From Sabellastarte sp. h YS-2021 (Eukaryota; Annelida; Polychaeta; Sabellida; Sabellidae), in assembly GCA_964017235.1 (NCBI GenBank), contig OZ024929.1, positions 108,361,793 to 108,425,792 on the forward strand: a stretch of DNA of 64,000 nt. The letters run 5' to 3'. Positions 1 through 64,000 of this stretch are shown here, piece after piece. Numbering within the stretch: the first letter of the stretch is position 1; each line of letters opens with the position of its first letter. The translations under genes and the position numbers were made by a program. The notes beneath the pieces are model-generated. The model was not told where the DNA came from. It searched no databases and was given only the letters and a program-made list of their open reading frames with translations.

Positions 1-2776
1 AACCGTGTGAGATAGAGCGATTTCGTCGAAATTTTCAACCCACAGGGTATCTAAGGAGTGTACTCTTTGCAATTTTCAAAAAATTTTCCCCTCCCCAAAA
101 ATGGCGGCCATTTTGAATTTTCGAATTTTTGCCAAAAATGGCAAAACACAAATTTGTTTCTATCTCCTTAACCGTGCGAGATAGAGCGATTTCGTCGAAA
201 TTTTCGACCCACAGGGTATCTGACCAGTGTACTCTTTGCAATTTTCAAAAAATTTTCCCCTCCCCAAAAATGGCGGCCATTTTGAATTTTCCAATTTTTG
301 CCAAAAATGGCAAAACACTAATTTGCTTCTATCTCCTTAACCGTGCGAGATAGAGCGATTTCGTCGAAATTTTCGACCCACAGGGTATCTAAGGAATGTA
401 ATATTTGCAATTTTCAAAAAATTTTCCCCTCCCCAAAAATGGCGGCCATTTTGAATTTTCGAATTTTTGCCAAAAATGGCAAAACACTAATTTGCTTCTA
501 TCTCCTTAACCGTGCGAGATAGAGTGATTTCGTCGAAATTTTCGACCCACAGGGTATCTAAGGAATGCAATCTTTGCAATTTTCAAAAAATTTTCCCCTC
601 CCCAAAATTGGCGGCCATTTTGAATTTTCGAATTTTTGCCAAAAATGGCAAAACACAAATTTGCTTCTATTTCCTTAACCGTGCCAGATAGAGCGATTTC
701 GTCAAAATTTTCGACCCACAGGGTATCTGAGCATTATACTCTTGGTAATTTTAAAAAAATTTTCCCCTCCCCAAAAATGGCGGCCATTTTGAATTTTCGA
801 ATTTTTGCCAAAAATGGCAAAACACAAATTTGCTTCTATCTCCTTAACCGTGCGAGATAGAGCGATTTCGTGGAAATTTTCGACCCACAGGGTATCTAAG
901 GAATGTAATATTTGCAATTTTCAAAAAATTTTCCCCTCCCCAAAAATGGCGGCCATTTTGAATTTTCGAATTTTTGCCAAAAATGGCAAAACACAAATTT
1001 CCTTCTATCTCCTTAACCGTGTGAGATAGAGCGATTTCGTCGAAATTTTCAACCCACAGGGTATCTAAGGAGTGTACTCTTTGCAATTTTCAAAAAATTT
1101 TCCCCTCCCCAAAAATGGCGGCCATTTTGAATTTTCGAATTTTTGCCAAAAATGGCAAAACACAAATTTGCTTCTATCTCCTTAACCGTGCGAGATAGAG
1201 CGATTTCGTGGAAATTTTCGACCCACAGGGTATCTAAGGAATGTAATATTTGCAATTTTCAAAAAATTTTCCCCTCCCCAAAAATGGCGGCCATTTTGAA
1301 TTTTCGAATTTTTGCCAAAAATGGCAAAACACAAATTTCCTTCTATCTCCTTAACCGTGTGAGATAGAGCGATTTCGTCGAAATTTTCAACCCACAGGGT
1401 ATCTAAGGAATGTAATATTTGCAATTTTCAAAAAATTTTCCCCTCCCCAAAAATGGCGGCCATTTTGAATTTTCGAATTTTTGCCAAAAATGGCAAAACA
1501 CAAATTTCCTTCTATCTCCTTAACCGTGTGAGATAGAGCGATTTCGTCGAAATTTTCAACCCACAGGGTATCTAAGGAGTGTACTCTTTGCAATTTTCAA
1601 AAAATTTTCCCCTCCCCAAAAATGGCGGCCATTTTGAATTTTCGAATTTTTGCCAAAAATGGCAAAACACAAATTTGTTTCTATCTCCTTAACCGTGCGA
1701 GATAGAGCGATTTCGTCGAAATTTTCGACCCACAGGGTATCTGAGGAGTGTACTCTTTGCAATTTTCAAAAAATTTTCCCCTCCCCAAAAATGGCGGCCA
1801 TTTTGAATTTTCCAATTTTTGCCAAAAATGGCAAAACACTAATTTGCTTCTATCTCCTTAACCGTGCGAGATAGAGCGATTTCGTCGAAATTTTCGACCC
1901 ACAGGGTATCTAAGGAATGTAATATTTGCAATTTTCAAAAAATTTTCCCCTCCCCAAAAATGGCGGCCATTTTGAATTTTCGAATTTTTGCCAAAAATGG
2001 CAAAACACTAATTTGCTTCTATCTCCTTAACCGTGCGAGATAGAGTGATTTCGTCGAAATTTTCGACCCACAGGGTATCTAAGGAATGCAATCTTTGCAA
2101 TTTTCAAAAAATTTTCCCCTCCCCAAAATTGGCGGCCATTTTGAATTTTCGAATTTTTGCCAAAAATGGCAAAACACAAATTTGTTTCTATCTCCTTAAC
2201 CGTGCGAGATAGAGCGATTTCGTCGAAATTTTCGACCCACAGGGTATCTGAGGAGTGTACTCTTTGCAATTTTCAAAAAATTTTCCCCTCCCCAAAAATG
2301 GCGGCCATTTTGAATTTTCCAATTTTTGCCAAAAATGGCAAAACACTAATTTGCTTCTATCTCCTTAACCGTGCGAGATAGAGCGATTTCGTCGAAATTT
2401 TCGACCCACAGGGTATCTAAGGAATGTAATATTTGCAATTTTCAAAAAATTTTCCCCTCCCCAAAAATGGCGGCCATTTTGAATTTTCGAATTTTTGCCA
2501 AAAATGGCAAAACACTAATTTGCTTCTATCTCCTTAACCGTGCGAGATAGAGTGATTTCGTCGAAATTTTCGACCCACAGGGTATCTAAGGAATGCAATC
2601 TTTGCAATTTTCAAAAAATTTTCCCCTCCCCAAAATTGGCGGCCATTTTGAATTTTCGAATTTTTGCCAAAAATGGCAAAACACAAATTTGCTTCTATTT
2701 CCTTAACCGTGCCAGATAGAGCGATTTCGTCAAAATTTTCGACCCACAGGGTATCTGAGCATTATACTCTTGGTAA
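1..2776. repeat. Satellite A (169-bp monomer) array, left part
   Basis: About 16.4 tandem monomers of exactly 169 bp, cut by the window edge. Each monomer holds AACCGTGCGAGATAGAGCGA, a GACCCACAGGGTATC segment, CCCCTCCCCAAAAATGGCGG, and a hairpin (TTTTGCCA, AAAA, TGGCAAAA). Short higher-order repeats are visible: two-monomer (338 bp) near 805-1367 and three-monomer (507 bp) near 1650-2663. It is non-coding; the short frames on both strands come from the repeat and rotate because 169 is not a multiple of 3. Confidence 0.96.
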
Positions 2777-5700
2777 TTATATCCCCAGACGAAAGTCGGG
2801 GATATATTGGATTCAGGTCCGTCGCGCCGCCGCCGCCGCCGCCGCCGCCGCCGTAGAAATTTCCTTGTGGACGCGATAACTCAAAAACAAATTAATATTT
2901 TTTTTTCAAACTTGGTACACATGTTAAGGGTGCCCAAAGGAAGATCCCTATTTTAAGGTGACCTTAAACTCCCAGTAAAAAAGAACTTATGGCCACCTTA
3001 AGGTCAGAAATTGGACTTTTGACCACTTAGAGCCCTGTAGGTCACAAACTATGATGCTCAGCTGGCTGAAATTTTACCTGACAACACATTAATATGTTCT
3101 TAGTACATGTGCCGAAAATCACGACTTTAAGTTGAGGAGAAAATTGTGTTTGAGGCCCATAAATACCCCCACTTCGGGATTTTTTGCTATACTTTTCACA
3201 TATTTTGCCCTATAATTTGGAAGTGGTAATTCTGATGAGTCTCAAACTGCGCTAGGTATAACTTTGATATGTAATCCTTGTCTGTAGAAAATTTTAGGGC
3301 TGTAGGTTTACCCAAAGGGGTCGACTTAAGGTCTCAAAAGTGCCCACAGAGACCCAATTTATGCACTTTTTGCCACTTTCAAGCACTGTAGCTTTCAAAC
3401 TATGTCTCTCATCTAAGTTAAATATCATCTGGGAATATATCTATGTGTTTTCTTATATGTGCCCCAACATTTAGGCCTTTAATAGACAGTTAACCTGTGT
3501 ATCAGGACCATAAACACCCACCAGAGTGACCCTTATAAGACATTTTTCACATCTTTTTCCCTGTAACTTGGAAATGGTAAGTCTGAGAAGTTTCAAACTG
3601 TATTAGATATATATTCTGTGTGTAATCTTAGTATGTAACAGATTTTAAGTCTGAAGCTTTAATTTTGAAGGTCAAATTGAGGTCTCTAAAAGGCTCCCAA
3701 AGACCCAATATTTGGACTTTTTGCTACTTTTAAGCCCTGTGACTGTCAAACTATGTGACTGATAGAGCTCAAATCCTATCTGGGAAGATATTAGTATGTT
3801 ATTTATATATGTGCCAAAAATTAAGGCTTTAAGAAGACATTTAACCTGTGTATGAGGACCATAAATCCCCACCCGAGTGACCATTTTTAGACATTTTTCA
3901 CATATTTTGCCCTGTAACTTGGAAATGGTAAGTCTAAGAAGTTTCAAACTGTATTAGATGCATATTCTATGTGTAATCTTAGTATGTGACAAATTTTAAG
4001 TCTGAGGCTTTAATTTGAAGGCCACATTTAGGTCTCTAGAAGGCCCCATAAAGACCCAGTATTTGGACTTTTTGCCAATTTTAAGGCCTGTGACTGTTAA
4101 ACTATGTGACTGATAGAGCTGAAATCTCATCTGGGAATACATTATTATGTTCTTTTTACATGTGCCAAAAATCAAGGCTTCAAGTAGACATTTAACCTGT
4201 GTATGAGGACCTTAAACACCCACCTGAGTGACCCTTTTAAGACATTTTTCACATATTTTGCTCTGTAACTTGGAAATGGTAAGTCTGAGAAGTTTCAAAC
4301 TTTATTAGATACATATTCTATGTGTAATCTTAGTATGTAACAAATTTTAAGTCTGAAGCTTTAATTTGAAAGCCACATCGAGATCTCTAAAAGGCCCACA
4401 GAGACCCAATATTTGGACTTTTTAACCACCTTTAAGCCCTGTGACTGTTAAACTATGTGATTGATGGAGCTGAAATCCCATCTGGGAATGCATTATTATG
4501 TCCTTTTTACATATGCCGAAAATCAAGGTTTTTAGTAGACATTTAACCTGTGTATGAGGGCCATAGACACTCGCCCAAGTGCCTTTTTGGACATTTTTTC
4601 CGTATTTTGCCCTGTTATTTGGAAATGCTTAGTGTGACAAGTCTTAAACTGTATTATATATAATTTTTGTTTGTTATGTATGTCCCCCAAAAAGTTTCAG
4701 ATCTGTTGTTTAATTGCTAAGGTCTCTTTAACAATTGTAAAATGCCCACAGAAACCCAATTTATGGACATTATGCCACTTTAAAGCCCAGTAACTGTCAA
4801 ACTATGTGGGTTATAGAGCTGAAATCTTTGAATTTTTAAAAGGAAATGCCTGTCTATTTAAATTTTGAATATTAATAATGTTATGGCTATCTTAGTCTTT
4901 TAAGAACTTATTTTTGTGTGTTATACCTCTGCTTGCTGAGTTTTTAACTTTTTAAAATGAAACTGGTTAAACATATTCAAGTAGACAAAATGGACACTTT
5001 AAGTGAGCTTTAAGTCCCAATATTAATGAAATTATATCCTTATGTAGTAAAAGTAGGGGATTTTTAACCCTCAACTAGCCCAGTTTTATTCAACTTGCCT
5101 CAGTTAATTTTGACACAGCTCCTACAGTTATGAACTCATTTCAGTTGATAATCACATACTTAAAATTCTCAATTCTTTTTGTATTTGAGTACCCCTTTTA
5201 TATAGATTGTTTGTTTACCATTTATGCATCCCCCACCCGGATTCCCCCCACCCACCTCTGGGACCTCCAGCTATATTGAGTGACACTAAATAAACAAAGG
5301 TATTTAATGATATCAGATGAGAAACAAAGAACTCAATGGGGTTGCAGATCTTGTGTAATAGTGAGAGAGGTGTGGAGAAGGGGAGAGGGGTGGGGGTGGG
5401 AGGTGGTGGGCTTCATTACATATAACACAAAGGGGAGTCAGAACTGAGATTGTGTCACATATTTATTTAGGTTGCATATATATGGACCACATATATAGGT
5501 ATAGAGGAAATGAATAACTGAAAACAATTTGCAAATTCTAAAAATAATATAATAAAATAATAATATAAATAATTTTTTTTTAAATAATATTTTATTTGTG
5601 AACAAATATAGAAACAGATATGCGCTTTTGGGATTATGAATTTTAGAATGGACATTGAATCATCAATCATTTAAATACTTTGAAGGAAGATTGAAAAGTA

Positions 5701-6045
5701 TGATGAGTTGAGTTAAAAATAATATTTTATTTGTCAACAAATATAGAAACAGATATGCTCTTTTGGGATTATTATTTTAGAATGGACATTCAATCATCAA
5801 TCATTTAAATACTTTGAAAATAGGTTTAGAGTTATCATTGCAGGAAGATTGAAAATATAATTTGAGTTATGTATTCGGCGTCTGGGGATACACCATCTTC
5901 CTTGGAAGATATAAACAGAGTAGATTGATGTGCTGAAGTTCATATAATAATGGGTAATTATGTTTTAAAAAATTCCCGATCAAAACCTGTGGCGTGAGTG
6001 ATGACCTGTCTGGGGATATGTTGGCGCCGAGTTGGCCCAATCTAG
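2777..6045 (+). mobile_element. 3.27-kb HINE/Helentron-like element, copy 1
   Basis: Inserted in satellite A. The 5' end is TT then ATATCCCCAGAC, a GAAA loop and GTCGGGGATATA (hairpin), followed by a (GCC)n tract at about 2827-2851 and CGCGATAACTCAAAAAC. The 3' end has the inverted copy GTCTGGGGATAT (6008-6019), a hairpin TTGGcGCC/GGC-CCAA, then CTAG at 6042-6045 followed by TT. The body has about five diverged units of roughly 350 bp (landmark AACCTGTGTATGAGGACC near 3492, 3842, 4192, 4543) and a roughly 135-bp direct duplication near 5583-5820. No transposase or helicase frame is seen, so it is non-autonomous. A second near-identical copy is at 16759-20029. Confidence 0.85.
5874..5920 (+). 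repeat. Internal, earlier 3'-end-like module of the 3.27-kb element
   Basis: CGTCTGGGGATAC (same motif as the 3' subterminal repeat) is followed by the hairpin ATCTTCC-TT-GGAAGAT. The arrangement repeats the real 3' end about 130 bp upstream of it, as if the element carries two successive 3' ends. Confidence 0.6.
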
Positions 6046-6232
6046 TTTTAAAAAAATTTTCCCCTCCCCAAAAATGGCGGCCATTTTGAATTTTCGAATT
6101 TTTGCCAAAAATGGCAAAACACAAATTTGCTTCTATCTCCTTAACCGTGCGAGATAGAGCGATTTCGTCAAAATTTTCGACGCACAGGGTATCTAAGCAA
6201 TGCAATCTTTGCAATTTTCCAAAAATTTTCCC
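6046..6232. repeat. Satellite A, remainder after the insertion
   Basis: One more 169-bp monomer that continues the array interrupted at 2776. The left flank ends TAA and the right flank starts TTTT; an uninterrupted monomer reads TAATTTTAAAA. Confidence 0.9.
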
Positions 6233-6323
6233 CATGGGTGGACATTACACATGATAATGTGTGTTCTTCTATGCTATCCTGTTTCTATTCGCATCTACTA
6301 TCAACAGGGCGGCCTATTTCTAG
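6233..6323 (+). mobile_element. 3' end of a family-2 HINE-like element carrying satellite A
   Basis: CATGGGTGGACAT, the hairpin ACACAT-GATA-ATGTGT, then about 60 bp ending CTAG at 6320-6323 before TTT. The same sequence ends the large satA-filled element at 51821-51911. The 5' end of this copy is presumably left of the window. Confidence 0.8.
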
Positions 6324-6492
6324 TTTACAATTTTCATAGTTAAACCAATCATAAGAACATATCAATTTAGTTAGAATTCTGTCCCTGTGGTTAGTTAGAA
6401 TTCTGTCACTGTTTGGTGTTGTTTATGTTGTAACTTTCGGTTTGTTTTATTTTGGGCTGTCAAGAGTGTATGGGCATTTGCTAAAGAGAAGA
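6324..6492. other. AT-rich spacer
   Basis: Unique-looking sequence between the satA element and the hAT element. It contains a short direct repeat (TTAGTTAGAATTCTGTC). No gene seen. Confidence 0.5.
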
Positions 6493-6500
6493 GTAGTAAG

Positions 6501-8324
6501 TAGGGGTGTGACTAGTACAAATAATTCGGGTTGAATGCTGGCAGATAAAAACTAGACTCGACATCGAGTCCTCACGAAGTTTAGTATCCACCTTAACAGG
6601 AAACGACATCCAATATGGCAGCTCCCGTAAACGCAAAAAGTATAAGGATAAAAGCTTTGAATCGCTTGAATTAGCTATTGTTAGCACATAATATCAATAA
6701 TATTATTTAAAAAATGATTGATTATACGATTTAATGTAAGTAAGGTGTGTTATTTATGTTTTATTAACTAAAAAACGTAACCAGTTCTATAGGTTGTTAT
6801 ACCGTAGCCGCGCTCTGTAACACCCATGGGCAGTGTGACCAAATATTTGCAAAAGTTGAGAATGGGCGTTTACAACAACGAAAACCAGCCAGGCGTTTTG
6901 AAAAAGTAACCCGAATTTGGGGAAACCGCGTTTTAGCACATACCGACTGGAAGTAAAATATACGGTTGGTGAACAAATTTCGGCACAATAAAAGGTGACA
7001 TAATTACTAAAATAAGGAAACTATTGTTGAAAATGGATATAAATTAATCATATTTGACCGATTATTGGGTTTTTAGCTTACTGGCCAACGGCCGTAAGCT
7101 AATGGCATGGCCTGGCGTCGTCTTCGTTGTTGTTGTTGTTGTGGTTGTTGTCGGCGTCGTCAACAATTTTTTTCCAGCCTCTTCTCCTCAGAAACTACTG
7201 CACCGATTTCTTTGAAATTTGGTATGGAGCTTCCTTGGGTAGAGGACTATCATTTTTCCTCATTGCATGTTTTTCAACCAATCAGAGAAGTCACATGACC
7301 AAAAACATGTTTTTCAAAAGGGTGTGCTTGTCTGGATGATAACTTAAAAAGCGCTTCACCTATTCACATGAAATTTTGCAAGTACGTTCGTTATATACAT
7401 GTCTGGAAATCAATAACTTTTCGAAGTGATCCAATACAAAATGGCCGACTTATTAATGATTTACTAAATGTCACAATTTTTCTTAACGCTGAAAAAACAA
7501 AAACGTGTGTATCTCCTTAACCGTGCGAGATAGAGCGATTTCAACGAAATTTTCGACCCACAGGGTATCTAAAGAATGTCTATTGGCAATTTTCAAAAAT
7601 TTTCCCCTCCCCAAAAAAGGCGGCCATTTTGAATTTTCAAATTTTTGCCGAAAATGGAAAAACACAAAATTGCTTGTATCTCCTTAACCGTGCGAGATAG
7701 AGCGATTTCGACGAAATTTTCGACGAAATTTTCGATCCACGGGGTATCTAAAGAATGTCTATTGGCAATTTTTAGAAAAATTTTCCCCTCCCCAAAAAAT
7801 GGCGGCCATTTTGAATTTTCGAATTTTTGCCAAAAATGGCAAAATACAAAATTGCTTGTATCTCCTTAACAGTGCGAGATAGAGCGATTTCGTCGAAATT
7901 TTCGACCCACAGGGTATCTAAGGAATGTACTAATGTCAATTTTCAAAAAATTTTCCCCTCCCCAAAAATGGCGGCCATTTTGAATTTTCGAATTTTTGCC
8001 AAAAATGACAAAACACAAAATTACTTGTATCTCCTTAACCATGTGAGATAGAGCGATTTCGTTGAAATTGTATAAAACATATATTAATTGCTGCACATTT
8101 ATAGCATGAAAAAAGTATTTGGGTGGCACAACCATAACATGCGGGTCGCCAGTAAGCAGCAGGCCTTGGCCTATTTTTATGAAGTAAGTTCACATCAAAA
8201 CGACATATTAGCAATTTATGGGCGATAACGTAAGATCGTGGATGGGCGCGGCACCAGTATATACACAAGCACTCGACTCTGAGAATTGGGATCAAATTCT
8301 CATGACTGCTCGGTCGCACCCCTA
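6501..8324. mobile_element. Non-autonomous hAT-like element with perfect 8-bp target duplication
   Basis: Terminal inverted repeats TAGGGGTGTGAC (6501) and GTCGCACCCCTA (ending 8324) match at 11 of 12 positions. They are flanked by GTAGTAAG at 6493-6500 and 8325-8332, the 8-bp duplication expected of hAT transposons. No transposase frame is visible. A HINE-like element (7073-8172) sits inside it. Confidence 0.88.
7073..8172 (+). mobile_element. HINE-like element, family 4, with satA-like monomers
   Basis: The 5' hairpin is perfect: TTAGCTTAC, T, GGCC, AAC, GGCC, GTAAGCTAA (7073-7102), then a GTT/GTC-rich tract and GATTTCTTTGAAATTTGGTA. The interior at about 7500-8068 holds three to four satA-like monomers (169 or 182 bp apart). 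The 3' end has the inverted CCAGTAAGC (8149-8157) and hairpin AGGCC-TT-GGCCT (to 8172), followed by ATTTTTA. Non-autonomous; nested in the hAT element. Confidence 0.75.
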
Positions 8325-8332
8325 GTAGTAAG

Positions 8333-8642
8333 ATATTTTGAGAATAGAATTAGAGAATTTCTGCTAATTTTCCAAAACAAAAATATATATATATATTTAC
8401 CCATATATATCCATTTTATTATGTTAAAATGTTGTCGTTATAGAGTAGAATGGTTTTAAGAGTTACATATGTACAAAAGTTACAACTCAGGACAGCCCTA
8501 GTTTTAGTACACATTTTGCTGTGAACTAATTGGTTGCCTTTTCTTTTGTTTTCTCCTCCTATTGCATTTCCATGCTTGTTGATGATGCTGTGCACAACTT
8601 CTTGATGTAAATGAACTTTGGCTCTGGTAAGGTAAGACTCAG
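8333..8642. other. Intron sequence upstream of HBS1L exon A
   Basis: AT-rich, with an (AT)n run near 8381-8394. A long pyrimidine tract at about 8536-8577 is followed by more than 50 bp without AG, which fits a distant branch point for the exon A acceptor. No earlier HBS1L exon was recognised. Confidence 0.5.
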
Positions 8643-10262
8643 AAAATGTACCTAGTTCACCCTTAGCGTCTGTGGGGCAAAGCTCTACAGAGCATTTATT
8701 AAATAGCTCTAAGTTAATTCATTTTACTGAATCATCAGATTTGAAGTCTGATCATGTCAGTGTTGAATGTAGTGTCTCGGAAGTAAAGAGTTCCACTGAA
8801 AAAGTTGATCAATCAAAAAACAATTTTCTGGACAGTTTAAGTGGAAAAGAGAGTATGAAAAACCTTTTAGGTTTGGCAAAGCTACATGATATGAAACAAG
8901 AAAATGAAAGAACAAACAGTGGAAGTGTACAAAACATAGCATCAGCTAAATCAGAGTTTTCATTATCAAAAGTGGCAGCAATTAATTTAAAACAAGACTC
9001 TGTCTCTGACCCCCTGAGGGATGAAGTTTCCCAACCAAACAGAAAACCAAATTTCTCATTGGCGGCTCTTGCAGAAAAACATAGCAGATATTCAAATAAA
9101 AACAGTGGTACTCCACATTCTACAAATCAAACTGGTGAATCAAAATCAACCCCAGTAACTATTCCAAGTAACTTGGTATCATTGAAGTCCCTTGAAACCA
9201 AAAGCGAAAATAATAATAACCATGGGTCACCCTATATTTCAGGAACTGTCTCAAAACACTCTGGTATCTCTCTTTCTCAGTTAGCAACAGATCATGGGAA
9301 ACCAGGTCAAAGTACAGGTACTATTAAAAGTCCTTCAAATTTGACACAAGTAGCACATCAGGGAGTTAGTTCAGGTGATACACTGTTGCCACATTCCCCA
9401 AAACTCCCCAGTGACTCAGGTTTTTCATTAGCAACATTGGCAGCATATCATTCCAAATCAGTTCTCAGTAGTGCAAGTCCCACCTGTACGTTTAAAAGCT
9501 CAGAGACATCAACATTGTCAGGAAACCATACTGGACCAGTAGTGAATCAGAGTAATACAGTTTTAAATAGTGATTCACAACATATATCATTAGCAGCTTT
9601 AGCTGCTGGTCATTCAATACACATAAAAAGGCAGGACCGTGGAACACAAATAAATAGTGAAAGTGTATCCTCAGAGAAAGCAAATTTCCCACCAACTGTT
9701 AGCAACACACAGAGTATCAAGGAATATGTTGCCCCTTCAATAACATTAAGCCAGCGAGGAGAGTCAGTTTTAACAGAACAAACTTTAGCTGAATCAAAAA
9801 TTGATGATAAAGGTGTTACTCAGGGAGAGATAAATATACCACAAGGAGAAAAAATTGACAGAAAATCAGGTTGTGAGAAGCCTTCTATAAAGGCTCCACC
9901 AGGCTTTGCACAGTTACACAAAGTTTCACTGTCTGATTTGGCTGCAAGTCACAAATCATACAGCAGCCCACCAAGAACCAACACACTTGTGACTGTAGCA
10001 TCCACCGGCATATTTGACACTTCAAGAGTAAGTGAGCTTAAAACAGTGACTGGCAAAGCGTCTAGTTTTGGACTTGCCTTGTGTTCCAAAGTGATGCACA
10101 AAGATGCACCTGTGTCCATCAGCAAGAGTTGTAGTAAGAATCCTAATGCACAAAGTAAAACATCCACTAAACCCTCTATAATACCGTTTGATTTCTCCAC
10201 CGCTTCTCCAGATGATATTGTGAAAACGAGGCAAAAGGGAGCTTTCACTAGAACTGGTGAAA
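8643..10262 (+). CDS. HBS1L: HBS1L exon A: large SKI7-like (HBS1LV3-like) exon
   Basis: About 540 codons, serine/threonine rich and predicted disordered. It contains a repeated motif of the form (F/I/V)SLxxLAxxH, numbered from the codon at 8672: residues 128-137 ([10 protein letters not shown]), 199-208 ([10 protein letters not shown]), 251-260 ([10 protein letters not shown]), 305-314 ([10 protein letters not shown]), 418-427 ([10 protein letters not shown]), with degenerate copies at 65-72 and 96-105. The end carries [13 protein letters not shown] (residues 505-517); an SPDD-type segment upstream of the G domain is, from memory, a feature of HBS1/SKI7 proteins. In vertebrates a comparable alternative exon makes the short isoform HBS1LV3, which bridges the exosome and the SKI complex. 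Start: an in-frame TAA at 8633-8635 limits the acceptor to AGs at 8636, 8642, 8655 or 8666; CAG at 8642 fits best. The donor GTGAGT at 10263 leaves phase 1. Reading through the donor reaches TAG at 10271-10273. Confidence 0.85.
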
Positions 10263-13200
10263 GTGAGTATTAGTTTAATGTGCCACTGTCTTCTTTTTGG
10301 TGCTACTTTGTTCTGAACCTATGACGAAAATAATATTCTATTTATTCATTAATATATACAAAAATATGACCATCCTTTTATTCATTAATGCTTAATATAT
10401 TTAATTGATATGGTTGTTAATTTTTAAATTGATTTTTAAATTGATTTTTAAATTGATTCCAGTGTAAAAGTTCTTCAGCAACTACTATTGTTCTTCAGCT
10501 GTACAAGTACAAATTATATGAAAACACTTTTCTGTAAGTGTATTTGTAGTTTGTACATTTTAAAACTTACTCAAAATATCTATGTCTGACACCATAATGT
10601 ATTTAGTCTATCAAAGTAAAATATAGTCTAAAATGACTAGATTATACTATATAGATTAGGTTATGTTGAGTGCATGTACTCTGTATGAATAAACTAAAAT
10701 ACTTTTTCAGAAGGTGGAACTAAATTGTGAAGACATTTCGACATTGTAGTTAATCATTTAGAGATATTGCAAGTCGGATATGGGAAATATGTAAATTAAT
10801 GTTGATGTTTAAGCTCCCTTGATTTCAAGATCGGCAATTTCAAAATATTGTTTTACGTAAAACTTATAATTAAGCGTCCCGCAAGGGATGCTTGTTTGTG
10901 TATGGGAGAGCTTCCGGCTCCGCCGGCTCCGCATTTTGTTTTCCTTATAACTCTGTAACCGTTAGGCGGATTCTTTTCAAATTTGGCAGGTTTAGGCAGT
11001 AGCCTTGGGGAATTTTTTTGAATATGCTGCAGTGACATTTCAACCAATCAGAGAGGTCACATGACCAAAAATGTCTTTTTTCGATGGGGAAGCTTTTCCG
11101 GATGATAACTTGAAAGGAATTTTATCAATTCACCTGAAACTTGGCAAATACATTCATTCTATTAAAATCTGGAAATCATTAGATTTTGGCATTGATTGGT
11201 CAAGAAATGGCCGAGTAATTAATGATTAATTAATCATTACGAATTTTCCAAATAAGGAAAACACAAAAATGCTTATATCTCGAAAACCGTGCTAGATAGA
11301 GCGATTTCGACGAAATTTTTGACCCGCAGGGTATCTCTGCGGAGTAGTTATCCCAATTTTCAAAAAATTTTTGTCTCGCCCAAAATGGCGGCCATTTTGA
11401 ATTTTCGAAATTTTCGCAAAAATTGCAAAACACAAAAATGCTTATATCTCAAAAACCGTGCTAGATAGAGTAATTTCGACAAAATTTTTGATGTGCAGGA
11501 TATCTCTGCGGAGTACTTTTCCCAATTTTCAAAAAAATTTTGTCTCGCCAAAAATGGCGGCCATTTTGAATTTTCGAAATTTTCGCAAAAATTGCAAAAC
11601 ACAAAAATGCTTATATCTCGAAAACCCTGCTAGATAGAGCGATTTCGATGAAATTTTTGACCCACAGGGTATCTCTGCAGAGTAGTTATCCCAATTTTGA
11701 AAAAATTTTTCTCTCGCCAAAAATGGCGGCCATTTTGAATTTTCGAATTTTTCGCAAAAATTGCAAAACATAAAAATGCTTATATCTCGAAAACCCTGCT
11801 AGATAGAGCGATTTCGACAAACTTTTTGACCCACAGGGTATATCTGCAGAGTAGCCATGCCAATTTTCAAAAAAATTTTGTCTCGCCAAAAATGGCGGCC
11901 ATTTTGAATTTTCGAATTTTTCGCAAAATTGCAAAACACAAAAATGCTTATATCTCGAAAACCGTGCTAGATAGAGCGATTTCGACGAAATTTTTGACCC
12001 ACTGGGTATCTCTGCAGAGTAGCCATGCCAATTTTCAAAAAAATTTTGTCTTGCCAAAAATGGCGGCCATTTTGAATTTTCGAATTTTTGCGCAAAAATT
12101 GCAAAACACAAAAATGCTAATATTTCGAAAACCGTGCTACATAGAGCGATTTCGACGAAATTTTTTATCTTCAGGGTATCTCTGCAGAGCGGCTATCCCA
12201 AAGAGCTTTCACTTGGTGAAGTTTCAGACCCATAGCTAATTGCTCACCTACTCAAAAAGAGTAAATGCAAATTACCTCTAAAAGTATTGCAGATGGCCAA
12301 TTTTTCTCAAATAACTCATTCACCTACTTTTGGAAGAGCTTTCACATGGTGAAGTTTCAGACCCATAGCCAATTACTCACCTACTCAAAATGAGTAAATG
12401 CGAATTATCTCTAAAAATATTGCAGATAGCCAATTTTTCTCAAATAACTCATTCACCTACTTTTGGGAGAGCTTTCACATGGTGAAGTTTCAGACCCATA
12501 GCTAATTATTTACCTACTCAAAATGAGTAAATGCTAATTATCTCTAAAAGTATTGCGGATACCCAATTTTTATCAAATAACTCATATCTACTTGTGGGAG
12601 AGCTTTCACATGGTGAAGTTTCAGACCCATAGCTAATTACTCACCTACTCAAAATGAGTAAATGCGAATTATCTGTAAAAGTATTGCAGATAGCCAATTT
12701 TTCTCAAATAACTCATTCACCTACTTTTGGGAGAGCTTTCACTTGGTGAAGTTTCAGACCCATAGCTAATTACTCACCTACTCAAAATGAGTAAATGCGA
12801 ATTATCTCTAAAAGTATTGCAGATAGCCAATTTTTCTCAAATAACTCATTCACCTACTTTTGGGAGAGCTTTCACTCTGTGAAGTTTCAGACCCATAGCT
12901 AATTACTCACCTACTCAAAATGAGTAAATGCGAATTATCTCTAAAAGTATTGCAGATAGCCAATTTTTCTCAAATAACTCATTCACCTACTTTTGGGAGA
13001 GCTTTCACTTGGTGAAGTTTCAGACCCATAGCTAATTACTCACCTACAGAAAATGAGTAAATGTGAATTATCTCTAAAAGTATTGCAGATAGCCAATTTT
13101 TCTCAAATAACTCATTCACCTACTTTTGGGAGAGCTTTCACTTGGTGAAGTTTCAGACCCATAGCTAATTACTCACCTACTCGAAATGAGTAAATGCGAA

Positions 13201-16200
13201 TTATCTCTAAAAGTATTGCAGATAGCCAATTTTTCTCAAATAACTCATTCACCTACTTTTGGGAGAGCTTTCACTTGTTGAAGTTTCAGACCCATAGCTA
13301 ATTACTCACCTACTCAAAATGAGTAAATGCGAATTATCTCTAAAAGTATTGCAGATAGCCAGTTTTTCTCAAATTAATCATTCACCTACTTTTGGGAGAG
13401 CTTTCACTTGGTGAAGTTTCAGACCCATAGCTAATTACTCACCTACTCAAAATGAGTTAATGCGAATTATCTCTAAAAGTATTGCAGATAGCCAATTTTT
13501 CTCAAATAACTCATTCACCTACTTTTGGGAGAGCTTTCACTTGGTGAAGTTTCAGACCCATAGGTAATTACTCACCTACTCAAAATGAGTAAATGCGAAT
13601 TATCTGTAAAAGTATTGCAGATAGCCAATTTTTCTCAAATAACTCATTCACCTACTTTTGGGAGAGCTTTCACTTGGTGAAGTTTCAGACCCATAGCTAA
13701 TTACTCACCTACTCAAAATGAGTAAATGCGAATTATCTCTAAAAGTATTGCAGATAGCCAATTTTTCTCAAATAACTCATTCACCTACTTTTGGGAGAGC
13801 TTTCACTTGGTGAAGTTTCAGACCCATAGCTAATTACTCACCTACTCAAAATGAGTAAATGCGAATTATCTCTAAAAGTATTGCAGATAGCCAGTTTTTC
13901 TCAAATTAATCATTCACCTACTTTTGGGAGAGCTTTCACTTGGTGAAGTTTCAGACCCATAGCTAATTACTCACCTACTCAAAATGAGTAAATGCGAATT
14001 ATCTCTAAAAGTATTGCAGATAGCCAATTTTTCTCAAATTAATCATTCACCTACTTTTGGGAGAGCTTTCACTTGGTGAAGTTTCAGACCCATAGCTAAT
14101 TACTCACCTACTCAAAATGAGTAAATGCGAATTATCTCTAAAAGTATTGCAGATAGCCAATTTTTCTCAAATAACTCATTCACCTACTTTTGGGAGAGCT
14201 TTCACTTGGTGAAGTTTCAGACCCATAGCTAATTACTCACCTACTCAAAATGAGTAAATGCGAATTATCTCTAAAAGTATTGCAGATAGCCAATTTTTCT
14301 CAAATAACTCATTCACCTACTTTTGGGAGAGCTTTCACTCTGTGAAGTTTCAGACCCATAGCTAATTACTCACCTACTCAAAATGAGTAAATGCGAATTA
14401 TCTCTAAAAGTATTGCAGATAGCCAATTTTTCTCAAATAACTCATTCACCTACTTTTGGGAGAGCTTTCACTTGGTGAAGTTTCAGACCCATAGCTAATT
14501 ACTCACCTACTGAAAATGAGTAAATGTGAATTATCTCTAAAAGTATTGCAGATAGCCAATTTTTCTCAAATAACTCATTCACCTACTTTTGGGAGAGCTT
14601 TCACTTGGTGAAGTTTCAGACCCATAGCTAATTACTCACCTACTCGAAATGAGTAAATGCGAATTATCTCTAAAAGTATTGCAGATAGCCAATTTTTCTC
14701 AAATAACTCATTCACCTACTTTTGGGAGAGCTTTCACTTGTTGAAGTTTCAGACCCATAGCTAATTACTCACCTACTCAAAATGAGTAAATGCGAATTAT
14801 CTCTAAAAGTATTGCAGATAGCCAGTTTTTCTCAAATTAATCATTCACCTACTTTTGGGAGAGCTTTCACTTGGTGAAGTTTCAGACCCATAGCTAATTA
14901 CTCACCTACTCAAAATGAGTTAATGCGAATTATCTCTAAAAGTATTGCAGATAGCCAATTTTTCTCGAATAACTCATTCACCTACTTTTGGGAGAGCTTT
15001 CACTTGGTGAAGTTTCAGACCCATAGGTAATTACTCACCTACTCAAAATGAGTAAATGCGAATTATCTGTAAAAGTATTGCAGATAGCCAATTTTTCTCA
15101 AATAACTCATTCACCTACTTTTGGGAGAGCTTTCACTTGGTGAAGTTTCAGACCCATAGCTAATTACTCACCTACTCAAAATGAGTAAATGCGAATTATC
15201 TCTAAAAGTATTGCAGATAGCCAATTTTTCTCAAATAACTCATTCACCTACTTTTGGGAGAGCTTTCACTTGGTGAAGTTTCAGACCCATAGCTAATTAC
15301 TCACCTACTCAAAATGAGTAAATGCGAATTATCTCTAAAAGTATTGCAGATAGCCAGTTTTTCTCAAATTAATCATTCACCTACTTTTGGGAGAGCTTTC
15401 ACTTGGTGAAGTTTCAGACCCATAGCTAATTACTCACCTACTCAAAATGAGTAAATGCGAATTATCTCTAAAAGTATTGCAGATAGCCAATTTTTCTCAA
15501 ATTAATCATTCACCTACTTTTGGGAGAGCTTTCACTTGGTGAAGTTTCAGACCCATAGCTAATTACTCACCTACTCAAAATGAGTAAATGCGAATTATCT
15601 CTAAAAGTATTGCAGATAGCCAATTTTTCTCAAATTAATCATTCACCTACTTTTGGGAGAGCTTTCACTTGGTGAAGTTTCAGACCCATAGCTAATTACT
15701 CGTCTACTCAAAATGAGTAAATGCGAATTATCTCTAAAAGTATTGCAGATAGCCAATTTTTCTCAAATAACTCATTCACCTACTTTTGGGAGAGCTTTCA
15801 CTTGGTGAAGTTTCAGACCCATAGCAAATTACTCACCTACTCAAAATGAATAAATGCGAATTATCTCTAAAAGTATTGCAGATAGCCAATTTTTCTCAAA
15901 TAACTCATTCACCTACTTTTGGCAGAGCTTTCACTTGGTGAAGTTTCAGACCCATAGCTAATTATTCACCTACTCAAAATGAGTAAATGTGAATTATCTC
16001 TAAAAGTATTGCAGATAGCCAATTTTTCTCAAATAACTCATTCACCTACTTTCGGGAGAGCTTTCGCTCTGTGAAGTTTCAGACCCATAGCTATTTATTC
16101 ACCTACTCAAAATGAGTAAATGCTAATTATCTGTAAAAGTATTGCGGATACCCAATTTTTATCAAATACTCATTCATCTACTTGTGGGAGAGCTTTCACT

Positions 16201-19200
16201 CTGTGAAGTTTCAGACCCATAGCTAATTACTCGCCTACTCAAAATGAGTAAATGCGAATTATCTCTAAAAGTATTGCAGATAGCCAATTTTTCTCAAATA
16301 ACTCATTCACCTACTTTTGGGAGAGCTTTCACTTGGTGAAGTTTCAGACCCATAGATAATTATTCACCTACTCAAAATGAGTAAATGTGAATTATCTCGT
16401 AATAGTATTGCAGATAGCCAATTTTTCTCAAATAACTCATTCACCTACTTTTGGAAGACCTTTCACACACGAAAATGAAAAATTGTGAATATCTCGGAAA
16501 AGCTATTTCTTCTGCTTTAATGCTCGGCGGGAGATACACACCACGGCAGTGGTCTTGACAAAAATTTTTGTCTCCCCACAAATGGTGGCCATTTTGAATT
16601 TTCAAAGTTTTTGCAAAACACAAAAATGCTTATATCTCGAAAACCGTGCTATATGGAGTGAACTCAACAAAATTTTGGACCTGCTGGGTATCTCTGCAGA
16701 GTAGCCATGCCAATTTTCAAAATATTTTTGTCTCGCCAAATATAGCGGACATTTTTAATTATATCCCCAGACGAAAGTCGGGGATATATTGGATTCAGGT
16801 CCGTCGCGCCGCCGCCGCCGCCGCCGCCGCCGTAGAAATTTCCTTGTGGACGCGATAACTCAAAAACAAATTAATATTTTTTTTTCAAACTTGGTACACA
16901 TGTTAAGGGTGCCCAAAGGAAGATCCCTATTTTAAGGTGACCTTAAACTCCCAGTAAAAAAGAACTTATGGCCACCTTAAGGTCAGAAATTGCACTTTTG
17001 GCCACTTAGAGCCCTGTAGGTCACAAACTATGATGCTCAGCTGGCTGAAATTTTACCTGACAACACATTAATATGTTCTTAGTACATGTGCCAAAAATCA
17101 TGACTTTAAGTTGAGGAGAAAATTGTGTTTGAGGCCCATAAATACCCCCACTTAGGGATTTTTTGCTATACTTTTCACATATTTTGCCCTATAATTTGGA
17201 AGTGATAATTCTGATGAGTCTCAAACTGCGCTAGGTATAACTTTGATATGTAATCCTTGTCTGTAGAAAATTTTAGGGCTGTAGGTTTACCCAAAGGGGT
17301 CGACTTAAGGTCTCAAAAGTGCCCACAGAGACCCAATTTATGCACTTTTTGCCACTTTCAAGCACTGTAGCTTTCAAACTATGTCTCTCATCTAAGTTAA
17401 ATATCATCTGGGAATATATCTATGTGTTTTCTTATATGTGCCCCAACATTTAGGCCTTTAATAGACAGTTAACCTGTGTATCAGGACCATAAACACCCAC
17501 CCGAGTGACCCTTATAAGACATTTTTCACATCTTTTTCCCTGTAACTTGGAAATGGTAAGTCTGAGAAGTTTCAAACTGTATTAGATATATATTCTGTGT
17601 GTAATCTTAGTATGTAACAGATTTTAAGTCTGAAGCTTTAATTTTGAAGGTCAAATTGAGGTCTCTAAAAGGCTCCCAAAGACCCAATATTTGGACTTTT
17701 TGCTACTTTTAAGCCCTGTGACTGTCAAACTATGTGACTGATAGAGCTCAAATCTTATCTGAGAAGATATTAGTATGTTATTTTTATATGTGCCAAAAAT
17801 TAAGGCTTTAAGAAGACATTTAACCTGTGTATGAGGACCATAAATCCCCACCCGAGTGACCATTTTTAGACATTTTTCACATATTTTGCCCTGTAACTTG
17901 GAAATGGTAAGTCTAAGAAGTTTCAAACTGTATTAGATGCATATTCTATGTGTAATCTTAGTATGTGACAAATTTTAAGTCTGAAGCTTTAATTTGAAGG
18001 CCACATTTAGGTCTCTAGAAGGCCCCATAAAGACCCAGTATTTGGACTTTTTGCCAATTTTAAGGCCTGTGACTGTTAAACTATGTGACTGATAGAGCTG
18101 AAATCTCATCTGGGAATACATTATTATGTTCTTTTTACATGTGCCAAAAATCAAGGCTTCAAGTAGACATTTAACCTGTGTATGAGGACCTTAAACACCC
18201 ACCTGAGTGACCCTTTTAAGACATTTTTCACATATTTTGCTCTGTAACTTGGAAATGGTAAGTCTGAGAAGTTTCAAACTTTATTAGATACATATTCTAT
18301 GTGTAATCTTAGTATGTAACAAATTTTAAGTCTGAAGCTTTAATTTGAAAGCCACATCGAGATCTCTAAAAGGCCCACAATGACCCAATATTTGGACTTT
18401 TTACCACCTTTAAGCCCTGTAACTGTTAAACTATGTGATTGATGGAGCTGAAATCCCATCTGGGAATGCATTATTATGTCCTTTTTACATATGCCGAAAA
18501 TCAAGGTTTTTAGTAGACATTTAACCTGTGTATGAGGGCCATAGACACTCGCCCAAGTGCCTTTTTTGACATTTTTTCCGTATTTTGCCCTGTTATTTGG
18601 AAATGCTTAGTGTGACAAGTCTTAAACTGTATTATATATAATTTTTGTTTGTTATGTATGTCCCCCAAAAAGTTTCAGATCTGTAGTTTAATTGCTAAGG
18701 TCTCTTTAACAATTGTAAAATGCCCACAGAAACCCAATTTATGGATATTATGCCACTTTAAAGCCCAGTAACTGTCAAACTATGTGGGTTATAGAGCTGA
18801 AATCTTTGAATTTTTAAAAGGAAATGCCTGTCTATTTAAATTTTGAATATTAATAATGTTATGGCTATCTTAGTCTTTTAAGAACTTATTTTTGTGTGTT
18901 ATACCTCTGCTTGCTGAGTTTTTCACTTTTTAAAATGAAACTGGTTAAACATATTCAAGTAGACAAAATGGACACTTTAAGTGAGCTTTAAGTCCCAATA
19001 TTAATGAAATTATATCCTTATGTAGTAAAACTAGGGGATTTTTAACCCTCAACTAGCCCAGTTTTATTCAACTTGCCTCAGTTAATTTTGGCACAGCTCC
19101 TACAGTTATGAACTCATTTCAGTTGATAATCACATACTTAAAATTCTCAATTCTTTTTGTATTTGAGTACCCCTTTTATATAGATTGTTTGTTTACCATT

Positions 19201-22200
19201 TATGCTCAACCCACATCCCCCACCCGGATTCCCCCCACCCACCTCTGGGACCTCCAGCTATATTGAGTGACACTAAATAAACAAAGGTATTTAATGATAT
19301 CAGATGAGAAACAAAGAACTCAATGGGGTTGCAGATCTTGTGTAATAGTGAGAGAGGTGTGGAGAAGGGGAGAGGGGTGGGGGTGGGAGGTGGTGGGCTT
19401 CATTACATATAACACAAAGGGGAGTCAGAACTGAGATTGTGTCACATATTTAGGTTGCATATATATGGACCACATATATAGGTATAGAGGAAATGAATAA
19501 CTGAAAACAATTTGCAAATTCTAAAAATAATATAATAAAATAATAATATAAATAATTTTTTTTTAAATAATATTTTATTTGTGAACAAATATAGAAACAG
19601 ATATGCGCTTTTGGGATTATGAATTTTAGAATGGACATTGAATCATCAATCATTTAAATACTTTGAAGGAAGATTGAAAAATATGATGAGTTGAGTTAAA
19701 AATAATATTTTATTTGTCAACAAATATAGAAACAGATATGCTCTTTTGGGATTATTATTTTAGAATGGACATTCAATCATCAATCATTTAAATACTTTGA
19801 AAATAGGTTTAGAGTTATCATTGCAGGAAGATTGAAAATATAATTTGAGTTATGTATTCGGCGTCTGGGGATACACCATCTTCCTTGGGGAGATATAAAC
19901 AGAGTAGATTGATGTGCTGAAGTTCATATAATAATGGGTAATTATGTTTTAAAAAATTCCCGATCAAAACCTGTGGCGTGAGTGATGACCTGTCTGGGGA
20001 TATGTTGGCGCCGAGTTGGCCCAATCTAGTTTTTTTATTTTTTGCAAAACACAAAAATGCTTATATCTTGAAAACCGTGCTAGATAGAGCAGACTGCGCT
20101 GACTTTGGTTGCCACAACAGTATAAGGCTAGAAACAAAGCATTTTCTTAATACTTTAGCACTCACCTTTATATCCTTTTCGGGACGCTTTGTTTTTGCTA
20201 TGCAAAAACATTCTCTTTTTTTTTTGCGAGCGATCCTCTAGTTCAATTCGTTTAAGAATGATAATTTATGAAATGTATAAGCTCTCATAGCAATGTCATC
20301 TTAAATGTATAAGTTACAAATAAATAACTTAATAAATTATACAAACCAACAGCATTTTTGGGTACATCCAGTTTTTAATCAGTGACTGGAATGTAACATA
20401 TGGTATCACATGAAATGATGTTTTATTATCAGTTAATATGCAAACCTAAATTAGTGTGTCATATCAATATTGAAATTATATTTAAAATATTTATAATCTT
20501 TGCCCAACAGATGTGAAAATTGTTTGCAAATTAACTGAAAGAGAAAGAGTGAAATAAAGAGAAAGTGTACAATATTACCAAAACTCCGCCGCCCCCCCCC
20601 CCCAAAAAAAAAAAAAAAAAAAAAAAAAGGTTTGACAGAATCTTTAGCCGAGTAGAATATTAAAAATGTGCAGATAAGAGTTTGAACATATACTTAAAGA
20701 CTATAAAAATAGGCTAATCAGATATGCTAAAGAACTACAAAATAAGATAACTTACATTGTATCATTGAATGCATTCAATATTTTGTTTATTTCCAGTTGT
20801 TTTATTGTAATAGAACAACATACAGTATAATAGTGTACACATTTGTGGATCCTTTAGGATCCCGAGGAGCCTCTCAAACAACCAGTCAGAACGGAGAATT
20901 GACAGATAGCAAAACAAAGGATTCTGCTGCCACAGTGACCATCGGTTCTGCCTCTGATGTGTCTGTTGCCCCAGGCATGGCTCGTATGACATTCACCAGT
21001 GGCAAGCAGGCGATATCTGGATTTACTCCAGAAAAAGACAAGAACAGATCTGAAGCAGGGGGTGGGGAGGAGGGAGTACAGCAGATAACTAAAGTAAAGA
21101 AAAACCTCAGACTGCAAATAGACACTCCTCCCACTACACCCAGTAAGGAGGAACTCAATAAAGCAGCCGGAAAAAAGTTGGACATTGACAAACCAATTGC
21201 AAGAAATGCTAGTTCGTCAGATCTAGGAGCAATAGGAAAATCAGCCAAGTGAGTTTATTTGTCTGAAATTAGAACAAAAATATTGGTCAATAAATAAGTT
21301 AATTGAAAAATTGCATGTTTATCCTGTACTAGTAAAGTATGGAAAGCGATAACATGCTGTGTAAGAGTCTGAAGTGTTAACTTCTCATAACAAGAATGTT
21401 TGTAAATCTCTTAAGTCACCGGTATGAAAAAAAAACTTGCTGGAAGTAGCATAAATTTTATTTATTATATTTACAATGTTTTTTACTTAAAATAGAATCT
21501 GAGTATGTTTTTAATGTATTATATCTTTCTTTCTGCATCTAAATATTGAAAATATCTATCGATATATATCATGTATATTTGTATACAATTGTGTATCTTG
21601 CAGTCACATCTGGTAAAATATTTTAGTAAGTGAAAGTATTTGATATACATTATGTAGCTGTGGTTATGCTTATTGAAGAACACATATATTGCAATGCTGA
21701 GTAGCAATGTAGATTCCTGATGTGAATTTCAATATATTATATCTGTTTATAGGCTGAAGCTGGATAAAGATGCATTGCATGAGGAATTTGAGAAGAGGAA
21801 AAATACTGGGAAGGAACACATAAACTTAGTTGTTATTGGTATGTTTGGTTCTTTTAAAACTAAACTTGCAGCATTATTGAATCAGAGCTCAGTGTTAACC
21901 TTATCAATTTCAAACCCAAATTCTTAAAAGTAAACTTGCAGCATTATTGAATCAGAGTTCAGTGTTAACCTTATCAATTTCAAACCCAAATTCTATATCT
22001 GTCATTAAAAAAAAATAATTTTCTGAAATGATGAAAGCGTGTGTGCCTTTGTTGTGGGAATTTTATGTCAAACAGGTTCAGCCAAACAAGCGTTTAGCCT
22101 TCACAGAACAAGAAATGTAAAATTTGCTACAATATTTGAAATTACTAGACACTAAACACTAGAGGTACCCTTAAAAAGTATGACAAAATAAATCAAAATT

Positions 22201-25200
22201 TGTGCTAACGAAGATCCCATTGTTAAATTCATCAAGAAATTTTTTTTGGTGTGTGCATTGGTTTGTGTTTTTGTTTTCATGATTACTCCCAAAACTGATG
22301 AACACATCTAAATGAATTTTTTTATGTGAAAGTGCTTAACCAAAGAAATAAGTGATTAAATTTGGAGAAAGATTCAGATCATACTATGGATATAAAAAAT
22401 CCCAAATTTTTAACAGTCCTATTACCAGTGTTTATCATGATAATGCTATCCAGTTATGAGGGTTAAAATGAAAAAAAAAAAACAAAGCATTAAATTGGTG
22501 AAATTATACTATTGGAATATGGCGCCATGGCAGAGCTCCGCTCTTGGAGTATGTTTTATTGTATGAATGTATTGTGTTTGTATAGGCTCCTATGACTTAA
22601 TTCTTCTGTACATTGTAGGCCATGTGGATGCTGGAAAGAGTACATTGATGGGGCATGTTCTCTATTTGCTTGGCTTTGTTAACAAAAGGACAATGCACAA
22701 GTATGAGCAGGAATCCAAGAAACTCGGCAAAGCTTCTTTTGCATATGCTTGGGTACTGGATGAGACAGAAGAGGAGAGGTATACCTGATTTTTTTAACCC
22801 CAGCCCATAAAGGCTGGGGTTATAGTCGTCCCATGCACCGTCCAGGTGTCGGCTGCGGGGGGCGGGCATAAAGCTTGTTGGTTGGTGTCTTCAGCCTAAA
22901 CCCCTGCATGGATTTTCACCAAATTTTCAGGGGATGTTTACCCCAAGAGGATCCAGAGATGATTAGGTTTTAGAGGTATCTAGTAACAATTGTTGCCATA
23001 GCAACACTTTAAAGATTTTCAGGTCTTAAAGTTTGTGGGTGTTCCACAGCGTAAACCCCTGATGGATTTTCACCAAATTTGGGGGGATATCTGGCTACCA
23101 CTGTTGCCATGGCAACTTAAGATTTTTGGGTCTTAAAGTTTGTGGGTGTTCCACAGCCTAAACCCCGGCATGGATTTTCATAAAATTTTCAGGATATGTT
23201 TACTTCAAGGGAATCTAGAGCTGATTAGGTTTTGGGGGGTATCCTGCTACCACTGTTGCCATGGCAACACTTTTAAGATTTTCAGGTCTAAAAGTTTGTG
23301 GGTGTTCCACAGCCTAAACCCATGCATGGATTTTCACCAAATTTTCAGGATATGTTTACCCCAACAGGATCTACAGCTGATTAGGTTTTGGGGGTATCTG
23401 GCGGCAACTGTTGCCATGGCAACACTTAAAATTTGGGGGTCTGAAAGTTTCTTCTATAATCTTTAATATTTTCTGTAACCTAAAATATTACAGCTAGCTT
23501 CATCAGATTTGCACAAATGGATGGATAGGAAATGGGTAGGAAAGCTTGCCTGAGAGTTATTGTGTCCTTGTTTTGGAAACAAAATGGCAGCCATATCACA
23601 TCTTTAAGGCCAAATAGGAGGGCCATCATGTCAAAAAGGCCACATATCTCCCTTATAATTGCTTCTAGGGCTACAAAATATGAAAACTACTCGTAAAAAA
23701 ATCATGTGAATCTTTTGTAGAACATCTCATTGGTTCTCTATACTTCTTACAACAGAAGTTGTTCCTAAGATTTTCCCAAATCTCAATGTTGGCCATTTAG
23801 CTGTACCTGCGGGCTGGGGTTCTTGCCTGCCGAGGCTGGCTTTTTTTTTTCAATAAATATAGTAGATATCGTTTTCTAAAACAAGCAGCTCTTGTGAAAA
23901 TAAAGTCATGAAAGCAATCTTTTTCCAAATTTGATTTGATTAAGTCAACTTTAAAGAGATTTATAATCTGCCATATAATTAGTTCTTCCTTTGGAAGTCA
24001 CTACAGGACAACCTACAAATTTTGTCAGTTTCATCAGATGTGTTGAGCCTTTCAGAATGTCATTAACCCCATTCTTTCTACTTGTGGTACAGAAAACCTA
24101 AATTTTCCAACTTTTCTTGTGGCTAAACTATTCAGTTTTAAAAACACATTTCAGCAATATCAAATTTCCATTTCCCTATTATTTTATACCACAATGCTTC
24201 TTTTATTTTGTGATCCTTATATGACCCAAAGAAAATTCCAGCACATACAAGTAATAGATGTACTCATAAATGCTGCTATGCTGACAGGTCTCGGGGTGTG
24301 ACAATGGATGTGGCACAGACAGTGTTTGAGACAGATAGCAAGGTGGTGACACTTCTGGATGCACCAGGACATAAAGACTTTATCCCAAATATGATCACGG
24401 GTATGTTGATTTTAAAGTCTCTGTTAATGATGGGGGTTGTATATATGTACATAAAGTATTATTGCACTTTTTCTGTATTCTACACGTAGAACTCTACTGT
24501 ACTGTAAAGGTCATAGGAAGCATTTTCAGATCATTCATTACAGAAATTTATTTGAATTTTTGAAATTTCATATTTTGATTTCATTTTACATTGTTATTTA
24601 CATATACATATGAAAGTTCAATTTCTGTAAAAATAAGATGCGTCTGGACAAGGTTACATGGTATATTCAGTCACTCTGTCTGTTTTTTCAAGATTTTCAC
24701 AACTGTCGCCATTATTTTTCACTCGACAACTCCCGTAAAAAGTACTAGCCTCGACGTCACAGGTTCATGACAATGTAAACAAACTATCATTTTCATAAGC
24801 CTTTTAATACATACATATATATTTAAAAGATTGCATTTTCTGTTTTTTATGAAGTTTATTTGTTTAAAAGACGCCAGTCTGCCACAGTAAATTTCTGAAA
24901 TAGCCTTGAGAACATCTTTTATATTTGTTTCAGGTAAAAAGGCTACTTTCCCATCACAGTTTAAAAACCTTGACAAAAATGGGAGGAGGCAATATCTCAT
25001 ATAGATGTTTACACTTTCTGCATTCCAAGACAAATCTACTTATAGTATTTCTCCTGTGTTTGTTAGAACTGTTAGTGGTTAAAAATGAGGTAAAACTGGA
25101 GAAAAAAATACAACATATGGAAGAAATAAAGGCTCGTGAGCTTTTTTTCTGGCAAAGAAACATGTTCTCTTCCTTCAGTTTGTAAATATATACATTATAA

Positions 25201-28200
25201 CTCCAACTAAACAGAACTTCGTTATGAACCTGTGACAACATCAATCATCTACTATGAGAAAAACAATATGTCGGCTTTTTACTCCACTTGGTGATATTTA
25301 TTTTTTCTAATGCTATTTATGGCTGTTGTACCTTATATTTCTTAAAATAAACCACAGTTTCATTTTTATAGGTTGTTTGTCTACTGAATTAAGTTAACTT
25401 CACAATTTTTGTGAAAAATGCTTCCTATGACCTTTAAATACTGTCTGGTCTCTATTTTCATCGACTACGATGTTTAACTGTAGTGATGGCATACAGTGTC
25501 ATCAATGACAATGTTGTAAATGTGCTACTTGGAATATTTTGTAAAATGTAAATAAACTTTACTTAAAGGCAAGTGAAGTAACACATATTTAATATTTAAC
25601 CACATTTGGTATTGCGGGTTACATCTTGATGGCCAAGTGGCTATCAAGATTTTCATTTAATCACTCAGCTCTCACTAGGTTCAAATCCATGGCAAGATTC
25701 GGGCTTCACTTCAGTTTTACCTGTCCTGATACAGTATTCTCCGAGTAACTAGAACCTCCCAGTCTCAACAGGAGTAGGTTCTAATTGTGGCTAAAATACA
25801 GCATTTGGTGATGCAATACCTCAAAACTGGTTTCAGTTATACATAAATTCAACTTTGACTGGTTACCCAAATAGTTATACAGAGTCCACTGTATGATGTA
25901 TTGAGTGATTAAAATGAATATAAACCCCAACTTTGACCATTATTACAGGAGCTGCACAAGCTGATGTGGCAGTCCTAGTTGTAAATGCCACACGAGGGGA
26001 ATTCGAAACAGGCTTCGAAGCCGGCGGCCAGACCCGAGAACATGCTATGCTCATAAGATCTCTAGGTAAGTTTATTTTATTGAAAATGGGATTTACTCAG
26101 ATGTTATTCAGATAAAATTATATAAGGCAGACTCAATTTTTGCTATCGGCCAAACATTCCCATATAACAATGGAAGTAGATGTTAATGTAAAATGCATGC
26201 TGCCATCATGTAGGGAGAAATTTTGTCTAAATGATTGCAACACTAAATATAGGGGCACTTATATTGTGACAGGCATCTTACACAAAATACAGTTGTCTAT
26301 TACTGCTTTCATGAATTTAGATGTAACCATTCAGTTCTGTTGTGATGCTTTTTACCCCACACCCATGGCATCTGACTGGGTGAGTGGATGGGTGGCGGGA
26401 AAAAGTATCTTGTCTGGGTTTTTATCTGAGAAGCATGAGGTATCGGAAATTCATACTTGGTGGCAACATCGGAACGTCAGGTGTTACAACAATCCATGGG
26501 GCAAGCACGGTAGCAATTATTGGTTACTTTCAAGTTTCAACAGGAAATGACAAAAAATTTTACTTAACAAATTTATTTTAAACAATTAAATTAATAATTA
26601 CAGTCAACTGAGATACTCTTAATAGTTCATATAATGATACAAAAATGAAACCAATCTGGCCTGATCACAGTCCTATCCACGTAGTTGACAGTTAAGTTTG
26701 TCCACTGAATCTAGCAATCTGTTGTGTCATTGGTTCAGCGTCCACTAACATGTTCCACAAATCCACTCCCTGGTAGATCCACACACTATATCGAGTTCAC
26801 TCCAATAAAAATTGACCGCAATATTTACATAATAACAAGCTGTTTCTATCAACTTGACACACAAGTAAATTAGTACACAAGCAGCTTCAAAGACCTCTGT
26901 CCATATAGCACACCAACTCAAAACTGAACTGTGGGATCAGATCTTTCCACTTTGTATATAGCTGGAGATTATAGTTTCTAGAAAGAAGAAAACAGTACAG
27001 GCACCAAGAGATTCCAGGAAGAATTGTAAACATTTCAATACATTTCCAAGAAAATAACTTTATACAAGGTTCTAGAAGAATATGGGGTTTTCCCAGAATC
27101 TATAAATAGATCACTCCAGCGCAGTCTAAGAAACATCGCTACTGATTAGGCCAGTTCTGTAAAATACATAGAAATTTAATAATTGGACTATGGTGACACA
27201 GTGGTACCACACTCGCCTCCCACCCCAGAGGTCTACGGCTCAAACCATTGAACCTATGTGGGAAATTTAGTAGTTGCTTACGGATGGTCGGTAGTTTACA
27301 GTACAGAGACTTGACCAAATGTATGTACTGCCCGTTGTGTTATGAGCAATACAGCGTTGAAAGGGAAATTTGTATCCAATTAAATAAATTAATAATTCAA
27401 TGACCTTATGTGGCAAAGAACTCTGCATTCTCAACAACATCGTGGGACTTTGCTATGACTTTTGATCTTACCTCTGTCAGAATGTATTACATGTATTTTC
27501 ACCCAATTTTGCTATCTCTATAGATCACTATGCATGACTTATTCATTGTGCAGGATATATTCATAACCATAAAATCTTGCCTGGGAATATTTTTGGGCTC
27601 ATTTTGAAAAACAAAATGGCTGCCATGGGCGTATCTTTTCAGTCATGAAAAGTGCTTGTAATGTGCAAATCTTCTGATGTGGTCACATTTGACCTTGGGC
27701 CCCTCCTTCAAGGTCAAATGAGGATGGCCAAACTTAAAAGTGCTTATAACTCGCTTATTATTAGTCCTAGAGGTTTGCAGTCTGAAACCAACCAATAGGA
27801 AATCATGGGCTGTGAATCTTCTGATGTGGTCAGATTTGACCTTGAACAAGGATAGCCAAACTTAAAAGCGCTTATGACTCGCTTATTATTGGTCCTAGAG
27901 GTTTGCAATGTGAAACCAACCGATAGGAAACCATGAGCTAGGAATCTTCTGATGTGGTCAGATTTGACCTTGGGCTCCTGCTTCAAGGTCAAACGAGAGT
28001 AGCCAAACTTAAAAAAGTGCTTACAACACGGTTATTATTGAAAAATGCTGTTTATCTTCGAAACTTTGTTAGTTGTCCTTTTCTGGTGGATACATCTTAC
28101 ATCTGGCCACAGATGTGTCCTTGGTCTGGTTATTCACATCCATTACTTGTTCTGTTTCAGGTGTTTCACAACTAGCTGTGGCAGTAAATAAAATGGACAC

Positions 28201-31200
28201 TGTTGACTGGTCAAAAATCAGGTTTGACGAAATTTCAAGAAAATTAGGACAGTTTTTGAAGCATGCTGGTTTTAAGGTTGGTTATCAAATATGAGTACTA
28301 TGTGGTAATGAAAATAAAGAAAATAGATTATCTGTTATTAGTGAATGGAAGGTCAATATTTTATAACATAGAAATCTTGACTGTGGAACAGTTTCCTTTT
28401 TCTATAAACTTACCGTTGTGATGATTAGATACATGTATTATATATTTTGCAACAATATTGAAAACTAACATTTAGTTCATTTTATATTTAAAGATTTACA
28501 GCTGCATCAAAACCCGATATTTAGATATTTTCTAAGACAATTGGGTGGACATAACATTAGTGGGGATAGCAATATCTAACAAGAGAGTTCTCCTGTATTC
28601 ATATTATAGGACAGCGATGTGTGCTACGTCCCATGTTCAGGTTTGGATGGTGAGAATTTGGTGGCGAAGCCAACTGAAGCAAGCTTACTCTCATGGTATT
28701 CAGGACCTACATTAGTTCAACAAATTGGTGTGTATTTTGATTTGGGAATGGCTTGTTATCTATTTTTCTAATAAAACTAGATCAATAAATTTTTGAAGCT
28801 AATGTGTTAATCATATTTAGATTTTAAATATTGGGATGGGTCAGTATGAAAAATGTGTACATCAGGAGGTTGCCAATGCAAAACCATTCAGCATTTTAAT
28901 ACATAACAATCAATTGTAGACGTTTCCTGTCAGCGAAATGCAATATAAGCCCCCAAATCCACAGATATCGCAGAAGAGTGTGTAATTTCTTCAAATTTGT
29001 AGTTTGTTTCCAATATTTTAAGTTTTCCTTCCATTGTATGTCTTGAAAAGTGAGATTGAGATTGTTTTAAAGGGTCGTAACCAAAACATGGCAGTTCTAC
29101 TCAATTTAATCGCTATAAAGGTCTGCAAATGCATGAAAATATGGAATAAAGCTCATGATATTGTCAGGTTTTGGGTATGTTTCTAATGTTTTAACTCTTC
29201 CTTCCATTATATGTGTTGACAAGCGAAGTGGCTGCTTTAAAATCTCATCATGGTATTTCTGTAAAATGCTCTCCATACCGAGATACAGGGCTTACCTACC
29301 TATCACTAATTTAAAACAAAATTGAGATGTACTAAATCACTCAAATGTCTCAGTCATTAATTATTGAGTTTAAGAGAGAGAGAGAGAGAGAGAGAGAAAA
29401 AAAAACAGAACTGTTTTTCTGATTAAATTAATCTGCTAAGAAGCATAAACCTCAAAACAACTGAGCTACCTAGTGTGTCCACAAGATGCAAGGTGTGTAC
29501 AGGCTATATATAATAGTCTTTGAAAACTGTTTGGATCTTAGATATCCTGTGTATATATGTGACTGATATTTCCATAGGGATGTTTCAGTGTTGCTTTGTA
29601 TAGAGTAAGGAATCTAGGATCCACCACATATCTGAAATTCACCACATGTATAAATACTAATGAAATAAATGAATTGAGGTGAGATTTATTGAATGTATAA
29701 TAAACTAATGCTTTTTGAACAGAAAAATACCAAGTTTAAGACAGAACATCATTTGGGGCTAGGCTGCCACCACTCACTAGGTGGCATGCAGTACTTCCGT
29801 CCTAGTCAGAGAACATGATATCATGGCAACTTTTTTGTTGGCGCGTGTGCATTAAAGACGCGTTTTGACGAACTATCGAGATTCAAATATATTTTGTAAA
29901 ATACTTCAGTTAAAGACTTATTTCAACAATATTTGTGTATAGAACAGTTACACTGGTATCATGGCATCACCATGAAAAAAACAGTCCGTGTGGACATCTG
30001 ATGGCTGGGTTTGATCAATCGCATGCTAGATGCGTGCGGTGTTGTGACAAAAGGCAGGGCTCAGCTACGTGTGTGTTGAAAAACAAGATTAATACTTAAA
30101 TTTGTAATTCCTTATTAATGCTGGGACAATGTTTGCAAACTTTGGTATTAATACTCATCAGCTCATTGCTGATCAGTGATTGGTAAAATTCAAATGCAAC
30201 CGACAGTTTCTGCAATAATTTCTTTTCAGTATGTTTATCACAAAAAACACTGATTAGAATAATATTTTGTGAAAATTTTGTACATTCACTAGTTAAAATC
30301 ACAAAACTAGCTGTCAATGCAAAAAAAATAAAGAAAACACATAAAACCTTCGATTTTCCCAACTGTGGTCAAGCTAATCATAAACTCAGCCAATCACAAG
30401 TGAAGATATATAAAGCATGGTATGTAGTTTGCGAAGACATTTGTGGATAGCTTTTAGGTTATATTTTAGTTATATTTATGGTGATTTGTTTCTTGTTTTT
30501 CCTTGTTTTTACTTAACATTGAATATTTTTTGTCTGATACGAGCTTCTCACTCCATGATCAGCAATGATCCCTCTTTGTTTACATTTTTCCGATATGAAC
30601 ATGGATAGGTAATTCTGTGGTGATCTTCCAGCACTATTCCTTATTCTAACTACATTTTGTCCCAGATCGCTTTGAGCCTCCAGTGCGTCAGGTGAACCAG
30701 TGCCTGCGTATGTGCGTGACTGATGTATTTAAGGGGATGGTGGGCAGTGGCTTCTCCGTGTCTGGCACGTTACAAGCAGGAAACGTCCAAGTGGGGGAAA
30801 AGCTTGTCTGTATGCCACAGGGAGAAACTGCAGTGGTCAAAAGTAAGCTCAACAGCAGCAAGTCTGTAACTTGGTCACTTTTTTATCCCTTGATTCTGAC
30901 ATTATTTTTAACTAATAATAAATAGTTTGACATACAACTAACAACAGTATATAATTAGGGAAGGAAACTCCTAGATATCATTTAAAAATATCCACCTTAA
31001 CATTTATTTCACTTTATATGTTAAATGATACATCCTGTGAAAATGAAAAATTTAAAATACACGTAAAGAAATAAATTTGTAAATGCTTCTTCAGGTTGTT
31101 ACTTAAGTTTTACATATGTCTCTTGCTATTTTTGCTAATTAATTGTGTTTCTCATGTTTACGAATAGGTATAGCAATAGATGATGTAGGAGCACAGTGTG

Positions 31201-34200
31201 CTTTTGCAGGAGATAATGTGGTGCTCACATTAATGAACATAGAAATACAGAATGTCAGTGTGGGTCAGTAACACTATAAAATGGCATCATTTCTCTCTCA
31301 GTTTGCTGCTGGTAATATGTATGCTTTTTAATTGAAAATTGAACAAATAAGTTGTATAATCATTGCTGTGATTCATGGAATAAAAACTACCTTTGTAATC
31401 CTTTTTACAAGTATTTATCCTTGAACAAATAAAGTCTTCTTTGTGCTAGTAATGTTCATTTCTCTCTTCATTATCGCTTCTCTTGGATACACACAAAAAA
31501 TGTGACTAGTTACTTTTTATCTTGTTATTATTGACATTTACTTGTGAATTTTGTAAAATGGTATTTCAAAAGAATGCAAAGTGAAAGATATGAGTGAAAA
31601 AAAAATTCCATTAAAGTTTATTCTCAGGTAAAAATATTTGAATCCATTTACAAACATATTTTTTGAAAAAGTGTGTTCTTTACCTTTGCTTATAATTTTT
31701 ATGGTCCTTTTTTGTGTGATTGTTGATTGACAAAATCTTTGACTGTATTCATAAAATATACACATATTTCAAAGTGATTATTAATTGTAAGTGTGTAATG
31801 GGAGTAATTAGTCTAGACTAAAAGAAACTAAAAGTACTTATTTAATAATGGGAAGAATTATAATTTAAGAAAAAAATCATAAGTAGAATGTTAAGCAGAC
31901 TTTGAACTGTCTCTTTGGCCTAGATATAGAAGACTTTTGTTGTGGATGTCATTCCAAAAGTCCAGTCCTGTGTTTTCTCACTTGTTCCTTGCCCTGTGTT
32001 TGACAATGAATGAGAAGCATCACACGCTGCAAAACATACAAGTAAAAAAAAAAATGTGCTTATTTTGACAAACACCTCTTGTGAAAGTGGACCGGGAAGT
32101 TTTAAAGGTTCTAAGTCTTTATCACTTTTTACTGGCTGTGAACAAAGGGGCAGGATTACTGTGTGTGACGTGTGCTGGATTTTATTGCAGTGTTGTGTGT
32201 GCATTAATGCATCTTGTGTTTTCAGGTAGTATTTTATGTGATCCATCTAGTCCAATTAAATCAACATCAAGATTAAAGGCCAGAATTGTGCTGTTCAATA
32301 TAGATCTTCCAATAACAAAAGGTTTTCCGGTAAGATTTTTTTCCATTAAATAAGAGACTAAAAACTTTCTCAGTTTGAAAAACATATTATGTATTAACTG
32401 AAATAATTTAATAACAGTAAATGGATATTTCTCGTGAAGTATGCAGCATGGTTCATATTAGATCTTTGAATATTTCCACAAAGGTTTATGTTTTAGTCAT
32501 TTACTTCCCTTGAATCATTTAGTTCACAGAGATAGATCATCAGTGATGCTTCTAGAGCACGGGATATGCGATATCTCGCGAGTTTTAGTACTAGCCCGCA
32601 ATTCGGTATATTCGGCGCGTTCGGTAGAAGATGCGATCCCGCATGTTTACAAAATGGAGGGGCACCGATCGTTTCACGAGAATCCTTTAATTTTATCATC
32701 ATGAAGGCTATATTAGGTCGTTTTTTCAGTGAAAAATGTTATTTCATATGAAAACAAAACAGATACTACAGTTTGAAAGTGGTTGATGCAAACGTCAGGT
32801 ACTAACAACAATACTGTTGAACCAGTTCATACAGCATGTGTGTTACCTCATATCTTCTCATGAATATTAATGAGTTGGGAGCTATGGCCGTGAGTTCTCA
32901 AGTTTATGATGCAAACATCAGATACTAACAAAAATACTGTTGAACCAGTTCATACAGCATGTGTGTTTCCTCATATCTTTTCATGAATATTAATGAGTTG
33001 GGAGCTATGGCCATGAGTTCTCAAGTTTAAAGTCTTAATAGTAGATCTTTGTTGAGGGTTCTATTTTATAAAATATTGCTGGAAAACCCTAATGGAAATA
33101 TATGACATATCATCTCATGCATATTAATGACTTGGGTGCTATGGCCATGAGTTCACCAGTTTAAAGCATTTGGTCTTTCATCGAGGTGCTTCTATTTTAA
33201 AAAATATTGCTAGAAAAGTATTGTTGTAGAATATGGCCCCAGGTCTTTGATATTTTTTTATCCAAGCACTGATCCAGATAAGTAACATAACGTAATGTGA
33301 TCTAAGTTGGATCAGTTTCCATCTTCTATTTTTTTCACGAAGATCCATACAGTAGCATTTGTGTAATCCGGCTAACAAATATACGGACAGACAAATGCTT
33401 CTGAAATTAATCCCTCTTTGGCGGAGGTACAAGTTCCCCTTTTAATTGACCAAGCCCCCACATTTTTTGGATATGGGGGGGGGGGACTGCCCCCACATTT
33501 CAAAATTTGTAGAATCAACACTGATCATTATGGATTCTTAAGATTGTCAGTAAAATTTTTTTCATACTTTATCGTTGGTTACTTAAACATTTATTTTAGA
33601 TATTTAATAGGAATCATTAAGTAGTACTTATATATATGTGAGTGAGTAATGGCCATAAAATTTGAAATTTCTGTTTAATAAAGCTTCACAATATTGACTA
33701 TGATTTGGTTATTTTAGGTTGTGTTTCATTATCAGTCACTCAGTGAAGCTGCTCACATACGAAAACTTATCAGCCAGCTTCATAAAAACACAGGAGAAGT
33801 TCTCAGAAGTAAGCCAAGGTGAGTTGCCCCGAAAACTAAAAGAAAGCTAAAATGAATGGACTTGTTACATAAAAATAACATCAACAAATTAATCAGTTCA
33901 CAAAAACTTGGAGGAAGTAAGCCAAGGTACACTCCCGAAAAACTGAAAAATACTAAATTCTAAACACCCTAACACATAATACTATTTCATAACTCAATAC
34001 AACAAATCTCATGGCTTCATAAAAGCACAGAAAGTTCTCAACGTGTTCCAAGGTGAATAGAACTTTTGAAAAGTGCATGACACAAGAAATGTGGGCATCC
34101 TAACGATTGTAAGTAATAATGGAAAGTGGCACCAATCAGTCAGCTGCTTAAACACTGTATAGTTTTAAAACTCAACCATTAACCAAATACGGGCACCCTA

Positions 34201-35263
34201 GATATTGTAGACAATAGTACCAGGCATTCACCTTGTTCAAATGACCGAACAATTATGAGAGGTTAAAGCCAGTAGTTTAGAAAAACAACACATCAAAATG
34301 CCAGAAGAAACAAAAAAACATTCGCCCATCTAAATTTATTTGGACCATAGTTTTTGTCAAGTCAGTTTTACAAATACACTACAAACAGAAGTAATCTAAA
34401 TTATATAAATATGTAGCTTTGGTTTGGAATTTCTCAGGTGCCTGACAAAGAACACGAGTGCTATCATCGAGCTGGAGTTGCAGAAGCCAGTGTGTATTGA
34501 ACTGTACAAAGACTTCAAAGATCTGGGCCGCTTTATGCTCAGATACGGGGGCTCGACCATAGCAGCAGGGGTAGTCACTGAGGTGTGTAATGTATCCTCG
34601 ATTTTTCTGGAATTTCCATTGGTAATTCCTAATTGACTTTGTAGCTGTACAGACGACTCTGTGTAACTAGAACTGCTAGGTAGTTCAAGGTTTTGTTCTG
34701 GTTATGGCTACTTCCCGTACCAACGAAAAATACATTTTGTAATCTTGCAACCTTAAATTGGTTCCATTTCTATCTTCATTCAACTTTTATCCTACCTTAT
34801 GGAAACTGTCAGTTTTATCTGGATACACATTATTCCTCGATTTGCACACATTTGTCTCTCAAATTGTGTTATTTATCTTTTTACAGGGATAATGATTAAG
34901 GTTACCATGTATCTTCAATACTCACATATTGCAAGAAAAATAGTTTATCCAACCAAGGTTCCTCAGACATTAATGGATGGGAACTACATTCTGTGTTCTA
35001 CTTTTTACACTGAACTAATTCTTAAAATAAAGTTTTCTTCTGTTGGTTTAAATCATGTCCAAGACATCACTATTTTCACAATTTATCCTACTTATATTCA
35101 GTCATTGTGTATGTAAAGATAACTTAATGCTAAAGATACCTAATATGTATGTATCTGTTTTAAAACATTTTATAAAATTGTCAATTTACTCATTAGTAAC
35201 TTATCTTTAGGTCTTGTGATGGTATGGTGTTTTTGTTTTCAGATTATGGACAAGAAGACATGA
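8643..35263 (+). CDS. HBS1L: HBS1L / HBS1-SKI7 ribosome-rescue GTPase, 14 visible exons, N-terminus missing
   Basis: Spliced gene for the eRF3/EF1A-family GTPase that works with Pelota (Dom34) in the cytosol to rescue stalled ribosomes in no-go and non-stop decay. Exons as read: 8643(or 8656/8667)-10262, 20858-21248, 21753-21838, 22619-22778, 24288-24400, 25949-26065, 28161-28276, 28610-28727, 30666-30842, 31168-31263, 32226-32329, 33718-33818, 34438-34582, 35243-35263. All junctions are GT-AG and all phases agree; exons 2-14 total 1,745 nt, giving 581 codons plus TGA from the split AGA codon. Motifs in order: G1 GHVDAGKST, switch I RGVTMDV, G3 DAPGHKDF, G4 NKMD, G5-like SGLDGEN, and the C-terminal block [18 protein letters not shown] that I recall from vertebrate HBS1L. 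The N-terminal exons (UBA-like region) were not found and probably lie left of the window. Introns are loaded with transposable elements. Confidence 0.95.
10263..10869 (+). promoter_or_regulatory. Possible 3' end of a short SKI7-like isoform (retained donor, stop, AATAAA)
   Basis: If the donor at 10263 is not used, translation adds a few residues and stops at TAG 10271-10273. AT-rich sequence follows, with AATAAA at 10688-10693, about 415 nt after the stop. This layout suits an alternative terminal exon producing a GTPase-less SKI7-like protein. It is inferred from sequence order only; no transcript is available. The rest of the stretch up to the element at 10870 shows nothing else apart from short TTTAAATTGAT repeats near 10425-10458. 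Confidence 0.45.
11258..12200. repeat. Satellite B (169-bp, diverged relative of satellite A)
   Basis: About 5.5 monomers of about 169 bp with the same word order as satA: TATATCTCGAAAACCGTGCT, AGATAGAGCGATTTCGACGA, CCCACAGGGTATCTCTGCAG, GTCTCGCCAAAAATGGCGGC. Clearly homologous to satA but consistently different at many sites. Confidence 0.93.
12201..16465. repeat. Satellite C (133-bp monomer) array, about 32 copies
   Basis: Monomer landmarks: GGGAGAGCTTTCACTTGGTG, CAGACCCATAGCTAATTACT, ACTCAAAATGAGTAAATGCG, GTATTGCAGATAGCCAATTT. Spacing is 133 bp (starts 12335, 12468, 12599, 12732, 12865). An 11-monomer higher-order unit of 1,463 bp is present twice (about 12.86-14.16 kb and 14.33-15.62 kb), shown by shared private variants at 12870/14333, 13271/14734 and 13453/14916. 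The array starts abruptly inside satB. Confidence 0.96.
16466..16557 (+). mobile_element. 3' end of a satC-bearing HINE-like element (family 3)
   Basis: After the satC array come GGCGGGAGAT (16526-16535), the hairpin ACCAC-GGCA-GTGGT and CTTG at 16554-16557. The identical end closes the small element at 39034-39314. No matching 5' end (ATCTCCCGCC) is seen at the left edge of the array, so this copy is 5' truncated. Confidence 0.75.
16558..16758. repeat. Satellite B remnant
   Basis: About 1.2 monomers of degenerate satB between the satC element and the second 3.27-kb element. Confidence 0.8.
16759..20029 (+). mobile_element. 3.27-kb HINE/Helentron-like element, copy 2
   Basis: Nearly identical along its length to 2777-6045: same 5' hairpin and (GCC)n tract (three units shorter), same body repeats and same CTAG end at 20026-20029 before TT. 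Differences are small indels (for example about 9 bp extra near 19205 and 4 bp less near 19450) and scattered substitutions. It is inserted in satB rather than satA, so it is a transposed copy and not part of a larger duplication. No coding capacity recognised. Confidence 0.85.
20030..20100. repeat. Satellite B remnant after the insertion
   Basis: Partial monomer with TGCAAAACACAAAAATGCTT and AAAACCGTGCTAGATAGAGC, continuing the satB interrupted at 16758. Confidence 0.8.
20242..20857. other. HBS1L intron sequence with poly-C/poly-A run
   Basis: AT-rich intron end. A C run followed directly by a long A run lies at about 20590-20628, possibly an old poly-A tail. The candidate upstream acceptor at 20796 is discussed under exon B. 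No other gene seen. Confidence 0.5.
20858..21248 (+). CDS. HBS1L: HBS1L exon B: linker before the G domain
   Basis: Starts after CCTTTAG at 20857. The first two bases complete AGA with the A left by exon A, so the two exons join in frame. The peptide contains [19 protein letters not shown], which resembles the segment I recall from vertebrate HBS1L (VPKVAKMTVSGKKQTMGF), then a charged Thr/Pro stretch and [10 protein letters not shown]. It ends in phase 2 at GTGAGT (21249). A stronger-looking acceptor at 20796 (TTTATTTCCAG) would add 61 nt; joined to exon A that frame hits a stop at once, so it could only serve another upstream exon. Confidence 0.85.
21249..21752. other. HBS1L intron B-C
   Basis: AT-rich intron with GTGAGT donor and TTTATAG acceptor. 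Nothing else recognised. Confidence 0.6.
21753..21838 (+). CDS. HBS1L: HBS1L exon C: approach to the G domain
   Basis: Acceptor TTTATAG, donor GTATGT. Encodes [20 protein letters not shown] followed by EHINLVVIG, the lead-in strand of the G domain. The G1 P-loop begins with the split Gly codon at the exon end (phase 1). Confidence 0.93.
21861..22000. repeat. 70-bp tandem duplication
   Basis: TAAACTTGCAGCATTATTGA and the following sequence occur at 21861 and again at 21931, differing by single substitutions. Located in the HBS1L intron C-D. Confidence 0.85.
22001..22618. other. HBS1L intron C-D, with a probable degenerate interspersed repeat
   Basis: Sequence around 22250-22420 (ATGATTACTCCCAAAACTGA, then GAGAAAGATTCAGATCATAC) resembles that around 40640-40770 (GATTACTCCAGAACTAATGA, then GGGAAAGACGTGGATCATAT), suggesting one repeat family at both sites. 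No gene other than the flanking exons. Confidence 0.45.
22619..22778 (+). CDS. HBS1L: HBS1L exon D: G1/P-loop
   Basis: Encodes [20 protein letters not shown] followed by [20 protein letters not shown] and [13 protein letters not shown], completing the P-loop and entering switch I. This is nearly identical to what I recall of animal HBS1L. Acceptor CATTGTAG; donor GTATAC is weak. A repeat element starts only 15 nt after the exon end. Confidence 0.97.
22794..23840 (+). mobile_element. HINE-like element, family 6, next to a splice donor
   Basis: 5' hairpin AACCCCAGCC-CATAAA-GGCTGGGGTT (22796-22821). 3' inverted copy GGCTGGGGTT (23812-23821), then hairpin GCCT-GCCG-AGGC and TGGC before a T run. 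The interior has three to four units of about 110-155 bp (landmark CAGCCTAAACCCCTGCATGG; also TTGCCATGGCAAC). The final tetramer differs from CTAG. It begins 15 nt after HBS1L exon D. Confidence 0.75.
23841..24287. other. HBS1L intron D-E remainder
   Basis: AT-rich intron sequence leading to the acceptor at 24287. Nothing else recognised. Confidence 0.5.
24288..24400 (+). CDS. HBS1L: HBS1L exon E: switch I and G3
   Basis: Encodes [18 protein letters not shown] then [20 protein letters not shown]. The switch I threonine and the DAPGH motif, with the catalytic-type histidine, are intact. Acceptor GCTGACAG; donor GTATGT; ends in phase 1. Confidence 0.96.
24505..25436. mobile_element. TIR-bearing MITE-like element (about 0.93 kb)
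   Basis: Inverted ends TAAAGGTCATAGGAAGCATT (24505) and AATGCTTCCTATGACCTTTA (ending 25436); a TA at each outer end would fit a mariner-like TA duplication. A second internal inverted pair (GTCACAGGTTCAT near 24757 and its complement near 25222) is present. A 104-codon minus-strand frame (24719-25033) has no family I recognise. Located in the HBS1L intron E-F. Confidence 0.65.
25612..25900 (+). mobile_element. tRNA-derived SINE (approximate limits)
   Basis: Pol III promoter boxes: TGGCCAAGTGG (A box, 25630-25640) and GGTTCAAATCC (B box, 25678-25688), 37 bp apart, followed by unrelated tail sequence. Not a functional tRNA, because the cloverleaf arms do not close. Located just upstream of HBS1L exon F. 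Confidence 0.5.
25949..26065 (+). CDS. HBS1L: HBS1L exon F: G-domain core
   Basis: Encodes [20 protein letters not shown] then [19 protein letters not shown], the conserved G-domain helix and strand with GGQTREH. Acceptor TATTACAG; donor GTAAGT; ends in phase 1. Confidence 0.96.
26066..27180. other. HBS1L intron F-G, first part
   Basis: No supported gene; a 136-codon frame at 26140-26550 looks like chance. The stretch 26640-27170 has a composition unlike its neighbours and could be an old repeat such as a solo LTR on the minus strand, but I see no defined ends. Confidence 0.4.
27188..27392 (+). mobile_element. Diverged copy of the tRNA-derived SINE seen in satellite A
   Basis: Matches the 43823-44053 SINE over most of its length: ACTCGCCTCCCACC, TTAGTAGTTGCTTACGGATG, GGTAGTTTACAGTACAGAGA, TATGTACTGCCCGTTGTG and CAGCGTTGAAAG. 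More degenerate and lacking clear target duplications. Confidence 0.7.
27440..28140 (+). mobile_element. Degenerate relative of the 36.0-38.3 kb element
   Basis: Shares AAAATCTTGCCTGGGAATAT, CATTTTGAAAAACAAAATGG and tandem units around TTGGTCCTAGAGGTTTGCAA and CTTCTGATGTGGTCAGATTT with 37260-38150. Two to three units of about 130 bp remain; neither terminal hairpin is recognisable. It ends about 20 nt before the exon G acceptor. Confidence 0.65.
28161..28276 (+). CDS. HBS1L: HBS1L exon G: G4 NKMD
   Basis: Encodes [20 protein letters not shown] then [22 protein letters not shown] is the guanine-specificity motif. Acceptor TCTGTTTCAG; donor GTTGGT is non-optimal. A degenerate repeat ends about 20 nt before the acceptor. 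Confidence 0.96.
28277..28609. other. HBS1L intron G-H
   Basis: AT-rich, no feature recognised. Confidence 0.6.
28610..28727 (+). CDS. HBS1L: HBS1L exon H: G5 region
   Basis: Encodes [20 protein letters not shown] then [28 protein letters not shown] is the G5-type loop; the remainder is the end of the G domain. Acceptor ATTATAG; donor GTGTGT; ends in phase 1. Confidence 0.95.
28728..30665. other. HBS1L intron H-I
   Basis: Contains a (GA)n run at about 29371-29397 and a GC-richer patch near 29760-30070 (GGCTAGGCTGCCACCACTCA, TGGCGCGTGTGCATTAAAGA) that may be an old repeat. No gene seen. Confidence 0.5.
30666..30842 (+). CDS. HBS1L: HBS1L exon I: start of domain II
   Basis: Encodes [20 protein letters not shown] then [20 protein letters not shown] and [19 protein letters not shown], the first part of the EF-Tu-like domain II beta barrel. 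Acceptor TTTGTCCCAG; donor GTAAGC; ends in phase 1. Confidence 0.95.
30843..31167. other. HBS1L intron I-J
   Basis: AT-rich, nothing recognised. Confidence 0.6.
31168..31263 (+). CDS. HBS1L: HBS1L exon J: end of domain II
   Basis: Encodes [20 protein letters not shown] then [12 protein letters not shown], aligning with the AAGDHVSLTLVGMDI region of vertebrate HBS1L. Donor GTCAGT; ends in phase 1. Confidence 0.93.
31264..32225. other. HBS1L intron J-K
   Basis: AT-rich, nothing recognised. Short frames near 31538 and 31920 show no protein-like character. Confidence 0.5.
32226..32329 (+). CDS. HBS1L: HBS1L exon K: domain II to III junction
   Basis: Encodes [20 protein letters not shown] then [14 protein letters not shown], with the family motif ITKGFPV completed by the next exon. 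Acceptor TTTTCAG; donor GTAAGA; phase 0. Confidence 0.95.
32330..33717. other. HBS1L intron K-L with tandem repeat and G run
   Basis: A 122-bp unit (CAAACATCAGATACTAACAA, CATACAGCATGTGTGTT, ATGAATATTAATGAGTTGGG) occurs at about 32786-32906 and 32908-33030, with a partial third to about 33170. A run of about 11 G lies near 33474-33485. A GC-richer patch at 32540-32680 has no frame I can support. Confidence 0.6.
33718..33818 (+). CDS. HBS1L: HBS1L exon L: domain III
   Basis: Encodes [20 protein letters not shown] then [13 protein letters not shown]. Acceptor ATTTTAG; donor GTGAGT; ends in phase 2. Decayed partial copies of its 3' end and donor lie in the following intron. Confidence 0.95.
33770..34066. 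repeat. Decayed partial copies of the HBS1L exon L 3' end
   Basis: The exon end and donor (AGTAAGCCAAG, GTGAGTTGCCCCGAAAACT) recur as GAAGTAAGCCAAG, GTACACTCCCGAAAAACT near 33914-33952, and as GGCTTCATAAAAGCACAG with TTCCAAGGTGAATAG near 34013-34062. They look like ancient tandem duplications of the exon-intron junction. Confidence 0.6.
34067..34437. other. HBS1L intron L-M remainder
   Basis: AT-rich; nothing else recognised. Confidence 0.5.
34438..34582 (+). CDS. HBS1L: HBS1L exon M: domain III core
   Basis: Encodes [20 protein letters not shown] then [20 protein letters not shown] and IAAGVVTE, near the canonical C-terminus of the family. Acceptor TTTCTCAG; donor GTGTGT; phase 0. Confidence 0.97.
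34583..35242. other. HBS1L intron M-N
   Basis: AT-rich; a 105-codon frame at 34799-35116 is not supported as coding. Confidence 0.5.
35243..35263 (+). CDS. HBS1L: HBS1L exon N: last codons and stop
   Basis: After the acceptor TTTTGTTTTCAG the frame reads IMDKKT and stops at TGA. The C-terminus is only slightly longer than the short tail after VVTE that I recall for human HBS1L. Confidence 0.9.
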   Translation: MMDKKT

Positions 35264-35825
35264 GTTGAAGTTACCCTTTTCTGCAGGCTGTGATTTATAA
35301 TAACTTTCTAAGAATCTTTTAGACTATCAGATGGAGCTCCCATTATTGTTAATAAATTTAGTAAGCCTCTATTATGCTTGCCCGTGAGTTCAAGTGGGGC
35401 TTTCATATGGTTTGGGACAAGTAATATCAGAAATAAAACTTAAAATAAACTTAAAATATTTGGTCCATAAAATCAATTGAAAAATATATATCTGAGAAGA
35501 CTGAATCTGAGTTTAACACACTTATAACATTGACTAGCCTCATCTCAGCCAAGCTTCAGTTCAGTGCATTTCTTAATGACCTCTACATCTCACTTTGCAA
35601 GCTCAATGGAACAGTTTTTTTAATGCAAGGGAATGTGCATTTTCAAGAATTTGTGGGAGCTCAATGTCACACCCTTAGAATTTCTGTGATATCCACATGG
35701 TATTGGAGCACAGTTGTGACAGGCAAACCACTTGTCTTTCTTGCCATCTAAAGGCTTTTTCAGAAAGAGTAATGAAAACAATAAATTGGTGATACACTTA
35801 GGCATGGTTAGTGATATTCATCTAT
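35264..35825 (+). other. HBS1L 3' untranslated region (probable)
   Basis: Follows the stop codon. AATAAA hexamers lie at 35351-35356, 35432-35437 and 35780-35785, so cleavage could occur after any of them. No other gene is supported here. Confidence 0.55.
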
Positions 35826-36042
35826 ACATTAAATTTATTTATGGAATCAGACATTGAGTGAACTATTTGCGATTAACTTTATTTACAGATTAAATTATAT
35901 TTGGATATTTTGTGTGTTAAAATTCATTCAGTATTTTGAAAAAGTTATAAATAGTGAGCACAACAGTTTAAAAAAGTAAAATTTATTTATGGAATCAGAC
36001 ATTGAATGAACCATTTTCCCTTAACTTTATTTAAAGATTTAA
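35826..36042. repeat. 153-bp tandem duplication, second copy interrupted
   Basis: ATTTATTTATGGAATCAGAC at 35826 recurs at 35979. The second copy is cut at 36042 and resumes at 38317 (TTATATTTGGATATTTTGTG, then CAACAGTTTAAAAAAGTAAA to about 38402). It fixes the insertion point of the element between them. Confidence 0.85.
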
Positions 36043-38316
36043 TTGTATCCCCGGACAAAAGTCGGTGATACTTAGGATTCAGTACGGTCATGTCGGCGCC
36101 GCAGAGATTTCCTTTTGGACGCGATAACTTAAAAAATATTTTAGTTAGACCTTTCAAATTTGGTATGTGGGTATATATGGGCAATGCCACGAACGTTAAT
36201 GTTTTGTGACCTTGACCTTCAATTTCAAGGTCACTGGTGGCCTCTTAAAGGTCAGATTTTGGCCATTTTTTCATATTTTGGCCCAGTTCTCATATACAGA
36301 AAGTTGGATGATTCTATGGCTGGTATATATAATACATATATATGTCCTCTGTAAGCATGCAGAAATTTAACCTTGAAGCTCTTCATTGTAGGTCATCCAC
36401 AGACCACCAAAGTACCTGACCGAGACCATTTTTGGCCTTTTTGGAGATATTTTCACACTTAATGCTGACTATATTACATGGAAACTATTGAAAATGGCTT
36501 TGGATGTTGAGTACATGATAGAGTACCAGCATCCAGGCTTACTGGTTACAGAGGATTGTTGGTTACAGAGAAAACCTGCTGATTCCACAGTTATGGACAG
36601 GAAGAAGGCTGTTGTTTCATATAAGCCTACCCCTGCTGAGACGTAGTCTATTTCGCCCAGTTCTGCCAGCTCCTATGAGTTTTCGCAGAACTGTGGAGCC
36701 ACCAGGAACCGGTTACAGAGCATTGCTTCACCTATAACCGGTTAGGCCCTGGTACGGGGCAGGTCCACAGGACTGGCCAAGGGGCCAGCAGAAGCCTTTT
36801 AAGGGTCCAAGTGGCCGTCTTAGACCAACCAGTTACTGCCAAAGGAAATTGGTTACAGAGAAATTCTTATACCAGTCATTGGTCCCGGTGAGATGACTGT
36901 CTCAACCTACCAGACCAGTCAGCCAGCCTACTGTCAGGACCAGCTAGCTGGTCGAAAGTGAATATAGATAAGAAGACTTTTCCAACAAGATTTGTCCAAC
37001 TACCTGTCAGTCTTATCAGACCCCACACCAGCCAGTTACTGGTTGTTTTGTGACCTTGACCTTCAATTTTAAGGTCACTGGTGGCCTCTTAAAGGTCAGA
37101 TTTTGGCCATTTTTTCACATTTTGGCCCAGTTCTCATATAAAGTTAGATATTTTTGGCATCATTTTGAAAAACAAGATGGCTGCCAGGGACGTTTATTCA
37201 ACTTAAAGCAAGGACTTTTGTTGGCCCTCTAGAGCAAAAGGTATTATATTTAGAGATCTCAAATTCGCAGAATATGTTACGCATTACGAAATCTTGACTG
37301 GAAATATTTTCGGCCTCATTTTGAAAAACAAGATGGCCGCCATAGGCGTTTTTTGTCAGTCATGAAAATGCTTATGTATCCCTTATCATTGGTCCTAGAG
37401 GTTTGGGATGGAAAACCAACCTATAGGAAATCATGGGCTGGAAATCTTTTGGTGTGGTCGGATTTAACCTTGGGCTCCTCCTTCAAGGTCAAACAAGGAT
37501 AGCCAAACCTAAAAGTGCTCATAACTCGCTTATTATTGGTCCTAGAGGTTTGAAATGTGAAACCAACTTATAGGAAATCATGGACCGGGAATCTTTTGAT
37601 ATTGTCAGATTTGATCTTGGACCTCTTCTTCAAGGTCAAACAAGGATACCCAAACTTAAAAGTGCTTATATCTCGCTTATTATTGGTCCTAGAGGTTTGC
37701 AATGTGAAACCAACCTATAGGAAATCATGGGCTGGGAATCTTTTGATGTGGTCAGATTTGACCTTGAGCCCTGCCTTCGAGGTCAAACGAGGATAGCAAA
37801 ATCTAAAGTGCTTATAAATAGCTTTTTCTTGGTCCTAGAGGTTTGTAATGTGAAAGCGTCCTATAGGAAATCATGCGCTAGGAATCTTTTGATGTGATCA
37901 GATTTGAGCTTTGGGCCCTCTTTCAACCTCATATGAGGATAGCCAAAATTAAAAGTGCTTATAACTCACTTATTCGTGTTCCTAGAGGTTTGCAATGTCA
38001 CACCAACCTATTGGAAATCATGGGCTAAGAATCTTTTGATGTGGTCAGATTTTACCTTGGCCTCCTTCAAGGTTAAGTGATGGTTGATTGGCGAGTTTTC
38101 TTTCTGGTGGATACAATTTGCATCGGTTCTCTGATGCGCTACGTCTAGTTACATTTGTATCTTTCATTAAGCAAACATTTTGTTTACTTAGTGTCAATAC
38201 AAGTTGCTCCCATAAACACTTATGCCCCCTCCCCACAGGGGTATTTTTGTGTCAACGATAATACTCTGTATGTCTGTCCCATCCGGGGATACACTGCGTC
38301 GAGAGGCAATCTGTAG
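36043..38316 (+). mobile_element. HINE-like element related to the 3.27-kb family
   Basis: 5' TTGTATCCCCGGAC-AAAA-GTCGGTGATAC, then CCTTTTGGACGCGATAACTT, matching the start of the 3.27-kb family. 3' TCCGGGGATAC (38282-38292), then TGCGTCGAGAGGCAATCTGTAG ahead of TT, aligning with the 3.27-kb family end. The interior has a GTTACAG/CCAGTCAG-rich block (36.5-37.0 kb) and about five units of roughly 147 bp around TATTGGTCCTAGAGGTTTGC (37.39-38.0 kb). Comparison with the intact duplicate copy shows a precise insertion at A|TT. Confidence 0.8.
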
Positions 38317-38402
38317 TTATATTTGGATATTTTGTGTGGTAAAATTCATTCAGTATTTTGCAAAAGTTTAAATAGTGAGCACAACAGTTTAAAAAAGTAA
38401 AA

Positions 38403-39033
38403 TTAAGAAAAAAATATTTATTGAGAAAAATTGATGTACTACTAATCAAGTCATTGTATCAAGTAAATATTACACATTGCAGAAATTATTTCAGAATGTA
38501 TTGGCATGTTTTATATAGTACAGTTGTCACAGTTTGTAGAACTGATACACAATGTTTGAATTTCCTTTATCATTATTATCTTAGTTATTTTATTGCTGCT
38601 TGTTAATAAGGCTGCGACTTGGGAAGCAAAATGAGACCAGGTATCTGGTTGTTAGGAACCAATCTGGATCTGGGTATCCACTTTTTAGTTGTAGTGAATG
38701 AACTCTAAGTATCAGTGAAGAAAACATGGTGGATGATGTAAACAAATTGATGAAAATAAAATATAGTGTTTAATAGTTGTGTAAGTAAAGAAAATTACTG
38801 GGAAAACTAATACCAGGTAGACACATCTGACAGATTACTAAGGTTTACCCAATTTGTTTATTGATTTAAATTACATTTTAACAGTTTTTTTTGGGGGGGT
38901 GGGGGTGGGGTGGGGGGTTACCTTCTTCCTATTAATAAAACTATTATGGTTTCTCAGTGAATTCAGATTTGTGTAACCCATCACAGCCTTAGTTGTTATC
39001 GGTTTGTTTTAAAGCAAGCCAGGATCCATTTTG
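38403..39033. other. Intergenic AT-rich sequence with G/T-rich run
   Basis: No gene seen. A G-rich run (GGGGTGGGGGTGGGGTGGGG) lies at about 38890-38919. Confidence 0.5.
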
Positions 39034-39314
39034 TTATCTCCCGCCGGCCGGGCGGGAGGTTATAAAACGCATTCCGTGCGTGTGTTCGTGTGTTATTGAG
39101 TGTGTGTCACGCTTTTATAAAGGGCTGTACATCACACTGGTTGTTTCTCCTTGGCCTTTTCAATGTTTTTTATGCTTACTCAAAATGAGTAAATGCGAAT
39201 TATCTCTAAAAGTATTGCAGATAGCCAATTTTTCTCAAGGAGTTTTGTCAAATATGTTGTTCACCTACTTTTTGATGTAGTGCGGCGGGAGATCATACCA
39301 CGGCAGTGGTCTTG
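39034..39314 (+). mobile_element. Minimal 281-bp HINE-like element (family 3) with a single satC fragment
   Basis: 5' TT, ATCTCCCGCC-GGCCG-GGCGGGAGGT hairpin (39036-39060). 3' GGCGGGAGAT (39284-39293), hairpin ACCAC-GGCA-GTGGT, CTTG then TTG. Between them, 39176-39237 matches one satC monomer segment (ACTCAAAATGAGTAAATGCG through AGCCAATTTTTCTCAA). The same 3' end closes the satC array at 16526-16557. Confidence 0.88.
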
Positions 39315-39498
39315 TTGTTTTTAGAATAATCATCTTATATTAAGTGGCATATATGCAAGTTAGTTTCTTCATATTGCAAGAACCTAAGTTTTTTTATTTA
39401 AACTCGAGTGAGTACAAAGTAAACAATGTACTAGAATCTTAAGTAAATATAGTTGATTAGTTGAGTGCTATGAAATGATCACTCTTATTTTTTTGCAG

Positions 39499-39565
39499 TG
39501 TCATTCATTATGGTGTTGGTCTGTTTGAAAAAAAATTTCAACAGTTAGGTCTGGATACAGTTAAG
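39499..39565 (+). CDS. Candidate internal exon of an unidentified downstream gene
   Basis: Flanked by a good acceptor (long T tract then TTTGCAG) and donor GTATGG. With one base completing an upstream codon it reads VIHYGVGLFEKKFQQLGLDT plus VK, ending in phase 0. The peptide looks protein-like but I do not recognise the family. It lies 4.2 kb beyond the HBS1L stop on the same strand, and no neighbouring exon was found nearby. Confidence 0.45.
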
Positions 39566-41103
39566 GTATGGTGAAATAAAGTATATGAATAAAAAGTGCA
39601 GTCTGTAGGCAAGATATTTCATTCTCAGTTTATGTGTCCTTGAAGGCTTCAGTGGTGAAAGTTTGATATAGTCTTACTTCAGGGCTACTAAAAACTCTTT
39701 GTTAACGCTCGACGATAGGAAAGGGTTATTGTAATCAGTTTGTTTCTGTCAGTCTGTCTGTCTGTCTGTCTGTGCACCGTTTTGCCCTTATAACTCAAAA
39801 ACTATAACATCAATCGAGCTCAAATTTGGTGGATAGATATTTCATGGGGTACAGACGGAATTTTCCAAATTTGGTGTAATTTGTTTGAAAATTAAAGTCA
39901 GGAGACAGGTTTTTAAATTTTTAATTGGGCATATACAGTGAAACCTACTTGTCTTCAAAAATCAATATCATGATAGGATTTCCTCTTCATGAATTCTTGC
40001 CTCATTAGGTATCCTCTGTGGCTGTGAGTGTAATGTGTAGAACTTGTAATCTCATGGTTGGGGTTCAATACCAGTCATTTCTAAATTTATTTTTTTTTTT
40101 AAATTTTTTTTTTAGGTTTTTTTAGCAATTTTTTTAAATGTCTTTTAAAAAGAAAAGAAAAAAAGCACAGCATCTAAAATTTTGCTGTTCAAAAAAAAAC
40201 CAAGATAAAGTGTTCAACTTAATGGACAATAATTTTCAATTGGGCATATACAGAGAAATCTGATTTTCTTTATTGCATAAGTAAAAAAATCAATATTTTG
40301 CTGTCTGATGATGTCATTACTTAATGATGTCACAATGCAATTGTCATTGTGAGGTCACAAAACTTAGCTTGTGATACTTGTGATATATTTCTTCTCATTA
40401 AATTTATGTCTTGAAATTGACATAAATACAATTGAGAGGGAAGTGGTGTATTTGTCATGTTTATTTATTTCTGTTTTTTTTTGTTTTTTTTCGTTTGTTT
40501 GTTTCAATTTCTTGACAGTCCATCACAAAAATTTACTCTGAGTAATTTTGACCAAGAAGTGGCTTTTAACCAATATTTTTACCTCTACCAGGAGTTTATG
40601 TTTATTATGTGCTTTTTTGTCTATTTGTCTGCCTGTTTTTGGTGTTTAGATTACTCCAGAACTAATGAACAGATCTTTATAAAAATTTGTGAGTAGGACC
40701 TGGTGAAAGGAAGAAATTACTAATTTTTGGGAAAGACGTGGATCATATTTTGGATACAAAAAAATCATGAATTTTCATAGGTCCCATTTCAATGTATTTT
40801 AATGATTTTAGCTTTCTACTTCATATTTCTTCAAAAGTAATTAATAAATTTTGATGTCAAATTTGAAGTAGGAAGGGACTAGCCATGGGAAGGAGTGATT
40901 ACAGTTTAGGAAAGATCCAGTTAATATTTTGGATTCCAAGAAGCCTCCAGAATTTCTGGAAATGCCACCATGGTGGATGCGCGTTATACTTTATAACACT
41001 TGTGAGACTGGTCACATCGAGTTGAGCGTTTTGCTCTCTCTGAGTGTATCTTGTTGCTTTTGTAACGGGTCACAAAACGTTCAGACATCTGGGTGGAGTG
41101 GTG
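39566..41103. other. Repeat-derived intergenic or intron region
   Basis: Holds a (GTCT)n run near 39748-39772, a segment like the 5' part of HINE-like elements (TATAACTCAAAAACTATAAC, then TCAAATTTGGTGG) from about 39710, T-rich runs near 40085-40130, and sequence like 22250-22420 near 40640-40770. GAGCGTT near 41021 is the complement of AACGCTC near 39703, so a further, poorly defined HINE-like element (39.70-41.06 kb) is possible. Confidence 0.35.
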
Positions 41104-43822
41104 GTAAATACTAGGGGTGAGTCGGTAGTGGCGGTATACCGGCATGGAGACAATTATACCGAAATACCGTGACCACTTTCAGAACCGGAATCTTGAGTGT
41201 CAGCTAATATAATTATTGGGAAACGTAAAATAGTAAATACCAAACCTGAATCTGAAGAAAATATAAACTATTATCTCATTATGTCCACCCCCCTGGGGGG
41301 TGGATATATTATTTTTGCTTTTTTCGCCGTCCGATGTCCGGCGTCCGATGTCCGGCGTCACGCATGGTTTCCGCTCATTTAAAGGAAAAGTATTAGAGCT
41401 ATTGTCACCAAATTTGGTATGCAGGCTTATTGGGTCAGTAGCTTGCTTGGGATTGCTTTTGGCTGTTGTACCTCATTTGCTTACTGAGTAATACTTAAGT
41501 ACAGCTATTTTCAGTACCCATTGGTTTCCGTGCATTTAAGCCAAAATAATTAAAGATATTTTACTACAATTTTGAATACAAGATTGTTATGTCCATAGCT
41601 CGCTTGGTATTGCATTTGGGACTGATAGCTTTGTCAGTACATGAGTAATAGCCATTTAGGTACTTCATTGTGTATTTTCAGTACTACTTTTGAGTAATTT
41701 GCTAATATCTCAGAAACCGTGTGAGATAGAGCGATTTCGTCGAAATTTTCGACCCACAGGGTATTTAAGGAATGTAATATTTGCAATTTTCAAAAAATTT
41801 TCCCCTCCCCAAAAATGGCGGCCATTTTGAATTTTCGAATTTTTGCCAAAAATGGCAAAACACAAATTTGCTTCTATCTCCTTAACCGTGCGAGATAGAG
41901 CGATTTCGTCAAAATTTTCGACCCACAGGGTATCTGAGCATTGTACTCTTGGTAATTTTAAAAAAATTTTCCCCTCCCCAAAAATGGCGGCTATTTTGAA
42001 TTTTCGAATTTTTGCCAAAAATGGCAAAACACAAATTTGCTTCTATCTCCTTAACCGTGCCAGATAGAGCGATTTCGTCAAAATTTTCGACCCACAGGGT
42101 ATCTGAGCATTGTGCTCTTGGTAATTTTTACAAAATTTTCCCCTCCCCAAAAATGGCGGCCATTTTGAATTTTCGAATTTTTGCCAAAAATGACAAAACA
42201 CTAATTTGCTTCTATCTCCTTAACCGTGCGAGATAGAGCGATTTCGTCGAAATTTTCGACCCACAGGGTATCTAAGGAATGCAATCTTTGCAATTTTCCA
42301 AAAATTTTCCCCTCCCCAAAAATGGCGGCCATTTTGAATTTTCGAATTTTTGCCAAAAATGGCAAAACACAAATTTCCTTCTATCTCCTTAACCGTGCCA
42401 GATAGAGCGATTTCGTCAAAATTTTCGACCCACAGGGTATCTGAGCATTGTACTCTTGGTAATTTAAAAAAAATTTTCCCCTCCCCAAAAATGGCGGCCA
42501 TTTTGAATTTTTGAATTTTTGCCAAAAATGGCAAAACACAAATTTGCTTCTATCTCCTTAACCGTGCCAGATAGAGCGATTTCGTCGAAATTTTCGACCC
42601 ACAGGGTAACTAAGGAATGCAATCTTTGCAATTTTCCAAAAATTTTCCCCTCCCCAAAAAATGGCGGCCATTTTGAATTTTCGAATTTTTGCCAAAAATG
42701 GCAAAACACAAATTTCCTTCTATCTCCTTAACCGTGCGAGATAGAGCGATTTCGTCAAAATTTTCGACCCACAGGGTATCTGAGCATTGTACTCTTGGCA
42801 ATTTTTTAAAAAATTTCCCCTCCCCAAATATGGCGGCCATTTTGAATTTTCGAATTTTTGCCAAAAATGGCAAAACACTAATTTGCTTCTATCTCCTTAA
42901 CCGTGCGAGATAGAGTGATTTCGTCAAAATTTTCGACCCACAGGGTATCTAAGGAATGCAATCTTTGCAATTTTCCAAAAATTTTCCCCTCCCCAAAAAT
43001 GGCGGCCATTTTGAATTTTCGAATTTTTGCCCAAAATGGCAAAACACAAATTTCCTTCTATCTCCTTAACCGTGCGAGATAGAGCGATTTCGTCGAAATT
43101 TTCGACCCACAGGGTATCTAAGGAATGCAATCTTTGCAATTTTCAAAAAATTTTCCCCTCCCCAAAAATGGCGGCCATTTTGAATTTTCGAATTTTTGCC
43201 AAAAATGGCAAAACACCAATCTGCTTCTATCTCCTTAACCGTGCGAGATAGAGCGATTTCGTCAAAATTTTCGACCCACAGGGCATCTGAGCATTGTACT
43301 CTTGGTAATTTTTAAAAAATTTTCCCCTCCCCAAAAATGGCGGCCATTTTGAATTTTCGAATTTTTGCCAAAAATGGCAAAACACAAATTTCCTCCTATC
43401 TCCTTAACCGTGCCAGATAGAGCGATTTCGTCAAAATTTTCGACCCACAGGGTATCTGAGCATTGTGCTCTTGGTAATTTTTACAAAATTTTCCCCTCCC
43501 CAAAAATGGCGGCCATTTTGAATTTTCGAATTTTTGCCAAAAATGACAAAACACTAATTTGCTTCTATCTCCTTAACCGTGCGAGATAGAGCGATTTCGT
43601 CGAAATTTTCGACCCACAGGGTATCTGAGCATTGTGCTCTTGGTAATTTTCCAAAAATTTTCCCCTCCCCAAAAATGGCGGCCATTTTGAATTTTCGAAT
43701 TTTTGCCAAAAATGGCAAAACACTAATTTGCTTCTATCTCCTTAACCGTGCGAGATAGAGCGATTTCGTCGAAATTTTCGACCCACAGGGTATCTAAGGA
43801 ATGCAATCTTTGCAATTTTCCA

Positions 43823-44053
43823 GGGGGCCACGGTGGCAGAGTGGTAACACTCTCGCCTCCCACCTCTGCGGCCGGGGATCGATCCCCGTCATGGCCGTAA
43901 GTGGGAAAGCTGGTAGTTGCTTGCCGTTGGTCGGCAGTTTACAGTACACAACCCTAGCGAACTCTATGTACTGGTTTCCTCTGCCCTTCCAACTACCCGT
44001 CGTGATATGACCTGTACAGTGTTGAAAGCGACGTAAAACCCCAAATAAACAAA
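43823..44053 (+). mobile_element. tRNA-derived SINE in satellite A, copy 1
   Basis: 231 bp with A box TGGCAGAGTGG (43834-43844) and B box GGATCGATCC (about 43876-43885), ending CCCCAAATAAACAAA. It is flanked by a 15-bp duplication CTTTGCAATTTTCCA (43808-43822 and 44054-44068), so it entered by target-primed insertion. Confidence 0.88.
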
Positions 44054-45928
44054 CTTTGCAATTTTCCAAAAATTTTCCCCTCCCCAAAAATGGCGGCCAT
44101 TTTGAATTTTCGAATTTTTGCCAAAAATGGCAAAACACAAATTTGCTTCTATCTCCTTAACCGTGCCAGATAGAGCGATTTCGTCAAAATTTTCGACTCA
44201 CAGGGTATCTGAGCATTGTACTCTTGGTAATTTAAAAAAAATTTTCCCCTCCCCAAAAATGGCGGCCATTTTGAATTTTCGAATTTTTGCCAAAAATGGC
44301 AAAACACTAATTTGCTTCTATCTCCTTAACCGTGCGAGATAGAGCGATTTCGTCGAAATTTTCGACCCACAGGGTATCTAAGGAATGCAATCTTTGCAAT
44401 TTTCCAAAAATTTTCCCCTCCCCAAAAATGGCGGCCATTTTGAATTTTCGAATTTTTGCCAAAAATGGCAAAACACAAATTTCCTTCTATCTCCTTAACC
44501 GTGCCAGATAGAGCGATTTCGTCAAAATTTTCGACCCACAGGGTATCTGAGCATTGTACTCTTGGTAATTTAAAAAAAATTTTCCCCTCCCCAAAAATGG
44601 CGGCCATTTTGAATTTTTGAATTTTTGCCAAAAATGGCAAAACACAAATTTGCTTCTATCTCCTTAACCGTGCCAGATAGAGCGATTTCGTCGAAATTTT
44701 CGACCCACAGGGTAACTAAGGAATGCAATCTTTGCAATTTTCCAAAAATTTTCCCCTCCCCAAAAAATGGCGGCCATTTTGAATTTTCGAATTTTTGCCA
44801 AAAATGGCAAAACACAAATTTCCTTCTATCTCCTTAACCGTGCGAGATAGAGCGATTTCGTCAAAATTTTCGACCCACAGGGTATCTGAGCATTGTACTC
44901 TTGGCAATTTTTAAAAAAATTTCCCCTCCCCAAATATGGCGGCCATTTTGAATTTTCGAATTTTTGCCAAAAATGGCAAAACACTAATTTGCTTCTATCT
45001 CCTTAACCGTGCGAGATAGAGTGATTTCGTCGAAATTTTCGACCCACAGGGTATCTAAGGAATGCAATCTTTGCAATTTTCCAAAAATTTTCCCCTCCCC
45101 AAAAATGGCGGCCATTTTGAATTTTCGAATTTTTGCCCAAAATGGCAAAACACAAATTTCCTTCTATCTCCTTAACCGTGCGAGATAGAGCGATTTCGTC
45201 GAAATTTTCGACCCACAGGGTATCTAAGGAATGCAATCTTTGCAATTTTCAAAAAATTTTCCCCTCCCCAAAAATGGCGGCCATTTTGAATTTTCGAATT
45301 TTTGCCAAAAATGGCAAAACACCAATCTGCTTCTATCTCCTTAACCGTGCGAGATAGAGCGATTTCGTCAAAATTTTCGACCCACAGGGCATCTGAGCAT
45401 TGTACTCTTGGTAATTTTTAAAAAATTTTCCCCTCCCCAAAAATGGCGGCCATTTTGAATTTTCGAATTTTTGCCAAAAATGGCAAAACACAAATTTCCT
45501 CCTATCTCCTTAACCGTGCCAGATAGAGCGATTTCGTCAAAATTTTCGACCCACAGGGTATCTGAGCATTGTGCTCTTGGTAATTTTTACAAAATTTTCC
45601 CCTCCCCAAAAATGGCGGCCATTTTGAATTTTCGAATTTTTGCCAAAAATGACAAAACACTAATTTGCTTCTATCTCCTTAACCGTGCGAGATAGAGCGA
45701 TTTCGTCGAAATTTTCGACCCACAGGGTATCTGAGCATTGTGCTCTTGGTAATTTTCCAAAAATTTTCCCCTCCCCAAAAATGGCGGCCATTTTGAATTT
45801 TCGAATTTTTGCCAAAAATGGCAAAACACTAATTTGCTTCTATCTCCTTAACCGTGCGAGATAGAGCGATTTCGTCGAAATTTTCGACCCACAGGGTATC
45901 TAAGGAATGCAATCTTTGCAATTTTCCA

Positions 45929-46159
45929 GGGGGCCACGGTGGCAGAGTGGTAACACTCTCGCCTCCCACCTCTGCGGCCGGGGATCGATCCCCGTCATGG
46001 CCGTAAGTGGGAAAGCTGGTAGTTGCTTGCCGTTGGTCGGCAGTTTACAGTACACAACCCTAGCGAACTCTATGTACTGGTTTCCTCTGCCCTTCCAACT
46101 ACCCGTCGTGATATGACCTGTACAGTGTTGAAAGCGACGTAAAACCCCAAATAAACAAA
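45929..46159 (+). mobile_element. Same SINE, copy 2
   Basis: Essentially identical to copy 1, with the same flanking 15-bp duplication. It arose by amplification of the higher-order repeat, not by a new insertion. Confidence 0.88.
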
Positions 46160-47865
46160 CTTTGCAATTTTCCAAAAATTTTCCCCTCCCCAAAAATGGC
46201 GGCCATTTTGAATTTTCGAATTTTTGCCAAAAATGGCAAAACACAAATTTGCTTCTATCTCCTTAACCGTGCCAGATAGAGCGATTTCGTCAAAATTTTC
46301 GACTCACAGGGTATCTGAGCATTGTACTCTTGGTAATTTAAAAAAAATTTTCCCCTCCCCAAAAATGGCGGCCATTTTGAATTTTCGAATTTTTGCCAAA
46401 AATGGCAAAACACTAATTTGCTTCTATCTCCTTAACCGTGCGAGATAGAGCGATTTCGTCGAAATTTTCGACCCACAGGGTATCTAAGGAATGCAATCTT
46501 TGCAATTTTCCAAAAATTTTCCCCTCCCCAAAAATGGCGGCCATTTTGAATTTTCGAATTTTTGCCAAAAATGGCAAAACACAAATTTCCTTCTATCTCC
46601 TTAACCGTGCCAGATAGAGCGATTTCGTCAAAATTTTCGACCCACAGGGTATCTGAGCATTGTACTCTTGGTAATTTAAAAAAAATTTTCCCCTCCCCAA
46701 AAATGGCGGCCATTTTGAATTTTTGAATTTTTGCCAAAAATGGCAAAACACAAATTTGCTTCTATCTCCTTAACCGTGCCAGATAGAGCGATTTCGTCGA
46801 AATTTTCGACCCACAGGGTAACTAAGGAATGCAATCTTTGCAATTTTCCAAAAATTTTCCCCTCCCCAAAAAATGGCGGCCATTTTGAATTTTCGAATTT
46901 TTGCCAAAAATGGCAAAACACAAATTTCCTTCTATCTCCTTAACCGTGCGAGATAGAGCGATTTCGTCAAAATTTTCGACCCACAGGGTATCTGAGCATT
47001 GTACTCTTGGCAATTTTTAAAAAAATTTCCCCTCCCCAAATATGGCGGCCATTTTGAATTTTCGAATTTTTGCCAAAAATGGCAAAACACTAATTTGCTT
47101 CTATCTCCTTAACCGTGCGAGATAGAGTGATTTCGTCGAAATTTTCGACCCACAGGGTATCTAAGGAATGCAATCTTTGCAATTTTCCAAAAATTTTCCC
47201 CTCCCCAAAAATGGCGGCCATTTTGAATTTTCGAATTTTTGCCAAAAATGGCAAAACACCAATCTGCTTCTATCTCCTTAACCGTGCGAGATAGAGCGAT
47301 TTCGTCAAAATTTTCGACCCACAGGGCATCTGAGCATTGTACTCTTGGTAATTTTTAAAAAATTTTCCCCTCCCCAAAAATGGCGGCCATTTTGAATTTT
47401 CGAATTTTTGCCAAAAATGGCAAAACACAAATTTCCTCCTATCTCCTTAACCGTGCCAGATAGAGCGATTTCGTCAAAATTTTCGACCCACAGGGTATCT
47501 GAGCATTGTGCTCTTGGTAATTTTTACAAAATTTTCCCCTCCCCAAAAATGGCGGCCATTTTGAATTTTCGAATTTTTGCCAAAAATGACAAAACACTAA
47601 TTTGCTTCTATCTCCTTAACCGTGCGAGATAGAGCGATTTCGTCGAAATTTTCGACCCACAGGGTATCTGAGCATTGTGCTCTTGGTAATTTTCCAAAAA
47701 TTTTCCCCTCCCCAAAAATGGCGGCCATTTTGAATTTTCGAATTTTTGCCAAAAATGGCAAAACACTAATTTGCTTCTATCTCCTTAACCGTGCGAGATA
47801 GAGCGATTTCGTCGAAATTTTCGACCCACAGGGTATCTAAGGAATGCAATCTTTGCAATTTTCCA

Positions 47866-48096
47866 GGGGGCCACGGTGGCAGAGTGGTAACACTCTCGCC
47901 TCCCACCTCTGCGGCCGGGGATCGATCCCCGTCATGGCCGTAAGTGGGAAAGCTGGTAGTTGCTTGCCGTTGGTCGGCAGTTTACAGTACACAACCCTAG
48001 CGAACTCTATGTACTGGTTTCCTCTGCCCTTCCAACTACCCGTCGTGATATGACCTGTACAGTGTTGAAAGCGACGTAAAACCCCAAATAAACAAA
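47866..48096 (+). mobile_element. Same SINE, copy 3
   Basis: Identical setting to copies 1 and 2. The preceding higher-order unit is one 169-bp monomer shorter. Confidence 0.88.
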
Positions 48097-49972
48097 CTTT
48101 GCAATTTTCCAAAAATTTTCCCCTCCCCAAAAATGGCGGCCATTTTGAATTTTCGAATTTTTGCCAAAAATGGCAAAACACAAATTTGCTTCTATCTCCT
48201 TAACCGTGCCAGATAGAGCGATTTCGTCAAAATTTTCGACTCACAGGGTATCTGAGCATTGTACTCTTGGTAATTTAAAAAAAATTTTCCCCTCCCCAAA
48301 AATGGCGGCCATTTTGAATTTTCGAATTTTTGCCAAAAATGGCAAAACACTAATTTGCTTCTATCTCCTTAACCGTGCGAGATAGAGCGATTTCGTCGAA
48401 ATTTTCGACCCACAGGGTATCTAAGGAATGCAATCTTTGCAATTTTCCAAAAATTTTCCCCTCCCCAAAAATGGCGGCCATTTTGAATTTTCGAATTTTT
48501 GCCAAAAATGGCAAAACACAAATTTCCTTCTATCTCCTTAACCGTGCCAGATAGAGCGATTTCGTCAAAATTTTCGACCCACAGGGTATCTGAGCATTGT
48601 ACTCTTGGTAATTTAAAAAAAATTTTCCCCTCCCCAAAAATGGCGGCCATTTTGAATTTTTGAATTTTTGCCAAAAATGGCAAAACACAAATTTGCTTCT
48701 ATCTCCTTAACCGTGCCAGATAGAGCGATTTCGTCGAAATTTTCGACCCACAGGGTAACTAAGGAATGCAATCTTTGCAATTTTCCAAAAATTTTCCCCT
48801 CCCCAAAAAATGGCGGCCATTTTGAATTTTCGAATTTTTGCCAAAAATGGCAAAACACAAATTTCCTTCTATCTCCTTAACCGTGCGAGATAGAGCGATT
48901 TCGTCAAAATTTTCGACCCACAGGGTATCTGAGCATTGTACTCTTGGCAATTTTTAAAAAAATTTCCCCTCCCCAAATATGGCGGCCATTTTGAATTTTC
49001 GAATTTTTGCCAAAAATGGCAAAACACTAATTTGCTTCTATCTCCTTAACCGTGCGAGATAGAGTGATTTCGTCGAAATTTTCGACCCACAGGGTATCTA
49101 AGGAATGCAATCTTTGCAATTTTCCAAAAATTTTCCCCTCCCCAAAAATGGCGGCCATTTTGAATTTTCGAATTTTTGCCCAAAATGGCAAAACACAAAT
49201 TTCCTTCTATCTCCTTAACCGTGCGAGATAGAGCGATTTCGTCGAAATTTTCGACCCACAGGGTATCTAAGGAATGCAATCTTTGCAATTTTCAAAAAAA
49301 TTTTCCCCTCCCCAAAAATGGCGGCCATTTTGAATTTTCGAATTTTTGCCAAAAATGGCAAAACACCAATCTGCTTCTATCTCCTTAACCGTGCGAGATA
49401 GAGCGATTTCGTCAAAATTTTCGACCCACAGGGCATCTGAGCATTGTACTCTTGGTAATTTTTAAAAAATTTTCCCCTCCCCAAAAATGGCGGCCATTTT
49501 GAATTTTCGAATTTTTGCCAAAAATGGCAAAACACAAATTTCCTCCTATCTCCTTAACCGTGCCAGATAGAGCGATTTCGTCAAAATTTTCGACCCACAG
49601 GGTATCTGAGCATTGTGCTCTTGGTAATTTTTACAAAATTTTCCCCTCCCCAAAAATGGCGGCCATTTTGAATTTTCGAATTTTTGCCAAAAATGACAAA
49701 ACACTAATTTGCTTCTATCTCCTTAACCGTGCGAGATAGAGCGATTTCGTCGAAATTTTCGACCCACAGGGTATCTGAGCATTGTGCTCTTGGTAATTTT
49801 CCAAAAATTTTCCCCTCCCCAAAAATGGCGGCCATTTTGAATTTTCGAATTTTTGCCAAAAATGGCAAAACACTAATTTGCTTCTATCTCCTTAACCGTG
49901 CGAGATAGAGCGATTTCGTCGAAATTTTCGACCCACAGGGTATCTAAGGAATGCAATCTTTGCAATTTTCCA

Positions 49973-50203
49973 GGGGGCCACGGTGGCAGAGTGGTAACAC
50001 TCTCGCCTCCCACCTCTGCGGCCGGGGATCGATCCCCGTCATGGCCGTAAGTGGGAAAGCTGGTAGTTGCTTGCCGTTGGTCGGCAGTTTACAGTACACA
50101 ACCCTAGCGAACTCTATGTACTGGTTTCCTCTGCCCTTCCAACTACCCGTCGTGATATGACCTGTACAGTGTTGAAAGCGACGTAAAACCCCAAATAAAC
50201 AAA
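49973..50203 (+). mobile_element. Same SINE, copy 4
   Basis: Identical setting to copies 1-3; last SINE of the array. Confidence 0.88.
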
Positions 50204-52120
50204 CTTTGCAATTTTCCAAAAATTTTCCCCTCCCCAAAAATGGCGGCCATTTTGAATTTTCGAATTTTTGCCAAAAATGGCAAAACACAAATTTGCTTCT
50301 ATCTCCTTAACCGTGCCAGATAGAGCGATTTCGTCAAAATTTTCGACTCACAGGGTATCTGAGCATTGTACTCTTGGCAATTTAAAAAAAATTTTCCCCT
50401 CCCCAAAAATGGCGGCCATTTTGAATTTTCGAATTTTTGCCAAAAATGGCAAAACACAAATTTCCTCCTATCTCCTTAACCGTGCCAGATAGAGCGATTT
50501 CGTCAAAATTTTCGACCCACAGGGTATCTGAGCATTGTACTCTTGGTAATTTTTAAAAAATTTTCCCCTCCCCAAAAATGGCGGCCATTTGAATTTTCGA
50601 ATTTTTGCCAAAAATGGCAAAACACTAATTTGCTTCTATCTCCTTAACCGTGCGAGATAGAGTGATTTCGTCGAAATTTTCGACCCACAGGGTATCTAAG
50701 GAATGCAATCTTTGCAATTTTCAAAAAATTTTCCCCTCCCCAAAAATGGCGGCCATTTTGAATTTTCGAATTTTTGCCAAAAATGGTAAAACACAAATTT
50801 GCTTCTATCTCCTTAACCGTGCGAGATAGAGCGATTTCGTCGAAATTTTCGACCCACAGGGTATCTAAGGAATGCAATCTTTGCAATTTTCCAACAAATT
50901 TTCCCCTCCCCAAAAATGGCAGCCATTTTGAATTTTCGAATTTTTGCCAAAAATGGCAAAACACAAATTTGCTTCTATCTCCTTAACCGTGCGAGATAGA
51001 GCGATTTCGTCGAAATTTTCGACCCACAGGGTATCGAAGAAATGCAATCTTTGCAATTTTCCGAAAAATTTTCCCCTCCCCAAAAATGGCGGCCATTTTG
51101 AATTTTCGAATTTTTGCCAAAAATGGCAAAACACAAATTTGCTTCTATCTCCTTAACCATGCGAGATAGATCGATTTCATCAAAATTTTCGACCCACAGG
51201 TATTTCAGCATTGTATTCTTGGCAATTTAAAAAAAAATTTCCCGTCCCCTAAAATGGCGGCCATTTTGAATTTTCAAATTTTTGTCAAAAATGGCAAAAT
51301 ACAAATTTGCTTCTATCTCCTTAACCATGCGAGATAGAGCGATTTCGTCGAAATTTTCAACCCACAGGGTATCTAAGGAATGTAATCTTTGCAATTTTCA
51401 AAAAATTTTCCCCTCCCCAAAAATGGCAGCCATTTTGAATTTTCGAATTTTTGCCCAAAATGGAAAAACACAAACTGGCCTTAACCGTGCAAAATAGAGT
51501 TATTTCGTTGAAATTTTCGACCCATAGGGTATCTAAAAAATGTACTCTTGGCAATTTTCAAAAAAATTTCCTTTTCCCAAAAATGGCGGCCATTTTGAAT
51601 TTTCAAATTTTTGCCAAAAATAGAAAAACAGGAATTTGCTTCTATCTTCTTAACCGTGCCAGATAGAGTGATTTCGTCAAAATTTTCAACCCAACCAATG
51701 CAAAAAGGCATGAAGCTGAAATAATTTACATCTACACTAACAAATATTTAAGCATCATTGATATATTTTACAAATGAAACAGGGTCTTGTAAGACTACTG
51801 TACAATTTGGGCAAAAGGTTCATGGGTGGACATTACACATGATAATGTGTGTTCTTCTATGCTATCCTGTTTCTATTCGCATCTACTATCAACAGGGCGG
51901 CCGATTTCTAGTTTTTCACTAGATTTTAATGCATTTATTGCAATTTCTTTAAGAAAACTGCCATGTTTTGGTTTACGGGAAATCACTTCCTGTTTGTGGG
52001 TCTATTTGATTGGGAAAATGCTGAAACATAAACTTTTTCGGTATCCAGGAATCGGGACGGTTTTGCATTGGCGGAATCCCGAACTAGAAAATCTGGTACC
52101 GTCGCACCCCTAGTAAATAC

Positions 52121-52797
52121 CGAAAAGTATAAAATGTTTGATCTTTTGGGCATTGTCTTCAAAGTGAAAAAAAAATCAAATCATGAATACACTACAAATT
52201 TTACTGATTCGTGTCCATGTATCCTTGTATCCCCTTCTCAAGACTATGTCAATGGAAACCAAGATCATCCAAGTTTGATCACTCAGAGATTTGCAACTCA
52301 TTTCTTGATCTCTGTTTTTTTATGTCTGTTGTATAAATCAGACTAGCAGGTTCTCAAAGCCCTGTGATCATGAGGGACATGTTATTGCATCTCAGTATAT
52401 CCTAGATTTCTTCACATTCAAAATAGTTTAAAAAATACAAGTCCACAATGCCCTGCATCCCCATATGGGACATGTTTGATCATGTTCAAGAGTTCCAAAC
52501 AATTTTGGGACCTTTTAACTTAAAAGGATAAAAGTTAAATCTGACCCTGTAATCAGCCCATTTTCAACCCAGTTTTACCCCTAGGGAAGGGGCGTCTAAA
52601 TCTGACCTGCTCTGCACGTTCCCTGAATATTTTTTTTCCTTTTAATACCCAATACATTCAAGAGGTAGAAAAGCAGAAATGAACAGATACAAGCAGTAAA
52701 TACAGTGCCCTCCTGGGATAGCTCCAGCAGATGATAACAAGCAATCAGTGCCCGTGAACAGGCTCCGTGTCAGCTGACTTCGTGTTTTAACTTTCAG
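52121..52797. other. Spacer before the candidate terminal exon
   Basis: No repeat or gene recognised with confidence. Confidence 0.4.
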
Positions 52798-52864
52798 AGT
52801 AGAAGTGACAGAAGAAAAGGACACAAAAGTTGTGCCCTGCAAATGGTATTCAGAATTAAAGTAA
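52798..52864 (+). CDS. Candidate terminal exon of an unidentified gene
   Basis: After the acceptor TTTTAACTTTCAG, frame 2 reads VEVTEEKDTKVVPCKWYSEL plus K and then TAA. Composition is protein-like; family unknown. It could be the last exon of the gene that includes 39499-39565, but that exon ends in phase 0 and this one needs phase 2, so at least one more exon would be required between them. Confidence 0.35.
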
Positions 52865-53102
52865 CAAGGTAACTGTTGAGGTGGAAAAAGTAGGTTAAAA
52901 ACATATTTAAAGAAAATACTGCAAATGCAATAGTTTTCGAGTTACAACTGATTTACACAACAGTGAGAATCTCAAAGTAGCTTGTGCTCTGGTATGCAAT
53001 CAGTTTAAGGGCTGCAATTTTAACATGGTTTAGCTCACACAAAAGTAGGTGAATAACATATTTAAAGGGATATTGTAAACGCAATAGTTTTCAGGCAACA
53101 AC
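52865..53102. repeat. About 130-bp subrepeats flanking the DIRS-like element, left block
   Basis: Two units with AAAAGTAGGTnAATAACATATTTAAA and GCAATAGTTTTCGAGTTACAA. Related units recur at about 58870-59200 in the same orientation, so this is either a terminal repeat block or a local satellite split by the DIRS insertion. Confidence 0.6.
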
Positions 53103-54319
53103 CATTTTATTGCGCTACAATAGCTTAACATGTGGGACCGAATGCTAACTCGGGTGGCTGCAGGACTCCAGCCAATGACCAAGAAAAATGAACGTTTGGA
53201 TTTGGTCCGTGGTTTAGTATGTACCATAGCAGTGTCGTTTGGTAATTTGTCCTCTCGTTGGCCGCCATCTTAAAAAGCGTTCGAAATAAATTCACAATAT
53301 TTTACTGTTTTCTCATGATTTACTTGTCATCGGATACTGAAACTACATCAATTTCTTTATTTATATATATAGAATCGTATTTTTGTGACAAATCACAGAA
53401 CAGATAATTTTACAATTTAATCCACTTCCGGGTCAAGTCGTGAAGAAAGAGTTGAAAATCTGACTCGTTCATGTAGCTTATATACAGGATCAGTGCCTGT
53501 CGAAATAAAATAAAATATTTTGAGGGTTTATTCCCTACCTGCTACATTATTGGAACATTTAAAGGGTTAAAATATAAAAAAAGTACCAATACGAGGTTTT
53601 ATGTCGGAGTTTTTTTTTCCCGAAAACTTCCGATTCGTCTTCGTTTTAAAGGAAACATTAGACATCCAACTCGTGTATGTAACTTATATGCAGGGCCTGT
53701 ACCTGTTGAAATAAAATAAATAATATAACCCCTATCTGCTACATGATTGGTCCATTTATAGGATTTAAATATGAAATAAAGCACAAATTAGAGTCTTTGT
53801 TCTCAACGTCTTCTTCAGCACAATAGGTACTTGCCATTCTAGGGTCACCCGCTCTGGTTGGGTGACGTTGGTTAGGCAATAGCAAGTCCTCTTCCTTGTG
53901 CAGTTTTATAAGTTATTTTAATCAAATTATCTAGAATTTTGTATGTAGAATTCTTGGTGAGAAGACGTATGTTTTATTATGTTAATTAATGCACTCTTTC
54001 AGTTCTGGAAGTGTCCCTCTTTTACATTGTCCTCCTTATTTGCTTCATGGGGTTCCCCTTTTAACTTATTCTCTGCCTTAGTTCAGAGTTTCGAACCCTA
54101 ATCCTGGCTAAGCCAATCTTTGACTTTTGAAGGGAGGTGGACAAGATCTCCCTTCCAATATGATGCCTGGTTTAATTTCCGATTGCATCCGATCACTCGG
54201 ATGGTCAGATCCCCAATCCGACCATGGCTCCAAGCACTCGGATCCTGAATCCAATCACTCTGATGGTCGGATCCAAGTCTGATTACTCGGATCCTCAATC
54301 CGACCACTCGGGACGACCT

Positions 54320-55370
54320 CAAGGGGTGCTTTCCTCCAAAGCCTCAACAGGCTCCTGCTGAACATGACCAGCAACAGGGAGGTAGATATGTCTGACCTCC
54401 CTTCATAGCATACAGAAGTAGACCTTCGGCACATTCTTCTTTTTCCTGACCCAGGAAAACTTTGCCTAGGTCATTGCCTACCGTACTGGTCCTGTGTGAT
54501 GAAAGGCCAACAGGAGCTCAGGCCAAGAGGCCCTTTAGCTATGCTCCCTCAAGTCCATACCTCAAAGATATCTTTGAGAAATTTGAATAGCACTCCCTGG
54601 CCTCTAATTTACCTGAGAGTAAATTTATAAACCCCTACTCAACAGCAAATTATTACAAGGTGAGACAACCTTGTCTTTTGAGGACAATCTTCAATATAGA
54701 TTTTGCCAAGATCTGTATCTCTCCTAAGCCTCTGGAGCCCCTATGGGCAAGTTCCTCTACAAGTTCTGAAGGAACTTAAGCACCAAGCTAGGCAGAACCT
54801 CCTGTAACACTCCTTTGATTAAGTGTCACACTTTTAAGGCCACCCTTAGAGGGTTAAAAGCCAGATTCAGAAGGGTGCCAGATCCTTACCCAGCCTAAAC
54901 AATCTATAGCCCATATCCTCCAGAGGGAATTGTATACAATGGGCAAACTCTGGCCTGCTAAGACGCGGGGCCAAAATGACCAATCTTCAATCACAACTAG
55001 GGGATTCTAGATATCAAGAACTCAGGAATTCGCCCTTTTGGCCTTCTCCTCTGTTCAAGTCACAATTAGTCAAGGATGGAGAAGACTTCCTCCTTTAGGC
55101 ACCCCCAAGACCCACAAGGTTTTTAGACCCTATCAAAATGCCCCTTTCGTGTTCCCCACCAATAGAAAGAGGCTCCTACAGGAAACGCTTCTATGGGAGG
55201 AAATTCCTCTCAAGCAGTAACCAATCGTTTTCCATTCAATTCTTTCTTCCATTCATCTCAAAACCAAATTTGGTCAGAGCTCCATTGATTCTATCGGGTT
55301 ACAAGCCCTTCAAAAGAACAAGCTCTGACCTCTTGTATCCAGTCTCCTCTGTCAAAGAACGCAGTAGAAA
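54320..55370 (+). pseudogene. DIRS-like gag region, degenerate
   Basis: Lies between the leader and RT where DIRS ORF1 is expected. Short frames only; the assignment rests on position. Confidence 0.45.
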
Positions 55371-55372
55371 GG

Positions 55373-56088
55373 GTGGAAAATGTAAAATCTCTCGGGTTTT
55401 ACAGTCGCCTGTTTTTTGAAACCCAAGCCTCACCAAGGTGGAGGCCATTAATAGACCCAAGCAGGCTCAACACCTTCCTACTTGTAGAAAGGTTCAATAT
55501 GGAAACACCAGAGTCCATCAGGGCCTCTGATTCCAGGGGAAAGGGTGTCATCGATAGACCTATCAGACACCTACCTTCACATCCCCATTCTCCCAAACTC
55601 AAGGAAGTACCTAAGGTTTTGCCACAGGTCACAAGTGTTTCTGTTCACCTCCCTTCCCTTCGGGCTGGCCACCGCCCCTCAGGTCTTTACAATGATTGTA
55701 AAAGAAGTGAAGCTGATGGCCCTGTCAAGGGGAATCAGACTTCACCAGTACCTGGATGACTGGCCGATAGGGCCCAGTCTCAGGAAGAAGCACAAATAAT
55801 ACTCAGACAGTGGTAGACCTAACCCAGTCCTTAGGGTGGATAATAAATCTCCGAACTAAACCTACTCAAGTGTTTTCGTTCGTGGGCTATGAATACCATC
55901 TAGATTCAGCCCTTGTAAAACCCTCTCAAGAGAGATGGCTCAAACTTCAGGGTTTGATCCTACGACTCAAGTCAAAACATGTTTTGACTGCAAGATGTTT
56001 GATGTCTCTAATTGGGTTGCTTGCCTCAATGGAGAAAATGGTCCCGGAGGGACGTCTTCACATGAGGCCCTTTCAGTTTCACCTCTAG
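55373..56088 (+). pseudogene. DIRS-like reverse transcriptase, frameshifted
   Basis: Segments in successive frames: SLGFYSRLFFETQASPRWRP then LIDPSRLNTFLLVERF (RT N-terminal part), then SLPFGLATAPQVFT and the catalytic YLDDW (55545-55799), then a thumb/connection segment with FVGYEYHLDSALVKPSQ and VPEGRLHMRPFQ (55810-56088). At least two frame breaks, one near 55545 and one near 55800. Confidence 0.85.
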
Positions 56089-56190
56089 GAGCACTGGAGA
56101 TTTCCTCAGTCGTTGAACACCCTCCTTCCTTGGACAGAAACCATTTCAGCACACCTAGACTGGTGGCAAAATCCCACAAACGTGATGAAA

Positions 56191-56990
56191 GGCGCAGACC
56201 TTCATCCCAAAGTATCCAACTCTTTACAGATGCCTCAAATGAAGGCTGGGGTGCTCACTTAGAGCAAACCTCTGCAAAAGGTCTGTGGTCAGACAGGGAA
56301 AAAGGCTACACATAAATGTTCTAGAGCTGAAGGCGGTTTCTCTGGCCCTTCAAAGGTTCAAGGACCAGTGTCAAAACCAAACAGTGTTAGTTGCCACAGA
56401 CAACTCAACAGTGGTAGCCTACATAAACAAACAAGGTGGAACCCACTCGGCGGAGATGTCCACTCTCCTGTGGAAGATCATGACCTGGTGCCATCGTTAC
56501 CAGATAACACTAAAAGCCAGACGCATTCCAGGGTGTCTGAATGTGACCTGCTGTCCAGGTCGAACCAGGTTCAGTCAACAGAATGGTCACTACATCCGCA
56601 AGTGTTTAAACAGATCTGTCTCAAGTGGTTCACTCCTCATATAGATCTATTTGCCACTCCCCTGAACCACAAAGTTCCACTGTACGTGTCTCCAGTCCCA
56701 GACCAAAATGCTTGGGACATAGATGCTCTGAACACAAACTTGTCGGGTCTCACTACTTATGCTTACCCTCCCACGGCTCTCCTTCACAGGGTGATCCAAA
56801 AAGTCAGGCAATCCAATTGCCTGATCATCGTAATAGCCCCAGGCTGGCCAGGGATGCCCTGGTTTTGGGACCTAGTGCAGCTCTCAACAGAGATCCCACT
56901 TCAACTTTCAGTGTCAAGAACTCTTCTCAAACAGTCCCACAATTATGTGTTCCACAGCAATCCACAGCATCTCAACCTCCACGCCTGGTG
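56191..56990 (+). pseudogene. DIRS-like RNase H and following domain, frameshifted
   Basis: LFTDASNEGWGAHLEQ, then after a frame change NVLELKAVSLALQRF and LVATDNSTVVAYINKQGG: the D-E-D acidic residues of RNase H are present. A further frame change leads to HIDLFATPLNHKVPLYVSPV and a Trp-rich conserved tail (APGWPGMPWFWDL), typical of DIRS polyproteins. Confidence 0.85.
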
Positions 56991-57031
56991 TCTAGGAGTG
57001 GACAGCTCTAAAACAAGGCTTCACAGTAGAG

Positions 57032-57990
57032 GTGGCAGAGAGAATTGCTGCCCCTCAGAGATCGTCAACAAGGACCATCTACAAGTCAAAGTGGGCCCTA
57101 TTTGAGAAATGGTGCACACAAAATTCGGTGGACTTTTCCACTCCCTCTGTAAAGCAAGTCTCAGACTTCTTTATGTACCTGTACCAAGATCTAAACAGGC
57201 GCTCTTCGACCATTGATGGTTATAGGACAGCCATTATTGACACCCTGGGCCCAACGGGGCTCCATATCTCTCAGAGTTCAGACCTTAACAGGTTACTCTC
57301 CAGTTTCACAGGGATCTTCTCAAAAGTTCCAGGAATCTTCCTAAATGGAACCTTTCTGTTGTTCTCAATGAGCTCACAAAAGCACCCTTTGAGCCTATGA
57401 AATACACAGACCTCAAACGTCTTACTCTCAAAAGTGCTTTCTTGCTAGCCTTGGCCTCCGGCAAGCGCAGCAGCGATATCCATGCCTGGGTTGCAAACAA
57501 GTATCTAATCTAGACCAATGGGAAAAGGTTGCCTTGTTCCATTCTTCAGATTTCATAGCCAAAAACCAACTAGCAAGAGAAGGTTCTCGAGTGTGTCTCC
57601 GGTGACTATTCCTGCTCTAACTACCATTGTAGATAGACAATTCAGGGAAGACAGGACCTTATGTCCGGTATGGGCCCTGAGGTATTATTTGGATCAAACC
57701 AAAGACCTAAGAGGGTCTCGATCCCTTCTTTTCATCTCCTTTAAGAAAGGACATACCTCAGACCCACTACACTCTCTTCCTATCTAAACAAACTATCCTA
57801 CCTTGTTATAAACAAGCAGGTCAACAGCCTTGGACCTGGTCCAAGTCAAAGCATGACATTAGGGCCTCTAAGGCCTTTTACGGTGGGGTATCGGTGGACC
57901 AAATCATGCAAGCATGTCACTGAAAAGCTCACGCACATTTTTACCTAAAATACCTTACTTGGTCAGACAACAATTATATGTATCTGGGAC
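57032..57990 (+). pseudogene. DIRS-like tyrosine recombinase, broken
   Basis: N-terminal part SSTRTIYKSKWALFEKWC and VDGYR-like STIDGYRTAI. The catalytic region has LASGKRSSDIHAW (first Arg, near 57460), KHDIRA (His-x-x-Arg, 57852-57863) and a downstream tyrosine-bearing FYLKYL segment. Frameshifts near 57310 and 57510 and an in-frame TGA at 57921-57923 show it is inactive. Confidence 0.8.
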
Positions 57991-58510
57991 CAGTAGTAGC
58001 GGCACAACAAGTCCTAGACCCTTCCCCTCAGCATACTCATCTTCGGGGAAGAAAGCGGGGGGAGGGGGGGGGGGGGGGCACACCGCTGCAGCCAAGTCTA
58101 TCCTAGGGTCCAGATATTGGTTACCTCTCCAGATGTTTATGGTAAGGTCTCTTATATTTTTAACTGTATAATGTATTTAGTGTTTACCAGTGTATCATAA
58201 TCTCATATTTAGGGTGGCAAAATTGATGAGATTCAAGCCTAGGGCTGTATTATTATAGCAGTGATGCCCTTAGGGGCTACTACCTTGAGTGAGCATGGCT
58301 GCACTCTCTTCTCTCAAAACATCCAGACAGTACCCGTACTGTCATTCATTAAATTTCGGTTTTTGGCTACTTACAGACCCGACTTTAGAACTCGGGCTCT
58401 GTAACTGGGACTTAGACTGGTAATTTGGCAATAGTTTTTATATTCTAAATTCAAGAAAAATGGACAACATTCTTCCAGTCTCAGCTGTAATCCCGCCACC
58501 GGGCGGTTGA

Positions 58511-58872
58511 ATTCAGCATTCAGTCCCACATAGTAAGCTATTGTAGCGCAATAAAATTGAAAATTTTAATTACTTAAATGTAGCTTTTATAAGCTACAAG
58601 CTTACCATGTGGGACTGAGGAAAGTCCCACCCTGCCTCCCCGCTGTATTTCAGCTGAGGGGGTATGGGATAAATTTACCACGAGAGAAGAAGGACGAATT
58701 ACCAAACGACCCTGCTATGGTACATACTAAACCATGGACTCGGCCAAATCCAAACGTCCATTTTTCTTGGTCGTTGGCTGGAGTCCTACGGCCTCCGGAG
58801 TTAGCATTCAGTCCCACATGGTAAGCTTGTAGCTTATAAAAGCTACATTTAAGTAATTAAAATTTTGAAATT
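58511..58872. repeat. Complex inverted repeats at the DIRS right end
   Basis: 58559-58618 and 58804-58866 are near-perfect inverted arms of about 60 bp (AATTACTTAAATGTAGCTTT and its complement). Further parts are complementary to the left end at 53103-53255. Palindromic ends and internal complementary regions are characteristic of DIRS elements. Confidence 0.75.
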
Positions 58873-59205
58873 TACTCGGAACAGTGAGAACCTGAAAGTA
58901 GCTATTAATCAGCTATGCAAGGAGCTACAGGTCTGCAATTTAACTATTTTACAGCTGACCCAAAAGTAGGTCAATAACATATTTAAACAAAATACTGTAA
59001 ATACAATAGTTTCCAAGTTAAAACTGATTAACTGAACAGTGAAAACCTAAAAGTAGGTATCTCTCAGCTATGAAATGAGCTACAGGTCTACAATTTCACT
59101 ATGTTATAGCTAATTTACAAGTAGATGAATAAGATATTTAAACAAAACACTTTAAATGCAATAGTTTTCAAGTTACAACTGATTCATTCAACAGAGAAAA
59201 TTGTA
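58873..59205. repeat. About 130-bp subrepeats, right block
   Basis: Two to three units (GAGCTACAGGTCTGCAATTT, GTAGGTCAATAACATATTTA, AATACAATAGTTTCCAAGTT) related to 52865-53102. Confidence 0.65.
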
Positions 59206-59214
59206 AACTTAGTA

Positions 59215-59694
59215 TCAGAGTGCATCCACTGCTGTGGCCAGGGGATCTGGTACTGGTGACACAAAAAGAGGCAACTTGTTGTTGAACCTTGTGGCAAACA
59301 GATCTATCTGTGGCCGGTGCCACCTGCTGCATATTGTTTGGAAGACCTCTGGAAGGAGAGACCACTCTCTTTGAATGGTCTGGCCTAGCCTGGATGGCTT
59401 GTCTGCTACCACATTCAGCCAGCCTGGAATGTGTCGGGTTTTGAGTATCCCTTGTCTCCTGGTACACCAGGTCAAGATTCTCCACAGTAGGGCACAAAGT
59501 GGACCCGACCTCATGCCTCCTTCCTTGTTTATGTATGACACTACTGTAGTGTTGTCGGTTGCTACAAGTACTATCTTGTCTGAGCAGAGGTTTTGAGAAA
59601 AACTGCTTTTAGTTCCAGATAGTTTATATGCAGTTTGCTTTCTGGAAGTGACCAGGTCCCTCTTGCAGTGTGCTCGTCTAAGTGAGCACCCCAC
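59215..59694 (-). pseudogene. DIRS-like RNase H remnant
   Basis: Contains LVATDNTTVVSYINKEGG, HIPGWLNVVADKPSRLG, WSLLPEVFQTICSRW and QIDLFATRFNNKLPLFVSPV, closely parallel to the + strand element at 56191-56990 but with a longer intact frame. The upstream TDAS part and RT are lost. Confidence 0.85.
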
Positions 59695-59740
59695 CCTTCT
59701 TTTGAGGTGTCTTTAAATATTTGCAGTCTGCAAACATTTG

Positions 59741-60418
59741 TTACAGGTTACTGATGTCTTCTTGTGCTCTTTTCATGACAGAGTCGGGGAACAAGGTGGG
59801 TATGTGTAGAGGTGCTGTCCTCAGGGCTGTGAGAGTATGTGGCTTAATACCAGTTCTGAGATGGCTCAGGTACGCATCCCTGCGGGCTAGGGTGAGATTT
59901 CCCATTGAGATGAAAACAAACTCTGATAAGTGTTCCATACTCTTTGCAGCTGCCTGTGTGATGCTTGAGTTGAAGTTCGTTAAGTATTGTAACTCATCAG
60001 CTGCTGAAGACCCCTTGTTTGAACCTTTGCCCATGCTTTCTGCTCTCAAAACTTTCAATGGGTCCTGCATATTCTGCTGCACTTTAAATAAGCAACGGCT
60101 GAAGCTTGCTGCCTGATTGCAGATAACTGAAGCCTCTCTAGCTGATCTCTCTCATCTTCGCAGTGTTTCTTGTCAGATACGTTGTGATGCTGGTGGGGTA
60201 GAGGACAGGCCAGAGTGTCTAGCAATCTGACTGTAGCTGCTATTCAACATCGATGCATCTGTGCTCCATGAAGAGATGGCCGCAGGGTCAACTTTGTGGT
60301 CAGAAAACAGCCCATACCACTTGGACTGTGATTTTGCAGGTCTCAGGAACACATCTTTCCCCAGGCCACTGGCCTCACAACCACGAGAGGGATAGCCCTC
60401 AACCAGAGTAAGGTTCAA
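59741..60418 (-). pseudogene. DIRS-like gag remnant
   Basis: Two frames. The second (60082-59741) includes LTLARRDAYLSHLRTGIKPH and TLTALRTAPLHIPTLFPDSV, matching the conserved core I associate with DIRS ORF1. The first (60418-60173) includes LVEGYPSRGCEASG and KWYGLFSDHKVDP. Confidence 0.7.
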
Positions 60419-60600
60419 CTTTCCCAGCTTTCTGCATAACCATTTCTCATTAAGCCATTTTTCTGGTCGGTTTGAACCATGACCTAGTCGTAGACATACC
60501 GACTGGGTCCCAGGACGCCTCAGGCCCCGACTAACCCCCGATTAAGTCCCGGCTTCCTCAGGCGTCCTGAGGCCTCCTCAGTGTTCCCCAGACCAAGATT

Positions 60601-61170
60601 GCCGATTCTTTAACTCTAGGGATGGTGTCAGTGTTGGACTTTTTTTATTACAGATTTAAACCAATCCCATGGATTTTAAGCTACAAATGGGCAGATTACT
60701 GGCCATATTTGGAGTTCATTTATCTAATTTTTTTCTATGTGGCCTTCTGTTGTTGTGTATTACCATGGGTTATTTGTTTCATGTTTGGGGTGGTGTGGGT
60801 GTTGGGCTTTTTTTTTTTGTGATAAGTATTTGTACTGAACTGTTATGTTTTGGGAGGGGAATTTTTTTTTTATATTTTTATTTCTTTTTTGAGTATATAT
60901 ATACAGTAGATATTCAGAAACGGCAAATGATACACTAGCTGACATAATCTTGTATAATATTCTCTTCAGATAGTATTTTTACACACAAACTTTACACAAA
61001 ATTGTTGATATTATCCATATTTAAGTACCTAAAATTAAACCATTATAACAAGAAAATACACAGCATTAGTAATAACATTGGAATACTTTATTGCTTGGAC
61101 ACATTTACACCTTGAAAGATAAGTTAACTAGTTTTAAACAATCAGGTAAGGATCATTGGAAATATTAGGA
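60601..61170. other. T-rich sequence, no gene supported
   Basis: Several long T runs (60811-60821, 60860-60870). A 66-codon hydrophobic frame at 60622-60822 reflects the T-rich composition. TTTATT near 61088 is AATAAA on the minus strand and could be the tail signal of the adjacent LINE relic. Confidence 0.4.
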
Positions 61171-61614
61171 CTAGATACCATCAAATAGTTTGTTCCATAT
61201 ATTCCATCTTCTGTCAAAAATTTGTTCCTTCGAACTGATCTTTTGTAGCATTTGCTGCTCTAAGTATTTCTTTTTAACCTGTAACTGGAGGGCAAAAATA
61301 TTTAATGCACAATGTTTTCTAGAAGACTGAAAAATATAGCTTCTTGCTATTATAAGAACAAAGTTGAGGGGCCAGAAATGGACATCATGTACTAAGTATC
61401 ACAGAATTTTCATTGATTTACTTATGATAATGTTTATTCTCAGCTTATTTATAATCCAATTCTGTAAATTATCCCACAGCTGTGACACAATTTCACATTC
61501 TGAAAAAAGATGTTCAATGGACTCCGGATATTGAGAGCAAAATGAACACATCGGATTTGGATGCAGTTTAAGTTTGTATAAATATTTTTTCTTGCCTAGT
61601 ATATTGTAGAGGAT
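61171..61614 (-). pseudogene. LINE (non-LTR retrotransposon) ORF2 C-terminal relic
   Basis: On the minus strand: ILYNILGKKKYLYKLKLHPN then PMCSFCSQYPESIEHLFSEC and EIVSQLWDNLQNWI, the zinc-knuckle-like end of LINE reverse transcriptases (C-x2-C...H-x4-C). After a frame break at about 61400 follows LNFVLIIARSYIFQSSRKHC and, near the end, RRWNIWNKLFDGI, then TAG at 61173-61171. 5' truncated, as usual for LINE copies. Confidence 0.8.
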
Positions 61615-64000
61615 GGGGAGTGTTGGGATGTTGGGAGGGGAATTTGATCAACTCGCAGCTATTATAGTCCCAGACTGATAAGTCAGCTGACATTAAAATT
61701 AAAGAATAAATGAACCAGGTGGTTAAGCCAATTTTATGACTTTAAAAAAACATAAAAATATTTTGAGTTTAAGATCACCAGATATTTCTTTTGCAAATAT
61801 TGCAAGTTATAAAGTTACATTGCAAACAGTGAAAATCTACGTAAACTGGACTAAATCCTTTAAGATGGCCATAACTTGTTTAATATCTGGGATGTAAGGG
61901 AACCTGAAAATAGGGATCTTCCTTAGACCATTCTAAACATGTGTGACAAGTTTGACGAGAAAGTGTTGATGATTTTTGAGTTCTCATGTACACAATGGAA
62001 ATTTCTACAGCAGCAGCAATGGCTGTGCAACACATTGGAAACCAGTACATGCCCCGACATTCATCTTAGCATATAATGACAAAATCAGACAGCAGAATAA
62101 GAGACAGTAACAGGTGATAATAATTTTATTGTGCTTGGTTGTGTGCCTTTTGCAATGTTGATTGTATTAATTTCCATATACCATAAAATAATAGCAGGCA
62201 TACCATAACTTTCTGAAGAGCTTGTGATCAGAGATTGGGGTAAAACAAATAATAAATATATCTGTAGATTACAGCATATAAGTAAGCAATACACCTGCTA
62301 AGCACACCTTTTACCACTTGTAATGATGGTTTTATCCACATACTAACATATACATGTCCTCTTGTGGGAAAAACAATTGATCAACTACAACTACAGGAGT
62401 GTTTTAAGTCTTGAGTTCACTTTATGTAGGCATGAAAAACGGGAACATCACACTTAAAACAAAAGAAAACCATTGCCATGGTACACCGAGTTTTAAAGCT
62501 CTTCCAGATGCCATACTTTTATAGATGATTCATGCAGATGACTCCACAATTTTTGGTTCAGTCTACATAATCACTTATCACTTTATGTTTAAATCTAGAA
62601 GCTTCACTAGCAACACAAATAACACAAAGTTGAATTTGCTGTTGTGTTGCTCCATTTACAACTTTTAAGCTGGTTTTTAACATGTACCAGACCTGAGGGA
62701 TATGCACTATTAACTTTTTTGTCCTTATCATTTGAGGAAATAACAGCGAATTCTCTTCATGAAGTAGTCTATGATCTACTTACAAATACGGTATTACATT
62801 ATCATACAAATGGACACAAAAAAAATGCTTCAGCTGAATCATAAAAATATCCATTACCAAAACTAAAATATTCAAAACCAACACCCCCCAAAAAACAACT
62901 GGTGCATACATTATGTAAACAAGATAATGCTTTGTAACTTATTTAAATGACTATATGGATACATGTGTAAAATAATAAGACATAGACAAATTTTAACGAT
63001 GTCACAGAAGCTGGTTCATTCAACTGAGAAAATAAATAAAGGACATAATGAATAACGAATAGACTATCCTCTTGTACTAAAGATTGGACTTGTAACAGTC
63101 CAACAAGTCTAAAGGTCTATCTTTGCCTCCATTTTCTCTTAATTTCCAGACAGAAGTTTCACAATGTAGTAAATATTAGCACCTAATATCACATTTCATT
63201 TTCTCCTCAAAACAGACATAGTAAGTGCTGAGTCAAAGTGATTCAAAGTTCCTGCTACATCTTCAGTGGGGAAACAAATTTCTACAATTTCCCTAGGATA
63301 GTAGGTACTTTAAAATCTAGTAACTGCAGGATAAAATTACATATTTTTTTGCCTAAATTTTACCATTCTGATTCATTTACCATAGCCAAATTTTAAATGA
63401 CCAGTGATGTAACTTATACATTAAAAAATTTAAAAGTGGACCACAAGACTCAAGCTTGGTTAAAATATTAAAATTCTTAAAAGAAAAAGGTGCATTTGAC
63501 ATAGTTTATAAAGAGATACTCTCACTTTATATGTGATTTTGAGTAAAGCTGCCCATTCTTTGAAGAACTGCTTTCCTTTATGAAATTTTAGCTCCTTTAA
63601 CAATGTCCATTTGATACTATTTTGACCATTAGATGTACCCATTTCATTATTCAATCAATACTTTTGCCACAAAACTGACAAATGAAAACACAACATATAT
63701 TAATTTCTAGAGATACCTAAGGTCGAATAACACACAAGAGTCACAGCATGGCATGAATGATATTTACAAAAGTGCCGAGTTTTTTCACTGTAGTCATACA
63801 AGGATGTACTTTACAAACTAGAGTCAAATGACTTGCATGGTACATGGGCACTTTGTCACATGTACACTTTCCTAAACTACAAAACCTTCAACATGACAAC
63901 ACATAGTGTAAAATAAAGCATTAAATGCAGTATTATGATCATATTATGCATATAATAATGAAAATATTTTACCTCAGTAAACACACTGTTTTTACTCTAA
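61615..64000. other. AT-rich region, no gene recognised
   Basis: Unique-looking sequence without splice-supported exons. TTTATT motifs near 62124 would be AATAAA on the minus strand, so this could be the 3' untranslated region of a minus-strand gene beyond the window, but nothing coding supports that. Confidence 0.35.

Follow-up and report, generated by a model that had tools for sequence, protein, structure and literature searches.

HINEs are non-coding, stripped-down relatives of Helentrons, and in bivalves they have spread satellite DNA. The Helitron2/Helentron (HINE) architecture was described in 2013-2014 (PMC3627910, PMC4067079). A study of Crassostrea gigas (PMC7492417) already distinguishes 11 Cg_HINE element types, some related in their flanks or repeats and others not, so a superfamily with differing termini, as described originally for the present DNA, is not supported as something new. 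Like the elements treated here, Cg_HINEs are described there with a 5' subTIR and complementary IR, a microsatellite, satellite-like repeats, a 3' subTIR and a palindrome, and with TT-rich targets free of duplication. According to the same text they could not be related to autonomous elements, and the available parts of the two oyster studies (PMC7492417, PMC7992393) give no matching autonomous element; the present case differs in the genome concerned and in having a coding Helentron with like ends together with a deletion derivative.

The HINEs and Helentrons of mite, Culex and Drosophila (PMC4067079) share with the elements here palindromic subTIRs, a 3' palindrome, a TT target, a Rep/helicase/endonuclease partner and families defined by subTIR identity. 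The distance from the 3' subTIR to the end is 26 nt in family A here and 38 to 60 nt in mite, and the elements here have far longer satellite interiors. Helitron2, whose terminal inverted repeats are asymmetric (ATIRs; PMC3627910), is likewise similar, with the 5' ATIR in the 5' hairpin, the 3' ATIR 20 to 30 nt from the end and upstream of a hairpin, compensatory changes, one-ended copies and a pairing-switch model in print. Target duplications of 7 to 19 nt are given there for some algal copies, and none such were seen here; moreover, Helitron2 as described in PMC4067079 has no endonuclease, whereas the coding Helentron R1 (below) has one.

The window (the whole stretch of 64,000 nt analysed) contains elements that, with a probability of about 0.93, are HINEs, which belong to the Helentron/Helitron2 branch of rolling-circle (HUH) transposons and are not autonomous. 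They comprise seven motif types, are nested within each other and carry satellite arrays, and they form a new and rich case of a system that has been described before.

Terminal architecture of the elements in the window

The features, by position in the window, are as follows.

1..2776, + strand: 169-nt array belonging to a second G element, broken by A1
2777..6045, + strand: HINE A1, motif ATATCCCCAGAC; TT and hairpin at the 5' end, 351-nt repeats, then 3' GTCTGGGGATAT, hairpin and CTAG|TT
6046..6323, + strand: right end of the second G element; 6234-6323 is 98.9% identical to G; terminus CTAG|TT
7072..8172, + strand: HINE B, motif TAGCTTACTGGCC; 169-nt repeats, 10-nt inverted copy, terminus GGCCT|ATTTTT
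10870..20241, + strand: HINE C, motif AAGCGTCCC; composite of 169-nt and 133-nt arrays, an F-type right end and A2; terminus CTAG|TT
12202..16557, + strand: 133-nt satellite array with an F-type right end behind it at 16525-16557; an F left end was not recognised
16759..20029, + strand: HINE A2, the second A copy, inside C; 98.8% identical to A1 (blastn)
22793..23840, + strand: HINE D, motif AACCCCAGCC; within an intron of an HBS1L-like gene; terminus CTGGC, then a T run (CTGGC|TTTTTT)
27721..28132, + strand: 128-nt repeats with an H-type right end at 28067-28132; a left end was not recognised
36043..38316, + strand: HINE E, motif GTATCCCCGGAC, homologue of A; 147-nt repeats, H-type right end (38101-38155) inside, terminus CTGTAG|TT
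39034..39314, + strand: HINE F, motif ATCTCCCGCC, 281 nt; contains part of one 133-nt unit; terminus CTTG|TT
41279..51911, + strand: HINE G, motif TTATGTCCACCC; 169-nt array, terminus CTAG|TT

All eight intervals begin with TT and a hairpin, as read directly in the sequence, and all eight carry a perfect inverted copy of the 5' motif within their last 100 nt (12 nt in A1, A2 and E, 11 nt in D and F, 10 nt in B, C and G), which confirms the arrangement originally described. In C the 10 perfect nt sit in a 16-nt imperfect match, and in G the 5' motif is TTATGTCCACCC and the 3' copy pairs with ATGTCCACCC. The subTIRs of at least 11 nt at both ends that define Helentrons and HINEs, with the 5' copy palindromic or accompanied by an IR, are thus present, with only 10 perfect nt in B, C and G. 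The terminal CTAG, CTGTAG or CTTG before TT, claimed originally, was found at six of the eight interval ends but not at those of B and D. The small 3' hairpin was folded for A, F, R1 and the R1-family HINE, and was identified by eye elsewhere.

When each 5' motif was scored against all 3' regions in an 8 by 8 matrix, the element's own 3' end was best in seven cases, the A copies tying with each other; the exception is B, which scores 10 with its own 3' end and 11 with the 3' region of D. Between 3 and 67 of 5000 random 100-nt stretches, depending on the element, scored at least as high as the own 3' end, in a sample drawn from the window itself with the true ends included. The coupling is imperfect, as the arms are mismatched or decayed in G copy 255253, in H copy 122305 and in the R1-family HINE.

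Copies and insertion sites in 264 kb

The window and the next 200 kb (264 kb in all) were scanned on both strands for a TT-hairpin that has, downstream, an inverted copy exact over 10 nt and, after it, CTAG, CTGTAG or CTTG and TT. This strict pattern was present for 14 of 96 TT-hairpins, comprising ten of family A, two F, one H and one of no family (85414, perhaps chance). An upstream mirror control gave two matches, both adjoining other A copies, and 20 Markov shuffles, one strand only, gave none. Among the eight elements of the window the strict scan recovers only A1, A2 and F; with the terminal rule dropped, five (A1, A2, D, F and G) are recovered along with many unrelated matches. A looser three-copy scan was rejected, its 18 matches showing no separation from the 1 to 8 in shuffles and the 5 and 14 in reversed sequence.

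Ten full A copies, counted as those with an exact hairpin and 3' copy (an A-like left end at 239628, 69%, and a right end at 195070, 79%, being left out), are present in the 264 kb, and all ten terminate in CTAG|TT. Copy boundaries therefore coincide with the motifs, as had been predicted, with agreement at the 5' boundary built in by a selection that already required the 5' TT and hairpin. Second copies of D (72636-70041, - strand) and F (85225-77135, - strand) and further G ends are also present.

Paralogous empty sites were found for 10 of the 11 A/E insertions (nine of ten A copies, and E), and they place the insertion at W|TT, a TT target left without modification or longer duplication. 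Their identity is 83 to 100%; three reach 100% over 100 nt, and two have a gap close to the junction, of 8 nt in one and 3 nt in the other. The empty site of A1 is 100% identical over 100 nt, that of A2 83% with the 8-nt gap, and that of E (35845-35944) 91%. No consistent longer target duplication was seen at the insertion sites aligned with empty sites, in line with the original expectation. The search covered 21 insertions and returned a spanning match for 12, with H122305 (its own right flank) and F85225 (83% over 53 nt) not counted. No empty sites were found in the sample for B, C, D, F (39034) and G; the right ends of C119265, H243965, G75040 and H122305 were set 1 to 4 nt off, and their misses mean little.

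Relations between families and a coding Helentron

E aligns with A at 68% over 111 nt (E=5.7e-10), showing that the two are homologues, and their motifs differ at two positions, each matched by a change in the 3' copy. The interiors of B and C are 76.7% identical over 793 nt. Given this homology and the shared interiors of B and C, the original description of the families and their termini as unrelated is overstated, and the seven motif types probably form about five groups by homology. Positions 1-2776 and 6046-6323 together make up the 3' portion of the second G element, split by the insertion of A1. Such nested copies provide clean empty sites, and arrays and right ends are seen moving between families.

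The block CAAATTTGGTA scores 9 to 11 of 11 in the 5' parts of most A, B, C, E and G copies, and 7 to 8 of 11 in D, F, H, one A-like copy and one C copy. Scores of at least 10 were reached by 90 (+) and 69 (-) of 5000 random 190-nt stretches, and by the opposite strand of 6 of 21 left ends. A longer version of the pattern gave 29 matches on both strands, including A, C, E and the R1-family HINE, against 1 to 8 per strand in shuffles. On these results a block common to all 5' parts was rejected, and the 5' parts are taken to be homologous only in part.

R1 is an 11.7-kb Helentron in the same genome, encoding Rep, PIF1 and a C-terminal Exo_endo_phos endonuclease in a single 2245-aa frame, and its ends have the architecture of the HINEs in the window. 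A 690-nt derivative joins its two ends and is an old deletion-derived HINE. The R1 family thus has an autonomous partner that shares its ends and encodes Rep, a PIF1 helicase and the C-terminal endonuclease. Since the R1 motif is its own and is common to R1 and its deletion derivative, R1 favours matched pairs of ends and enzyme, for the R1 family only. Four Rep loci in the genome are ~99% identical; L023 and L029 are the other recent pair of Rep loci.

Of the autonomous Rep-helicase elements to be looked for according to the original proposal, R1 has the same end architecture with its own motif; for families A to H no autonomous partner was found at the R1 locus and 24 Rep loci (~3 kb each). 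Their motifs are absent from the R1 locus, and at the 24 Rep loci the only occurrences were an inserted A (L025) and one isolated B-like 10-mer (L022). A regular-expression search of the 264 kb for Rep and helicase motifs gave nothing.

Alternative readings and proposed mechanism

Canonical Helitrons (Helitron1) begin with TC, end in a hairpin and CTRR, insert between A and T and have no 5' hairpin, a combination not found here. Although A, C and G agree with CTRR in having CTAG after the 3' hairpin, the 5' ends are TT and a hairpin rather than TC, F terminates in CTTG, the targets are W|TT and R1 carries a C-terminal endonuclease, so that this assignment is extremely unlikely. Cut-and-paste (TIR) transposons or MITEs with short inverted ends would account for inverted copies near both ends, but they are very improbable, given that the 3' copy lies short of the end (by 26 nt in A), a separate hairpin follows it, and no duplication beyond a possible TT occurs at 10 of 11 A/E sites; terminal inverted repeats with a target duplication, as in TIR DNA transposons, were not found.

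That the elements are artefacts of chance hairpins in satellite-rich DNA might be suggested by the tandem repeats, which fill much of the studied interval, and by the failure of the loose scan to separate signal from noise. Against this stand ten dispersed A copies with identical ends and empty sites and 14 strict matches against none in 20 shuffles; the empty sites rule an artefact out for A and E, and for the elements as a whole its probability is close to nil. The HINE/Helentron-like identity proposed originally is upheld by the architecture, by W|TT insertion in 10 of 11 A/E cases and by a coding Helentron with like ends in the same genome.

Most likely, these HINEs would move when a Helentron Rep nicks one of the strands at the 5' |TT and a helicase peels that strand off; a second cut, at CTAG|TT beyond the 3' hairpin, would free it for joining to a W|TT target. 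In the single strand, the 5' arm would have two possible partners, its neighbouring complement, with which it forms the 5' hairpin, and the 3' copy; pairing with the 3' copy would undo the 5' hairpin and mark the end of the element, a switch that goes back to Bao & Jurka 2013 (PMC3627910). Because all three motif copies must stay complementary, they would tend to change together as the motif drifts, yielding many private motifs in one frame. We infer the enzymology, the involvement of a single strand and the pairing switch, as well as which family is moved by which Rep.

It is doubtful that one Helentron Rep reads the shape of a hairpin with an arm repeated near the 3' end, whatever its letters. 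If it did, any DNA gaining the three-copy frame, satellite arrays included, would turn mobile, and such a system would yield the state of family A, recently copied and with a motif absent from the sole autonomous locus with known ends. A coding Helentron with like ends, its deletion derivative and recent ~99% Rep copies in one genome make the question of shape or letters testable.

A weaker second lead, as yet unproven, is that insertion may go together with tandem duplication of a short target stretch. Of 25 insertions examined, three, each of them one of the 11 A/E cases, sit in a target duplicated head to tail in two copies; the element occupies the second unit, 44 to 63 nt 3' of the junction, a pattern noticed post hoc. 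Tandem duplications were found in 0 of 400 in one control and, with the A/E elements removed and a looser overlap rule, at 61 of 2580 random W|TT sites in another. One of the three duplications, with units 90% alike, looks older than its insertion.

End architecture, boundaries, and target sites

Direct reading of the sequence placed TT and a hairpin at the start of all eight window intervals assigned to HINE families A to G (named, like family H, by their 5' motifs; A1 and A2 are two copies of A), and a perfect 10- to 12-nt inverted copy of the 5' motif lies within the last 100 nt of each (8/8). In a strict scan of 264 kb (the window plus the next 200 kb), 14 of 96 TT-hairpins were followed downstream by an exact 10-nt inverted copy and then CTAG, CTGTAG, or CTTG plus TT, against 2 for the upstream version and 0 in 20 shuffles. 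The scan recovers A1, A2, and F; B, C, D, E, and G escape it through hairpin mismatches, other terminal sequence, or a longer tail. The end architecture claimed in the original prediction is sound.

In the 264 kb, family A is represented by 10 full copies, whose pairwise identities run from 91.6 to 99.7% (median, 98.9%). The scan for these copies required TT and the hairpin and left the right end free, and CTAG/TT (element end/flanking Ts) closes all 10. Comparison of the joined flanks of 21 insertions with the 264 kb gave a paralogous, spanning empty site restoring the target W/TT for 9 of the 10 A copies and for E (83 to 100% identity); three of these sites are 100% identical over 100 nt, and two alignments have a gap near the junction (8 and 3 nt). 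Spanning matches were absent from the 264 kb for 9 of the 21 insertions, and two further matches were left uncounted. The 5' TT may belong to the element or represent a duplication of 2 nt; for mite HINEs, too, it was unclear how many flanking Ts there are and where they should be placed (PMC4067079).

At 243965 of the 264 kb, an A and an H element abut head to tail, the A element ending exactly at the TT that opens H. Within A1, a second GTCTGGGGATA followed by the palindrome ATCTTCC..GGAAGAT (5877 to 5913, 130 nt before the right end) is apparently an older right end. The segment from 61860 to 62017 (minus strand), 77.5% similar to A's left interior and without ends, is an A relic.

Kinship and nesting of the families

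The termini had been described as unrelated. E is homologous to A (68% over 111 nt), and its motif differs from that of A at two positions, both of whose partners in the 3' copy of E have also changed, a single instance of the two ends changing together. Arm coupling is imperfect elsewhere, with mismatches in one G copy, one H copy, and the HINE of the R1 family (R1 is an autonomous Helentron, see next section). An alignment of B with C spans 793 nt at 76.7%, the 169-nt repeats of B, C, and G align mutually, and, by eye, A, E, H, and one G copy have motifs of the common form TT-RTATCCMCC. A, C, E, and the R1-family HINE have a stretch of 5' interior in common, which D and F lack. Overall, the motifs are more closely related than claimed. 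At 39740 to 39870, a TCTG microsatellite precedes a left-end-like block with no recognized hairpin, perhaps a HINE relic.

Nested and one-ended features are as follows:
1 to 6323, second G element, with A1 inside its 169-nt array
16759 to 20029, A2, inside C
array of 133-nt units inside C, with a right end of F type and no F left end
H-type right end, inside E
28067 to 28132, H-type right end with no left end recognized

The copies without a left end are reminiscent of Helitron2 in Chlamydomonas, where one-ended copies truncated on the 5' side occur (PMC3627910), but no long target duplication was seen by eye at the F-type case in C. A review by oyster workers likewise describes arrays of Helitron/Helentron elements that are mixed or truncated (PMC12628747).

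The Helentron R1 and its derivative

A search of the 1.786-Gb assembly, in which the window is G000:C3:108361793-108425792, gave at least 24 matches to Helitron_like_N. Four loci with Rep matches (L025, L027, L028, and L030) share 98.9 to 99.4% identity where aligned, over 2 to 3.5 kb, and another two (L023 and L029) are 98.9% identical. Extension of L028 yielded the coding frame and ends of R1. A single 2245-aa frame comprises a protease of the C48 type (22.2 bits against a cut-off of 20.7), DUF6570, Rep, PIF1 helicase, and, at the C terminus, an Exo_endo_phos endonuclease (26.3 bits against a cut-off of 24.5, but 19.9 for a truncated piece). Helentrons are marked by coding for Rep, a helicase, and a C-terminal endonuclease together (PMC4067079). 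A flank search for the same architecture retrieved AGGCGGGTTG, 8 nt, and CAACCCGCCT on the 5' side and, 11.7 kb away, CAACCCGCCT, a hairpin, and CTCTTG/T on the 3' side, besides many weaker 8- to 9-nt matches that are noise.

G000:C3, about 168667287 to 168678957, R1 element, ends by architecture search

A 690-nt element at 195943 to 195254 (minus strand) of the 264 kb joins the 5' part of R1 (80% over 535 nt) to its 3' part (85% over 185 nt) and closes at R1's CTCTTG. It is an old HINE derived from R1 by deletion, with decayed arms. In the L025 copy of R1, an A element lies inside the coding sequence of the Rep HUH motif (L025:1380-3567; G000:C11, minus strand). The motifs of A to H are absent from the 13.6-kb R1 locus, and R1 is therefore not their sequence-matched partner. 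One machine reading shape and several coexisting matched pairs are both candidate explanations for the many motifs; in the R1 family, the one resolved, the evidence favors a matched pair.

The Helentron/HINE reading is right, supported by the end architecture, the W/TT empty sites of A and E, and a coding Helentron with like ends. The superfamily idea is not new. Earlier papers already describe the end frame, compensatory changes, and pairing-switch model (Bao and Jurka 2013, PMC3627910), palindromic subTIRs, the TT target, and Rep/helicase/endonuclease partners (Thomas et al. 2014, PMC4067079), and HINE anatomy, satellite interiors, and 11 element types (oyster paper, PMC7492417). The window's repeats resemble the oyster Cg_HINE, a likeness that would suggest a bivalve genome. 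As far as the available text goes, oyster HINEs could not be related to autonomous elements (PMC7492417), and the oyster genome paper has no evidence of any (PMC7992393). Added here are a Helentron with like ends and its deletion derivative in a HINE-bearing genome, clean empty sites, and the coupled-change case; since the literature search covered open-access papers without Repbase, neither R1 nor the families are claimed as unpublished.

Tandem duplications and the host gene

Of 25 insertions whose flanks were checked for direct repeats, 3 fall in the second of the two head-to-tail units of a host duplication, as follows (264-kb coordinates):
81845 to 78576 (minus), A/E insertion
36043 to 38316 (plus), A/E insertion
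220539 to 216487 (minus), A/E insertion

These lie 44 to 63 nt from the duplication junction, in units of 277, 148, and 70 nt whose copies are 99.6, 93.5, and 90.3% alike, respectively. Such duplications hold 0 of 14 insertions outside A/E and 61 of 2580 random W/TT control sites. The lead was noticed post hoc in a small insertion set, and the 90% pair is older than a family in which most copies are ~99% identical, so that either chance or a target preference would be a reasonable explanation.

From 54000 to 60300, GC is raised and frames are open on both strands, resembling by eye a DIRS-type retroelement; Pfam gave this reading no support, with one weak match below the cut-off. HINE D lies in an intron of a host gene:
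20746 to 34560, HBS1L-like gene
22618 to 22779, exon matching the EF-Tu GTP-binding domain
30665 to 30841, exon matching a solved HBS1-like protein (E=7e-13)
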